From Brachycybe producta (lineage: Eukaryota; Arthropoda; Diplopoda; Playtdesmida; Andrognathidae), in contig JAUPFP010000001.1 of the NCBI GenBank assembly GCA_036925085.1, positions 20,547,229 to 20,611,228 on the forward strand: a stretch of DNA of 64,000 nt, written 5' to 3'. Positions within the stretch are counted from its first letter, which is position 1; each line of letters opens with the position of its first letter. A model generated the notes under the pieces. The model saw nothing but the letters and a program-made list of their open reading frames with translations. It ran no database searches and was not told where the DNA came from. The translations under genes were made by a program, and so were the position numbers. This document shows positions 1-64,000 of this stretch, in pieces.

Positions 1-690
1 GCCAATGATAGCGAATAGGCGGAGGCAACATGTCTTCCATTTTTCACTAGTTGAAATTTTCAAAAAAGTTTAAATTTTCACCTCAGTGGAAACAAGGCAT
101 AATTATGGAGAAAAAGAACTCTATTAATTGGACACAATATAACAAATCACTTTCAGGGCCCTGTTTCCACTGGGGTTAAAATATGAACTTTTTGTGAAAA
201 TTTCAACTGGTGAAAAATAAAAATAGAAGAAACGTGGCCCCGGTCCCATTCACTATAACAGGTAAAGGCAACGTTTGTTCAATTTTTCACCAGTTGAAAT
301 TTTCACAAAAAAGTTCAAATTTTCACCCCAGTGGAAACAAGGCCTTAGGAGAAAATGATTTCGATATAAAACGCCCTCAAAGTTCAAAAGTTGAAATCAT
401 TCAACTTTTGTTTAAACCTCCTTTTTGGCAATTAATCATCTAGCTGAAGTGGTAGAGCTAGCGTGGTTTTTCTCACTTCAACTGGCCTAACACAATGAAC
501 CAAACCATAATAGTGAATAAGCAGAGACCACGTTTGTTCAGTTATTAGTAGCCATAACAAATTTACTGTATTTTCTCCTACTAATAGAAATGAATTAGTA
601 TGTTTTCTCCACAGGAAACTGTTATTTTTCAACAGTTGAAATTTTCATTAAGTGCAAATTTTCGCCACGGTGGAAACAAGGCCTAATTGT
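1..690. repeat. Fold-back repeat with four related units
   Basis: A unit of about 75 bp (GGCAAC.. CAGTTGAAATTTTCA .. TTTTCACC..AGTGGAAACAAGGC) occurs at about 24-98 and 262-343 in direct orientation, inverted at about 157-236, and more diverged at about 619-684. The first two units form a large inverted repeat. No coding capacity. Confidence 0.7.
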
Positions 691-729
691 AATGTTCAAA
701 CTGGTTGTCAAATGATAGGCCCCCATAGT

Positions 730-1200
730 ACGAATATTCCAAAGGGCCATTGACCACGAACCAAGAGCCAATGGTCGATAACCAAGAACCACAAACCCTG
801 TGGTCAAGAACCACGGAGCCATATCCTAAGCAACATTGGGCAAACATGAATTGGACCAAGTGTTGGGCCAAAAGGTGTTTCCCAACTGACAACGTTTTGC
901 CAAGATAAACTTGTACTTTGGGCCAACATGTTGTGCTACTCAGGATGGGTCAATTGCTAAGAACCCAAACTCAAAAGGTCAATGGCCAAGAACCAAAAGC
1001 CAAATGTAAATAGACAAGAGCTAAAAAAGCCAAAGTTCAAATGGCCAAAAACCAAAAGCAAATACAAATGGCCAAGGACCAAAAGAATTTAAATGCAAAT
1101 GCCCAAAAGCTAAAAAGTCCGTTGAAAATGGCCAAGAGCCAAAAAATCAACTGACAATGGCCCAAAGCAAAAGTGCAAATGACCAAAACTCAAAAGCCTT
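730..1200. repeat. Degenerate GGCCAAGAACCAAAAGC tandem repeat
   Basis: Short units built on AATGGCCAAGAACCAAAAGCC recur irregularly for almost 500 bp. Strongly diverged minisatellite. Confidence 0.6.
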
Positions 1201-1201
1201 T

Positions 1202-1497
1202 ATACCTTGTACACCCATGAGTTAAATGAATTCAAATTAAATGTGTTTAGGTGAATTATACGGAATCCAGTTAAGGACATGAACCCAAATAAAAATTGAC
1301 TTTATTATTAATATTTTAAATTGAAATACTAAATCAATATTTTGTCAATAGTTTAATTATATTTAAGTATTAACTCAATATTTTCAAGATTATTAACTGA
1401 ATAAATTGAATTCGACATATTGTTTGTTTGTCCTTCACAGAGGGCTCTGTAAAACACATTTATTATTTAAATTATCAGGTGTGTGTACTAGGTATTA
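1202..1497. mobile_element. TA-flanked MITE, copy 1
   Basis: Begins ATACCTTGTACAC and ends GTGTGTACTAGGTATTA, imperfect terminal inverted repeats with TA at the edges. Its interior (GAATCCAGTTAAGGACATGAACC, AATCAATATTTTGTC, GGGCTCTGTAAAACAC) recurs at 5993-6303, 6302-6607 and 48659-48770. Probably a mariner-type non-autonomous element; no transposase. Confidence 0.75.
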
Positions 1498-2800
1498 GGC
1501 TTTGCTTCCTCAAAATAAGTGTTCATTCACAGTAAAACACATTAAAATGATTCAGTTTGCAACTTTACAATATCTTCAGAAAGATTTGCTTTAATTGCTT
1601 GCAATTCTTTTGTTTTTGATGTCATTTTTAATTATAATTAATTTTTATTAATAATTATAATAATTATTGACCTTTTTTTTTTCTTCTTTCTTTTCTAGTT
1701 TGCAAGATAACCCCCCCCCCCCCCCCCCAAAAAAAAACACAATAAAAGTAATTTTTAGCTGCCATTTCCTGAATCAATTTCTTTTCACTTAGTCTTTCAG
1801 TGATTTAGTTTCTTTTCTATTATATTTTAATAACAAAAAGAAAAACGTGAATTTCACAAAAAATCTGAAAATTTACTTAAAAAAAAAATATTATCGCTAA
1901 AAAATAACAAAATCATTGAACAAAAAAAGTTAAAAATTTGCAATTATTTTAATAATCCTTCGATTTTCGAAGGTTACTTCATTCAAGGACACTTTTTTTT
2001 TTCACTGAAAAACTTTTCAAATTTGACAATTTTGTTATAAAAATTTGTAAAAATCCAATTATTCGTAAAGAAATAAAAATCCAAACTTATTTTTTTAGAA
2101 ACAGAAAATAATGTTACCGCCAAAATGCGTAAAATCAGTAATTCTACAAAATTTACTAGTCAATGTGCAAAACTACCAATTAAGGTAGTCAAAACTGCAC
2201 AATAATAAAAATTGTAACCATTCAGAAACAATAATATAAATATAATTCAAATCAATTGATTCAAATCAAATGATTCAAATCAATTGATTCAAATCAAATG
2301 ATTACAATCAAACGATTCAAAATCAAACGACTTAAATCGCAATTTAGATCCTTTATTTTAAGTTTATTTAAATCAACGATTCAAATCAATTGATTTTATT
2401 AAAATATTGACTCCGTCCTAAAATGTCTTTCACCGTTTTATTTTAACCAATCAAAATGATTATAAAAAATCTTTAAATTTTAAACAACTTTTAATTCTTA
2501 ATTAAAATAATGAGACGAAAAATCCCGTTGCGAATTTTACAAAACCATCATTATCAGTCAGTTTGCAAAACGACTAGTAAATATGATAAATTCTACAAGT
2601 AATGGTACAAATTAACTAACTTATATTAGTTGTTTTGTACATTGTCTAGTCATTCACAGTTAGAATAATTCAATTTTTCATTTAGGCAGTAACAATAAAT
2701 TACACAAATTTTGTAGTTAAAATTTGTACTAGTTGGATTGAAGGATTCTAGTTAAATATAATTAGTTTAATTTTTTTTTGTATAAAACGTCAGTAATATG
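1498..2800. other. AT-rich DNA without a gene
   Basis: Contains a C run at about 1711-1728, many A/T runs and a diverged tandem array of ATTCAAATCAATTG units at about 2243-2400. Nothing coding seen. Confidence 0.6.
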
Positions 2801-3136
2801 CAGGGCGCGGACTTTTATGCAATATCAAGCAAAAATGTTTCTCAATCTGTGGCTCCAAAAGAGCCCCAAATTGTGAAGTAACAATCCCAATTTCGATCAA
2901 CCAACAATTGGGTTTTTTTTTTCTAATCAAAAACACTGATTAGAGGCTAGAACCTTCTAGTTAACAAATGATAGTAACCAGACATCTAGCCTCTAACCAG
3001 TCTTTTTTATTATTATTAGAAAAAAAGCATAATTGTTGGTTGCTCTAATGATAATTGATTAACTTCACAATTGAGCACCTCTGAGCCACAGATTGAGAAA
3101 CATTTGGCATGATATCGCATAAAAATCCGAACCCTA
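2801..3136. mobile_element. hAT-like fold-back MITE, copy 1
   Basis: Starts CAGGGCGCGGAC and ends ATCCGAACCCTA. It is flanked by 8-bp duplications GTAATATG (2793-2800) and GTAATGTG (3137-3144), 7 of 8 matching. The arms are inverted repeats (ATTAGAGGCTAGAACCTTCT against AGACATCTAGCCTCTAACCA). The 8-bp duplication and CAGGG start suggest the hAT superfamily. A second copy lies at 13737-14043. Confidence 0.75.
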
Positions 3137-3538
3137 GTAATGTGACATTATTTTTTGAGAGGGTTTTGTACACATGAAAAACCGGAAAAAAGCAACATTA
3201 TTTCGGTGCAAATAATGTACATACAAACATATTGCATACAAACATACACACACTTATACCAAAAAAAAAAAAAAAAAAAAAATGGGGCAAATTTGATTAA
3301 AATTTCTCACAAAATTGAAGAAAATTTTTTTTTTTAATACAAAAATTACAATGCAGTTAGTTTAATCGTGATTAAAATAACTACAATAAAACAAAAATTG
3401 CAAGCTGAGTTTTTTTTCTTTTTATTATTTTTCACGACAAAAACATTGGAGTTTTCTTTATAATTTTTTTTGTTTGTTTCGAAATACGATGGATACCGTT
3501 TAACACGAAATGGAAACAGACAAAAAGGACTGGTTCAG

Positions 3539-3741
3539 ACAGGCAAGTGTATCCAGCAGTAGTTTTTCGTTTGTTCCCGCCCTTTTATGAGCGTCAGACC
3601 AAATATGAACCGATTAGAAATTGCTAAAGGCGTGACATGTGACATCAGACCAAATAACAAACCAATTAGAAATTGATGACGCTCAAAAAAAAAAAAGAGG
3701 GCGGAGCAAACGAAAAGCTAGTGCTGACTACACTTGCCTGT
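3539..3741. mobile_element. M3 fold-back MITE with perfect 9-bp TSD
   Basis: Begins ACAGGCAAGTGTATCCAGC and ends ACTTGCCTGT. Flanking duplications CTGGTTCAG (3530-3538 and 3742-3750) are identical. The interior carries CCGCCC and GGGCGGAGC arms plus ACCAATTAGAAATTG modules shared with families M1 and M2. Confidence 0.88.
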
Positions 3742-3753
3742 CTGGTTCAGACC

Positions 3754-3890
3754 ATGAAGTTAAAATAATGTAATATCCCCTCCCTTTTCTACTGCACATC
3801 TGCGCATATTCAGTTACTGAACTGTGCACATGCGCAGTAGAAAGACAGCGACTTTTACCTTAAACTGCATCCTCTTCATGATCTGAATGT
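3754..3890. repeat. Inverted repeat around TACTGCGCATG
   Basis: CTACTGCACATCTGCGCATA (about 3789-3808) pairs with GTGCACATGCGCAGTAG (3824-3840), flanked by outer arms ACCATGAAGTTAA and CTTCATGATCTG. Related text occurs at about 11130-11260. Confidence 0.55.
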
Positions 3891-4599
3891 GGATTTTTTT
3901 TGCAATTTAAATTATCAGATCGAAATTCCATTTTTTTTCTTCTCTCTTCCAACTGAGATCAATATTTCACTCTCACACAAACACACATACTCTCAAGTGA
4001 TCTGCTAGTTACTAGCAATGAGATCAATCATAATATTAAGTAAAAACATTCAATCTGATCTGATTTACTGCTTTTTTTTTTTGGTTTGTTTGTTTGTTTT
4101 AGCAAATTACAAATTTTATGCAAATGAGGAGGGAAGATATTTGTCTTTTAGATAAATTCTACTACATTACAATTTTTACACACCAACCTTTTAATTTATA
4201 CACACTTAACAAATTATCATCAATATTCTTATAATTGGAAGCCACATTCTTGTTCTTTTTTTTTACTCAAATCTTCTTAAACCCCCCCCCCCCCAAAAAA
4301 AGTACATTTTTCACTATGCCCTGAGTTCCCCTCTCTATCTCTATCTATCTATCTAAAATTACACTAAAATTTGATTTAATCATTTATGATCAATTAAAAA
4401 AAATGTTTAAATTTCTATCATATATCTGTATATCATTTTCTTATTAATGATAAAAAAAAGAATAGGAGCCTTGGTTTAATTGTTAATTAAATTGCTTAAT
4501 TTGTAACAGTGGTATACTTCAGAATGTAAAAAAAAGCAGAGATTTCACATTAAGAGGTGGATTTTGCCCATAATACCTCGTTTCCAATTACAACATTTA
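3891..4599. other. AT-rich DNA without a gene
   Basis: Short CA, TATC and TTTG microsatellites, a C run at about 4283-4295 and otherwise featureless AT-rich sequence. Confidence 0.6.
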
Positions 4600-5100
4600 A
4601 CTGCAGTTAAAAGTTAAGTTAACCATAGTTAATTTTTGAGTGAAAAAAACAAAATTTGGTTAAATTAACTAACAATTAAATTTGCCAACAACACAATTAA
4701 CTTGTTAGCTAGTTGAGAGCAATCCAAATTTGAAAGAAAAATACATTAATTCTGTTATAAAAATTAACTGTAGTTAAAATGATAACCACAGTTAATATTT
4801 GAGTGAAAAAACAAAATTTGGTTAAATTAACTAACAGTTAAATTTGAAAACAATAAAATTAACTTGTTAGCTAGTTGAGAGCACTCCAAATTTGAAAGAA
4901 AAATACATTATTTCTGTTATAAAAATTAACTGTAGTATTTTAAACTACAGTTAATTTCTGAGTGGAAACAAAACTTTGGTTTAAATAACCACAATTAAAT
5001 TTGGTTTAATTACCCACAGTTAAATTTGGCTTAACTAACCACAATTAAAGTATTCCACAAATACAATTAACTTAAAAGTATTGTTTCAATATAGTTAACC
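4600..5100. repeat. About 160-bp tandem repeat, two full units and decay
   Basis: The unit AGTTAATATTTGAGTG..AAAATTTGGTTAAATTAACT..AACTTGTTAGCTAGTTGAGA..TTCTGTTATAAAAATTAACT begins at about 4600, 4763 and 4924; the third unit is degraded. Rich in TTAACT and AGTTAA palindromic pieces. Confidence 0.7.
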
Positions 5101-5590
5101 ACATTACTGAATAGTTAAAAATGCCAATTTACTGTTTTGAAATCAAATTTGTCCTACAAAGAACATGGCAGCTAGTGAGAGCACTCAAATCTTTTTAAAA
5201 GTAACTATCCAAGTTGTTAGTATCCATCTAACAGCAACACAAAACAACTTAACAACAGTTAAGTGTTTTAAAAATCGAAACACATCAAAATGCACATTCT
5301 ATACCTTGACTGCAGTTAAATTTAATGCTAGTTAATATAACCAAAGTTATTTTTTTAATAGTGGTAATGAGGTAAAAAAATGTGAAATCACTGCTTAAAA
5401 TGGTATACCAGATGTAGTAATAATGATATGGATAAAAAAAAAGCTTTCAGTTTTTGACTTTTTAATATTTTATCCTAGTCTTCAAATAAAAGTTTAATTT
5501 TTATATATTTATTCAAATATTTCACTCATTATCATCAAAACATCAATCAAAATTAATTTAAATCAATTAAATATGAGAGCCGTTTTGCCT
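5101..5590. other. AT-rich DNA without a gene
   Basis: Continues AGTTAA-rich text of the preceding repeat, then featureless AT-rich sequence. Confidence 0.5.
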
Positions 5591-5594
5591 TTTT

Positions 5595-5672
5595 ACGGAG
5601 CCCTGTAAAGGACATGCGAGATTTTTTTTTTAAATCTCGACATTTCCACTTTAATCTCGAAATTTCGACTTT
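5595..5672. mobile_element. Left-end fragment of a hAT-like MITE
   Basis: ACGGAGCCCTGTAAAGGACA followed by ATCTCGACATTTCCAC matches the left end of the full copy at 61228-61619. The rest of the element is missing. Confidence 0.65.
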
Positions 5673-5992
5673 GCGTGTGTTTTGTGCTGTCAAACATTAT
5701 CAACCAGGGGGCAAGGAGGTTCATGCACTTAAAAGCAACAAAATTTGCATATGTATTCATTCATGCAACAAAAACAACTAAATATGCCGTTAAATATATG
5801 CGCTATAAAAAAATCTTATTCAAAATTTCACCCATGAAAATTAAATGTTTTATTAGAACTTAGATATTGCAATGGCAAACAAGCAACATTTTTTTTTTTA
5901 ATTTTCAAATTCGAAAATTCATCGATGTTTTGGTCAAAAAGTTTTAATATTTAGAAAAATTTCTCTCAACATCAAAGGATGTACAAGGAGCG

Positions 5993-6607
5993 TAATACCT
6001 TGTAGACACATGAGTTAAATGAATTCAAGTTAAATGTGTTCAGGTGAATTTATACGGAATCCAGTTAAGGACATGAACCAAATAAAAATTGACTTTATTA
6101 TTAATATTTTAAATTGAAATACTAAATCAATATTTTAATGTCAATATTTTATATAATTATATTTCAGTATTAACTCAATATTTTCAGATCAATTAACTGA
6201 ATAAATTGAATTTGACATATTGTTTATTTGCCCTTCACAGGGCTCCGTAGAACACGTTTATTATTTAAATGCATTTAAAGTATCAGGTTTGTACTAGGTA
6301 TTATACCTTGTACACACCTGAGTTAAATCAATTCAAATTAAATGTGTGTAGGTGAATTATACGGAATCCAGTTAAGGACAAGAACCAAATAAAAATTGAC
6401 TTTTATTATTATTTTAAATTGAAATACTAAATCAATATTTTGTCAAATAGTTTATATAATTATATTTAAGTATTAACTCAATATTTTCAGAATATTAACT
6501 GAATAAATTGAATTCGACATATTGTTTGTTTGCCCTTCAGAGGGCTCTGTAGAACACGTTTATTATTTAAATGCATTTAAATTATCTGGTGTGTGTACTA
6601 GGTATTA
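5993..6607. mobile_element. Two tandem TA-flanked MITEs (copies 2 and 3)
   Basis: Copy 2 (about 5993-6303) and copy 3 (about 6302-6607) are head to tail and share the junction TATTATACCTTG. Both are close to the copy at 1202-1497. Adjacent insertion at the terminal TA, or unequal exchange, would explain the arrangement. Confidence 0.75.
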
Positions 6608-6927
6608 GTGGTGCAGAATATCATTTGTAGCAAGGTCATTGTTAATTTCATTTATAGATTAACGTAATTCCATGTTCCCCTTATAGAGTATATTTCCACA
6701 ATTTTCATGAAGTCAGAAAAGTTCTGAGACTTTTATGCACAATTTATGCACTTTTTTATGCCAATTTTGGCAAAATATGCATACTTTGAAAAAAAAAATG
6801 ACAAAATATGCAAAAACATGCTTTATAAAATTCATATATTTAGTTTAAACATTATACGAATCTCATTTAACATGAATTCTGAGCCAGAATACTTAAACAT
6901 GCCATTTGCATGAACCTCCTTGCCCTG

Positions 6928-7291
6928 ATGATCATCACTGTCATGTGACAGACAACTATCTACATTAATTCAAGACATGTAGACAGTTGCTGCTATCGTG
7001 AGAGTGGAACAGGCAGTTAGAAATCGGAGAGAACTTCAGTTGGCTCCGCCCTTGTTATGACGACCGGCAACTTCTAATTGGTTCGTTATGTAGTCTGACG
7101 TCACATGCTCCGCCCTTTTCAACGTCGAACCCACACACAACAAACCAATTAGAAGTTGCCGGTCGTCATAACAAGGGCGGAGCCAACTGAAGTTCTTCCC
7201 GATTTCTAACTGCCTGTGAGAGTGGACTATCACAACTTTCATGACAGCTACTCTCACGAAAGAAGAACTATCGGGCCACCGTGAAAACGAA
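6928..7291. mobile_element. Fold-back element with CTATCGTGAGAG arms, interrupted
   Basis: Read on the minus strand it matches the copy at 55191-55600: GTTTTCAC, then GAGAGTAGCTGTCATGAAAG, then ACGATAGCAGCAACTGTCTA. It is split by the M1 element at 7009-7217. Confidence 0.65.
7009..7217. mobile_element. M1 fold-back MITE, perfect 9-bp TSD
   Basis: Starts ACAGGCAGTTAGAAATCGG and ends TTTCTAACTGCCTGT, between identical GAGAGTGGA copies (7000-7008, 7218-7226). Near-palindromic arms contain GGCTCCGCCCTTGTTATGA and its complement. A perfect TGACGTCA lies at 7096-7103. It interrupts the fold-back element at 6928-7291, so it is the younger insertion. Confidence 0.92.
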
Positions 7292-7410
7292 GCTTTAATG
7301 ATTAAAAAAGTTTCGCACTCATTTTTGAGTTTTGATAATAAAAAAAAAAAGACTTCAATTCCTGGTTAAGTAAAATACTTCAACAAATACATGAAATTGA
7401 AACTAGGAGC

Positions 7411-7710
7411 ACAGAAGAAGGAGAAGCACAGAAGGGAAACTCTCGTGCTGGCGCCTTTGAAGTTGCTGTGACAGAATTTCATGACCTTGGACTGAAAGCT
7501 TCTCTTATTTTAACCGGTTACTTGATAGCCGCCACTGTTAAATGTGAAAGTAATACATTTCAAAATGGCGTTTGTAACCGGTTACTTGATAGGCGCCATT
7601 TTGGGATGTATTACTGCGTATGTGAAAGTAATACATTTCAATTGGGCGGCGGCGCCGCACATGCGCAGAAAAATTCTGTCACAATTTCTCTTCTGTTGTT
7701 CTTATTCTGT
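7411..7710. mobile_element. MITE with ACAGAAtAAGG ends, copy 1
   Basis: Starts ACAGAAGAAGGAGAA and ends TTCTTATTCTGT, flanked by related CTAGGAG sequences. Inside are two direct ACCGGTTACTTGATAG..GCCATTTTG modules. About 300 bp; homologous to 45231-45560. The open frame within is not conserved between copies. Confidence 0.75.
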
Positions 7711-8130
7711 GCTAGGAGTGTATTTTTTTCTGACTTAAACATGGTTCTTGAATGTATATTAAATATTAAAATTTTAAAAAGGTTTTTTTATAATTTCTGA
7801 GTGTATTTTTTTCCACATCGCTCAATTACCATTTTCTTTAAAAAATACCATTTGACCACGGTAGTGTCAATTCACCTAAAGATGGTCAATAAAAATATTG
7901 ATTTTTATTTTTAAAAAAAATCTGATTTATTTTTATTTACATCGGAAATTTTTTTTTTTTATATTTAAATCAAATTTTTAGAAATTTCATAAAATTGCTC
8001 TTTTATTAAACTGAAAATCCATAGATTATAACAGATTAATTTCATAAAAAAAGAACAATTCTGAAAAAAAAATTCAAACTGTGATTTAAATCACTTGATT
8101 TTTATTGGAGGTTGTCGATTTTGTTGATTT
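7711..8130. other. AT-rich DNA without a gene
   Basis: Diverged TTAAATCA-type text and A/T runs only. Confidence 0.5.
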
Positions 8131-9195
8131 AAATTAGAGATGGGGCATTCGAATCCTCGAATCTTGAAAAATATTCGAGATTCGAAAATTCGAATCTTCG
8201 CGCTTATTTCGTCTTTCGAATCCTAACCTAAAAAAAAAACTGTTAAAAACTTTGGTAAAATTAGTTTAAACTCCATTGACGTCCAATAGAAGCGTTCACT
8301 AACAAAAAAAAAACCGGCGAGTGATGCAATGTCGGTGGTTGGACCCGGATCACCGATATCACCTTGTGGCGACTTCAGAGTGCCACACTGTTTATTTATT
8401 ATTAATAATTTAATATTTAATATTATTTCATTTATTTGAATCTTCTTAATGAATAATATAGGATTCTTATATGAAAGATTCGAGGGATTCGAAAGATTCG
8501 AGGGATTCGAAAGATTCGTGAGATTCGAGAACCTTTTAGGATTAGGATTGGAGAACCTTTGAGGATTCGGATTCGAGAATCTTTTAGGATTCGGATTCGA
8601 GAACCTTTTAGGATTCGGATTCGAGGACCGATTCGGATTCGAGAACCTTTTAGGAATCGGATTCGAGAACCTTTTAAGATTCGGATTCGAGAACCTTTCA
8701 GGATTCGGATTCGAGAACCTTTTAGGATTCGGATTCGAGAACCTTTTAGGATTCGGATTCGAGAACCTTTTAGGATTCGGATTCGAGAACCTTTTAGGAT
8801 TCGGATTCGAGAACCTTTTAGGATTCGGATTCGAGAACCTTTTAGGATTCGGATTCGAGAACCTTTTAGGATTCGGATTCAAGAACCTTTTAGGATTCGG
8901 ATTCGAGAACCTTTTAGGATTCGGATTCCAGAACCTTTTAGGATTCGGATTCGAGAACCTTTTAGGATTCGGATTCGTAACCCTTTTAGGATTCGAGAAC
9001 CTTTTAGAATTCGGATTCGAGAACCTTTTAGGATTCGGATTCGAGAACCTTTTAGGATTCGGATTCGAGAACCTTTTAGGATTCGGATTCGAGAACCTTT
9101 TAGGATTCGGATTCAAGAACCTTTTAGGATTCAGATTCGAGAACCTTTTACTATTCGGATTCGAGATAATTTAGGATTCGTCCCACCTCTAATTT
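8131..9195. mobile_element. Fold-back element carrying an expanded 24-bp minisatellite
   Basis: The left end TTAGAGATGGGGCATTCG and the right end GATTCGTCCCACCTCTAA are inverted relatives. Its non-repetitive part (ATTCGAATCCTAACCTAAAA, ACTGTTAAAAACTTTGGTAA, TTTAATATTTAATATTATTT) is shared with the short copy at 54884-55190, which has only one to two repeat units. Confidence 0.8.
8475..9175. repeat. 24-bp minisatellite (GAGAACCTTTTAGGATTCGGATTC)-type
   Basis: About 28 units of 24 bp built from AACCTTTTAGGATTCGG and ATTCGAG, with scattered point changes and a few 18-bp units. Because 24 is a multiple of 3, long artificial reading frames with an 8-residue period arise on both strands; they are not genes. 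Confidence 0.93.
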
Positions 9196-9561
9196 AAATA
9201 TCACGATAATTTTAATGAACAAATAAAAATCAATTGATTTAAATCGCGATTTAAATCAATCAACTCTCAGCACTTAAATAATTATTTTAACATCATTTTG
9301 ATTATTACTCCATTTTTTTTTAAAAAAAGTTTAAGATCCTTTTTTTTTTCTGTCTCCCCCACACGAACCACTCTTTTGGTAGTCAAGTTCTCACTGCAAA
9401 ATGCAGTCGGCTTGTCGCTACAACCGACCACTCGAGTCGACTGCGTTTTTTTTTGTTGAAAAGTTAGAAAAATAAAATGCTGAGACAATATTTTTAGGTG
9501 AATTGCCAATACATTAAGCCACGTTCAGAAAATGGCAATATGGCAACATGATATATATATA
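9196..9561. other. AT-rich DNA without a gene
   Basis: AAATCGCGATTTAAATC palindromic text near 9240 and long T runs. No coding signal. Confidence 0.5.
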
Positions 9562-10252
9562 CCAGGGGCAGTCAGAAAGTAAGTTGCACTAACTCAACTC
9601 GAAAAGGACAAGAAATTTTATAGTGCGACTATTTTTTACAGATTCATATTATTGGTCTTTTTATTCCCTAGAGTTATAAAGCCTGAAACACACACGCGGA
9701 ATTCCTCCAAGGAAAATGAAAATAGGAAAAGGAAAAAAAAAATCATTTTCTTTTTCTGTATCTCTGTTGTTCACACATAGAAACAGAAAAAGTAATGAGG
9801 AAAGTTGTGCGTGCCCTCTATTGAGCAAGAAAAGAAACAGTAACCAGCAGCTGGGAAACCAGCCTAGTGTGACTGCGCCATAACTGATAAAGAGACGAGC
9901 TCGAGACGAGAATCGATATCACTATCGATCTATTGATAATGGAAGTTCAAACAGTGTTACCTCAACCTCCCCATCAAAACATCTCGTCTAGGAGGAAAAT
10001 TAACAGGCAATTAGAAATCGGGACGAACAGAAGTTGGCACCGCCCTTTTTATGACGAACGCAACTTCTAATTGTTTGGTTATGTAGTCTGACGTCACCTG
10101 CTCCGTCCTTGTCAACGTCAAACCACACAACAAACCCAATTAGAAGTTGCCGGTCGTCATAAAAAAGGCGGAGCCAACTTCTGTTTGTCCCGATTTCTAA
10201 TTGCCTGTGGAAAATTATGACCATGTGCAACTTACTTTTTGACTGCCCCTCG
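9562..10252. mobile_element. Mariner-like element remnant
   Basis: Left end CCAGGGGCAGTCAGAAAGTA; the right end read inward on the minus strand is CGAGGGGCAGTCAAAAAGTA. TA dinucleotides flank both ends, and the following GTTGCAC also matches. This is the form of mariner termini. The interior holds a half copy of the AAGCCTGGAACAC element (about 9677-9840) and an M1 element, with no transposase frame. Confidence 0.75.
10003..10208. mobile_element. M1 fold-back MITE, perfect 9-bp TSD
   Basis: ACAGGCAATTAGAAATCGG to TTCTAATTGCCTGT, flanked by GGAAAATTA on both sides (9994-10002, 10209-10217). TGACGTCA is at 10089-10096. It lies within the mariner-like remnant. Confidence 0.92.
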
Positions 10253-10508
10253 TAATTTAATGCCAATTCTCAATGAGGTAGGTTTAAGTATTTTCTTATC
10301 TTTTAATTAATTTTTTTTTTCAAAAAAAAAAAAGCTGTAATTAAGCTAATTAATTAATATCTTATAATAATTTTTTTCTCTCTCTTTGGCTCCTTTTTTT
10401 TCTTTCGAATTAAAACGAATTTTGACTTAAGACAAACCCCAAGTGCCCCAAATTTTTTAAAAAAAAGTAGGGAGAAGAAAAACCCTTCCCTTCCCCCTCC
10501 AAAAAAAC

Positions 10509-10721
10509 ACAGGCAATTAGAAATCGAGAAAACAGAAGTTGGCTCCGCCCTTTTTTTATGACGAACGGCAACTTCTAATTTGTTGGTTATGTAGTCTGAC
10601 GTCACATACTCCGCCCTTTTCAACGTCGAACCACACACAACAAACCAATTAGAAGTTGCCATGGTCGTCATAAAAAGGGGCGGAGCCAACTTCTGTTCAT
10701 CCCGATTTCTAATTTGCCTGT
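10509..10721. mobile_element. M1 fold-back MITE
   Basis: ACAGGCAATTAGAAATCGA to TAATTTGCCTGT with the usual GC-box arms and TGACGTCA core. Both flanks are A-rich (CAAAAAAAC and AAAAAAAAA), so the duplication is only approximate. Confidence 0.85.
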
Positions 10722-11446
10722 AAAAAAAAACAATTGAACAAGCAGAGAAAAAGAAAAGAAAAAATGGGAGAAAAATCGCGAAAAAAAAAATTAAAAACAA
10801 AAATAATATTTATAATTATATAAAGTACGCAGCAATAATTTGTTAACGCCTATGCGAACAAGTAAAAATATTTGATTCCATTTGTTTTTTCCTACTAAAC
10901 ACATTTTTTTTTATTTAAAAAAAAAAAAAAACGAAAAAAAAAAAGCTATTTTGACAAAAAGTTTCTAAAACTCTACAATTAACTAAATAATTACTTTTAA
11001 TTGGAAAGTTGTTTTCTAGAGAGATATTTCGTGTAACCCTTAAGACTCTTAAACGCAATTAGTAGTAAATTAAAAAAAACATCCTCATTAGAAAACTCGA
11101 GGTTCCATATAAAATGAGATTAATGTAAGTTATGGTAAGGCCAGTCTCTACTGCGCATGTGCATTATGCAAAGTAAATGCACCGTGAAGTATCACTTAAC
11201 TTCAATTAGTCCATTGCACAAGTAGAGAAGGACCTTAACTTAAACTTGCATTAACTTAACTCAGACCTTAAAAAAATATGTGACTGAAGTTCACCCCCCC
11301 CCCACATTTTTTTAAAAATCTTTTACAGTCTTTTCTTCAATAAAGTGAACTTTAACTTCAAAGTTAAAAGGTTCAAAACCGAATGTGATTTCGAGGCACT
11401 TTCAGAAACCTAAATTCTTTACAAGAAACTTTAAGAACACTTATTT
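10722..11446. other. AT-rich DNA without a gene
   Basis: A-runs, then an imperfect inverted repeat at about 11125-11270 around CTACTGCGCATGTGCA with outer AAGTTA arms. No coding signal. Confidence 0.5.
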
Positions 11447-12060
11447 AAAGCGGCGATTCAAGTCGCAATTTAAATCGATTAAAATCACAATTTTTAAATC
11501 ACTTTGATTTAAAATCGCAATTAAAATCACTTGACTCAAATCGCAATGTCAATTCACTTGATTTAAAATCGCAATTTCAAATCACTTGAATTTAAATTGC
11601 AATTAAAATCACTTGACTCAAATCCCTTGATTTAAATTGCAATTAAAATTACTTGACTCAAATCACAATTTAAATCACTCTATTCGAATCGCAATTAAAG
11701 CCACTCGACTCAAATCGCAATTTCAAATCACTTGATTTAAATCACAATTAAAATCACTTGATTAAAATCGCAATTAGAATCACTTGATTCAAATCACAAT
11801 TTCAAATCACTTGGTTTAAATCACAATTTCAAATCACATGATTTAAATCACAATTTCAAATCACATGATTTAAATCGCAATTTAAATCACTTGACTCAAA
11901 TCACAATTAAAATCACTTGATTTAAATCGCAATTAAAGCCACTTGGCTCAAATCGCAATTAAAATCACTTGATTCAAATCGCAATTAAAATCACTTGATT
12001 TAAATCGCAATTTTAAATCATTTGATTTAAATCACAATTTAAATCCATAAAAAATCCGAT
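11447..12060. repeat. Degenerate AAATCACTTGATTTAAATCGCAATT repeat
   Basis: More than 20 diverged units of about 24-26 bp made of AATCACTTGATT, TAAATCGCAATT and ATTTCAAATCAC. Similar short motifs occur at 2243-2400 and 9230-9260, so the unit may be a genome-wide simple repeat. Confidence 0.85.
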
Positions 12061-12696
12061 TTTTCTTCTCCATTCTGAAAAGCTGTCCTGAAGATGTAGA
12101 GTTTACTACTAAAATGAATCCATTCCCATTACCAGTAAAATACCCCACTAATTTTTTTTTTCAAATTAAAAAGAAATTCACGATATGATCAGTAAGACCA
12201 CATTACGAAACATTACCATAAAACACACACACATAAAAACCGCATACACACAAGACACACACACACATGAGACACCATTAAAATTGGCTAACAATTGTTC
12301 CTAACTCTCACTCTCTTTCATCTCGATTGAATTATTATTATTTATTAATTATTTATTAGGGTGCTGAACACTGCTTATTAACAATACTTAAAACAACAAC
12401 AGTCAAGTTGTTTTAAAAAATAAACAATATATATAACAGGTTTTTTGGAGGGGGGAAGGAGGGGGGACCAATGGTATAAACTATTCTGCAACTTGTATTT
12501 TAAGAAAATTTGGTTTGTCAAAACTCCCACACATAATACCAATTTCTCTCACTGAGTGGCGCTATCATCGACCTTACTATTTGTCTTATGTTTTAGAATT
12601 AGTACTATTTTTTGTCACAGGTTAGCGCTACCATCTAAATGGTATATGACTAAGGGTGCCTTTAAGAATGTCACCTTTGTTGCACTGGTAGAAACA
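12061..12696. other. AT-rich DNA without a gene
   Basis: CA-rich microsatellites at about 12225-12270 and A/T runs. Nothing coding seen. Confidence 0.55.
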
Positions 12697-12902
12697 ACAG
12701 GCATTTAGAAATCGGAGAGAACTTCAGTTGGCTCCGCCCTTGTTATGACGACCGGCAACTTCTAATTGGTTGGTTATGTAGTCGGACGTCACACACTCCG
12801 CCCTTTTCAACGTCGAACAACACAACAAACCAATTAGAAGTTGCCGGTCGTCATAAAAAGGGCGGAGCGAACTGAAGTTCTCCCCGATTTCTAAATGCCT
12901 GT
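12697..12902. mobile_element. M1 fold-back MITE, hybrid arms, no TSD
   Basis: ACAGGCATTTAGAAATCGG to CTAAATGCCTGT. The left arm has CCTTGTTATGACGACC (B type) while the right arm has CATAAAAAGGGCGG (A type). The flanks GTAGAAACA and GACGGTCCT do not match. The CRE-like core is changed to GGACGTCA. Confidence 0.85.
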
Positions 12903-13094
12903 GACGGTCCTAGGCCAGTTGACGTACGGCATCGGATGCCAAGAACCGGGACCAGAGGTAACATCGGCACCGTTTTAGAATACACTAGACTGCACAAAAT
13001 GGTGGCACCATAGAGAGTATCCTAGTGAGGATCTTTGGACCAAAACGTGCGTGTCACCTCGCCAGATGCCATCTTCGTTGCTGCTCCTACTAAA
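12903..13094. repeat. Dispersed GTACGGCATCGGATGCC segment
   Basis: The stretch around GACGTACGGCATCGGATGCC (12920-12940) is shared with about 21769-21790, with similar text just upstream in both. The rest is unrecognised. Confidence 0.45.
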
Positions 13095-13311
13095 GCCGCG
13101 TTTACACGAGGCCAGTCGATAGGCAGGTTCGACCGGCGTCAGTTTGACTGACGACTGGCTCGTGATGGACCAAAGACCCTGAGACCATTCACATGATGCC
13201 GGTTGAGGCGAAAAATCAGGCCAGTGCTGTCCACACAAAGCCAGTCACTGGCGTTGTTGGTCAACTGACGCCAGTCGAACTTGCCTATCATTTGGCCACG
13301 TCTAAACCGCC
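13095..13311. mobile_element. Fold-back element with GGCCAGTCGATAGGCAGG arms
   Basis: GCGTTTACACGAGGCCAGTC at the left pairs with TTTGGCCACGTCTAAACCGC at the right; GACCGGCGTCAGTT and AACTGACGCCAGTC extend the inverted repeat. About 217 bp, no coding capacity. Confidence 0.65.
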
Positions 13312-13736
13312 ATCACTGTAGTTATTAGGAAATGCAAATATCGATATTCTCAAATGCTTCCTACCCAAAATTCCTCAACAACTAACTAATACAAAGGAAG
13401 TCATTCACAAAGGCAACCAATGTCAAAAAATACTAACTTTGTCAGCTACTCCTCATTCAGTACCAGATTTTCTCACGAGTGGCGCTGTAATACCATTTCC
13501 CTACACTTTCACTAATTTACGTATATATTGAAGTTTAAATTTGAAAAAAAAAATGCAATTTATAAGAAGTGAATGTGGCTAAATACAGAGTGCTTAAAAA
13601 TAACACAACTTTTTCTTTGTGTTATGTTGCTTTTTGATCACCCTGTATAAACACTTATATGGATATTTTTCCACCACAAATTTGGCAATTGGAAAAAAAA
13701 AAATCACAAAAAAAATACAACAGATTGTATTATAAG
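13312..13736. other. DNA without a gene
   Basis: Includes AGTGCTTAAAAATAACAC and TGATCACCCTGTATAA, the latter resembling a mariner-type end, but no full element is resolved. Confidence 0.45.
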
Positions 13737-14043
13737 TATGGCTCGGATTTTTATGCAATATTAAGCAAAATGTTACTCAATTTGTGGCACAAGTTACCAA
13801 TTGCATTATTACAACAACTGCAATTATGCTTTTTCTTCTTCTACTGGTTAGACTGGTAAGAGGCTAGACGTCCCATTACTATCAGTTATATCAACTAGAG
13901 TTCTAGCCTCTAATCAGTTTCTTTTGAGTGAAAACTAACATTTTTAGTTGATTTAAAAAGATTTTTACTTCACGTTATTGGCACTTGGGCCACAGATTGA
14001 GAAACATTCTGTTTGATAAATTTGCATAAAAATCCGAGCCCTA
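13737..14043. mobile_element. hAT-like fold-back MITE, copy 2
   Basis: TATGGCTCGGATTTTTATGC to AATCCGAGCCCTA, flanked by ATTATAAG (13729-13736) and GTTATAAG (14044-14051). Homologous to 2801-3136, including the AGAGGCTAGACGTCCCATTA arm. Confidence 0.75.
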
Positions 14044-15957
14044 GTTATAAGTAAGGCAATTTTTTGTTTTCAAATAAAAAAGACTTCTTTTGAGACTAGC
14101 ATTTTTTTTTTCGGTGGTTTACCAAGATGTGATTCCACCTGGATTTTAAGCTATTTAGCCTCTAAACAAGTTTTTTTTATTATTTAAAAAAAAGCTATTT
14201 TTAGCCATAATTATCCACCTGGATTTTAGCCTCTAAATAAGTCTTTTTTTCATTTAAAAAAGCTATTTTTTAGCCTTAATTATAACCACACTCAACTCCT
14301 TAATAATTCAAATTGCACTTTTTTTTTGTATATGTAGATTATTCATCGCTATTGTTGTCTTTGAAGCAAATGTGATAGTCTTAAAAATATTGTAAATTGA
14401 AACGTATACACAGTTAATACGGATGTTGCTGCAACCAACTACAAGCAACTATTGAATTTTATTTCCTCTTTTGAAAAAGGAAAAAGAAAAACGTATTTTT
14501 ATGTGAAATGATGCATTTTAAAAGATAATATTAATAAATTTATTTGTAAGCGATATGGCAACTGGAGCAACTTCGAGAGAGCAAACTTGATAGCAATTAA
14601 AATTTAGAAACAATTTTTTTTTAAAAGAAGATTATTCAAAATATTATGTTAGAAACTAGAATTTGTAAATATATGAAGCAAAAATTAAAAATCTTAAATT
14701 AAGTTTGTTTTCAAATGAAACTTTTTTTTTCTAGGCTGTTTGGATACACATTTAATGAAAAACAACATTTTTTGTTGCAAAATTTCAAACCTGTTTTTTC
14801 AAAGAATAACTTTTTCATTTTTTTTTTTTCACATATGTTTGAAATCTTTAAATTTGACATTTTGTAAAATTTGCATAAAACGTTTATTTTCAAAGATGTT
14901 ATTTTATTTTTAGGTAATTTCTTTTAAATAAAAACGTCAATTTTCGTATTTTTTTAAAATAAAAACGTCAATTTTCGTATTTTTTTAAAATAAAAACGTC
15001 AATTTTCGTATTTTTTTTTCATTTCAAATTGAAATTTGTTAGAAACTTAAAAAATTGTAAACGTAAGTGTAAAAAATAAATAAGATCTTAATTGAAATGT
15101 TTCAAATTAAACTTTTGCTGAAAGAAAAATTTTTGATTTAATTTCTTTATGTTGCTGTTTTTTTAAATAAAAAAATTCATTTTTCGCTGACATTTCATTT
15201 TGCTGTGTTTTTTTTTTTGTTTTTTTCAAGTATAAAAATTTCATTTTTCAATTACATTTCAAATCGTTAAATTTGAACATTTTTCCAACTTTCCATAAAA
15301 CGTTTATTTTGAAACATTTTAATATGCCTTACAAAAGTTACTTTAAAACATCAAAATTCATTATTTCACTTTAATTCGACATAAATAAGTTTAATTTTCC
15401 ATAAAAACGTTTATTTTTTTTTAAATTGGTGACATATTTTTAGCCAAACTTTGAAACTTACAAAAAAAAATATTATAAGCATTGTTCAAACAGCTTAAAA
15501 AAGTTTATTATTTAAGCACCATCCATTTACTATTCTAGTCTCTAATAAATCTTGTATTTCTTCTATAAAGTTTTTTTCTTTTAATAAGTTTCTATTTTTA
15601 TACTATATAGTACATAAAAAAAATTAATCGCTTTCAATTTACTCTTCTAGTATGTAAGCAACAGATAAACTCTCTACATGTAACAATGACTTTAACCAGT
15701 AAAGTGTCTGGATGAGCGTTTTTTTTTTTTTGGTTGAGAAATCGCGAAAAAAAAAGGGAAAATGTTACAAAGCCACAACAACTACTGAGCTTAATGATTA
15801 ACATTAATAAATGTGAATTGAGGCATTATGTGTAGTAAAAATCGCAAAATCGATTGTTCACGAATTTGCTTTATTAACAGTCGCATTCATAAAGTAAACT
15901 TTAATAGCGACATTTTTCTTAAGCTTTTTTTTCCTTACACTTTAGCGACATTAGATC
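14044..15957. other. Long AT-rich stretch without a gene
   Basis: About 1.9 kb at very high AT. At about 14920-15020 a 30-bp unit (TAAAATAAAAACGTCAATTT..) is repeated three times. AAAACGTTTATTTT recurs at about 14878, 15297 and 15408. No coding signal. Confidence 0.6.
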
Positions 15958-16755
15958 GCAAACAAGTCTAAACAAGTCGGAACAACTCTGAAAAAATCCA
16001 AAAAAGTCTGAACAAGTCCAAACAGGTCTGAACAGGTCCAAACAAATAATGAACAAGCCTACACACGTCTGAAGAAGTCTGAACAAGTATAAACAAGTCC
16101 GAACAAGTCTGAACAACTCTGAAAAAATCCAAAAAAGTCTGAACAAGTCCAAACAGGTCCGAACAGGTCTAAACAAATATGAACAAGCCCACACACGTCT
16201 GAAGAAGTCAAACAAGTCTGAACAAGTATAAACAAGTCTGAACAAGTAAAAACAAGTCTGAACAAGTCCAAACAAGTCTAAACAAGTCTGAACAGATCCA
16301 AAAAAGTTTGAACAAGTATAAACAAGTCTGAACAAGTATAAACAAGTCTGAACAAGCCTAAAGAAATATGAACAAGTACACACAAGTCTGAAGAAGTCCA
16401 AACAGGTCTAAACAAGTCAAAACAAGTCTGAACAGATCCATGCAAGTCTGACCAATTTCAAACAAGTCTGAACAAATCCAAAAAAGTACAAACAAATCCA
16501 AACAAGTTCAAATAGGTCTGACCAAATGCTAACCATCGAAAACAAATCCGAACGAGTTCATACAAGTTCGAACAAGTCCAATGTTTTCCAATAAAACTTT
16601 TTAAAGATTTATCCCTGTAGCTAAAGTTGTGCATAAAGTGCAAATTTATTAGAAATTCCATTAAAGCATGCATTTGTATATGCTTTAAGCTAACTAAAGA
16701 CAGCTTTATGAATATGACTGTTAGTCCGTTCAAGTCCAAACATGTCCCAACAAGT
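15958..16755. repeat. CAAGTCTGAACA tandem repeat
   Basis: A 12-bp unit (AACAAGTCTGAA, AACAAGTCCAAA variants) runs from about 15958 to 16580, then sparsely to 16755. A longer period is visible: the block TCTGAACAACTCTGAAAAAA with TCCAAAAAAGTCTGAACAAG appears twice, near 15978 and 16108. Antisense frames of 160 and 70 residues here are repeat artefacts. Confidence 0.9.
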
Positions 16756-17627
16756 AGGAACCATTTTGGACAGCCGTTTTATGTATTCCCCCCCCCCCAA
16801 AAATAATGCCTTAGATATAAAGTGACAACTTGTAGAATTACACTCTCGAGTAAATTTTAATGGTATTATTCAAGAGCCGAATTATAAGCAACCGAGAGCT
16901 AAAAAGAGTGAGAGAGATAGGAGAAAGTAGAAATTTAACTACGAGCATTTTACAAATACAGAGAGATATACAGAGAGAACAACAAACGTTTGTACATTGT
17001 CAGGTACTTAAGAGTAGATTAAGAGAAATCAGCCCTAACAGAAAATTTTAATTACAGAAACCAAAACAATAAAAATAACCTTCATTATTTTGAGGGCAAC
17101 AATTTCGGGTGTCGAAGAAGAAGAAGACGAAAAAATAAAATTGGAAAGTTTTCATCTTAATCATAAATTTTGTTTTGTTTTTGCTTGTTTTTTTTTTTTC
17201 TTCCAACAAAATTCGAAAGAAAAAAATGTATTTGAAAACTACTGAAAATACTTGCGAAGAAGCTCGATTGGCCACTACGAGAAAAAAAGTTTTATATATC
17301 ACAGAAAAGAAGGGGGGAGAGAAAGAAATCTAAACAAATAATTGTTTATTTTTAACAATTCTTTTACGGCCAATTGCAAAACAAAAACAAAAATCACCAA
17401 TTATGCCCATATTTCTGTAGTTAAACCAAACTTCGACAATTTTCAATTTTTCTTCACTTTGTGTAACTCTAAAATTAAAAGTTTTCTAAACCAATTTCTG
17501 TTTGAACTCTTTGCCATTTTTACCATTAGAAATTTTTAGATTTTTACAGTTTTCTTAGAAAAATTGCAAGGATCTTTTATCTTTTTTTTTTTTGCATTGC
17601 AATATTGACAATCTAGCCTTAAGCTCT
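16756..17627. other. AT-rich DNA without a gene
   Basis: A C run near 16790, GAA repeats near 17118 and long T runs. Nothing coding seen. Confidence 0.55.
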
Positions 17628-17628
17628 C

Positions 17629-18626
17629 TGTCCACACAGACTGCAACAAGTGGAAACATTTCTTGTGGCACAAATGTCACCACCCTATTTGAAAATGCCG
17701 CCATTTTGTTTTTAAACATTATCTGTCATAATTTTGTTTATACTTTGGGTTTTGACAAGGCATTTTCCATGCTGCAATTAAACGTTTGCTCTCTGCCACA
17801 AGCCTTTTTCAAATTCTACACTTCAAATTTGTTTCGGAAACCTGTTGAAGGTTTATACGAAATGATGCGAAAATAGTGGAGACCTGTTCGCAATAGAAAA
17901 AAAAAAAACAAACATCCGGGAACAGTTTCCACAAGTCACTACTTTTGTTGAACATTTTTCCTTTTGAATTTCTACAACTCAAAATGGAAACATGCAACAA
18001 GAAGAAACATTTGGAGACTTGCAACAGAAACATCTAATAAATAATTTGTTTCAACCAACCGGGCCCACCGTAACCCGATAGCTAACACTGTGATTGGCTA
18101 CTGCGGGAATACGTCATGAGCGATATTAATTAATATATACATTATATGTATATGGAGTTTCCTTGTCTGTAAGTTTGAAACATAACGCTCAAAGCTTACT
18201 AACATTTTACTATTACATAATAATCCTAAACTTCAAGGGTGGCTGAATAGCCCATGTGGTAACGTCTCTGACGATACCAACCTTCAGGTCGGTAAAGTTC
18301 GAATCCTGTACCGTTTACTGATTGGTTTATATATTGCCAGATTCTCGTGTACTCTGTACGGGTGTTAATTCTAGTCTTGAGACATCTGTCAACTAGTGAC
18401 AATTTTATTTCGAAAACCTATTGAAGGAGTAGTAGTAGTAGTAGCATATCAGGAAACTTGGAGCGTCCGACTTGGACTCATCTTTATGCTGATAGTCTTT
18501 AGGTTAGGTTGTTAGGTTACACAATAGATGGCGCTGCAAAATGTATGAAGACGACTCCAAACAGCCAAAAATGCTAGTGTTGAAGGTCGAAATGTCTCCC
18601 ATTTGTTTGTTGCATCTGTGTGGACC
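17629..18626. mobile_element. Fold-back element with TCCACACAGA-TGCAACAA ends
   Basis: GTCCACACAGACTGCAACAA at the left is inverted at the right (TTGTTGCATCTGTGTGGAC), and GAAACATTT pairs with AAATGTCTC. Inside it lies the tRNA-like SINE at 18236-18446. Confidence 0.6.
18236..18446 (+). mobile_element. tRNA-derived SINE
   Basis: A box-like TAGCCCATGTGG is at 18248-18259 and a near-consensus B box GTTCGAATCC at 18297-18306, at tRNA-like spacing. About 120 bp of unrelated body follows, ending in a (GTA)n tail at about 18428-18443. The acceptor stem does not pair well, so it is not a functional tRNA. Flanking duplications were not resolved. Confidence 0.65.
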
Positions 18627-18629
18627 ACC

Positions 18630-19471
18630 AGCCTTTAAGCATATTTTGAACTTCTATTGCAAAATATCTTCTTTTTTTTTTCTCTCTCTCTCTCAAGACA
18701 CACATTCTTGTGCTTTTCAAAACCCTGTGATTCTCCTATTTCGAATGTCTCTCAACAAAGACTTCTCTTTATTTTTTTTTTTAAATTACAGCCCCAAAAA
18801 AAATCTAAAACTTTTTCCTTACCCCTAAAAAAATATCAATTGCTGCAATAATCAAACAAAAAATTAGAAGAAATAAAACAGATTTTAAGTGAAAGGAATG
18901 ATTTGTTTTATGATTGATAAAATGAAGTGACAATTATTAATATAATACAATTATTTGTTTATTTCTTCTTCTTCTGATCAAATAATGAAATGATTAGATG
19001 AATGATGATGATGATGAGAAAACTGGAAAATCGAATTTCGTTAGAACTTTTTCTATTATCTTTTTTTTAAAAATGTGTTTGTTTTTTTCTTTCTTCAAAA
19101 AGACAATCGATGAAAGATTCTCAGAATTTAAACTACAAAATTGCAACAACAAAAAAAAAAAGTTGAAATTTAACAATTTAATTAGTAAAGTAAATATTTC
19201 AAAGAAAACCCCATTTTTTTAATTACAAAATCTTTCACATAAAACATGTTGCATTAAGTCTCCAGTTGTTTCAATTCATTTTAACTCTTCTAGTTTTTAA
19301 ATTAACTTTTAGTTTATTTTTCATATTTCCTTTTTATTTTTGTTTGTGTAACGAACTTAACTTTTCAAATCTTTCAATTTTAAATAAACTAAAACCCTTA
19401 ATAACCAAAAAAAAAAAATTCATTTTAAGTATATTAATGCCAGACTTTTTTTAATCAATGCAAAAAACAAA
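18630..19471. other. AT-rich DNA without a gene
   Basis: CT-rich and T-rich runs, ATG repeats near 19002. Nothing coding seen. Confidence 0.55.
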
Positions 19472-19473
19472 TT

Positions 19474-19978
19474 AAGAGCCTAGATACACGTCCTCCATAT
19501 TGTTTTTTAGAGCAGACGACAATGAGACATAGGAGTGTTACTAAAATTTTAAGAAATAGTCTCGCAATCGTTCAACAAAGATACATTAAAGCGCAAAATG
19601 CAATAGAAAGTATTGTTCAATTGAGTGGTCGCTTTATAGAAATTTTGAAAAGGTCCTTCTATTTTTAAATAAGGTTTAAAATCGTACATTTTTTTTAACT
19701 CCATGTTCAATCCCATAAGACCAAAAAAACCCTTCCAACAAGTTTGAAGAACTCTCGTTAAAAACGATTTAGAGAAATAACAAATAAATCACCACGTGCA
19801 TTAATGTATAGGCTTCACGTTGATTGCTTTTTATAAGCTTAGCACGTGCAATTATTTTTCTATTCATTTTTATGTCACGTTATATCTCTGGACAAAAACT
19901 ATTCTTTTACACTAAAAACTGATCGCAGCGCCTACGTTTGAAGGAAATTTTGCATTAAAACACTATATCTAGGCTCTT
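19474..19978. mobile_element. TTAA-flanked element with GAGCCTAGATA ends, copy 1
   Basis: TTAAGAGCCTAGATAC at the left and ATATCTAGGCTCTT at the right. The interior contains one AAAGGTCCTTCTATTTTTAA..CTTTTTATAAG module and a terminal GATCGCAGCGCCTACG. Copies lie at 35693-36602 and 56588-57296. TTAA flanks suggest a piggyBac-like or Kolobok-like mobiliser. Confidence 0.78.
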
Positions 19979-21626
19979 TTTTTTTAAAAAAAAATTAAGA
20001 CAAACTTTGTAAACGTGCAAATTTACAAATACTAAAAAGTTGAAATAGTCGATTTTTTTTTGGTTAAAAAATGTAGTCGTAAATTTTTTTTACTTTTATG
20101 TTAAAAAATGAACAACATCGACAAAGATTCTACTTTAAAAAACAAAACAAAATATTTTCTAAAGTTGATCAAAAACTTAAAAACAAATATAGTAAAGTTT
20201 GCACAGTATACATTTTGTTGTGTTAAGCATTAATTAATTAATTAGCTAGTTATGAAAGAGTTACACATTAGAACACAATTTTAAAAGGTTCCTTGCCTTT
20301 TTTAAAAAAGAAATTTTAATAAAAGACAAAAAAAGGTGTGATTTAAAACTAGAAAATTAAATGAATTTAAAAAAAAAACCAAGTAATTTCATTATTGTTA
20401 TCTTTCAAAATAAACTTCTTCTAACAGTTTCGATTAAAAATAACGAAGATTTACGTTTTTTCCAACTTAAAATGACAAACAAACCCTTTCAATGTCAATT
20501 ATTTTTAATAAAAATATATTAATCTTAGTCTGTCTGTCTGTGTATAACGTTGTGCAAACAAGGACAAACACGTTTAAACACGTCGGAATTTATTTAAATT
20601 GAAATGAACCGGTTTTTTTTTCTCTTATGGTCATAGTTAAATAGGTTTAGTAGCCAAATTCAACTAGATTTTTGCTCCCCGTCATTTATGACGAATTACC
20701 CCACTAGTTTATAATTAAAAAAAATTAATGGTTATTGGCTAAATTTGTCAAACTCTGAAGGGTGCGAAACGAAAAACCATTAAAAGAAATTCAAATTTTG
20801 TTCGAAACTAGAATAGTAAAAAGGATTTAAATTAAAGTAGTTACAAGACAAATATATTTCAAAATAAACGTTTCATCGCATTTTTTAATAAAAAAAAAAT
20901 TAAATATTTTATCAATAAATTAGCCAAACTTAACGTGAAAAATAAAAGTTTATTTTGAAATATATTGTTCTGAAACTACTTTAATCTAATTCCTTACTAT
21001 TCTAGTTTATAGTACAAAATTTGAACTTCTTTTAACGGTTTTCCTTTTTCGTCACGTTAAGTTTGGCCCAATTTTTATCGATAAAACATTAATTTTTTTT
21101 TATTAAAAATGAAATGAAAAGTTTATTTTGAAGTATAATTCTCATGAAAAACTACTTCAATTTCTTGACTCTTCTAGTTTCAAACAAAAATTTGAATGCC
21201 TTTTAATGGTTTTTCGTTTCTCACCTTCAGTTTGGCCAATTAACTCATTAAAAACATTAATTTTTTTTATTTAAAAAAAAATGCCCATGAAAAGTTTATT
21301 TTGAAAGATGTCTTCACGAAAATACTTTTATTTAATTCTTTAATTCTTCTAGTTTTAAACAAACTTTAAATTTTTTTTTTTTGCAAAGTTGTGTCTCAAA
21401 AGTCAAGGACCAAAATCTATGCACCTACAATGTGTTCTCAAGAAAAATTTAGTCAGTTTTATAAAATCTGACCCTTCAAACTGTTCTAAAAAAAAAGCTG
21501 AGAACTAATGGAAATTTATGCGACATCAATGGGAAGCTGAATAGTTACTAGAGAAAGACTTCGATCGATTTATCGAAGTTTATCGAGAGTCACTTCTCCT
21601 ATCCTCAGTTAAGTTAAACCTATATT
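19979..21626. repeat. AT-rich region with GTTTATTTTGAAA palindromic motifs
   Basis: TTTCAAAATAAAC or its complement occurs near 20407, 20858, 20948, 21120 and 21290, usually next to TTCTAGTTT and a CCATTAAAAG / TTTTAATGG pair. This looks like several overlapping copies of one small fold-back element. No coding signal. Confidence 0.55.
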
Positions 21627-22208
21627 AAGGCTCATTCCCATATGTTCATTACTGCTACTTTACAGCTACTTTGCTTGCATTAAAACCTCATTACGGATGC
21701 CTTTTAAGAGAAAAAAAGTAAAGACATCCTGATTTACTGTCTTAAAAGCGATGACGGTAAAATGCCGGTTGATGTACGGCATCGGATGCCGGCTACCCGA
21801 GACCACTGGACCAGATCCGACCTCCCGTGGTTTTTTTCTGCAGGTTCAACGGGGCCCGATCTTGAGAAAACATCTTCCATAGAGACTCGTGTTAAAGTTG
21901 ATTGTAAAAAGTTTACACCGTCCGGGAGTAAACTCCTGGAGTATTTCATGAATTGTTTTAAGTCTGTGCTTGATGGTCATTTCAGTAGAAAAGTAATAAA
22001 CGAGCCAACCAAAACACAGAGATTAAAAAAATATCCGTTTATTTTTTTTGTTACTCCTTATGATTGGCTGATAGAAGAAAAATTTTGATTGGCTAGCTGT
22101 CCTGTAGACGTGATAATGTGAACTGCAGTGAAGCACCATAGTTCAGTAATTTTGCAGTCATGAAGTAGTAGCAGCAGTAGCAGCAAACGTTGTAATGGGA
22201 ACTAGCCT
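21627..22208. mobile_element. Fold-back element with CATTACTGCTACTTTACAGC arms
   Basis: Left AAGGCTCATTCCCATATG..TTACTGCTAC; right GTAGCAGCAGTAGCAGC..GTAATGGGAACTAGCC. About 580 bp. A 108-codon open frame inside has no recognisable domain and ends at a simple stop; treated as chance. Confidence 0.6.
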
Positions 22209-22324
22209 TTACACACCAAACAAGAAAGCTCCAAATTTAGAGATTTCTCATTGGTGCTGAATAGTTGTACTTTGATTGGCCACCATCTATCTACTCACTC
22301 CAATGCCAGACAATGCATAGATTA

Positions 22325-22746
22325 GGCCAGGCGCAAATTAGAACAGCACTGCTATACGTACAGTAGCTGTCAGCAGCACCACACAAGCGCTGCCACTGCT
22401 ATGTTTCAGTCCGCAAAAGTGGTTGTCTGTGGCAATGCTCACTCTGCTTACAGAAACTGAGCAGAGACAGCAAAACCTTTTTTGTTGTTGTTGTTGCTGA
22501 CTTTCTCATATCCTGGTCTTTTTTTCTCAAAATGGCAACTGCCAAAAGTTTGTGGTCTGTAGCACAAGAAACAGCAGAAAATAACCCACAATGCAATAAA
22601 TGTTGTTCAAAAAGTGCTGAAAGAGATTTGCATCACTTCATCATCAAAAGCAAGCAGCAAAACAGTTGCATCAAGTAAAAATGCACTTGCTTTACTTACT
22701 GCTGTGTGATGCATACAGCAGTGCTGTTCTAATTTGCGACTGGCCT
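22325..22746. mobile_element. Fold-back element with AAATTAGAACAGCACTGCT arms
   Basis: GGCCAGGCGCAAATTAGAAC (left) and GTTCTAATTTGCGACTGGCC (right) are inverted copies, continued by CAGCACTGCT and AGCAGTGCTG. About 420 bp, interior CAGCAA-rich. Confidence 0.75.
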
Positions 22747-22842
22747 TTTTTTCAGTTTTTTGGATTACAATGTCCCTTTGCCATAGGCCGTCAGGGCTGC
22801 GTGTTGAGTAATTATTCAAATTCAAAATTGAAAAAGGGTGTT

Positions 22843-22966
22843 CCATCTCAAACGACTACAAGGGTTGTAGGCGGAGGCTAGCAATGCTTCTAGAGCAACG
22901 TGGTAGGATTACATAATCCCCAATTAACTAGCCTCCACCTCCAACCCTCACTGTCGTTTAAGATGA
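22843..22966. repeat. 124-bp fold-back repeat
   Basis: CCATCTCAAACGACTACAAG with GTTGTAGGCGGAGGCTAG at the left is inverted as CTAGCCTCCACCTCCAAC with GTCGTTTAAGATG at the right. Confidence 0.75.
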
Positions 22967-23500
22967 AATCGTAGGAGATGGGTGCAGCCACTGGAGTGGG
23001 CGCGCGTCATCGAGAAAACTAACAAACCAAAGTACATCTCTATCCACTACAAAGGATCGAATCCAGAAAGCTCTCATTTTGAAGCTCTCTGATTGGTGTT
23101 CCGTGTAGGTATAGGACTACTACTGTATACTACTGTTATCGCAGTGGCCTCCAGAAAGCCACACGAAATTTGTTTTTAATACAAAACTAAGTTTTAACCA
23201 CTTTATTTTCTTTATTTTTCTCAAAAAATTGCTTTTTTATATTCTAATTTATTAAATGAAAAATGAAGATAGTGTGAACCATACCATAGGAATGAAAGAC
23301 AATGATTATAGAGATTAAGAGAGAATACACACAAGACAAAATTTGTTTCTTGGGTTGTGGTACATGTTTTCGAACCTCTAATTTAAGACATTCATACTTA
23401 AGAAACATTCACACAAGTTTTGCAGAAAACATTACGTTTAAACCGGACAACTTTCAAGTTAAATTTCTATGTGAATGTTTGCTTAGACATTACTGTAGAA
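22967..23500. other. DNA without a gene
   Basis: A TACTACTGTATACTACTG patch near 23118 and AT-rich sequence with no coding signal. Confidence 0.5.
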
Positions 23501-24046
23501 AAAAATTCTAGTATTTAGAACAAGATTCTAGTATTTAGAACAAGATTCTAGTATTTAGAACAAGATTCTAGTATTTAGAACAAGATTCTAGTATTTAGAA
23601 CAAGATTCTATTATTTAGAACAAGATTCTAGTATTTAGAACAAGATTCTATTATTTAGAACAAGATTCTAGTATTTAGAACAAGATTCTAGTATTTAGAA
23701 CAAGATTCTAGTATTTAGAACAAGATTCTAGTATTTAGAACAAGATTCTAGTATTTAGAACAAGATTCTAGTATTTAGAACAAGATTCTATTATTTAGAA
23801 CAAGATTCTATTATTTAGAACAAGATTCTAGTATTTAGAACAAGATTCTAGTATTTAGAACAAGATTCTAGTATTTAGAACAAGATTCTAGTATTTAGAA
23901 CAAGATTCTAGTATTTAGAACAAGATTCTAGTATTTAGAACAAGATTCTAGTATTTAGAACAAGATTCTAGTATTTAGAACAAGATTCTAGTATTTAGAA
24001 TAAGATTCTAGTATTTAGAACAAGATTCTAGTATTTAAAACAAGAT
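23501..24046. repeat. 20-bp satellite, about 27 units
   Basis: The unit CAAGATTCTAGTATTTAGAA repeats with near-perfect identity. Four units carry the same G-to-T change (CTATTATTT), and only the edge units hold other changes. Each unit has a TTCTAG..AGAA imperfect dyad. The homogeneity implies recent expansion or active homogenisation. Confidence 0.97.
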
Positions 24047-24827
24047 CACACATGCAGAAAAAAAAATTCAACCAAAAAAGGAATTTATCTGATTCCATTC
24101 CATTTATTTGGCAGAAAAAAAATGGTGAAATTGCTTTTTCTGCCATATGGTAACACATGTCATCAGCCAATAGGAAGACGTCCTTGAGACGCATTTATGG
24201 CTCCTCCTCCTCCTATAATCCTATTCATTCTCAAAAATATCCTTTTAAATATTTTCTGTTATAAAGTGCGAAAACCATTTTTAAGCGAAGGAAAGCCAAA
24301 GCTGAAAATATTTTATTCTGATTATTTTAATTTTATTTTCTGCTTATTTTTACAGCATGTGTGATCCACCCTATAGGAAGATTTTCCAAAAAAATACTAG
24401 AAGAGTAAAAAGCGTGGAGTGCGAAAGCATTTTTTTTTAAATCACAGTATCTTTCAAAATAAACTTTTTACAAGAATGTAAAAAAACATTCTTGTAAAAA
24501 GTTTATTTTGAAAGATATCGTGTCATTAAAATTATCTTTCTAGTTTCTTTTTAGATTTTTTATAAAAAAAAATCTAAGTATACTTTTGAATTGTTTTCTG
24601 CACTTGTGTCCAAACAAAATTCACACAGAAATATTTCAAATTATAACCATCAAGTGACATGTTGAAAAGCCTGATTCAGACCATGTGATTAATAATAATA
24701 AAAAGGTTGCACTCTTACTGCACGTGTGAACTGTTCAAACACACCAAACCAAAAAGCGTGATATGGGCCATTTAGCCTCAATGTACAAGTTCGTACAGCT
24801 TTTACGAATATTAGGCTCTTAGCCATA
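24047..24827. other. DNA without a gene; includes a perfect hairpin
   Basis: ATCTTTCAAAATAAAC..TTTTTACAAGAATGT at about 24450-24482 is repeated inverted at 24488-24520 with a 6-nt A loop. The same AAAATAAAC motif is dispersed elsewhere. No coding signal. Confidence 0.6.
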
Positions 24828-24831
24828 TTAA

Positions 24832-25273
24832 GCTGAGCATCCACTAGACCGGTGACGTGGCGCGGGGCGGCTGGAAAAAAAAAACCGGCCACCAAACAAA
24901 ATGCATGTAAATGAATGGAGCCCCGGCCATTAGGACGGAAGCGCAGTGCAGCACCGGCTCTGGAAAAAAAAAATCTGGAATTTCTTGAAGTCGGAGTTTC
25001 GCCTAACTTCTCCGCGCTTCCACCCTAATGGACGGGAGAGCGGAGAAGAATTTATCAGGTTCCTTCCATAAGTTTACCCAACATTCTCTTCCTCCTATGC
25101 CGCCACCACTGCAGCCAAAAAAAAAATACTTCCTCGTCTCGTGGCATTCTGGAGGAGGAAATAGGAATGGAGGTGGGCAAAACCGCATTGTGGCGCGTTC
25201 ATAGTAGACGGACTTCTACTTAAAAACTGTGCGCCACGTCGTGTCGCGTCACCGACCTAGTCGACACTCAGCT
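24832..25273. mobile_element. TTAA-flanked fold-back element, copy D1
   Basis: AGCTGAGCATCCACTAGACC with GGTGACG at the left is inverted at the right as CGTCACCGACCTAGTCGACA with CTCAGCT. TTAA abuts both ends (24828-24831, 25274-25277). GC-rich interior with GGCGCGGGGCGG-type text. Confidence 0.75.
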
Positions 25274-25277
25274 TTAA

Positions 25278-25643
25278 GCTGAGCACCCACTAGGTCGATG
25301 ACGCTGCGCAGCGCGTAGTTTTCAAGTAGAAATCCAGTCCAGATTGGCAAACGGGAGGTGTTCGATAGAGAAAACCGTAAAATGAAGCAGCCACAAACAA
25401 TGTAGGAACGTGGATGAACTCCACTCCACTCTCCCGTCCATCAGACGCTGAAGCGAGGAGAAGCGCGGTGAAACTCCGACTTCATGAAAGTTCCAGACTT
25501 TTTCCATAGATGTGCCGCGCCACACTTCTTCGCGCTTCCGCCCTGAAAGACAAAGCTCCATTCATTTACATGCCATTTGTTTGAGGGCCGTTTTTTCTCA
25601 GTGCCGAGCCGTGCCGCGTCACCGACCTAGTAAACGAGCAAGC
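25278..25643. mobile_element. Fold-back element, copy D2, adjacent to D1
   Basis: AGCTGAGCACCCACTAGGTC to CGTCACCGACCTAG..AGCAAGCT, sharing the central TTAA with D1. A third copy is at about 61804-62028. Confidence 0.75.
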
Positions 25644-26110
25644 TTTAGGCGCCTTTCACGCCAAACCTAATATAACAACTCTGCAGCTTTAGTCTGAACG
25701 CTAAGCTTAGCCCTAATTGATCCCTATGATACTTTAGAGTGACTACAGGTAGCCCCGTCCGCAGTAGAGAGCAACACTGGCCTCACGGTCTGAACGAGAC
25801 CCACACATGGCCCACCTATGAACTCCTGTCCAGTTAACACCCTAAAACAAACACATAACACATACATACTGTACTTACATTCAGAACAGGACGCATTGCA
25901 TGAACGACTAACAACAAATTGCCTAGAAATAACCAAAAGCCAACTGTTTTGTTGCCTGCCATATATTAACGGGGCAATTTCTAAAGTCACACTTTTCGAA
26001 CGGACAGACGCGTTGCGACGAAACAAACACGTCGTAATAAACAAATGACCCTCAAAAAACCGTCCTCGCATCATCATCTTCATCATAACACAATCACACT
26101 TGAGAATATC
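25644..26110. other. Moderately GC-richer DNA, no supported gene
   Basis: Open frames exist on both strands (25818-26048 plus, 25724-26131 minus) but neither shows a recognisable domain. A good donor-like GAAT|GTAAGTAC lies on the minus strand near 25876. Could hold an exon of another gene; not shown. Confidence 0.35.
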
Positions 26111-27790
26111 GTCTTTTAAGTGGCACTTCAAGTGCTAATACTAATTCTTAAGAATTTCTTAATCACTTTAAAGCTAAATGCAAGTTTACTTGAATCAAGT
26201 GTTAACTTAAGTGTCAATTCACTATTACGTCTCTTAGACTGTAAGTGCCACTTGAAGTGATAATAGCAACCCTTAAGTGTTTCTCTTTTTAATTGTCACT
26301 TCAAGTGCTAATACTAACTCAAAAAATTTCTTAAACACTGAATTAAGTGTCAACTCACCATACAGACTGTTTAGAAGTGTCACTTTGAGACTTTGAAGTG
26401 TTAGTAAAAACGCTTCCGAGTTTCTCGTGTACATGTAAGTGGCACTTCGAAAAGCTTCCGAGTTTTTCGTGGCACTTAAGTATCAACTTACCATCAAGTG
26501 TCTGTATTAATCATTGAATGTAAACTGTGTCATCTGAAAAAGTTCAGGTTAAAAGAAAACTCAACAACTTATCGAAAGGGAAGTCTCGTTGTCACTTAAG
26601 TGTCAACCCACCCTTTATCTTGTCGAAGTGGCACTTAAGTGTCTGCATTAAACAACTTGAATATTTGTTAATCACTTCAGAAGTTCAGGAATCAAACCAT
26701 AAACACACAAAAGCTCATCGTCACTTAAATCCAATCTGAATCTCTTCAAGTGGCACGTAAGTGTCAACCCACCCTCAAGTGACATTACAAGTGTCAACCA
26801 ACCTTCAAGCGTCATTACAATTGTCAACCCACCCTGGACGTGTTCATAATACATACTGATAAGCAAATTACTGAAATAGAAGACGGTTCACTGTCACTTA
26901 AGTGTCAACCCACCGTGTCCATGCGCACGTAACCCCTTGAACCATTTCACTTCAGAAGTTCCGATTAAAACAAAAAATTCAGTAAATTACAGCACTGAAA
27001 CATCAAAGTTCAATCTCCTTTAAGCATCAACCCTACACCCTGAACCTCTTGAAGTTGGCACTTGTCAACTCATCTTCAGGTTATACATCAAGTATCAGCT
27101 CACCCTCAGATAGTTTTTCAAGTGTAAACTCACCCCTCAAAATGTATTTCAAGTGTCAACTCATCCTCAAATAGATCTTCAAGTGGCAATGCAACTCAGG
27201 TACTTTTTTTTCAAGTATCAACTCACTCTCAGATGATTTTTCAAGTTGAAAACCACATTCAGGTGGTACTTCAAGTGTCAACTGACCCCTCGGATGGTTT
27301 TTAAAGTTTAAAATCACCCCTCATGTGGTACTTCAAGTGTCAATTCGCACTCAGGTGGCACTTCAAGAGTCAACTCACATTCAGATTGTACTTTCAAATG
27401 TCAAGGTTCACCCTCAGATACTTTTTTAATTGTCAACTCACCCCTCAGATGGTTTTTCAAGTTTCAAATCACCCCTCAAGTGGTACAAGTGTCAACTCGC
27501 ACTCAAGTGGTACTTCAAGTGTCAACTCACACTCAGGTTGTACTTTCAAGTGTCAACTTACCCCCATACATTATATTTCAAGTGTCAACTCACCCCTCAA
27601 ATTGTATTTCAAGCGTCAACTCACCTCAACAGTGGTTTTCCAAGTGTCAACACACCCTCATATGATTTTTCAAGTGTCAACTCCCTCTCAGATAGTTTTT
27701 TTAAGTTTAAAATCACTCTCGGGTGGTACTCCCAAGGGTGAACCCAACCTCAAGTGATACTTCAAGTGTCAACCACACCCTTATGGTGTT
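26111..27790. repeat. Degenerate AAGTGTCAACTCACCCTCA repeat
   Basis: About 1.7 kb built on ACTTCAAGTGTCAACTCACC with CCTCAGGTGGTACTTC spacers, about 30-45 bp apart, more regular towards the right. Many copies include the palindromic AAGTGGCACTT or AAGTGCCACTT. Long frames across it are artefacts. Confidence 0.85.
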
Positions 27791-28570
27791 TGTAATATAC
27801 TTTTTGACTTTATACAGTCGTTAAAAAAACGTTCCATTCAGAGCAGACCAGTGGTCGTCATTATTTTATTTTTCCCGTAATCGAGCACGAACGTCGGGAA
27901 AACCTTCTTATTTCTGAAGTAAGAATCCCAAACGACTATCTCGAACAACGAACACACACGAAAAAGAAAGCAAATAACAGTTCAAGTGTCGATAAAGTTG
28001 TTCGTTAACCGGTATCATGCATGCTAACAGGTACATAATTAATCAATGGTATGGAAACACATTTTTTTTCTTCTTTACAGAGAGAAATAGATACAAACAA
28101 ATGAAAAACTACGAAAATAGTTTTGGAAAAAAAAAAGAAGTTTCAGGGGGAATAAGGGGTGGGGAGGGGCTGATTTATCATCATTTTTCCACACATTTTT
28201 GTGTGAAAATTTGCATTAATGAAGCGAAGAGTTTTTGTTGTTTTGTTTTTTTTTCGAAGAAGAAGAAGAAGAACAACAACAACTTCTAATTTCCTAAACA
28301 CAGTATATATTTTTAAAACAAAAAAAAAAGACAATCGTAAAAAAGGGAACGATTTCACAAAGCATTTTCGAATGGGGGGGGGGGGGGGGGGTTGTATTTT
28401 TTTTTTGGTATTTTTACGAAACCTCCGAAACTTTCCACTCTCGAAATCGGTGGTTCGAAAAAAAAAATGTTTTTTTTTCGAGTAAAAAGGGAAGGGAAAT
28501 CAAAAATGGAGAAAAAGAAAGAAAGAGAGAGAGAAAAACAAAATTAAACAATAATAATTATAATAAAAAA
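27791..28570. other. 3' flank or 3' UTR of the FAM117-like gene
   Basis: Homopolymer-rich: a G run at about 28375-28391, and GAA and AAC microsatellites at 28257-28285. Probably partly 3' UTR, but its end is unknown. Confidence 0.4.
27865..27870 (-). promoter_or_regulatory. Candidate poly(A) signal for the FAM117-like gene
   Basis: AATAAA on the minus strand about 700 bp past the TAG stop. The intervening 27871-28570 is AT-rich with long A, T and G runs and no other gene. No direct evidence that it is used. Confidence 0.25.
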
Positions 28571-28775
28571 CTACTGGCCTTCGACGACCGAAGTGGGACT
28601 AACTTGAGAATGGGAAGTAGCAGAAGAGATGATGGCCAGATTGATCGCAGATTCCGATGGATCGAAACCTTTAAACGGAGGATAAAAGGCCGATGACGAA
28701 CTTGGTTTGAAGACCGAACTGCTCGGCTTCGGTCGGCAGTATTCGAACGGATCGAACGGAACTGGTTGAGATTTC
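28571..28775 (-). CDS. FAM117B-like: FAM117-like last coding exon with stop
   Basis: The acceptor is TTTTCTAAAAG before 28775. The first base completes an Arg codon (AG|G), then 67 residues run to a TAG stop at 28571-28573. It encodes KSQPVPFDPFEYCRPK, a Ser/Lys/Pro stretch with SSSSAFYPPFK, and ends SVVEGQ. Relatives have a YCPDKNKVNFIP...GSAF block here, so FEYCRPK and SSAFYP are plausible but weaker matches than the earlier exons. The C-terminus is short compared with vertebrate relatives, so further splicing at the 3' end cannot be excluded. Confidence 0.82.
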
Positions 28776-31700
28776 CTTTTAGAAAATAAAAAATAAAATC
28801 GTTTTACTTGCCATTGCATAAACCAAATCTTGGTTTAGAATAAAATTGAAAGTGTTTTAGAAACTAGAAGGGTAGATAGATATAGCTCGAAAACTTAAAA
28901 AGAGACCATTACCTCCAGAAATTTCTTGTCAAAATATTGTCAAGAATTATTCAACGATGACCAAAAACGATTTTTTTAAAATTTAAAATAAGTGATTAAT
29001 ATAATTTAAAAAATTAAAAACCAGTTCACTTCATGTAAATGGACTTTATCAGATAGATGCGCCACCAAGCGACGGGCGTTGGCAACAAAAACCCCCAAAG
29101 TCTACTCCTCTACTCGAATTTCTGATGTGTTGCGATCCCCTCACATTATACTTTCATTTCAAAGTACTATGGGTTTAATATTTGAATTATTCCCCCACAT
29201 GGAAGGTTGTATTGAGTTGAATAGGAATAGGGAATACCTATATTTCCTTAAGGAATTCTGGGAAATGTGAGGTGACAACCTTTGCCTCAAAAATAGGGGG
29301 AGGGGATACTTTTGACAGGCAATTAGAAAACGGGATGAACATAAGTTGGCTCCGCCCTTTTTATGATGAACGGCAACTTCTAATTGGTTTGTTGTGAAAA
29401 GGGCGGAGCATGTGACGTCAGACTACATAACCAACCAATTAGAAGTTGCCGTTCGTTATAAAAAGGGCGGAGCCAACTTCTGTTCATCCCGTTTTCTAAT
29501 TGCCTGTATACTTTTGTTTTTGGAAATTTAAAATGGCGTCGGTTGGTGAATCAGGAAAAGTCACTTCATTTTTAAGTTTTTTTTTATGGTTTTATTGACT
29601 TATTTTAAATTTTAAAAATCGTTTTGACAATATTTTGAAAAGATATTTCTGGAGGTAAATGGTCTCTTTAGAAGAGTACTTTTCATGTTGATATATCTTT
29701 CAAAATAAACTTTTTATGTGAGTTTGAACAATGATCCAAATATACAAAAAGTTTATTTTGAAAAACTTTGCGAGAATCCTAGTTTCTTACCTCGATTCTT
29801 CGACAATCTTCACCCTTTCGCAACCATCGGGTGGTTCACGAGCTAAAAATTTGTTAATGCAAGGACTTGTTCCAAGCTGCACCTCAGAGGGCTCTGGAGA
29901 GGCACTTTTGCTATCATCTACAAATTAAAGACAGAAATAACAAACATTAAACCCGAGCCTTTCTCGTACGTCACAATATATCACCAAGGTCCAAATTCAA
30001 AAAGGAAAAAAAAAAAAACATACCACTTCGACTAGAACCCTCTTAAGTAGGATTTTGACATTAAATAGCAACTCTCAGAGAAAAACGTTCTTAAAACCCG
30101 GGTATTCTTTCGATTCGCAACCATCCATAGCCTCCAATCTAAGGCTGTCGAAGTGTTATATAGGTTGCACCGAAGACGAGTAAATAATATAAGGCGAAAA
30201 AAAGTTACACAAGCTCCTGCATGGAGGCTAAGCGGGCTGCTGCTAATCGAAAGAATAACCGAGAAGAAAAAAAACACTTTCAAAAATGACTTCAGATCAA
30301 GATTGTAGTCACATGTGTCCATTGTAGTCACATGTGTCCATCGTGTGAAAGATGGCATCTAAATCTCAATGCCCGATCCACATCAAGCTGACAAAACAAA
30401 AACAAAACAGAAACTCAAGTGTTTCAAGACAAATTGGCAACAATTCCAAACCATTTATGCAACTTTTGTGTTTTGTTTTGTCTGCAATTTCACAAGCAAT
30501 TCCATGTCCCAGCTCAAGTCTGGTAAACATCAAAAGGTTTTTGTTTTGTCTCGGTATGTTGTTTCAGTTTTGTCTTGTTTTTAAAGTCTGCTTTTTCTGG
30601 CATTTTTGTTATGTTTTTGTCTCGAACTCAAGTGTTTCGAGACAAATTAGCGACAATTCCAAACCATTTATGCAACTTTTGTGTTTTTGTTTATGTCTGC
30701 AATTTCACAAACAATTCTATGTCCCTAATCAGGTTGATAAACATAAAAATGTTTCTGTTTTGTCTCGATACTACACAATATTTTGCCATCTCTTGTCTGT
30801 GCAGTGTGGACAGTTAATAACGGAACAGTTACATAGTTTACATAGGACAACTATAGAAACACAAAACAAAACCCAAATTTGTTTGTGTTGTGTCACAAAT
30901 TTGTTGCAGTTTTGTCTTGAGTAGGCCTACAACTGATAGTTGTTTCATTTTTGTTTTGTTTTAATGCCCGACCCACATCAAGCAGACAAAACACAAATAA
31001 AGCAGAAACTCAAGTGTTTCAAGACAAATTGGCGACAATTCTAAAACAATTATGCATCTTTTGTGTTTTGTTTTGTCTTGAATTTCACAAGCAATTCCAT
31101 GTTCCAGCTCAAGTCTGGTAAACATCAAAATGTTTTTGTTTTGTCTCGATAATACGTAACATTTTGTAAATTCTTGTCTGTGCAGTTTCGACAGTTAGTA
31201 TCAAAACAACAAAACAGAACAGTTGCGTAGTTTACGGTAGGACAGCTATAGAAACACAAAACAAAACCCAAATTTGTTTGTGTTGTGTCACAAATTTGTT
31301 CTGTGGTTTTGTCTTGAGTAACTACTGACAAGTTGTTTCAGGTTTGTTTCGTTTCCAAAATTTGTATGGCGTTTGAGCTGCTTTCAGAGTAAATTATACC
31401 AAATTCAAAAACCCTGCTTTTAGAATATACGAGTTATAGTTCGGTGTGCCAAGTTTCCTTTCTTGAATTTCGACCTAAACCTCGTAGAATTTCTCGTAGA
31501 TAGTTCTCCGCGTACCTTTTTCGTACTGTACATCTTGGCAGTGGGCATCTGCACCATTTTGACTAGAAGGTCGGGAGCTGTCCATTGCTCCGGGAATTAT
31601 TGGACTGACCGAATGGCAGTTACTGGCGGGACTGGCACTTTGACTGCTTTCGTCTTCGCCGCCGGCAGCTCCAGACGGAGTCTGCGTATCGACATTACGA

Positions 31701-34700
31701 GTATGTCGAAAGAGATCTGCGATCGGTGCACGATGACCATCGGGAGTAGGCTCGTGGATCGGCTGCAAACAGTAAAAGTTTTTTTTAAAAACAAACATGG
31801 CCACCAGATCAGGTCTTTGCTAGCGCTCCTAGTGAGAAAAAAACAACATTTACATGTGGAAGCCGTGTGTGTGCTTAACATACAAAACGATAGGGAGACG
31901 AACTCCACGTTAAGAAACCGAGAGTCGTGCGCGAGTTAACTCCTCTGCGAGCACTAGACATTAGCCTCTCTTCAAGGTTCCCTTTATATACTTTTCTTCA
32001 CCATACATTGCTTTATATAAAAAAAAATTATAGCAATCTTTGACTTCATTTCGTATGCTTTACCTCTAAGTACCCGTGGCGCCGTCTATTAGCCACAATC
32101 ACGCATGAAACCGAAACTGACATAAGAAAAGCTTCCCGTACGGGTTAATTCAGATATCTTCTAACATCATTACTGTGCATCAGTTGATGTAAGATCTGCT
32201 TCACACCGGCCACATGATGGCAGCACTAAGCGGCACACGATTTCTCACTAGTGGCGCCACGATCGGACCTCCCATGCTTTTTTAAAGGATATTATTCTTA
32301 TAAATTACCCTTTCGATATCTTCATCGTTTCCTGAGATTCCTTTTAAAACTAACTTCTCAATTTCCTGTTAGTGTAACTAAGTGTTAAACACGGTCTCGA
32401 GAAAAACAAAAGAAAATCTCACGAGATTACGAAATAAACCTGGTTAAGACCCTCGACGCTGTTCCGCATGCGAGGGATGATGGCCTTTGGAATGTTGCCA
32501 CTGGGAATGGTGATGGCCCTCGACACGGTATGGGCCGGGAGAGTCGACGGCAACAATGCGTGTGGTGGTAACGGTGGTGGCTGGGCCACGTTCGAAGTGC
32601 TCGTCAACGATATAGCAGAATGGTCTCCGTGTACGGGACTGTGATGTAGACCGTTGGCCGAAGTGTGCCGGGTTGACTCTTTTGATCTTTGAAGCCGCTG
32701 CCGTATCTGCAAGTTTTTCAAAAAATAAGTAAAAAAAAAAATAATGAAAAGTCAGTCCATTTACACAGATAACACTTGTTAATTGGTATACATTACAATA
32801 TGGGGTTTCTAACTGAGAACCCTGCTCATAGAGAGTTCAAGTGCTCAGTTTTTTTCTTAAATTTTCACTTAAGCACTTAAAACTTCAGCTTGAAGCCTCT
32901 CGACAAGGCTTCCAATACAGATAAACCCTTTTAATGAGTACACAATACAATATATAGCTTTCTTTGTTGGAACCCTGATTAGAGAGTTCAAGTTGAACTT
33001 CAGTTTTATTCATAAATTTGGTCCTTTCGACTTCAGTTTGAACTTGAAGCCACTTTACACAGTACAATAGTTTTCTAAGTGAGAACCCTGCTCAGAGAAC
33101 TCAAGTTGAAGTTCAAGTGCTCAATTTTCTTCTTTAATTTTCACCTAAGCACTTAAAACTTCAGCTTGAAGCCTCTCGACAAGGCTTCCAACATAAGATA
33201 CACCTTTCTAATGGGTACACAATACAAAATAGTTTTCTTTGTTAGAACCCTGCTCAGAGAGTTCAAGTTGAAGTTCAAAAATATGCACCTCGGCATACAT
33301 TTTTTTAAAATAAAACCTCCCTAACCATACAATTTTTTTTTGCCTTAATTAAATAATTAACCAGTAATCAACAATTTAGCTATAAAAAGTGCAGAAACAA
33401 AAATCAAAATCATAAAAGTTCGATGTTTGTTCACGATTCTCGAAATCCAATGATACGAAACGATGATTAAACTAAGGCAACAACCCGAACATTGAGTTTT
33501 GGCTAGTTGTTTTCAAGAGAGTGAGGGAGGGGACGTAGAAAGGAACACCCTTCCTAAATAATAGAAAAGTCCCCCCTTTCGAATGCTACAACTGGAAAGA
33601 GGAAGAATCGAGATTTTTTTTTAAAAAAAAATTACGTTTTTAAAAAAATCGAAATTTTATATATCAAATCGCTCTAAAATTTCAATTTTTTTTTCCAGTT
33701 TCACCGTCAGAATGTGTACATCATTTTAGGTCTGATGATATTTTATTGTAGGTGGCCCCGTTTTTGAGTTGTTCGACCCACAAAAAATTATAACCAAAAA
33801 CTCAAAATTTGTTTCTAAAAAATTCACAAAAAAATAACCCCTGGGTAAAATTTTCTAATTTTTTGTCAGGAGCATCATATTGACCCACGGAATCAAATAA
33901 AAAATACTGCATGTCTTTATATCATTCCGTTCTTGAGTTGTTCGACCCACTTAATCGGGGTTCCTGACACATGGACATATGGACACACACACACATACAT
34001 ACATACATACAGACATCCTTTTTTTGCCCCTTTTCTTGCATGATCCTATATACCTCAAAAAGGCCTATATTTTTTGGTAGCTGTAATGACCCTTTGTAGC
34101 TGTAGTGAGCCACTCCCGTCCTTCCCTGATGAACTACTTTATTGAGAAGACTGCCCCGCCAATAGGAGGTTCAGACAAGGTTTCTTCTTGCTATTCTTTC
34201 TATTTTCAAGTGCGCTTTTTTCGTGCTATTCTTTCTGTTTTGAGGTGCGCTTTCTTTGCGCTATTGTTTCTATTTTCAATTGCGCTTTCATCGCGCTATT
34301 TCTGTTTTGAGGTGCGCTTTCTTTGCACTATTCTTTCTGTTTTGAGGTGCGCTTTCTTTGCGCTATTCTTTCTATTTTCAAGTGCGCTTTTTTCGTGCTA
34401 TTCTTTCTGTTTTGAGGTGCGCTTTCTTTGTGCTATTCTTTCTATTTTCAAGTGCGCTTTCTTGTGCTATTTTTTCTGTTTTGAGATGCACTTTCTTCGC
34501 ACTATTCTTTCTATTGTTAGGCACGGTTTCTTCGCACTATTCTTTCTGTTTTGAGGTGCGCTTTATTTGCGCTATTCTTTCTATTTTCAAGTGCGCTTTC
34601 TTCGCGCTATTCTTTCTGTTTTGAGGTGCGATTTCTTTGCACTTTTTTAATTTCTAACTTAACCTAAGTGGAACAGGCCTAAAGCCTTATGGCTGGTGGG

Positions 34701-34715
34701 CCTTTTCTATTAGAC

Positions 34716-34772
<57 letters not shown>

Positions 34773-37725
34773 ACGAATCGAGAGTCGAGAAATCAAATAC
34801 ACGACATTCGACTGCGTTCAACAATTGTCATGGTGAATTCAACAAGCCAAACACAACATCCCGAACACAAGAGACAGAAAAAGAAAAAAATATAAATATA
34901 AATATAAAGACAAGACATAGATAGACAGACAAAAGGTTGTTTTTAGAAAATACCTTTTCTAATTGATCACTGTTGGCAACTGCTGCAGCATTTGTCTGTT
35001 TGTTGGACGGTGGTACAACTTTCTTGTCGAACAATTCCTCCCATTCATCGGGAGTCTGTAAGTTAAGAAAGGAAAGGAAAAAACAAAACAAAACAAAAAA
35101 CAACATTAAGATGTTTGTCAACAACAATAGAAACAAAACAAATGAAGAAACAACCTGTTAAAAGCAATTTCTTTATAATACAATAAAATAGAATCTTTTT
35201 TTGTTTGTTTTGTTTTGTTTGTGGTCTTTTGGGTTTATTCGTGTCAATTCTCGAAGAAAACAAAGAAAAACTCAAAAGAGTTCGGAACAGAAAGCAAAAA
35301 AAAAAAAAAAAAAGGATGAAATTTAAGAAAAAACTTTCAAAAACAAAAGAAATTTCTTTTGTTTCGAGAGTTTTCTCTCTCTTAAATTTCATTCTTTTTT
35401 TTTCTTTTGAGTATCTTCGATGAAATATTTCCAAGGATCTTTTTTCTTCTTCTTCTTCTTCTTCTTTTTCTAGCCTCTAAGGGTCTCATGTGACAATAGA
35501 AATTAATTAAAACAATGTTTAGTTCAAGTTATAAAATAGAAAAACAACAACAACAAAAAAACAGAATTCAGAAGTTTTTCTCTATTTATCAATATCAATA
35601 AAGATGATTCTTTTAGTTTTGTCATCAAACACAATTATTATATATGTGAAAGTTCGTAAAAAAAAAAAAAGACCCTTCACTTAAGATGGCTGAAGAGCCT
35701 AGATAGACGTCCATCTTGTTGTTTTGAGCAGACGACAACGAGACAAATGAGTGTTCTTATATCGTGTTACTAAAACTGCAAGAAATCGCTTCACAATCGC
35801 TCAATTAAAATACAGTAAAGTGCAAAATGTAATAAAAAGTATTGTTCTTTAATTGCTCGATTTATATAATTTTTGAAAAGGTCCCTTCTATTTTTAAACA
35901 AGGTTCAAAATCGTTCGTTTTTTTGACCCCATGTTAAATCCCATTGGATCAAAAACCGTCCCACAAACATTTGAAAAACTCTCGTTAAAAACGATTTAAA
36001 ACAATAACAAAATAATTAGCACACACTTTCATGTATTGGCTTCACGATGTTTCCTTTTTATAAATTTTAAAAGGTCCTTCTATCTTTTAATAACGTGTAA
36101 AGTGGTACATTTTTTAACTCCATGTTTAAGTCCCATAGGAGCAAAATACCGTCCCGCAAACGTTAGACGAACTCTCTCATTAATACGATTTAGAACAACC
36201 AAAAAAATTAGCACGTGTTTTACGCCTGTTTATTGCCTTCACGATGAGTCTTTTTCGAAATTCTGAAAGGTCCTTCTATTTTTAAATAACATTTAAAGGC
36301 TTACGTTTTTTTTAACTCCATGTTAAGTCCCATAGGACCAAAAAACCTTCACCCAAACATTTGAAGAACTCCCATTAAAAACGACTTAGAACAATCACAT
36401 AATAATGAGCACGTGCATTAATCTACTGGCTTCACAATGTTTTCTTTTTATAAGATTAGAACGCGAAATTATTTTTCTACTAATTATTGTGTGACTTCAA
36501 ACCAGGAGAAAAATCGTTAAAAAACCGGTTTTTTCAATCAAAAACGATCGCAGCGCCTACGTTCGGAGAAATTTTGAACTAAACACTGTATCTAGGCTCT
36601 TAATAGATATTTATTGTTTTGTCACCCTCCCCCACCCCTGGATGGCGCCACTGCAGTGGCTAATGCTAACCTCCATAGGTTTTTTTTTTAAAAAAGATAA
36701 TTTGGATTAGCCCAATGTGCTGCACAAATCTGATAATGCGTTTGAACCGGTTAGTCAAGATAGACGAACTGATCAGAACCGGTTCAATCCACATGCAATT
36801 AGAAATCGGGACAAACAGAAGTTGGCTCCGCCCTTTTTGTGACGACCGTCAACGTCTAATTGGTTTGTTGTGTGGTTCCACGTTGAAAATGGCGGAGCAT
36901 GTGACGTCAGACTACATAACCAACCCAATTAGAAGTTGCCAGTCGTCATAAAAAGAGCGGAGCCAACTTCTGTTTGTCCCGATTTCTAATTGCCTGTGGT
37001 TCGAACCTGGTTACCAATATGCATTAGCAGATTTGCGCAGCACGTTAGTTAGAGGTAACGCACGGTAGAACCGAACCGAATTACTAGCGTTAGCCCACTG
37101 GGAACTTCCGTGAGCATATGTGCATCGCAGCTTTTCAGCCCTGACGAAAACGTAATTACCTGAAAGTGAGGCGGCCACGCTTTGCAAAGAACTAGCTAAC
37201 ATGCCGAGAAACTAGCTTATCCAGTGCTTTCCCTAAAATTGGTAAGAAGCAGCAGATGGGATGAACTCGAGTCCAACCATTTTTTTTTAGCCAGCCAGCC
37301 ACAACAGGCATCTGTAGACAGCTTCACAATTTCTTTGGCTCCGCCCTTTTATGAGCGTCATCAATTTCTAATTGGTTTGTTAGTGGATCTGATGTCACAT
37401 GCCCAGCCCTTTTTTATTTCTAATTGGTTGATATTTGGTCTTGACGCTCGTAAAAGGGGCGGAGCCAAAGAAATTCTGAAGCTGTCTACAGATGCCTGTG
37501 CCAGCCACAATACCCAAGAAGGCTTCCTTCCCTCCACTTGCTCGCAGCACAGTGGCTTGTGGCGTTCGTAACCCACCTGTGTGAATTTGTCCACCATCGG
37601 CCGTCCACAGTATGTGTGCAAGTGATCACGAGGCCATTGCCCATTCAGGTAAATCGTGTCCAAGGAAGCCGTCCTCCTTATATTCGGAGAAGCGTTCGAC
37701 TTGAAATTCAATGTCTTTGATTTTT
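28571..37725 (-). CDS. FAM117B-like: FAM117/GLCCI1-family gene, six exons, 5' end not found
   Basis: Exons in transcript order are 37577-37725, 34954-35055, 32440-32706, 31516-31762, 29791-29917 and 28571-28775. All five introns (2521, 2247, 677, 1598 and 1015 bp) are GT-AG, and the reading frame holds through phases 0, 0, 0, 1 and 2. The joined product has 364 complete residues before a TAG stop. Blocks in order are IRRTASLDT/GQWPRD, DKFTQT, a short helical SDQLEKIRQRLQRSKEST, RNSVEGLNQ, PDGHRAP, NVDTQTP and REPPDGCERVK. From memory these match vertebrate GLCCI1, FAM117A and FAM117B in the same order, and NSVEGLNQ with PDGHRAP favours FAM117B. Family proteins are largely disordered, Ser/Pro-rich and without a known enzyme domain; GLCCI1 has been reported to bind the dynein light chain LC8. 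The vertebrate protein has a long low-complexity N-terminus, which is missing here. Family assignment is secure; the exact paralogue is inference. Confidence 0.92.
28899..29669. mobile_element. Fold-back element filling the last intron
   Basis: AAAGAGACCATTACCTCCAG with AAATTTCTTGTC at the left is inverted at the right as TTTCTGGAGGTAAATGGTCT. It occupies most of the intron between exons e and f and itself contains an M1 insertion. Confidence 0.75.
29315..29507. mobile_element. M1 fold-back MITE, perfect 9-bp TSD
   Basis: ACAGGCAATTAGAAAACGG to CTAATTGCCTGT between identical ATACTTTTG copies (29306-29314, 29508-29516). TGACGTCA at 29413-29420. It lies in the last intron of the FAM117-like gene. 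Confidence 0.93.
29791..29917 (-). CDS. FAM117B-like: FAM117-like exon e (REPPDGCERVK)
   Basis: A 127-nt exon, too short to stand out as an open frame. The acceptor is AATTTGTAG before 29917 and the donor is TCGAG|GTAAGAAAC at 29790. It encodes DSKSASPEPSE, a short linker, and AREPPDGCERVKIVEES, almost identical to the family's most conserved block (REPPEGCERVKVFEE). It enters in phase 1 and leaves in phase 2, and both join their neighbours without breaking the frame. The donor lies about 20 bp from an AT-rich hairpin at 29692-29765. Confidence 0.9.
30366..31370. repeat. About 300-bp unit in three copies
   Basis: The unit (AACTCAAGTGTTTCAAGACA, AAACCATTTATGCAACTTTT, AATTTCACAAGCAATTCCAT, TTTTTGTTTTGTCTCG) begins at about 30411, 30628 and 31009. 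The second and third add ACAAAACAAAACCCAAATTT and TTTTGTCTTGAGTA. It lies in the intron between exons d and e; a 190-codon plus-strand frame across it is not a gene. Confidence 0.8.
31516..31762 (-). CDS. FAM117B-like: FAM117-like exon d (PDGHRAP and second TQT)
   Basis: A 247-nt exon; the acceptor is GTTTGCAG before 31762 and the donor is AAAAG|GTACGC at 31515. It encodes PIHEPTPDGHRAP, a short arginine-containing linker, NVDTQTPSG, a Ser-rich low-complexity stretch (SSQSASPASNCHSVSP) and DVQYEK. The donor is phase 1: the final G joins AT of the next exon to give Asp, producing QYEKDDSKS, which parallels the family's RDKDSGSSSP. A long reading frame on the plus strand over this exon is its antisense shadow. 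Confidence 0.9.
32440..32706 (-). CDS. FAM117B-like: FAM117-like exon c (helix and NSVEGLNQ)
   Basis: A 267-nt exon of 89 codons, phase 0 at both ends. The acceptor is CTTGCAG before 32706 and the donor is CAG|GTTTAT at 32439. It opens with IRQRLQRSKESTRH, which continues the basic amphipathic segment begun in exon b (family form LRQQLQRSK). SPVHGDHSAI follows, corresponding to SPFHGNHAAI-type text in FAM117B. A Pro-rich disordered stretch comes next and the exon closes with RNSVEGLNQ. The last block is the best hint that this is the FAM117B type. Confidence 0.9.
32815..33285. repeat. Three related CTGCTCAGAGAGTTCAAGTTGAAG segments
   Basis: GAGAACCCTGCTCA..GAGTTCAAG and CTTCAGCTTGAAGCCTCTCG plus ACAAGGCTTCCAA recur at about 32815, 32980, 33080 and 33250. 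Tandem decay within the intron between exons b and c. Confidence 0.65.
33286..33719. other. Intronic AT-rich DNA without a gene
   Basis: Long A and T runs, no coding or repeat structure beyond that. Confidence 0.5.
33720..34090. repeat. Dispersed repeat, copy 1
   Basis: AGCATCATATTGACCCAC, TTGAGTTGTTCGACCCAC, CAGACATCC and TTCTTGCATGAT..TATACC occur in the same order at 39625-39830. ACAC and CATA microsatellites lie within this copy. Confidence 0.65.
34185..34645. repeat. 36-bp repeat arranged as alternating dimers
   Basis: Two unit types alternate: TTCTTTCTGTTTTGAGGTGC with GCTTTCTTTGCGCTA, and TTCTTTCTATTTTCAAGTGC with GCTTTCTTCGCGCTA, giving a 72-bp higher-order period over about six repeats. 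It lies in the intron between exons b and c. Confidence 0.85.
34716..34773. repeat. (GA)n microsatellite
   Basis: Almost pure AG dinucleotides, about 29 repeats with one AAAG interruption. Confidence 0.95.
34954..35055 (-). CDS. FAM117B-like: FAM117-like exon b
   Basis: A 102-nt exon of exactly 34 codons. The acceptor is CTTACAG before 35055 and the donor is AAAAG|GTATTT at 34953. It encodes TPDEWEELFDKKVV, then an Asn/Ala-rich stretch, then SDQLEK. In vertebrate relatives the equivalent segment reads TQT-x-x-W-A-E-E and ends SADQLKEIAK, so the Trp-Glu-Glu and DQL features are conserved while the middle has diverged. Both ends are phase 0. Confidence 0.88.
35693..36602. mobile_element. TTAA-flanked GAGCCTAGATA element, copy 2
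   Basis: GAAGAGCCTAGATAG to GTATCTAGGCTCTTAA. It carries three tandem modules of about 190 bp (AAAGGTCCTTCTAT..TTCACGATG..CTTTTTATAA) where copy 1 has one. It lies within the intron between exons a and b. Confidence 0.8.
36713..37048. mobile_element. GTGCTGCACAAATCTG fold-back element, interrupted
   Basis: GTGCTGCACAAATCTGATAA at the left is inverted as GCATTAGCAGATTTGCGCAG at the right. Interior AACCGGTTC palindromes are shared with 62230-62820. Split by the M1 element at 36791-36997. Confidence 0.65.
36791..36997. mobile_element. M1 fold-back MITE in intron a-b
   Basis: ACATGCAATTAGAAATCGG (one change in ACAGGC) to TCTAATTGCCTGT. The flanks GGTTCAATCC and GGTTCGAACC agree at 8 of 10 positions. 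Contains TGACGTCA. Confidence 0.87.
37304..37499. mobile_element. M2 fold-back MITE, 10-bp TSD, near exon a
   Basis: ACAGGCATCTGTAGACAGC to GTCTACAGATGCCTGT, flanked by GCCAGCCACA on both sides (37294-37303, 37500-37509); the flank is itself GCCA-repetitive, so the length is 9-10. It ends 77 bp before the donor of exon a. Interior has CCGCCC / GGGGCGGAGCC arms. Confidence 0.88.
37577..37725 (-). CDS. FAM117B-like: FAM117-like exon a (most 5' exon found)
   Basis: The acceptor is a pyrimidine-rich tract ending TTTTCAG at 37726, and the donor is CAG|GTGGGT at 37576. The exon is 149 nt: it starts with the last two bases of a split codon and then encodes 49 residues. The block IRRTASLDT followed by GQWPRD is the family signature; the RRTAS core suits a basophilic kinase. 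The exon ends ...DKFTQ in phase 0, so the next exon's first Thr completes KFTQT. The first codon is split, so at least one further coding exon must lie at higher coordinates; I could not identify it. Confidence 0.9.
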
Positions 37726-37849
37726 CTGAAAATAAATAAACAAATGAAAAAATACTGTATATATGTTACTATCAAATTGAACAAAATCAATAATTCTGTA
37801 AAAAATTCACTAATCAAATTTGGAAACCACTAATTAAGGGAAATAATTC

Positions 37850-38680
37850 TGCAAGGGGCGTAGCTGGGGACCCGCAGCCCCCGAGAGAGAGAGAGAGAGA
37901 GAGAGAGATAGGGGGCGCAGGAGGTTTGGAGAGCGCATTTTGGGGGTGCAAAGGGGCGCAATGTTTTAAGCAGCAGGCGGGCGGCAGGGCGGGACGTATC
38001 CAAACGTAGCTATGCCATTTAATTCCGTAAATGACTAGCTTTTAAGGCAATGTGCAGAATGCAGAATGTCACAAAGGCATTTTAAAAATCAAATTTTTTG
38101 TTTTAAGCATTTGGCCATTTGACTAAAAAAAAACGCTAGGCAATGTGCTGAACCCTTGAACGCGACAGAAAACAGAAATGTAGAACAAACTTTAAAATTT
38201 CTTATTTCTATTTTGATTTTCTGCTTTTCTCTTGCATGTAACGTAGAAGAACCCTTGAACGTTGACAGAATACAGAAATGTTAAATAAACTTTCAAATTT
38301 TTTACTGCTATTTCTATTTTCTGCCTTTTTTCAAGCATGTGAGGACCTAGACCTAGACCAAACAAGATATCACCAAAAAAAAAAACTGGTAGCCTATAAT
38401 AATAAAAAAAAACCTCGTGGAAGTTTCAAATTGATTAAAATGTTGCTATTTTCACAATATAAAAAAATACTTATATAAAAACCCTTTGAGCATTGAAAGT
38501 TTGAAAACAAGAATAAGACAGAAAAACAAAATTTATGTTAAAATACACGAATGGCTGGTTTTCAATAAATTCAAACACAAAATCACCCTCTACCACTCCA
38601 CCCCCCCGCCAAAAAAACCCAACCTATGTATATGTTACTGTCAATCTGCGGAATCAGTCAATCTGCAGATTGCCTAGGCA
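37850..38680. other. DNA without a gene upstream of exon a
   Basis: A GGGGCGTAGCTGGGGACCC patch with (GA)n at 37883-37908 and G-rich text to about 38010, then AT-rich sequence with two diverged copies of AGAACCCTTGAACG..GACAGAA (38150, 38250). The missing 5' exon was not found here. Confidence 0.45.
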
Positions 38681-38682
38681 AT

Positions 38683-38792
38683 CTCTGCAAACCCCCCCCC
38701 CCCCAAACCTGCTAGTGAATCTGCAAAACTCAATACATTTTAGTTGTTGAATTTTGCAGATTCACTAGCAGGTTTGGTGGGTTGGGGGGGGA
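38683..38792. repeat. Long hairpin flanked by C and G runs
   Basis: CCCCCCAAACCTGCTAGTGA..ATCTGCAAAACTCAA is inverted as TTGAATTTTGCAGATTC..ACTAGCAGGTTTGG, with a C run on one side and a G run on the other. Confidence 0.75.
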
Positions 38793-38927
38793 GGGGGTTA
38801 AAAAAAACTAAATAAAATATTGATAATTATTTTTTTTACTTTGCAAGCAGCAGAGAAGGCCTGTGGCAGAGAGACAGAAAAATCTAATTGCAGTTTGCAA
38901 TAATTTCGATTAATGTATTTGTACATT

Positions 38928-39087
38928 ATTATGACAAACGCAACTTCTAATTGGTTGGTTATGTAGTCTGCCGTCACCATGCTCCGCCCTTTTCAACGTC
39001 GAACCACACAACAAACCAATTAGAAGTTGCCGGTCGTCATAAACAGGGCGGAGCCAGCTTGTGTTCGTCCCGATTTCTAAATGCCTG
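38928..39087. mobile_element. M1 MITE, left end missing
   Basis: Starts inside the left arm (ATGACAAACGCAACTTCTAA) and runs to CTAAATGCCTGT. The left terminus is lost. Confidence 0.8.
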
Positions 39088-39471
39088 TCTTTTGTGTTCT
39101 GAGACATTTAGAATTGTAAATTTTAAGTAAACTTTTATGTTCCGACCCCCTAAAGGTATATATATCATCTACATATTGATTAAAATAGGATACAAACAAA
39201 CCGAAACAGTTTCAAAAAAAAACCTCCTTCTATTTTTCTTATTTAAACCTATATATGAGTTTAGGTCACCGACTGCATAATTAATACATGATGATGATGA
39301 TGATGATCTATCCATTGAGAAACCCGTCCAAAAACACATCTAAAAATGTTTTTTTGTTTACATAATTTGTCACATATGTTAACATTTTAATGTTCATTCA
39401 ATTAAGCAAAAGTAAATATTTTTCATTTAAAGTTTTCAGGTTGAATTTTTGCTCAAAAACCTCCCTAAAGC

Positions 39472-39610
39472 CTGGAACACACACGCGGAATTCCGTTCAG
39501 AAAATCAAAACAGAATATTTGCCATAAAAAGTGAACGGAAAAATTCACTAATTCTCAAAATATTCCGTTCAAATTCCCACCAATCAGAAAGAAGCATGTG
39601 ACATCACAAA
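39472..39610. mobile_element. Left half of an AAGCCTGGAACAC element
   Basis: AAAGCCTGGAACACACACGC with GGAATTCCGTTCAG and CAAATTCCCACCAATCAGAA match the full copies at 43879-44268 and 51488-51849. Confidence 0.7.
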
Positions 39611-39624
39611 AAAAGCTTATTCCT

Positions 39625-39830
39625 AACAAAAATAACCTCTGGGTAAAAATTTCTGCTTCTTTTGTCAGTAGCATCATATTGACCCACTAAATCAAATAAA
39701 AAACACTCCGTATTTGTATCTCATTGCGTTCTTGAATTGTTCGACCCACAAACTCGGGGATCCGGACATACAGACATCCTTTTTTGCCACTTTTCTTGCA
39801 TGATACTATATACCTCCAATGCTCTAAAAG
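39625..39830. repeat. Dispersed repeat, copy 2
   Basis: Homologous to 33720-34090 (AGCATCATATTGACCCAC through TTCTTGCATGAT). Confidence 0.65.
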
Positions 39831-40839
39831 AGCAATGGAGGTTAAAAACTGTAAAAGAGTCAACGGAGGCAATTCAGGCTGGTAAAGCATTCCATAATGG
39901 AATAACACTGGTTCGAAAAGCTGTATTTTCTACGATTCTATCAGTTCCAGTAATTGGTAAACCGGTTCTACTGGTTCCGAACCGTTGACATCTCTACTTG
40001 ATTGGCTGTAAAATGTTTGCGTGCAAAAAATGTAGGTGTCTCTCTCTCTCTCTGAATGGGGCGAACATATGGTTTCAAACACCTTCTTGTGTGTGGACAC
40101 AAACGTTCTCAACACTTTTTTTCTTTGTGGACACATAAAAAACCACATTCTAAGCACAGCTGTTTTTTAAACACACAAAAAAACCACTGTTTCAGTCACC
40201 TCTGATTAAAAAAACAAAATGTTTTCAACACCGTATTTTGTGTGTGTTGTTTGTGTGGACAAGAGAGAGTTCAAAGCCACACTTTATTTCATATTCATAG
40301 TTTTGCTGTAAATGTTTATGTTTTGTCTAGAAATGATGACAGATCACAAATGTTTTTTTTTTTCAAAAAAATTACCATATTGTAGGCTTATAATTGATGG
40401 CACACAGTTTAAAAAAAAATCAATATTATTACTCAAATAATGATTCTGTTTTTGGGAAAGAACAAAAAAAAAAATTCAATACAAGTACACACACAAAAAA
40501 AACCCACCCCACTCCTTGAAAAGAAAATAAATTTCAAGCAGTTTCCATGAATAGAAGAGAAGAACTTAAAAAAGTCTTTATTGAAGAAACCTATTATCTC
40601 TGTTTGAAAATTGTCTTTGAACAACTATTTACCATAGGCAAACCGTGCCTTTAACTTAACAACAACCCAAAAAAAAAAAAATTACGCATTTTATATGCCA
40701 TTGGGTGGATTTGTTTGCTGAATACTTCACTTTTACAAAACAACCAAAACTCCATATTCTCTTCTTCTTCTTCATTCTCTCTCTTTGTGATAAAACTATA
40801 GGAGCTTTATAAAACATGCATTAACTTTATTTAAGTGGT
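39831..40839. other. AT-rich DNA without a gene
   Basis: Holds ATCAGTTCCAGTAATTGG..AACCGGTTCTACTGG near 39938, related to the 62.3-kb array, a (CT)n at 40040-40051 and T runs. No coding signal. Confidence 0.5.
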
Positions 40840-41600
40840 ACTCAATGTGGCCCTTGAATTTGGCACAATGAAATATCATTTTGGTGGCCATTGTATGTGG
40901 CTCTCAAAACAACAATTTCATCTTAGCATGTGTGACCCTCAAGAATGCCACCTGTAGTAATATGATGTGATTCTTAGAATATGCATGCCATAAAAATGGC
41001 ATAGCAGTCACTGTGTGTGTGTGCATGGCTCTCAGATGTGGCCCTCAAAACAACAAATGAATCTTAGAAAGTGGCCCTCGGAATGGCGTAGCAGTCACTG
41101 TGCATGGCTCAATAAATCCAATGAGGTCTTAGGATGTGCCCCTCAAAACATCAAATCGACCTTAGATTATTGCACCCTCAGAACAGCATTGTAATAATAA
41201 GATATGGCTCTTAGAATTGTCAATGCGGCCTTAGGAATGTGACCCTCAGAAAAACCACAGTAGAATTAGGATGCAATACCTAGAATGTGGTCCTTGGAAT
41301 GTCATAGTAGCCATTGTTTGTGGCTCTCAGAACGTCACTGTAGTATTAAGATGTAACTCTTAGAATGTGGCCCTTGGACTGTCATAGTAGCCATTGTTTG
41401 TGGCTCTCGCAATTCCAATGAAGTCTTAGGATCCCGCGGTATGCCATTGTAATCATAGTTTGTGGCACTTATAGAATGCTAATGAGGTCTTAGAACGTGG
41501 CCCCCAAAACGCGATAGTAGCCATTCCTATGTGGCTCTCAGAAAGGCCAACGAGGTCTTAGAATGTGGCCCTCTGAATACCCCATGAAAGACAAGCCCTT
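40840..41600. repeat. Degenerate GTGGCTCTCAGAATG repeat
   Basis: Units such as ATGTGGCCCTCAGAATG, CATAGTAGCCATTGTTTGTG and CCAATGAGGTCTTAGGATG alternate irregularly. At least 15 recognisable GTGGCYCTY segments. Confidence 0.8.
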
Positions 41601-42109
41601 AACTGTTATTGTGACCCTTTAATCTGTCTCCCGAATGCAATTATATGAAGTTTCTCTCACATGAAACTTTTTAAGTGGCTCTTATGAGTTTATATTGGTT
41701 TTTGAAGTTTTTCTTTCTCTAAAAAGAAAAACATTTTATGAATTCACAAATCAATGAAAATTTACATTAAAAACTTAATGGCATTGTTATGTTGTTCAAA
41801 AGTGGACAAACAATATTCAATATAACATTAACAGGCAAAGACAAACAATAAACTTCTTTTTTTTGTTGTCATTTGTGAAATGCTCAGAAATACACTGCAG
41901 AGTATTATTCATGGCTAAAAATACTCTGAAAACATTAGGTAAGAGTGGTTTCAAGGTAAGAGTTAATTTTGACACTAGTTGCAGAGTTTCGATCATCGAG
42001 CTTTTTAAAGTAAGGTGACCATACTACAGGTTTGACCAGGGCAGTACTGTTTTCAGAATGCTTGTCCCAGTATTGTCCTGAAAGAATGCCTAAAATAACG
42101 CATTTGTAC
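41601..42109. other. DNA without a gene
   Basis: Nothing recognised beyond AT-rich sequence. Confidence 0.5.
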
Positions 42110-42315
42110 ACAGGCAGTTAGAAATCGGTCAGAACTTAAGTTGGCACCACTCTTGTTACGACGACCGGCAACGTCTAATTGGCTGGTTATGTAGTCTGGC
42201 GTTGAAAAGGGCGGAGCATGTGACGTCAGACTACATAACCAGCCAATTAGAAGTTGCCGGTCGTCATAACAAGGGCGAAGAAAACTGAAGTTCTAATCGA
42301 TTTCTAACTGCCTGT
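42110..42315. mobile_element. M1 fold-back MITE, perfect 9-bp TSD
   Basis: ACAGGCAGTTAGAAATCGG to TTTCTAACTGCCTGT between identical CATTTGTAC copies (42101-42109, 42316-42324). Both sides of the core carry GGCTGGTTATGTAGTCTG or its complement, so the palindrome is longer than in most copies. Confidence 0.93.
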
Positions 42316-42513
42316 CATTTGTACTGGGTTTCAAATTTTTTGCTCAAAATATCCATGATAATTGACCAAAAGTCCAAAAATGTGTGCTGCCATCTAGTGT
42401 CTATTAATTCATTTTGAAAACTGTCTGTCACATTCAGACTTTTAGCACAAAATCTCTATTCTGTGCTTATAGTTTGAGGCTGTTGATATATAACTGATAT
42501 AGTTAATGTGAGA

Positions 42514-42936
42514 ACAGGCGATTAGAAATCGGGACAAACAGAAGTTGGCTCCGCTCTTTTTATGACAACCGGCAACTTCTAATTGGCTGGTTATGTAGTC
42601 TGACGTTGAAAAGGGCGGAGCATGTGACGTCAGACTACATAACCAATCAATTAGAAGTGCCGGTCATCATAAAAAGGACAAAGCCAACTTTTGTTACACA
42701 TAGTTAGAAATAGGTGAAAACTTCAGTTGGCTCCGCATTTGTTATGACGACTGGCAACTTCTAATTGGCTGGTTATGTAGTCTGACGTTGAAAAGGGCGG
42801 AGCATGTGACGTCAGACTTCATATAACCAGCCAATTAGAAGTTGCCAGTCGTCATAACAAGGGCGGAGCCAACCCGAAGTTTTCACCTATTTCTAACTAC
42901 CTGTACTTCTGTTCGTCCCGTTTTCTAATTGCCTGT
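42514..42936. mobile_element. M1 MITE interrupted by a second M1 MITE
   Basis: Outer copy: ACAGGCGATTAGAAATCGG to TTCTAATTGCCTGT with identical AATGTGAGA duplications (42505-42513, 42937-42945). Its right arm is split by the inner element at 42696-42904. Confidence 0.9.
42696..42904. mobile_element. Inner M1-type MITE nested in another
   Basis: ACACATAGTTAGAAATAGG to CCTATTTCTAACTACCTGT. Flanks ACTTTTGTT (42687-42695) and ACTTCTGTT (42905-42913) are the 9-bp duplication of outer-element sequence, 8 of 9 matching. Subtype with GGTGAAAACTTCAGTTGGC arms like 62823-63028. Confidence 0.9.
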
Positions 42937-42945
42937 AATGTGAGA

Positions 42946-43419
42946 TGGGTGCCATCTTGTTTCAACGAAACTTTAGTCTCATGAACAGTATTTGGTCTGA
43001 AAGGGAAGTCCCCATATGAAAGTGGATACAGTAAAAGCAATAATTTCAATAAGAGTAAATTCTAAGGATGAAAGTTGTTCGGAATTTTAGAATAGTGTAA
43101 AGATGGTCAAAGCCAGGACCAAATTCAAGTCAAAATAAATGGTAACGACAATGTTTATGAAAACTATTGAAAATATTGTCACCTTATTTTTAAGCCCCTG
43201 TCACACTAGCAAATTTTTTGATGAAATTCAACTCTTCCAGAGACCAGAAAATTGTTAGATGACATCCTTACTAGAAACCCGCGTATAAGTAGACATGTAA
43301 CCATTAAATGGTTATTAAAAAAATAGCCCTTATCCAAGCTGCAGAAAATAATTTCAGCTTAGCCGAAAAAAGTTTAATATTTAATAAAATTGCAGAATTA
43401 GGTCTGGAAATGTCCTCTG
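42946..43419. other. DNA without a gene
   Basis: AT-rich, no repeats or coding signal recognised. Confidence 0.5.
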
Positions 43420-43700
43420 GGTCAGTTGTAGTTGAGACATCCTCGACATGTCGACTTTAATCTAGACATGTCGACTTTATTCTCGACATGTCGACTTTTA
43501 ATCTTTTATTCGGCCATGTTGCGCGCACCATACTCTAATAAATAAATTATTGCAAGCGCCCTCTTGTAGCAGCAATAATTTAATTATTAGAGTATGGTGT
43601 GTAAAACATGGCATAATTAACATGGCCGAATAAAAAAAATTAAAAGTCGACATGTCGAGAATAAAGTCGACATGTCGAGATTAAAGTCGACATGCAGGGC
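43420..43700. mobile_element. hAT-like fold-back MITE, central part
   Basis: GTCGACATGTCGA repeats flank a core GCACCATACTCTAATAA / TTATTAGAGTATGGTG inverted repeat, matching the core of 61228-61619. The matching right terminus appears about 730 bp on (44428-44484), so the element was split by later insertion. Confidence 0.7.
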
Positions 43701-43878
43701 CGTCTTTTGTGGCCCCTGGCACAAGATATATTTGAGGCCACCAACCATGCCTTACAAATAAACTCATTTCCCCCCCCCCCCCAAGGAACCAGTGTTCTAT
43801 ATATAAAAAGTATGGATGATTCCATGATGATTTCCATTGTATATATTGGAACAGGACTTTTATGAAGTAAATCACATA

Positions 43879-44268
43879 AAGCCTGGAACACAAACGCGGA
43901 ATTCCGATCAGAAAATAATAACAGAATATTTAAATGAGACAATTTTCCATAAAAAGTGAACGGAAAATTCATTAAAAATGAGTTGAACAAAGCTCAACTT
44001 TTTCCGTTCTCAAAATATTCCGTTCAAATTCCCACCAATCAGAAAGAAGCATTACGTGACATGACAAAAAAGCGAATTGGAATCCAATTTGGCAATAGAT
44101 CTAAATATGTTTCTTTTCTTGCTCAATAGAGGGTGCCCACAACTTTCCTCATTACTTTTTCTGTTTCTATGTGTGAACAACAGAGATACAGAAAAAGAAA
44201 ATGACTTTTTTTTTCCTTTTCCTATTTTCTTTTTCCTTGGCGGAATTCTGCGTGTGTGTTCCAGGCTT
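43879..44268. mobile_element. TA-type MITE with AAGCCTGGAACAC ends
   Basis: AAGCCTGGAACACAAACGCG with GAATTCCG to CGGAATTCTGCGTGTGTGTT with CCAGGCTT. Same family as 51488-51849 and the half copies at 9677 and 39472. Confidence 0.8.
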
Positions 44269-44427
44269 AAGTGAATAGGCCTATTTTTTTAAAATAGTAA
44301 AATGTTTTTGATGTCAAATAAATTGAAATTAAAAGATTTAAAAATACAGAAAATAGTGACAATTAACTGACTGAGGCCCTAGTTTAGACGGAGGCCCAGT
44401 TGCTCCCCCCCCCCCATTAAGATGGCA

Positions 44428-44484
44428 CTGTCGACATGTCGAGATTTTTTAAAAAAAATCTCGCATGTCCTTTACAGTGTTCCG
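44428..44484. mobile_element. Right end of the split hAT-like MITE
   Basis: GTCGACATGTCGAGATTT to GCATGTCCTTTACAGTGTTC with CGTAG, matching the right terminus of 61228-61619. Confidence 0.65.
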
Positions 44485-45120
44485 TAGACCAGAGCTCGAG
44501 AAAAGCTAAAAAAAAGACCTCAGAGAGCCACCCAAAATGATGATCACAGTTCACTTCCAAATTATATCTGAAAAATTTAGCTCTGTAACAAGTATCCCAT
44601 TAAAAAGTGAAAATGTTGGGATAAAAAAGACTGTTGATTGGCGCCATTTATTATTAAAAGGGTTTCCCCCATCAGGTTTCAGAGATAAACAATCTAAACA
44701 ATGTTTTAAAGTATTTATCAAATTTTAAAAGGGTCTTATGTCTGATATCTGTATGTTTGTTTGTTTGTTTGTTTGAAACACAAAAATAAGAAGAAAAAAA
44801 CAACAACAACAAGAAAAAATGTGAGACCCTACAGGGCAAAAAAAAAAAAAAGGTTTCGACTTGTTGTTGTTTTCTTCAAAAATAGAAAGCGAATCTAATG
44901 TTTTTCTTTCATCAAACTATCATATATTTATTTCAGTTTTTTGTTTTGTTTGAAAAGTGAAGAAAAATGCTTTGAAAGAGAGAGAATCATTAGCACTATG
45001 TGAAGACAACCAGAAAACCCCTTGTGGAAAAGGGGGGGGGGGGGAGGAGGAGGAGGAGGGGCAACATTGATAAATGTTTGTTGTTGTTTTTTTTAAATCT
45101 TTTTTTTTTCCTTTGCACTC
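44485..45120. other. AT-rich DNA without a gene
   Basis: (GTTT)n at 44756-44776, A and G runs (45031-45044). A 63-codon open frame at 44537 has no recognised domain. Confidence 0.5.
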
Positions 45121-46733
45121 TTAAGGGCGAGCGCAGACGACAGACAATCGGTGGCAGGCATTGCCAGACAGTTTAGTTGGTCAGAATGAAAAGTATATAG
45201 CTTCTTAAGGCGCACATACACGAGGACACCGCAGAATAAGGAGACATACAGAAGGGAAACTCTTGTGCTGGCGCCTTTGAAGTTGCTGTGACAGAATTTC
45301 AGGACCTTGGACTGAAAGCTTCTCTTATTTTAACCGGTTACTTGATAGCCCGCCACTGTTAAATGTATTACTGCGTTTGTGAAAGTAATACATTTCAAAA
45401 TGGCGTTTGTAACCGGTTACTTGATAGCCGCCATTTTGGGATGTATTACCGCTTATGTGAAAGTAATACATTTCAATGTGCGGCGGCGCCACACATGCGC
45501 AGAAAAATTCTGTCACAAGTTAATTGCTCAGTTTCCCTTCTGTTGTTCTCCTTATTCTGTGACGACACCTAGAGGCAACACTTGTGTCTGAGCAGTGTCT
45601 TTGCCGCCTATACACGTACCACAATTTTTGATATTAGAGCGGTCTACGGCACTAAATTGGACCTGTCCACACCAGAGTTGCATCTAGACTGAGGACACTG
45701 CAACTTGGTCTAGAGACACTAGCTATGTGCTCTGTACACACAGACATTTAAGTATATACACTTGATCTAGACACAAAAGTATCGCCGTGTAGACGATGCT
45801 TTACAGGGCAATGCACACAGCCGACTAAATGGACGAACACGACACGGGGCATGTTCCATTTTTCTCACCGACCCAATTGTCAGTGGTGAGATCGAGCACC
45901 TGTAAATGGCCGTCGATGCACACACGAACTACTAATTAGTCGGACGGTTTATAGTGTTTATACACGTTCTTGATGGTGCACGAGCATGATGGCAGGCACT
46001 CACACACGAGCAAAACCACCGACAAACTGACAGTCGTGTGCACTTGCGGTTTGTCAGCCTGACACATTTGACAAACTGTCGGTCATGTGCGCTGATCTTA
46101 CTACAATCTAGTCCGTTAGTCGTCACCGACTTGCTGTCGTCTGTCTGACCTCGCCCTATGGCTTCTTACAGAGTAACGCACATGGTCGACTATATACATG
46201 CAGACGGACTGACACAAAAGATGGGGAGGGGCATGTTCCATTTTTTTCAAAGTCTCGATTGTCAGGCAGTGAGATGGAGCACCTGTAAATGGCCGTAGAC
46301 GCGCACCCGAACTACTAATTAGTCGGACGGTTTAGTGTTTATATAAATTCTAGACGGTGAGCGCGTATGATGACAGGCATACACACACGAGCAAAACAAC
46401 CGACAAACTGACGGTCGTGTGTGCTTCCGGTTTGTCGGCCTCCGTCATTTGACAAGACTGTCAGTAGTCTGTGCTGACCTTACTTTGCGCACGCGATATT
46501 TCTTTTTATAACAGCCTTTATATTACGGTTCAAACGAGGATAAACCGAACCAAAAAGAACCATTTTTATTACAATAATACAAATTAAAATTTAAAAAAAA
46601 ACATAATGACGGTCGTGTACGCTTGCGGTTTGTCTGCCTCAGTCATCTGAGACTGTCGGTCGTGTGTGCTGACCTTACTACAATCTAATCCGTCACCGAC
46701 TGTTTGTCGTCTGCACTCGCCCTAAAACACACA
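45121..46733. mobile_element. GCAGACGACAGACAATCGGTG fold-back element, duplicated
   Basis: The left end GGGCGAGCGCAGACGACAG is inverted near 46126-46156 and again near 46692-46723 (TTGTCGTCTGCACTCGCCCT). The interior (GGGGCATGTTCCATTTTT, GAGCACCTGTAAATGGCCGT, AACTACTAATTAGTCGGACG) occurs twice, about 45845-46150 and 46205-46480. A separate MITE at 45231-45560 interrupts the first part. Confidence 0.75.
45231..45560. mobile_element. MITE with CAGAATAAGGAG ends, copy 2
   Basis: GCAGAATAAGGAGACATACA to GTTCTCCTTATTCTGT, flanked by GAGGACACC (45222-45230) and GACGACACC (45561-45569), 8 of 9 matching. Homologous to 7411-7710. Confidence 0.8.
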
Positions 46734-47142
46734 GACACCTAAAACTGTTATAACCACACCCCCCCCTCCCACACACGCACATGTATCAAGACACACATAA
46801 AAAATTGTGGACAAGCTAAATTGTTATTTATATAAAAAAAAAATTCTCAAGACACTTTATTGTATCCAAATTGTGTTTTATGTTTGTTGATACAAATAAA
46901 TAAACCTCTGAATTATGTTCTCAAAACTTTAAAAAACCTAATGACGCGTGTGGATGCGTGTGTGTAGTAAAGACATGCCACACTTGTCAAACTTGTCTAA
47001 AACCTGGAGTCACACTTAGGCTTTGAATGTCTTCCACAATGCTGGACTCGCTCAACAATCGTTGCCAAGGATATTTTTTTTCCCAGAATCTCTTTCAGTT
47101 CTCGTCCCGTTCTCGTCTGTTATGTAATCCCCCTACTTGAAG
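46734..47142. other. DNA without a gene
   Basis: CA- and C-rich patch near 46757, otherwise AT-rich. No coding signal. Confidence 0.5.
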
Positions 47143-47337
47143 ACAGGCATCTGTAGACAGCTTCAGAATGTCTTTGGCTCCGTCCCTTTATGTGCGTCAC
47201 ACCAAATATCAACCAATTAGAAATAAAAAGGACGGGGCATGTGTGACATCAGACCCAGTAACAAACCAATTAGAAATTGATGACGCTCACAAAAGGGCGG
47301 AGCTTAAGAAATTCTGAAGCTGTCTACAGATGCCTCT
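47143..47337. mobile_element. M2 fold-back MITE
   Basis: ACAGGCATCTGTAGACAGC to TGTCTACAGATGCCTCT (terminal change). The flanks CTACTTGAAG and CTGCTCGAAG match at 8 of 10. Confidence 0.82.
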
Positions 47338-47436
47338 CTGCTCGAAGCGATTATGACACGAACCATTCAAAAGTCGTTGCCCGTGGTCTCGTCCCTGTCT
47401 CCTCACCAGGGCCGCCGGAGTATGCGAGGCCCGAAG

Positions 47437-47618
47437 ACAGGCAATTAGAAATCGGAACGAGCAGACGACCTGCAGCTTCTAATTGGTTTGTTGTGTGGTT
47501 CGACATTGAAAAGGAAGGAGCATGTGACGTCAGACTACATAACCAATCAATTAGAAGTTGCGTTCGTCATAAAAAGGGCGGAACCAACTTCTGCTCGTCC
47601 CGATTTCTAATTACCTGT
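47437..47618. mobile_element. M1 fold-back MITE, short left arm
   Basis: ACAGGCAATTAGAAATCGG to TTCTAATTACCTGT with flanks GGCCCGAAG (47428-47436) and GGCCCGAGA. The left arm lacks the CCGCCC segment. It is inserted in a GC-rich CGAGGCCCGA region. Confidence 0.87.
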
Positions 47619-48163
47619 GGCCCGAGACAGACTCAGGCAGCAAGCGATAAGCGGGGCCGAGGAAAAAAAAAATGTTTAGTCAGCAGCGCGGCCGGAGCTC
47701 CTGAAAGCGCGGAGCCCAACGCGGTTGTCTCGCTCGCCTTGCTCTAATGCCGGGCCTGCTCCCCACGTGCAAAGGCTTTTTTCCCCCCTTGAGCTCGTGT
47801 TGTGCTCATCCCATAGTCGTTACGTATCTGTATAAATGGCCCCTAATTAGACCTTAACCCCCTTCCCAACACTGACAAAACCTCAACATTTGCATAGCCT
47901 CCCCATGATTCATATAAGATCAGATTTACAATCAAATTAAACATAAAAACTACAACAAAAGCAATCTGATCTGCATTTGCCAATTAATCAAATACCCAAT
48001 TAAGCTCAACCTACATTTTTTTTTTACTTTTCTGCATATATATATTTACTGTATCTTAATGTTTCTTTTGAAATTCTTTCTTTATTCTCCTCATTAGAGA
48101 AAACAAGAAACAAGAAAAAAGATTCGGCAAAATCGGAAACTAATACTCAAAAAGCCATAAGAA
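47619..48163. other. GC-rich patch then AT-rich DNA, no gene
   Basis: 47640-47770 is unusually GC-rich (GCGCGGCCGGAGC, GCCGGGCCTGC) and looks like a repeat of unknown type; the remainder is AT-rich. Confidence 0.4.
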
Positions 48164-48357
48164 ACAGGCATCTGTAGACAGGTTCAGAATTTCTTTGGCT
48201 CCGCCCTTTTATGAGCGTCATCAATTTCTAATTGGTTTGTGGCTGAGTTTGATGTCACATGCCCCGCCCTTTTTTATTTCTAATTGGTTGATATTTTGTC
48301 TGACGTTCATAAAAGGGCGGAGCCAAAAAAAATCTGAAGCTGTCTACAGATGCCTGT
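48164..48357. mobile_element. M2 fold-back MITE
   Basis: ACAGGCATCTGTAGACAGG to TGTCTACAGATGCCTGT with the usual CCGCCC / GGGCGGAGCC arms. The flanks CCATAAGAA and TATTAAGAA match at 6 of 9. Confidence 0.85.
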
Positions 48358-48465
48358 TATTAAGAAAGAGTTAAAAAAATGTGCGCCACCTGTGGCGACT
48401 TTTCACCAACTTTGTATTTTTATGCAAGCCAAGGTCATATAGGCCCCTACTGTATAAGCCAGTGA

Positions 48466-48540
48466 TATCAAACTGGGGTCTGGTGGGCCACTTGTGGCCC
48501 GCAGCGACCTCCTAAGTGGCCCACGGACACTTTCGGAAAA
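48466..48540. mobile_element. Possible hAT left end
   Basis: CAGTGATATCAAACTGGGGT with TGGTGGGCCACTTGTGGCCC has the style of animal hAT termini (compare 56470). No matching right end was found. Confidence 0.35.
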
Positions 48541-48658
48541 CAAATTTTAATAATTTCCCAGTCAGAACTCACGAACCGGAGTTCCTATTTGAACTCCGAA
48601 CTGTCTATTACTTAAAGGTACCGATATCCAATTAATTAAAGACTTATCAAAAAACTAA

Positions 48659-48754
48659 TACCTAGTACACACGTGATAATTTAAAAATGCATTTAAATAA
48701 TAAACGTGTTCTACAGAGCCCTGTGAAGGACAAACAAACAATATGTCGAATTCA

Positions 48755-48806
<52 letters not shown>
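48659..48806. mobile_element. Half TA-type MITE running into (ATT)n
   Basis: TAATACCTAGTACACACGTG, AATAAACGTGTTCTACAGAG and AATATGTCGAATTCAATTTA are the reverse of 1202-1497. The match stops where a pure ATT array of about 18 repeats begins (about 48751-48806). Confidence 0.75.
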
Positions 48807-48809
<3 letters not shown>

Positions 48810-49090
48810 TTTGATATTTCAAGTAAATTCGTCATTTTTTTCAATTTTTTTTCGCTCAATATTTTCAATTTTTTCGATATTTCAATATATCGTTAAAAAT
48901 CGATTTTTTTTTAAATATAGAACCGATTTCGATTTTTCCAAAATATCGCAAGCTCTATATAAAAAAAATGATTAATAAAAACTTCTCATTAATATAAACT
49001 TTCTTTTAAAAAAAACATCTCACAACATAACATAACATTATATATCAGAACTAGTTGGGTAACCGGTCATAAATGACGGGAGCAAAATTC
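48807..49090. other. AT-rich DNA without a gene
   Basis: T-rich with CGATATTTC-type repeats. Nothing else. Confidence 0.5.
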
Positions 49091-49233
49091 ACAGGCAAGT
49101 GTGCCCAGCATTAGAATTTCTTTTCCTCCGGCCTTTTATGACGTCAGACCAAGTAACAAACCCAATTAGAAATTGATGACGTTCATAAAAGGGCGGAGCA
49201 AAAGAAATTCTAATGCTGGGCACAATTGCCTGT
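49091..49233. mobile_element. M3 fold-back MITE, shortened
   Basis: ACAGGCAAGTGTGCCCAGC to GCTGGGCACAATTGCCTGT with GGGCGGAGC in one arm. The flanks GCAAAATTC and GATAAACTG do not match. Confidence 0.82.
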
Positions 49234-49750
49234 GATAAACTGTAGTTTAATTTTGCTACTATTATCCCCCTCCCCTTTTTATATTTGAAAGAGAAAATGA
49301 GTTTTTCATTTTCTCTGGTGTGCGCATGCGCGTCGTTTGTTCCTTTTTTACTCCTTTCATTTCAATTTCAGTCACCCCCTCCCACTTTTTCCCTCTCCAC
49401 ATTTCTCTCTCTCTCCCCCTTCTACACTTTCCAACCTTTTCCCCTTTCCAATTTAATATCATGGGGTTCTTGGATGGGAAGGGTGCAACATATAGTTGAC
49501 CTTGAGAAAAAAAGCGGTTCATTTATTCATTTAAATTTATATAAATTCCGACGTTCTTCAAGGTTTTGCCATTGTTTGTACAGCGTTAATCACACATACA
49601 CAGACCTGGGATATTATATATATAATTTTAGTATTCATCAGAAAAAAAGAAGACTTTTTTTTTTCTTCTTGGAAAAAGAAAAAAGATAAGAAAAGAGAAA
49701 AAGAATGAAAAAATAGAAATTATACATATGTACATACGCACATATAAATA
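49234..49750. other. DNA without a gene
   Basis: Pyrimidine-rich tract 49370-49450 and T/A runs. The 134-codon plus-strand frame is a low-complexity Ser/Phe artefact. Confidence 0.5.
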
Positions 49751-50234
49751 CAGGGTGTCTCATAAGTGGAGAACTTATTGAACTTATAGGAGGTTTTCAA
49801 ACGAGACACTTCCACCGTTTTGTTACTAGTGGCAGTGGTAGGTTTAGGTTTTGTTGCGTGGGGGGGGGGGGGGGATAAGAGAATTTGAAGGGGATGATGC
49901 AAAGAGAATTTCAAGACATGCCAGTTAGAAATCAAAGAGAACTTCAGTTGGCTCCGTCCTTGTTATGACGACCGGCAACTTCTAATTGGGTTTGTTGTGT
50001 GGTTCGACGTTGAAAAGGGCTGAGCATTTAACGTCAGACTACATAACCAACCAATTAGAAGTTGCCGGTCGTCATAACAAGGGTGGAGCCAACTGAAGTT
50101 CTCCCCGATTTCTAACTGCCTGTAACGCATGTTGCACATTTGTGATCTTGAAGTGGACCCGGCCAAAGTGAAAAGCTTTTTAGTTTTGCTTTTCAGTTAT
50201 TATTCCTATAATACTGAACTTATATGACACCCTG
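49751..50234. mobile_element. Mariner-like MITE hosting an M1 element
   Basis: CAGGGTGTCTCATAAGTGGA to CTTATATGACACCCTG, with TA on both sides. The inner inverted arms TTGAACTTATAGGAGG and CCTATAATACTGAACT extend the match. No transposase. Confidence 0.78.
49916..50123. mobile_element. M1 fold-back MITE, no clear TSD
   Basis: ACATGCCAGTTAGAAATC to TTTCTAACTGCCTGT, GC-box arms present. The core CRE is changed to TAACGTCA. The flanks AATTTCAAG and AACGCATGT do not match. Confidence 0.83.
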
Positions 50235-50877
50235 TACATATATACATACATTTCTACAAACAAGTTGCCAAATATTGTAACATGTAATTATTTACTGAGA
50301 ATCCTATCGCGGTTAATTAAAAATGCATCATTAACTTTTATGGAAATATGAACATTTTTTTTTTCTTTTTATAGAAACATGTATTTTATTTTCTCTTTTT
50401 TTATTATTCTTAAATCAGAAGAAGAAGCTTCAAGATTAGAAAATTTTGAAAACCCCAAAAATATTCTCCCCCCCCCCCCCTTTTAGTTCAAAAGGATCAA
50501 ATCCATTCCGTTATTGGGAATGAAAAGAAGAGTAGAAATTTATTTGATATGACAATCACAACAACTAAAACACCAACAAAATGAAAAAAAAAACCAAATA
50601 TTCTTTTCTTATAGATGTTCTTCTCTCTTTTAAATGCAGAGAAAAAAGCTAAAAACAACAATAGAAAAATATGTGATTATTTTTCTTTCTCTCTATTTTT
50701 GTTGGCTGTCTTTGCAAATTTGCGCCTTAAAGCTATTCGCACTTTGAAAAGTGTCAGTGAATTGATTTTCATTTCAACACATGGCAATAAATTGAATCTG
50801 AAAAGTTTAGCCAACTTTTTTTTTAGAGGTTGCAACTAGGCTTGCCACCCGTCCTCCTTTGTGGAGGACATTCCTTC
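50235..50877. other. AT-rich DNA without a gene
   Basis: C run near 50468, A/T runs. Nothing coding. Confidence 0.5.
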
Positions 50878-51287
50878 ACAGGCAAGTGTGCCCAGCAGTA
50901 AAAGTTTGACAGGCAATTAGAAATCGGGACGAACTTCAGTTGGCTCCGCCCTTTTTATGACGAACGCAACTTCTAATCGGTTGGTTATGTAGTCTGACGT
51001 CACATGCTCCGCCCTTTTCAACGTCAAACTACACAACAAACCAATTAGAAGTTGCCGGTCGTCATAAAAAGGGCGGAGCTAACTGAAGTTCGTCCCGATT
51101 TCTAATTGCCTGTAAAGTTTTTTTAGCTCCGCCCTTTTATGAACGTCAGACCCAAATATCAACAAATTAAAAATTGAAAACGGGCGGGGCATGTGACATC
51201 AGACCCAGTAACAAACCAATTAGAAATTGATGACGCTCATAAAAGGGCGGGGCAAACAAAATCTTAGTGCTGGGCAGAACTGCCTGT
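50878..51287. mobile_element. M3 fold-back MITE interrupted by an M1 copy
   Basis: ACAGGCAAGTGTGCCCAGC to GCTGGGCAGAACTGCCTGT. The left arm is split after GTAAAAGTTT, and the text resumes AAAGTTTTTTTAGCTCCGCC after the inner element. Confidence 0.88.
50909..51113. mobile_element. Inner M1 MITE within M3
   Basis: ACAGGCAATTAGAAATCGG to TTCTAATTGCCTGT. The flanks share AAAGTTT. A mixed subtype: A-type CCTTTTTATGA arm with the B-type AACTTCAGTTGG. Confidence 0.9.
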
Positions 51288-51487
51288 GGTGGCAACGGTT
51301 AGAACCGAACCGTTTCTACTCGGTTCGAAACTGGTTTAATCGGTTCGTGATTTTTTTTGGGAAACCAGTTGACATCGCTACTTTTTTTTTTGAGAAAGAA
51401 TTTTTTTTAAAATTAAAAGTTTCCTTAGAAACTAGAAGAGTTGAATCCTATTTTTATTTTCTGTTTCTTTTTATGCATCAACTCCTA

Positions 51488-51849
51488 AAGCCTTGAACAC
51501 ACGCGGAATTCCGTTCAGAAAATCAAAACAGAATATTTAAATGAGAAATTTTTTCATAAAAAGTGAACGGAAAATTCATTAAAAATGAGTTGAACAAAGC
51601 TCAACTTTTCCGTTCTCAAAATATTCTGTTCAAATTCCCACTAATCAGAAAAAAAGCACAATGGAATCTCATTTTGGCAATAAATGTTTGTTTTCTTGTT
51701 CATTCAATAGAGGGCGCACACAACTTTCCTCATTACTTTTCTGTTTCTGTGTGTGAACAACACTGATACCGAAAAAGAAAATGACTTTTTTTTTTCATTT
51801 TAATGTTTTCTTTTTCCTTGGCGGAATTCCGCGTGTGTGTTCCAGGCTT
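51488..51849. mobile_element. TA-flanked MITE with AAGCCTGGAACAC ends
   Basis: AAGCCTTGAACACACGCGGA to GCGGAATTCCGCGTGTGTGT with TCCAGGCTT, with TA at 51486-51487 and 51850-51851. The arms hold about 30-bp inverted repeats. Confidence 0.85.
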
Positions 51850-51869
51850 TAAGCCAAGCTTTTACATTC

Positions 51870-52720
51870 AGAAAAGGCAGAAAGTAGACATAAAAAACAA
51901 TAAGTCCATCAGATGTTTTTCATTCTTTGTTGTCTTCAATAAACTGAAAGTGTTTTTCATTGTAATGTGTGAAAACCCCATGATCGCAATGGAAAGATGA
52001 AAATGAAACAGAAGTTTTCCCCTGTTTCTCTTATGTTATGGCAGAAAGTAGAGAAAAACCGAAATCCATCAGATGCCTTATTCTTTATCTTCAATGAACT
52101 CAAAAGTGTTTTCCATTGTAATGTGTGAAAACCCCATGATCGCAACGGAAAGCAGAAAATGAAGCAGCTTTTTTTTCCTGTTTCTGTTATGTTATGGTCG
52201 AAAGTAGACAAAAAAACGAATTCTATTGTAAAATGGGAAAATCCTTGATCGCAACGGAAAGCAGAAAATGAAGCAGCTTTTTTTTCCTGTTTCTGTTATG
52301 TTATGGTCGAAAGTAGACAAAAAAACGAATTCTATTGTAAAATGGGAAAATCCTTGATCGCAACGGAAAGCAGAAAATGAAGCAGAAGTTTTTTTCCTGT
52401 TTCTCTCATGTTATGGCAGAAAGTCGACAAAAAAAATTATCAAATGGTTCATTCTTTGTTGTCTTCAATAAACTGAAAGTGTTTTCTATTGTAATGTGTG
52501 AAAACCTTGATCGCAACGGAAAGCAGAAAATTAAGTAGAAGCTTTTCCACCTGTTTTTCTTATGTTATGACAGAAAATAGATAAAGAACCGAAATTCATG
52601 CGATGCCTTTTTCTTTATCTTCAATGAACTGAAAGTGTTTTCCATTGTAATGTGTGAAAACCCTTGATCGCAAGCAGAACCTCTTTTCTTGTATTTTCTG
52701 CTTGTTTTCAAAGCATGTGA
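51870..52720. repeat. Tandem repeat of 110-170 bp
   Basis: GAAAGTAGACAAAAAACG, CTTCAATGAACTGAAAGTG, TTTTCCATTGTAATGTGTGA and TGATCGCAACGGAAAGCAGA recur five to six times. Two units near 52200-52420 are almost identical and lack the CTTCAATGAACT part, giving a shorter unit of about 110 bp. Confidence 0.85.
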
Positions 52721-53731
52721 TATCAAGGCTTAATGGAATCGGAAAGAGTTCTGAACTAAATATCAATTTTCATTTTCACAAAAAACAAGATGCATTTTAC
52801 TTACAAAAAAAAAAACACACTTAAAAACCAACACCAAAAAAATATAGTAACACTGAAATTCTGCATAACAGAAAAGAATAATCTGAAATAAGAAACACAT
52901 CACACGAAATTATATAAATAGAAGAATCTTTGTTGAAAGCATTCAAAAAATAGGGAAAAAAAATAAAATAAAGAAAAGACAAAATAGAAAGAGTTCCCTT
53001 TAAAGAATGTAACAAAAAACCAACTACATAACTTGGTTTTGTAGCAGAGTTAGCTATGTTTAATCAGACAAAGATTTGTGGAATGTAACATATAATGTAA
53101 TTTATCCCCATTCCTTTATTTTATCAGCATTTTTTTTGTGTGTGTTCCTTTTGCTGAAAATGAAATGAAGAGAAGATTTATATATAAAAAAAAGCTTCAA
53201 CTATATTATTCAATATTTTATTTTCAAACTAGCTAATTAGATCTTATTCAGTTAACTTCAAAAAGCAAGTTTGAGGCAGCCAATGGCAAAATCGCAAAAA
53301 CTGACAAAAATATTAAAACCTGAAACACAACCGACAAAGTGCTAAATTTGAACAAACCGTGAAATATTGTTTAAAGGCCGCCTTATACTTCATTCTTTTT
53401 ATTCCATTCTGTTCCTTTCCGTTCTGTCCATTCAGTTCATGTCAAAGGAAAGCTCATATACTATCAATGACTAAACTGAACAGCATGAACAACTGACCAA
53501 TGAGAAACACATAGGGCAAATCTTAGGGAAAAATAGGATAGGGAAACTGGCAACAAAATTATTTAATAAAATAAGAGAAACTGGCATCACAGGTCTCCAT
53601 CCCGTAATAGGAAGTGGACAATAAACAGGATAAGGTGTGGCTTATGACGTCCTTTGTTATTCTGACTGGCTACCACGAACAGATTTCCCGCCAAAGTTCA
53701 GCAAGTTCTATCCATTCTGTTCATTCCTTTT
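52721..53731. other. AT-rich DNA without a gene
   Basis: A/T runs; a TTCCATTCTGTTCCTTTCCG patch near 53400 with a shorter echo near 53700. No coding signal. Confidence 0.5.
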
Positions 53732-53861
53732 AGAATTATGTAGTTTGACATCACATGCTCCGCCATTTTCAACGTCGAACCATGCAACAAACCAATTAGA
53801 AGTTAACGGTCATAAAAAGGGCTGAGCCAATTGACGTTCTCTCCTATTTCTAACTGCCTGT
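53732..53861. mobile_element. M1 MITE, left arm missing
   Basis: TTATGTAGTTTGACATCACA to TTTCTAACTGCCTGT; the left third is replaced by unrelated sequence. Confidence 0.78.
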
Positions 53862-54292
53862 CTCAGAAAGTGGTTATAACTCAAGTTACACTTGATGGAT
53901 TCGCCTGAAATTTTCAACATAAACAGAGCATCTTATATTATAAAATTCTGCTGGGCAGAATTTTTTTTCTTAAAAAGATAAAAATTAAAAAAAAATTAAA
54001 AACTGGAAAATGACCGTTTCATAATTATAGCTAATGAACTTTTCACTTTTATTAATTGTTGTGACAAAATAACATGCTGAACACAACAGTAACATTAAAG
54101 TTACTAAGGTATACGACTGCCCTAATGTTTTATAACTTAAAACATTTTTTTCTACATACTTTGAACAATATTTATAAGCAAATTTACATAAATTCTGCCC
54201 CAAAATGAGCTAAAATGGCACTTTTTAGCTCTGCTATTGTAGTATAATCATGGCAATCGGCTTAATCATCATGTATGATGATATCTCAAAAG
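53862..54292. other. AT-rich DNA without a gene
   Basis: No repeats or coding signal recognised. Confidence 0.5.
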
Positions 54293-54498
54293 ACAGGCAG
54301 TTAGAAATCTGAAAGAACTTCAGTTGGCTCTGCCCTTGTTATGACGACCGGCAACTTCAAATTGGTTGGTTATGTAGTCTGACATCACATGCTCTGCCCT
54401 TTTCAATGTCGAATAACACACCAAACCAATTAGAAGTTGCCAGTCGTCATAACAAGGGCGGAGCCAACTGAAGTTCTCCCCGATTTCTAACTGCCTGT
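54293..54498. mobile_element. M1 fold-back MITE, 8-9-bp TSD
   Basis: ACAGGCAGTTAGAAATC to TTTCTAACTGCCTGT with CTCAAAAG on both sides (54285-54292, 54499-54506); a ninth base is ambiguous because T is shared with the terminus. The core is TGACATCA, a one-base change of the CRE-like palindrome. Confidence 0.9.
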
Positions 54499-54883
54499 CT
54501 CAAAAGTTCTTTGCACAATTTAAGTCTGGGGACATGCCGGCCTTTCAAGAGTGGTGACATTTTCGTTTCGAAACTATTTGTTCCTTAGGTAGCTGGAGCA
54601 ACGGGTGCATTTTCTTGCTCGAATACTAAGCTAACACTAGGGAATCGACTTTAGTAGGTCAGTAAATACTCTCATAACACTGTCTGATAACAATATTATT
54701 TTTTGGCTGAAATGAAGGCAAAGCTTCTCCTTCCAAAGGCACTAAACAATTCTCATATCGTTAGGCTCCCACCTTGTGGTTTTTATTTTTCTTCTTCATA
54801 TTATAAGGATGTGAGCATTAAACCACAGTATTTTTCTTAAAATTTTGACAGTGTCTTTGAAACACGCACCTTAGTTTTTAACT

Positions 54884-55190
54884 AGGGATTGGACATTCGA
54901 ATCATGAAAAATATTCGAGATTCAAAAACTCGAATTTAGCTATTTTTTCCTCTTTTTCGAATCTTTCGAATCCTAACCTAAAAAAACTGTTAAAAACTTT
55001 GGTAAAATCAGTTTTAACTTGATTGACGACCCCGAGTGCCACACTTGTTTTTTATTATTAATAATTTAATATTTAATATTATTTCATTTATTTGTTATCT
55101 TCTTAATGAATAACATATTATTCTTATATGAGATTCGAGAACCTTTTAGGATTCGGATTCGAGAAAAAATTATGATTCGTCCCACCTTTA
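54884..55190. mobile_element. Unexpanded copy of the 24-bp-repeat element
   Basis: GGGATTGGACATTCGAATC to ATTCGTCCCACCTTTAA. Same backbone as 8131-9195, but only one GAGAACCTTTTAGGATTCGG unit and one partial unit at about 55136-55165. Confidence 0.8.
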
Positions 55191-55600
55191 AGCCTCGTTT
55201 TCACAGTGATAGTTCTATCGGTGAGAGTAGCTGTCATGAAAGTTCTGATAGTTCCCTCTCACGATAGCAACTGTCTACACGTCTTGAAGTAACGTGATAG
55301 TTCTGTTATATGACAGTGTGACGTCTATTTCACTGATATTATTGAGTCAACAACATTGTTGCCTCTCTCTCTCTCTCTCTCTCTCTCCAGAAGCCAAATT
55401 TCCCTACAAAGTGGATACATTTCCCTACAAGCGGTCACTCAACAACTATTACTATCGCGACAGTATACTATCAACTATCTAGTCAAACGAGACAGTGCGA
55501 TAGTGACTATCATGTGGTTTTCACGATGATAGTTCTCGCGATAGTTGCTCTGATGACAGCGGTTGCTATCGTGACAACTATCATCGTGTAAACGGGGCTG
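55191..55600. mobile_element. Fold-back element with GATAGTTCTATCG ends
   Basis: AGCCTCGTTTTCACAGTGAT to ACTATCATCGTGTAAACGGG with GCTG. Repeated CTATCGTGA / TCACGATAG words, and a (CT)n at 55363-55386. Uninterrupted relative of 6928-7291. Confidence 0.7.
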
Positions 55601-56461
55601 TAGTTGTTTAACAATCGCAACCCCTTAACTGCTAGATTTCCGTACTTTGTACAGTGTAGAATATTTAGCTCTTTTCTTTTAATCAAATTGCTTCATGAAC
55701 TCAAACCTTTTTGAGTACATTTTCCTCCCATAAGTACTGCTCAGTGCTCATGTATCAAATGAAAAAAAATATATACATAGTATAAAAACAGAACCCCCTT
55801 AAGGTAAAAAATGAAATTCGAAAGCATATGTTAGCAGAAAAAGAAAAAGAAATCTAGATTCATATTTTTCCTCAAATGCCTGAGCCACTTTTTTTTTGTA
55901 TATATTTATTTATCAGAAAAGATATTTTTTCTTTGACAAATCAAGTCTCATTTTCTGAAGAAAAAGAAGAAAAAAACCTCCTCTGAAACTAGATATCTCA
56001 ATATTTTTCATCTATTTTTTTCAGGTCCTTAGGGAACAGAAAAAAAAAATTCAGATAAAGTAAAAAAAAAAAATCTCAAAACTGATCTTAAAAAAGTAAA
56101 AGAAAAAATATCATATCTTAAAATAAGACACTGTATTTTATACATATGATGATATCATCAAGGCATTTTCAAACATAGAAATTGGGTCTTTATTTTTAAA
56201 TATAAAGACTAAAAAACACAGAAACTTCTCAATAATCTTAAAACTTTTTATATATATTTTTTTCTGCTGCTTTTTTTAAGCTTATCATTTTAAATACGAG
56301 AAGAAAAACAAAATCAAATATGCGTTCAAATATAATAAGTTTCAAATAAACTTCTCTCGTTTTCAGATTGTTATCAAAAACACATAATATCTGTATATTA
56401 TAGTCTATATATGTGGTAGAAATCCGAGCAGCCCGATATAATCTGCAGCAGCGGCAGCATC
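55601..56461. other. AT-rich DNA without a gene
   Basis: Homopolymer-rich; nothing recognised. Confidence 0.5.
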
Positions 56462-56469
56462 TTCTAGAT

Positions 56470-57661
56470 CAGCCAGCGGTCGCCAACTGGTGGTCCGCGA
56501 GAAATTTTTGGTGGTCCGCAGAAAAATCTGGTCAATATTTGCATTTTTTTAGTTTTATTAATAATAAAACAAAATATATATATATTTAAGAGCCTGGATA
56601 TAGCATTTAATTCAAAATTTCTCCAAATCTAGGCGCTGCGATCGTTTTTGATTGAAAAACGGTTTTTTAACGTTTTTTTTCTCCAGGTTTCAAGTCACAT
56701 AATAATTAATAGAAAAATAATTTCACGCACTAATCTTATAAAAAGGAAACATCATGAAGCCAATAGATTAATGCACGTGCTAATTTCTGTGTGATTGTTC
56801 TAAGTCGTTTTTAATGGAAGTTCTTCAAATGTTTGTGGGACGGTTTTTTGTCCCTATGGGACTTAACATGGAGTTAAAAAAAACGTACAATTTTAAACGT
56901 TATTAAAAAATAGAAGGACCTTTTCAAAATTTATAAAAAGGAAACACCGTGAAGCCAATACATGAAAGCTAACTATTTTGTTATTGTTCTAAATTGTTTT
57001 AAGGAGAGTTCTTCAAATGTTTGTGAGACGGTTTTTGATCCAATGGGATTTAACATGGGAGTAAAAAAAATGAACGATTTTAAACCTTGTTCAAAAATAG
57101 AAGAAGCTTTTCAAAATTTATATAAAGTCAGCACTTAAAGAAGAATACTTTTTATTGCATTTTGCACTTTACTGTATTTTAATTGAGCGATTGTGAAGCG
57201 ATTTCTTGCAGTTTTAGTAACACCATATAAGAACACTCATTTGTCTTGTTGTCGTCTGCTCAAAACAACAAAATGGCGGTGTATCTAGGCTCTTAATAAA
57301 TTCTTCTATTCTGAATGACAATTTTCGCCTTTAAATTGCACTAAATTCACGAAATGTACTCGAGTCTATCTAGTACAGTTCTCGTAAAAATACGGCACGC
57401 GAGAGCTACATTTTGTTCAGTACCCCCCACCACACGCTTCTTCTCCCCTAAGCTTCAATTATTTTGTAATAATTAAACTAACTTTAATAATTTTGTTACA
57501 ATTAAACATCCTTTAAAGATTTTCTATTAATAAAATGGAAGTTCTCTGAATCATTATTTGACAAACGTATTTATTTCTTTAAAAAAATAATATTAGTGGT
57601 CCGCAGGATTTAAAATTTTGAATTTAGTGGTCCATGAGGTCTGAAAGGTTGGCGACCGCTG
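56470..57661. mobile_element. hAT-like element with an 8-bp TSD
   Basis: CAGCCAGCGGTCGCCAACTG with GTGGTCCGCGAG to AGGTTGGCGACCGCTG, flanked by TTCTAGAT (56462-56469) and TTTTAGAT (57662-57669). Terminus text typical of animal hAT. The interior is mostly the inserted TTAA element 56588-57296; no transposase. Confidence 0.78.
56588..57296. mobile_element. TTAA-flanked GAGCCTAGATA element, copy 3
   Basis: TTAAGAGCCTGGATATAG to TGTATCTAGGCTCTTAA, inverted relative to copies 1 and 2, with two internal modules of about 190 bp. Nested in the hAT-like element. Confidence 0.82.
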
Positions 57662-57717
57662 TTTTAGATCATGCTGCAGTGGCAGTCTCCTCTGAGTATT
57701 CTGCAGCCAGTCTCGCC

Positions 57718-57914
57718 ACAGGCATCTTCTGTAGACAGCTTCAGAATTTCTTTGGCTCCACCCTTTTATGAGTGTCATCAATTTCTAATTGGTTTGTTAC
57801 TTGGTCTGATGTCACACGCCCTTCCCTTTTTTATTTCTAATTGGTTGATATTTCATCTGACGCTCATAAAAGGGCGGAGGCAAAGAAATTCTGAAGCTGT
57901 CTACAGATGGCTGT
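57718..57914. mobile_element. M2 fold-back MITE
   Basis: ACAGGCATCTTCTGTAGAC to GTCTACAGATGGCTGT; both ends carry small changes. GGGCGGAGGC arm present. Confidence 0.82.
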
Positions 57915-59016
57915 GTTTCTCCCCTATTTTAAACAATGGCGGTAAAAGCCTTTCATCAGTGATGTACGAAGTGTTAGAAACAAAAGGAAGTCGGGAGGGG
58001 ATTAACGGAAAACACTTTTTTTTCTTCTTTGAGAACCGAACCGAACCTATTTTACTTTCAAAAAGAAAAGTGTTTTCCCTCCCGACTTTCTTTCGTTTCG
58101 TTCGATTCGTTTTTCAACAAATTTTCCATTCACTTTCGGCGGAAGATTATCTCATTTACATATTCCGTTGTTAAATTTTTGACTGAAATTATACGTGTGT
58201 TCCCGGCTTTCGGCTAAGGTCCCATATGCAGAAAACACCGACTGAAAATAAAAAATGTATTTAATTTGAACAGAAATTGCAACAAATTCAGGCCCCATTC
58301 TTTCTGTTTATATTTTTTTTTTATCTGACAGATCAAATAGAATAAAATTCTTTAAATTTATAGAACAAATTCTATTTTCAGTCGCATTTTCAGTTGACTT
58401 TTTTTCAGCATATGTGAGATCTTGGCCACTCACTATGTTTATAATGCAAACCACCAATAAGTTAAACAATTGATACACACACGCAACAACAAAAGGAAAT
58501 ATTTCTTTCCTATCTGTCATCTTTCAAACAATGAGCAAATATATAAACACAGAAATAGCTTCTTCTTCTTCCAAAAAAAAAAAAAAAAGTCTCCATGGAC
58601 ATATTTTCACCCCCAACCCACGTCAAAAATAGTCAGTTTTGTTACGTCATTCAATGGTATAACACTCATAATATGAGATAGGAAGAAGAAATGTTTTTTT
58701 GTTGGCGTCCAAACTGAATCAACATTTGTTTTTTTTATCCTGAAAAAAGATCTCTAAAGTGGCATTATGCATCAACAGTCATCTATCTCACTCACTCCCC
58801 CCTCCCCCACCCTTCTCTCTCTCTCTCTCTCCACCTTCAATAACTCAATCAAATCCAGTCAACATTTGAGATAACTACACACACAAGCATTAGAGCACGC
58901 ACACATAAGCCATATTCTCACATACCAACAACCAAACACACACACGCAACCACTAAACACACCAAACTATCACAAAAATAGAAATTGGGGGGTGGGGCAT
59001 TCGAATCCTCGAATCC
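57915..59016. other. DNA without a gene
   Basis: A run at 58573-58588, a CT-rich patch 58800-58835 and a CA-rich patch 58875-58965. Nothing coding; ends in GGCATTCGAATCCTCGAATC, the left-end text of the 8131 element. Confidence 0.5.
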
Positions 59017-59020
59017 ACAG

Positions 59021-59226
59021 AGAGGCATTTAGAAATCGGGAACAACATAAGTTGGCTCCGCCCTTTTTTATGACGACAGACAACTTCTAATTGGTTTGTT
59101 GTGTGGTTCGACGTTGAAAAGGGCGGAGCATGTGACATCACACTACATAACCAACCAATTAGAAGTTGCGTTAGTCATAAAAAGGGCGGCGGCAACTTAT
59201 GTTCTTCCCAATTTCTAATTGCCTGT
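59021..59226. mobile_element. M1 MITE, left member of a pair
   Basis: AGAGGCATTTAGAAATCGG (left tip altered) to TTCTAATTGCCTGT. Core CRE changed to TGACATCA. Confidence 0.85.
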
Positions 59227-59238
59227 TTTTTTGTGCAC

Positions 59239-59445
59239 ACAGGCAATTAGAAATCGGAACAAACAGATGTTGGCTCCGCCCTTTTTTATGACGACCGGCA
59301 ACTTCTAATTGGTTTGTTGTGTGGTTCGACGTTGAAAAGGGCGGAGCATGTGACATCACACTACATAACCAACCAATTAGAAGTTGCATTCGTCATAAAA
59401 AAGGGCGGAGCCAACTTATGTTCTTCCCGATTTCTAAATGCCTGT
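59239..59445. mobile_element. M1 MITE, right member of a pair
   Basis: ACAGGCAATTAGAAATCGG to TTCTAAATGCCTGT, 12 bp after the previous copy and in the same orientation, again with TGACATCA. Confidence 0.88.
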
Positions 59446-59614
59446 CTGAATCCAGGGATAGGCAACCCAACCAAGGAACACACCAGTAACATTGGGCGCG
59501 TTCAGTTCCTAAGTACCGCTTTTTGTTGCCCTCGTTGCTCGTTTGAGGCCGCTCGCAATAAGTGCCCAAAAGCAAAATGAACGCATCAAGAGGTTTCCAT
59601 TTAGCATCTAAGCG

Positions 59615-60038
59615 CAGTGGCGTAGCTAGGAATTTGTGCCGCCCAAGGCGGCGGTCCTTGAATTTGCCACTCCTACCTCACGAAAAACACCACATGATAC
59701 ATATCAGTGGCACAACCAGGATTCCGGTCTGCGAGGGGCCAAACGATATTATCGATATCCAGTAGTTGAAATGGTTTATATAATTTTATATTAATTATGA
59801 AATTATTAAATAAACCAATAGCCGGACTTAAAAACATAATTCTGGATTGCAGAATACATCCCGCGAGCACAGCGAGCGACAAAAAATTCGTAATTTTTTT
59901 TTGTGCCATCTTAAAAGAGTTTTATAAAGCTCCTTCTACTATCCGGACATGAAAACAAACTTTTCTTTTCGTGGGTGCCACCCACAAAAAAGTGCCGCCC
60001 GGGCGGACTGCCCACCCCGCCTCCTAGCTATGCTAGTG
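59615..60038. mobile_element. CAGTGGCGTAGCTAGG element, hAT-like
   Basis: CAGTGGCGTAGCTAGGA at the left is inverted as TCCTAGCTATGCTAGTG at the right; TGCCGCCC and GGGCGGACTG pair further in. The flanks TCTAAGCG and ATCCAGCG are weakly alike (5 of 8). Confidence 0.65.
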
Positions 60039-61219
60039 ATCCAGCGGTGACCTATAATAACACCAAACACACTGAAGCAACCAGTGGCGGATCCACGATT
60101 TTTCATAGGGGGAGGTGGTGCAGATTTCCACGAAACATGTTACGCACCCACATCGCAGCGGTGTACAAACACCCATATAACATACTCCACAATGTCCTAT
60201 TGTAATTCTAGTTCTGGCTGTTCCAAAAATACTCCTTAGTTTTCTTAGCCATTGATGTTTTATGATGACACTAGCTTTAGTGCCCAGCTTCGCTTAGCCA
60301 AAACGGTTCCCACAATAAATAATCAAATGCCCGTAACTCGTGAAGGGACCGACATAGCGACATGAAATAAGTTGCGCTGACCTAGAAATCGGCAGCAAAA
60401 TGTCTTGTGAAAGTTTCATTGGGCTACATTGTGCCGTTTGTGAGATTTCGACGATTCGGACATACAAACAGAATGACAACCATTCAGAAATATAGTATAG
60501 ATACATCACATCAGGGCCATCCCCCTACACTTTCATTGTTCCGCCCCCTTTTTAAGAGAGGCGCGCCCCCCTACCCACTGCAAGCAACCATCACCAACCT
60601 GCAAATAAGTCTCCTGCCTACAACTAAACATCACTCCCCAATACACGTTGCCTAAAATCATACTGTCATTCTGAACCCAGAAAAGCAGCCAAATCTGCAC
60701 AATTTTCCCTTATCAAATTTGATACAAAGAGAGGCATTGTTTTTGGAAAATTGAGGAAGGGTAAAAAAAAAAGCTCCAGAAAAACGGTTGAGAAAAGAAA
60801 GAGCTTCTTCTCCACCCCTGGAGGTTAGTTACACAAACACAAAAATGGAAAGAAACGTTGAAGAACAACAAACACTTCCCCCATAATATATTTTTCTTCA
60901 ATGTTGCCAAAACATTTCATTCAGACTTTTTTTCTTCTTATTCTTCTTCTTCATTCTCACTGAAGACATAAAAAAACGCCCACACGTCGAACCTAATGGC
61001 TATGGGGCCCATCCCTTTTGCTGTCAAAATCATAGATTTAAACTTGTCTACAAAGAATCCATCAAGTCCAATTGGAAACTCTTCAATTGTTGGACATCAA
61101 AAACAAGAAGAAAAATTGGCCCTTTTTTTTTTGGGAGGGGAGAGAGTTTAGTTTCTTACTGGTGGTCTTTTTTTTGACTGAAGCAATTAGAAAGAAATAA
61201 TAAGTTTTAATTATAAATC
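60039..61219. other. Repeat-like DNA without a gene
   Basis: CAGTGGCGGATCCACG near 60080 looks like another element end. 60280-60500 (AGTGCCCAGCTTCGCTTAGC, GACATACAAACAGAATGACA) has the style of widespread invertebrate repeats but no second copy here. 60640-61219 is AT-rich. Confidence 0.4.
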
Positions 61220-61227
61220 AGCCATTT

Positions 61228-61619
61228 ACGGAGCCCTGTAAAGGACATGCGAGATTTTTTTTTAAAAAATCGACATTTCCACTTTTTCCAGAATCTCGAC
61301 ATTTCGACTTTAATCTCGAAATTTCAACTTTTAATCGCTTTTATTCGGTCATATTAATTATGCCATGTTGTGCGCACCATACTCTAATAATTAAATTATC
61401 GCTGCTACAAGAGGGCGGTTGCAATAATTTCATTATTAGAGTATGGTGCGCACAATATGGCATAATTAACATGACCGAATAAAACAGATTAAAAGTCGAA
61501 ATGTCGAGATTAAAGTCGAAATGACGAGATTTTGGAAAAAAGTCGAAATTTCGAGATTTAAAGTCGAAACGTCGAGATTTAAAAAAAAAAAATCTCGCCT
61601 GTCCTTTACAGGGCTCCGT
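61228..61619. mobile_element. hAT-like fold-back MITE, perfect 8-bp TSD
   Basis: ACGGAGCCCTGTAAAGGACA to TGTCCTTTACAGGGCTCCGT, identical AGCCATTT duplications (61220-61227, 61620-61627). Arms are built of AAGTCGAAATGTCGAGATT repeats, core GTGCGCACCATACTCTAATA. Relatives at 5595-5672 and 43420-44484. Confidence 0.92.
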
Positions 61620-61803
61620 AGCCATTTATTTGAAAAGTCAAAACTTTTTTTTGCAACAAATTTCAAACAAACAAATTACTAAGTTTGTCTCAAAAACAAA
61701 ATAAACAGAAAAAGAAAAAATTGTTTACAGAACTTTTTTGTAAACAACTTCAAGAAGAGACATTTAAATTTTGTTGAAAACTAGAAAAGTAAAAAGAATG
61801 CGT

Positions 61804-62028
61804 GAAGCTGCTCGCCGACTAGGTCAGTGACGCGGCGCGGCGCGGAGAAAAAACGGCTCCCAAACAAAATGAATGTAAAAGAATTAAGCACCGTCCATTA
61901 GGGCGGAAGCGCGGAAAAGTGCGGCACCGCACCGCTCTGGAGAAAGTCTGGAACTTCTTGTTAGCTGCTCGCCCACTAGATCGGTGCCGTGCCGCAAAGC
62001 GTCACCGATCTAGTGGGCGAGCAGCTTT
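61804..62028. mobile_element. Fold-back element, copy D3
   Basis: AAGCTGCTCGCCGACTAGGT to GATCTAGTGGGCGAGCAGCT with GACGCGGCGCGGCG-type interior; same family as 24832-25643. Confidence 0.75.
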
Positions 62029-62266
62029 ATAGTTAATTAAAGTTAAAGAAAGTATTTTCCCCAGTGCCACAGTAGAGACACCGGTCGCACGCTCTGGTCG
62101 CCAGTCGCGTTCGCGTCAAAAGAACAGCTCAAGAAACTGCTCTTAGGTTTAGCATAAGCCACATTCTAAATTCTTCAAACAAAGACGACGTTTTTAAAGT
62201 GTCAACGTTCTTTTGCTTAATTCAAGCCAAATCCAACTCTCAAATCTGAATGAAGTAGAGATGTGA

Positions 62267-62440
62267 ACGGTTCGCCAATTACTGGAACTGATAGAACCGG
62301 TTCGCCAATCACTGGAACTGATAGAACCGGTTCGCCAATCACTGGAACTGATAGAACCGATTCGCCAATCACTGGAACTGATAGAACTGGTTCGCCAATC
62401 ACTGGAACTGATAGAACCGGTTCGCCAGTATAGGTCAACT
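62267..62440. repeat. 30-bp minisatellite, about six units
   Basis: ACTGGAACTGATAGAACCGG with TTCGCCAATC repeats six times. GAACCGGTTC is a perfect palindrome in most units. The antisense frame with period VLSVPVIGEP is an artefact. Confidence 0.93.
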
Positions 62441-62822
62441 GTTAAGAACTGGTTCCGAACAGAGTAGAAACGGTTCCATTATACACTTTGTCGCCTCTAA
62501 CCCTAACGTGCTGCTCAAATCTGCTAATTCATATTGGGAACCGATTCAAAACTGTTTGGAACAGTTCGTCGATCTTGACGAACCGGTTCAAACGCATTAG
62601 CAGATTAGCACATTAGACTAATTAATGTGCTGCACAAATCTGCACATAATTCGCAGGGGAATATTGCGCCTCATTTTCAGCGCAAATCTGCTAATGCATA
62701 TTGGAAATCGGTTTGTACCGGTTCGTCAATCCCGTCGAACTGATCAGAACCGTTTCCTCCACGACCCTCCCCCCCTTTCCCCCAAAAAATCCGCTAATCG
62801 ATTAAACCGGTTCCGAACCGAA
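62441..62822. repeat. AACCGGTT-rich fold-back DNA
   Basis: Two blocks with GTGCTGC(A/T)CAAATCTGC ends and GAACCGGTTC-type text, related to 36713-37048; the second block is interrupted by the M1 element that follows. Confidence 0.6.
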
Positions 62823-63028
62823 ACAGGTTCTTAGAATTAGGTGAAAACTTCAGTTGGCTCCGCCCTTGTTATGACGACAGACAACTTCTAATTGGCTGGT
62901 TATGAAGTCTGACGTTGAAAAGGGCGGAGCATGTGAAGTCAGACTTCATAACCAGCCAATTAGAAGTTGTCGGTCGTCATAACAAGGGCGGAGCCAACTG
63001 AAGTTTTCACCTAATTCTAACAACCTGT
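62823..63028. mobile_element. M1-type MITE, 9-bp TSD
   Basis: ACAGGTTCTTAGAATTAGG to CTAATTCTAACAACCTGT, flanked by CGAACCGAA (62814-62822) and CGAACCGAG (63029-63037). Arms GGTGAAAACTTCAGTTGGC as in 42696-42904; a long palindrome. Confidence 0.9.
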
Positions 63029-63037
63029 CGAACCGAG

Positions 63038-64000
63038 TAGAAATGAAGCACAAGTTCATTTGAAACCAATTCTTAAAAGCAATTTAGACCTCAAAAATGC
63101 TGTAAAAAAACACCAACCACTCAATAACAATGGCAACCATCTTTATGCGACATGCTTGCAAACAAGAAGAAGAAGAAGAAAAAAGAATTTCGAAGAAGAA
63201 ATGTCGAAAAAAGAAATGACATCATGAAGTTGACATGACAAGGCAGCGAGAAAATGAGAGAGAAAAAAAAAGAAGGAAAGGATACGATAGATGACCGAGA
63301 CATGTAATTTCATTTGCCGCCAACAGAAAGAAAAAGCGCGCCAGTTGCATGTGGCAGAAAATGCTAAAAGAAGGGGGACGGGGGGGGGGGGGGGGGGTGG
63401 CGGCAGGCGTTACGAGGCCATTAGAAACAACGCGTTCACTGGACCAAATAACTTCCCAATAGTTTCGAATGAATGCCACCAATGTTCAGAAGAAATCTAC
63501 TTGCAGAGAGAGAGAGAGAGAGAGGGAGAGAACGCTCAACATTTTTTTTAAAGATTATTTTCTGGATTCACAGAAAACGATTAAGAGAGGAGGAGGAGGT
63601 GGTGGTTGGGTGGGTGGGTGGAAAGATGAAATGGACCCTTTTTTTTCTGTACTTAGGAGCAAATAAAAAAATGACATTGTGGCCAAACAGAAATTATGAC
63701 AAACGGTATTAATCAAGAGAAGAATGATTCTACTAGATTCTGGCATGTATCCCCCTTTTTTTTAGAGGGGGGGGGAGGAGGAACAGGGCGTTGGATTTTC
63801 CGGGTTTCATGTCTTAGTAAAAAAGATGGATGACCGATACGTACGTCACGAAAAAAATGTTTCGGCTTCGAGAACAGTATGTTACGATAATTGGATGATC
63901 ATTTATTTATTTTTTTTTTTGGTCTTCATTTCGGTGAAATATGCCTAACGGTGGCGGCGCCAGACGATGTGTTCGCTTGCCAGTTATAGGACTGACGATT
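63038..64000. other. DNA without a supported gene
   Basis: Purine-rich microsatellites (GAA near 63168, GA near 63506), G runs at about 63380-63397 and 63768-63776, T runs. The last 60 bp are more GC-rich but too short to call an exon. Confidence 0.5.

What the first reader, a model, noticed from the sequence alone, without database searches (positions are those of the whole stretch)
3530..63037. Abundant Mutator-like fold-back MITEs with 9-bp target duplications
Twenty-four elements of about 200 bp (16 M1 including two truncated, four M2, three M3, plus one M1 found only as the inner nested copy) share ACAGG..CCTGT termini. Identical 9-bp duplications are seen at 3530, 7000, 9994, 29306, 42101 and 42505, with 8-of-9 matches at 42687 and 62814. 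A 9-bp duplication with long inverted arms fits the Mutator superfamily better than hAT (8) or mariner (TA). Density is about one per 2.7 kb.
Basis: partly seen in the sequence, partly recalled or inferred. Interest (0 to 1): 0.75.

Follow-up and report, generated by a model that had tools for sequence, protein, structure and literature searches.

The report
Abundant hairpin mini-transposons, probably Mutator-type
The window is full of roughly 200-base hairpin-shaped DNA parasites that usually duplicate 9 bases of target when they insert; they exist in many thousands of copies genome-wide and look like ordinary passengers of a Mutator-type transposon whose full-length driver was not found.

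Summary
Real and of an ordinary kind, on a large scale. The window holds 25 related fold-back elements (reader: 24): 18 M1, 4 M2, 3 M3. Genome-wide (295.3 Mb) M1 ends number 22,420 (backward control 89), M2 2,998 (control 1), M3 9,697 (control 7): about 17,500 copies. Over 69 tabulated rows, exact duplications are 9 bp in 20, 8 bp in 5, 10 bp in 3, none in 41; flanks paired across copies gave no 9-bp match in 4,692. That fits Mutator (8-11 bp) better than hAT, mariner or Merlin. No autonomous partner was found: in 17 stretches covering all 21 PF10551 hits no pair of M-type ends with a duplication brackets a gene. PF20700 transposases (53 hits) are a barely tested candidate. Between M2 and M3 the core is better kept than the outer 25 bp, and an element's two arms resemble each other more than other elements' arms. 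New member of a known kind.

The parts
3530..3750 (.). M3 element 3539-3741 with exact 9-bp duplication CTGGTTCAG on both sides
7000..7226 (.). M1 element 7009-7217, exact 9-bp duplication GAGAGTGGA; closest of 49 copies to the M1 consensus (1.0% divergence)
9994..10217 (.). M1 element 10003-10208, exact 9-bp duplication GGAAAATTA
10509..10721 (.). M1 element; A-rich flanks, so a duplication cannot be read
12697..12902 (.). M1 element without a recognisable duplication
29306..29516 (.). M1 element 29315-29507, exact 9-bp duplication ATACTTTTG; both arms of the AAAACGG subtype
36791..36997 (.). M1 element; 10-bp flanks 8 of 10 alike
37294..37509 (.). M2 element 37304-37499 with exact 10-bp duplication GCCAGCCACA
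38926..39088 (.). M1 element lacking its left arm
42101..42324 (.). M1 element 42110-42315, exact 9-bp duplication CATTTGTAC
42505..42945 (.). M1 element 42514-42936, exact 9-bp duplication AATGTGAGA, interrupted by a second M1
42687..42913 (.). Inner M1 42696-42904, 8-of-9 duplication; without it and one 9-bp copy the outer element is 205 bp and matches the 206-bp consensus at 176 of 206 columns with one gap column
47143..47337 (.). M2 element; 10-bp flanks 8 of 10 alike
47437..47618 (.). M1 element (182 bp); 9-bp flanks 7 of 9 alike
48164..48357 (.). M2 element; 9-bp flanks 6 of 9 alike
49091..49233 (.). M3 element, 143-bp type; shares flanking DNA with copies in L034 and L036, so it lies in a larger repeat
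49916..50123 (.). M1 element with a damaged left end
50878..51287 (.). M3 element interrupted by an M1
50909..51113 (.). M1 inserted in the M3; 8-bp flanks 7 of 8 alike
53736..53861 (.). M1 element lacking its left arm
54285..54506 (.). M1 element 54293-54498 with exact 8-bp duplication CTCAAAAG
57718..57914 (.). M2 element
59021..59445 (.). Two M1 elements (59021-59226, 59239-59445) 12 bp apart; neither has its own duplication, but GAATCCA lies within 3 bp of both outer ends, so they may have moved as one unit
62814..63037 (.). M1-related element 62823-63028, 8-of-9 duplication, arms 98% complementary although 13% from the M1 consensus; folds at -106 kcal/mol as single-stranded DNA (z -26)

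Best explanation
M1, M2 and M3 are subfamilies of one superfamily of non-autonomous, fold-back miniature inverted-repeat transposons. Each is little more than two long inverted arms joined by a short middle, ending ACAGGCA...TGCCTGT. A Mutator-type DDE transposase supplied in trans is inferred to cut at these ends and insert the element with a staggered cut of 9 bp (sometimes 8 or 10), giving the duplications. Shown: the ends, arms, duplications, nesting with an empty-site reconstruction, end counts. Inferred: the transposase type and the cut-and-paste step.
For: Duplications: exact 9 bp in 20, 8 bp in 5, 10 bp in 3 of 69 tabulated rows; with one mismatch allowed 27 at 9 bp; flanks paired across different copies, 4,692 pairs, gave 0 at 9 bp either way. 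Empty site: removing the inner M1 and one 9-bp copy from 42514-42936 leaves a 205-bp M1, 176 of 206 columns identical to the consensus with one gap column. Counts: 22,420 M1 ends, 2,998 M2 ends, 9,697 M3 ends with backward controls of 89, 1 and 7. Two copies of a MULE-coding element in the same genome (L033 2187-6380, L032 3614-7786, 99.5% identical) have other ends but 9-bp duplications, one exact and one 8 of 9. Published MULE duplications are 8-11 bp (PMC6446971, passages seen); mosquito Muta1 makes 8 or 9 bp (PMC5225508, passages); nematode Tm1 is a Mutator/Foldback family with 9 bp and MITE-like members (PMC3169594, passages).
Against: No autonomous element with these ends was found: none bracketed by a pair of ends with a duplication in the 17 stretches that cover all 21 PF10551 hits; that search reads exons singly, so a transposase split by introns could be missed, and flanks held were as short as 0.2 kb on one side (L042). 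PF00872 gave 0 matches. PF20700 gave 53, but only the upstream side of one copy was sampled (20 windows of 35 bp) and nothing M-like appeared. 41 of 69 rows have no exact duplication of 7-12 bp, 30 of 69 none with up to one mismatch at 8-10 bp.
Confidence: 0.77

Rival explanations
1. A Rehavkus-like Mutator lineage (Pfam PF20700), rather than a PF10551 MULE, supplies the transposase. This is a variant within the Mutator reading, not against it.
For: 53 PF20700 matches, 12 of them covering nearly the whole domain in open frames of 686-980 aa without stops; Rehavkus is tabulated with 9-bp duplications and 26-400 bp arms (PMC6446971, table passage). That PF20700 corresponds to Rehavkus-type elements is recalled.
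Against: 20 windows of 35 bp upstream of one copy (C134:76330-77789) show nothing like M1-M3 above shuffled scores. For the copy at C1:220193 no exact M1 end is listed before C1:356494, and the nearest listed exact M2 and M3 ends (C1:223453 and 225697) point away from it.
Confidence: 0.2
2. The elements are driven by a hAT transposase that makes irregular duplications.
For: hAT dimerisation domains are abundant in this genome (at least 149 matches, 150 of 350 candidates scored); 5 of 28 exact duplications are 8 bp.
Against: 9 bp is the mode, 20 of 28.
Confidence: 0.05
3. Merlin (IS1016-like) MITEs, which also make 8- or 9-bp duplications.
For: Duplication length overlaps: 8 or 9 bp (PMC8101967, passages seen).
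Against: Merlin ends are conserved 5'-GG (same passages); these begin ACAGG. 10-bp duplications occur (3 of 28). The search for the Merlin domain PF12762 did not complete, so its presence in the genome is unknown.
Confidence: 0.03
4. Not transposons but copies of a larger repeat, or hairpin RNA genes.
For: Very stable hairpin; the 143-bp M3 copies in the window, L034 and L036 share flanking DNA, so those are copies of a larger repeat.
Against: Exact short duplications at 28 of 69 rows; a nested copy with a reconstructible empty site; no Rfam family matches the window at gathering scores.
Confidence: 0.01

Closest known systems
Tm1 Mutator/Foldback family of root-knot nematodes, MITE-like Tm1-ML members (PMC3169594, passages seen)
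   Same: 9-bp duplications, fold-back arms, mostly short non-autonomous members, one or no coding copy left, a likely crossover copy without duplication
   Different: Tm1-ML is given as 30 of 39 copies, with a Phantom-like transposase identified by shared ends; here thousands of copies and no partner found. No sequence comparison with Tm1 was made.
Muta1 of Aedes aegypti and its derivatives (PMC5225508, passages seen)
   Same: Mutator-like, 8- or 9-bp duplications, long arms (145 bp), called a type 2 Foldback, over 300 putative non-autonomous copies
   Different: Muta1 arms are built of 12-bp tandem repeats and its transposase is known; no tandem array is reported inside the M elements of the window
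Galileo of Drosophila mojavensis (P superfamily; PMC3573991, passages seen)
   Same: Subfamilies with different arms, chimeric copies with arms of two subfamilies and non-matching flanks, copies with arms of one subfamily and the centre of another
   Different: 7-bp duplications, P-element transposase, arms averaging 668 bp
MULE genes of this genome with C2H2-like and SWIM-like motifs (L030, L031, L033, L034, L039; motifs by eye), reminiscent of the Ghost and Spectre rows of PMC6446971 (table passage; no tree made)
   Same: Same genome; the L032/L033 element makes 9-bp duplications
   Different: L032/L033 ends are ACTAGCGT; separate M-type copies lie near several of these genes but no pair of M-type ends with a duplication brackets one

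Membership tests
MITE (miniature inverted-repeat transposable element) | Short, without a long reading frame, terminal inverted repeats, high copy number | tested here: met
   143-213 bp for uninterrupted window copies with both ends; arm pairs listed; about 35,000 ends genome-wide
MITE (miniature inverted-repeat transposable element) | Target-site duplication at independent insertions | tested here: met
   28 of 69 rows exact at 8-10 bp, 39 of 69 with at most one mismatch; cross-paired control 2 of 4,692 exact and 10 of 4,692 with one mismatch
Mutator superfamily | Duplications of 8-11 bp, often 9 | tested here: met
   exact 9 bp in 20, 8 bp in 5, 10 bp in 3 of 69 rows; range from PMC6446971, passage
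Mutator superfamily | Long terminal inverted repeats | tested here: met
   M-type arm pairs among the 25 longest inverted repeats shown of 38 run from 47 to 95 nt at 78-98% complementarity; some MULEs have short arms or none, so the feature is not exclusive
Mutator superfamily | Autonomous relative with the same ends and a MULE or Mutator transposase | tested here: inconclusive
   PF10551: none in 17 stretches covering 21 hits; PF20700: 53 hits, one flank of one copy sampled
hAT superfamily | 8-bp duplications | tested here: not met
   9 bp is the mode, 20 of 28 exact
Merlin superfamily | Terminal 5'-GG | tested here: not met
   ends are ACAGG; feature from PMC8101967, passage
Tc1/mariner | TA duplication | tested here: not met
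   flanks

The most novel reading that the evidence does not exclude
The conserved unit is the core, not the ends: a promoter-like cassette (GC-box, CCAAT and TGACG-type motifs; motif names recalled) is carried by M1, M2 and M3 alike while the outer 25 bp are exchanged as matched pairs, by recombination between copies in the shared core. One non-autonomous chassis could so be taken up by successive transposases and spread portable regulatory sequence through the genome. Against it: within M2 the ends are better kept than the core, and the perfect TGACGTCA site of M1 is absent from the M2 and M3 rows counted; the second point made me lower the probability from 0.15 to 0.13.
Probability: 0.13. 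Interest if true: 0.55.

Novelty: new member of a known kind. Interest (0 to 1): 0.33.

Why it matters
It adds a large fold-back MITE superfamily of probable Mutator type, most likely in an animal. If the core-versus-end pattern holds in full genome data, it is a clean case for testing how non-autonomous elements outlive their transposase by changing ends. Practically, thousands of 200-bp near-perfect hairpins can complicate assembly and annotation of this genome (inference).

Tried and rejected
Autonomous partner: PF10551 (21 hits in 17 stretches, flanks of 0.2 to about 6 kb, no pair of M-type ends with a duplication round a gene). The C89/C43 MULE genes (L030, L031, L034) first looked promising because M1 and M3 pieces abut them, but the right-hand M3 end in L031 belongs to a fragment of another repeat and no duplication brackets the gene. 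PF00872: none. PF20700: 53 hits, one flank of one copy sampled, nothing. PF12762: not completed.

Viral contigs: one exact end match (L070) lies inside a 685-aa open frame of a 7,066-base viral contig; beyond 20 bases nothing of M1 is there; taken as chance. Rfam: no match at gathering scores. A paper search for six sequence strings listed eight papers, none on such elements by title and abstract start. Other paper searches. Of papers only the passages named in the report were seen; no whole paper was read.

Self-nesting: M1 copies sit inside other M elements at 42696, 50909, in L037 and, judged by eye from the flanks, L062, but the window is rich in elements and only 1 of the 20 copies L050-L069 is so placed; not claimed as a preference. 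Chromosome pattern: listed exact M2 ends on C1 are scarce between 8.25 and 19.1 Mb (8 of 75 after merging) while hAT hits are not (23 of 37; Fisher p 3e-8), but listed M3 ends go on at similar density to 9.1 Mb where that list stops, and lists may be capped; only noticed.

Known flaws in my tables: labels the 3539 element M2 (it is M3) and has one row (L037 6116-6356) pairing ends of different nested copies; the pooled figures include that row, and the M2 rows include the 3539 element. Family-by-family duplication tallies are therefore not used. The window's reading frames were not compared with protein families.
Full report
What was checked. The window lies at C1:20547229-20611228 of an unnamed 295.3-Mb assembly of 442 contigs. 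It has seven open frames of 150 aa or more under the bacterial code with ATG, GTG or TTG starts, several of them in tandem repeats; no frame of the window was compared with protein families. The two best relatives of a MULE protein from the same genome are from a spider and a firefly, both at 36% identity, so an animal host is likely (inference); the species was not determined.

The elements. The ends occur 29 times with up to 3 mismatches against 0.06 expected. Searching with the cores of M1 and M2 finds 25 elements: 18 M1, 4 M2, 3 M3 (M2 and M3 told apart by their ends). Uninterrupted copies with both ends are 143-213 bp and fold back on themselves; the M-type arm pairs shown run from 47 to 95 nt at 78-98% complementarity. 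One element folds at -106 kcal/mol as single-stranded DNA, 26 standard deviations below shuffles. The M1 consensus is 206 bp; 49 copies lie 1-15% from it, median 5.9%.

Duplications. Pooled over the window and the loci held, 69 rows: exact 9 bp in 20, 8 bp in 5, 10 bp in 3, none of 7-12 bp in 41; with one mismatch allowed, 27 at 9, 9 at 8, 3 at 10, none in 30. Pairing left flanks with right flanks of other rows (4,692 pairs) gave no exact 9- or 10-bp match, one of 8 and one of 12; with one mismatch, 9 at 8 bp, 1 at 10 bp and 0 at 9 bp. Two nested arrays outside that table carry exact 9-bp duplications: 42514-42936 in the window and L037 6151-6539. Taking the inner M1 plus 9 bp out of 42514-42936 leaves a 205-bp M1, 176 of 206 columns identical to the consensus with one gap column. 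Twenty of the rows (L050-L069) were chosen by similarity to the copy at 7009, so they are biased to well-kept ones.

Copy number. Ends genome-wide: M1 exact 9,192 with backward control 0; M1 up to 3 mismatches 22,420, control 89; M2 up to 3 mismatches 2,998, control 1; M3 up to 2 mismatches 9,697, control 7; the M2/M3 core motif 7,265, control 0. Halving the end counts gives about 17,500 elements, about 1% of the genome (inference). M1 ends in the window are about six times the genome average. M3 counts include 143-bp copies, at least three of which share flanks and so count a larger repeat.

Search for a driver. PF10551 gave 21 hits. The 17 ten-kb stretches that cover them contain M-type MITEs, in L031, L034 and L039 on both sides of the gene, but no pair of ACAGGC ends round a transposase with matching ends and a duplication. 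In the longer loci held and the window, only two long pairs (320-12,000 bp) had both a duplication and matching ends, and both are nested MITEs; 13 pairs had a duplication regardless of the match of their ends. One MULE family (L032, L033; about 4.2 kb, 99.5% identical) has ends ACTAGCGT and 9-bp duplications, exact in one and 8 of 9 in the other; its 784-aa protein has a C2H2-like finger near the start and a SWIM-like motif near the end by eye. The C89/C43 genes (736-747 aa) match PF10551 over its cut-off, PF21056 (ZSWIM1-3 RNaseH-like) over its cut-off in L030 and L031 but not L034, and C2H2 models only below their cut-offs. PF00872: none. PF05699 (hAT): at least 149 matches. PF20700: 53 matches, 12 of them nearly whole domains in open frames of 686-980 aa; 20 windows of 35 bp upstream of one showed a minisatellite-like stretch but no M-type sequence. 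PF12762 could not be searched.

Structure across families. In the consensus alignment M2 and M3 run almost identically through the core but agree only in the first seven bases and scattered positions of the outer 30. Over individual copies (6 M2, 7 M3; 42 comparisons) the ends 8-32 are 54% alike and the core 78%; within M2 the ends are 95% and the core 88% alike, within M3 62% and 73%. So between families the core is better kept than the ends, while within M2 it is the reverse, as expected of ordinary MITEs. Arms of one element are closer than arms of different elements: 52 M1 pairs, mean distance 0.077 against 0.164, 0 of 200 shuffles as low; without L050-L069, 32 pairs, 0.094 against 0.190; 9 of 61 elements were dropped because an arm end was not found at the expected place. 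Subfamilies with matched arms explain at least part of this; ongoing arm-to-arm conversion is possible but not shown. For M2 alone own arms are no closer than others (0.947 against 0.952 identity), for M3 they are (0.749 against 0.618). Chimeras exist: L037 6740-6933 has an M3 left end and an M2 right end, L030 about 3314-3455 joins an M3-like left part to an M1 right arm, L047 9008-9199 has two M1 arm types.

Motifs. Per M1 copy (53 rows) there are 2.4 CCGCCC/GGGCGG, 1.9 CCAAT/ATTGG and 3.5 TGACG/CGTCA against 0.07, 0.45 and 0.37 in shuffled copies; M2 (6 rows) 1.7, 1.7 and 1.8; M3 (5 rows) 1.2, 1.2 and 0.8. The perfect TGACGTCA averages 0.72 in M1 and 0 in the M2 and M3 rows. Copies are related, so this shows ancestry, not selection. 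That MULE arms can carry promoters is recalled from maize MuDR, not read here.

Comparison. Mutator duplications are 8-11 bp and arms often long (PMC6446971, passages). Tm1 in nematodes is the nearest described case that I found of a Mutator fold-back family reduced mostly to MITE-like copies (PMC3169594, passages); Muta1 is a described active animal relative (PMC5225508, passages); Galileo is a precedent for chimeric copies and for ends of one subfamily with the centre of another (PMC3573991, passages). Merlin is set aside by its 5'-GG ends (PMC8101967, passages). No database of repeats such as Repbase was available, so whether M1-M3 already have names is unknown.

Verdict. Observation confirmed; Mutator assignment probable but resting on duplication length and architecture; a new, very abundant member of a known kind.

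Noticed in passing
C1:7310128, 7326281, 7351104, 7367257, 7392080: M2 ends repeat at an exact spacing of 40,976 bp, which points to a tandem duplication of about 41 kb.
   Followed up: no
C1 8.25-19.1 Mb: Listed exact M2 ends are scarce there while hAT hits are common; the window lies in the rich block beyond it. Listed M3 ends do not show the drop up to 9.1 Mb, where that list stops.
   Followed up: partly
L032 3614-7786 and L033 2187-6380: An element of about 4.2 kb with a MULE transposase (PF10551), ends ACTAGCGT and 9-bp duplications; two copies 99.5% identical, so probably moved recently.
   Followed up: partly
C107, C259, C49, C134 (two), C47, C119, C1:14974405, C385, C148, C3, C1:220193: Twelve intact-looking PF20700 Mutator-type transposase frames; 1.0-1.4 kb upstream of the domain in one (C134) lies a minisatellite-like stretch of ACACATGCACACGTG type.
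   Followed up: partly
L030 about 3314-3455, L037 6740-6933, L047 9008-9199: Chimeric elements whose two arms belong to different families or subfamilies.
   Followed up: partly
window 59021-59445: Two M1 copies 12 bp apart lacking own duplications, with GAATCCA close to both outer ends; possible joint transposition.
   Followed up: partly
window 61283-61540 and 43447-43694: Two further long inverted repeats (120-nt arms 92%, 61-nt arms 97%) that the M1 and M2 core search did not hit.
   Followed up: no
window 8522-9180 and 23496-24046: Tandem arrays of 24-bp and 20-bp units (28 and 27.5 copies, 90% and 97% matches).
   Followed up: no
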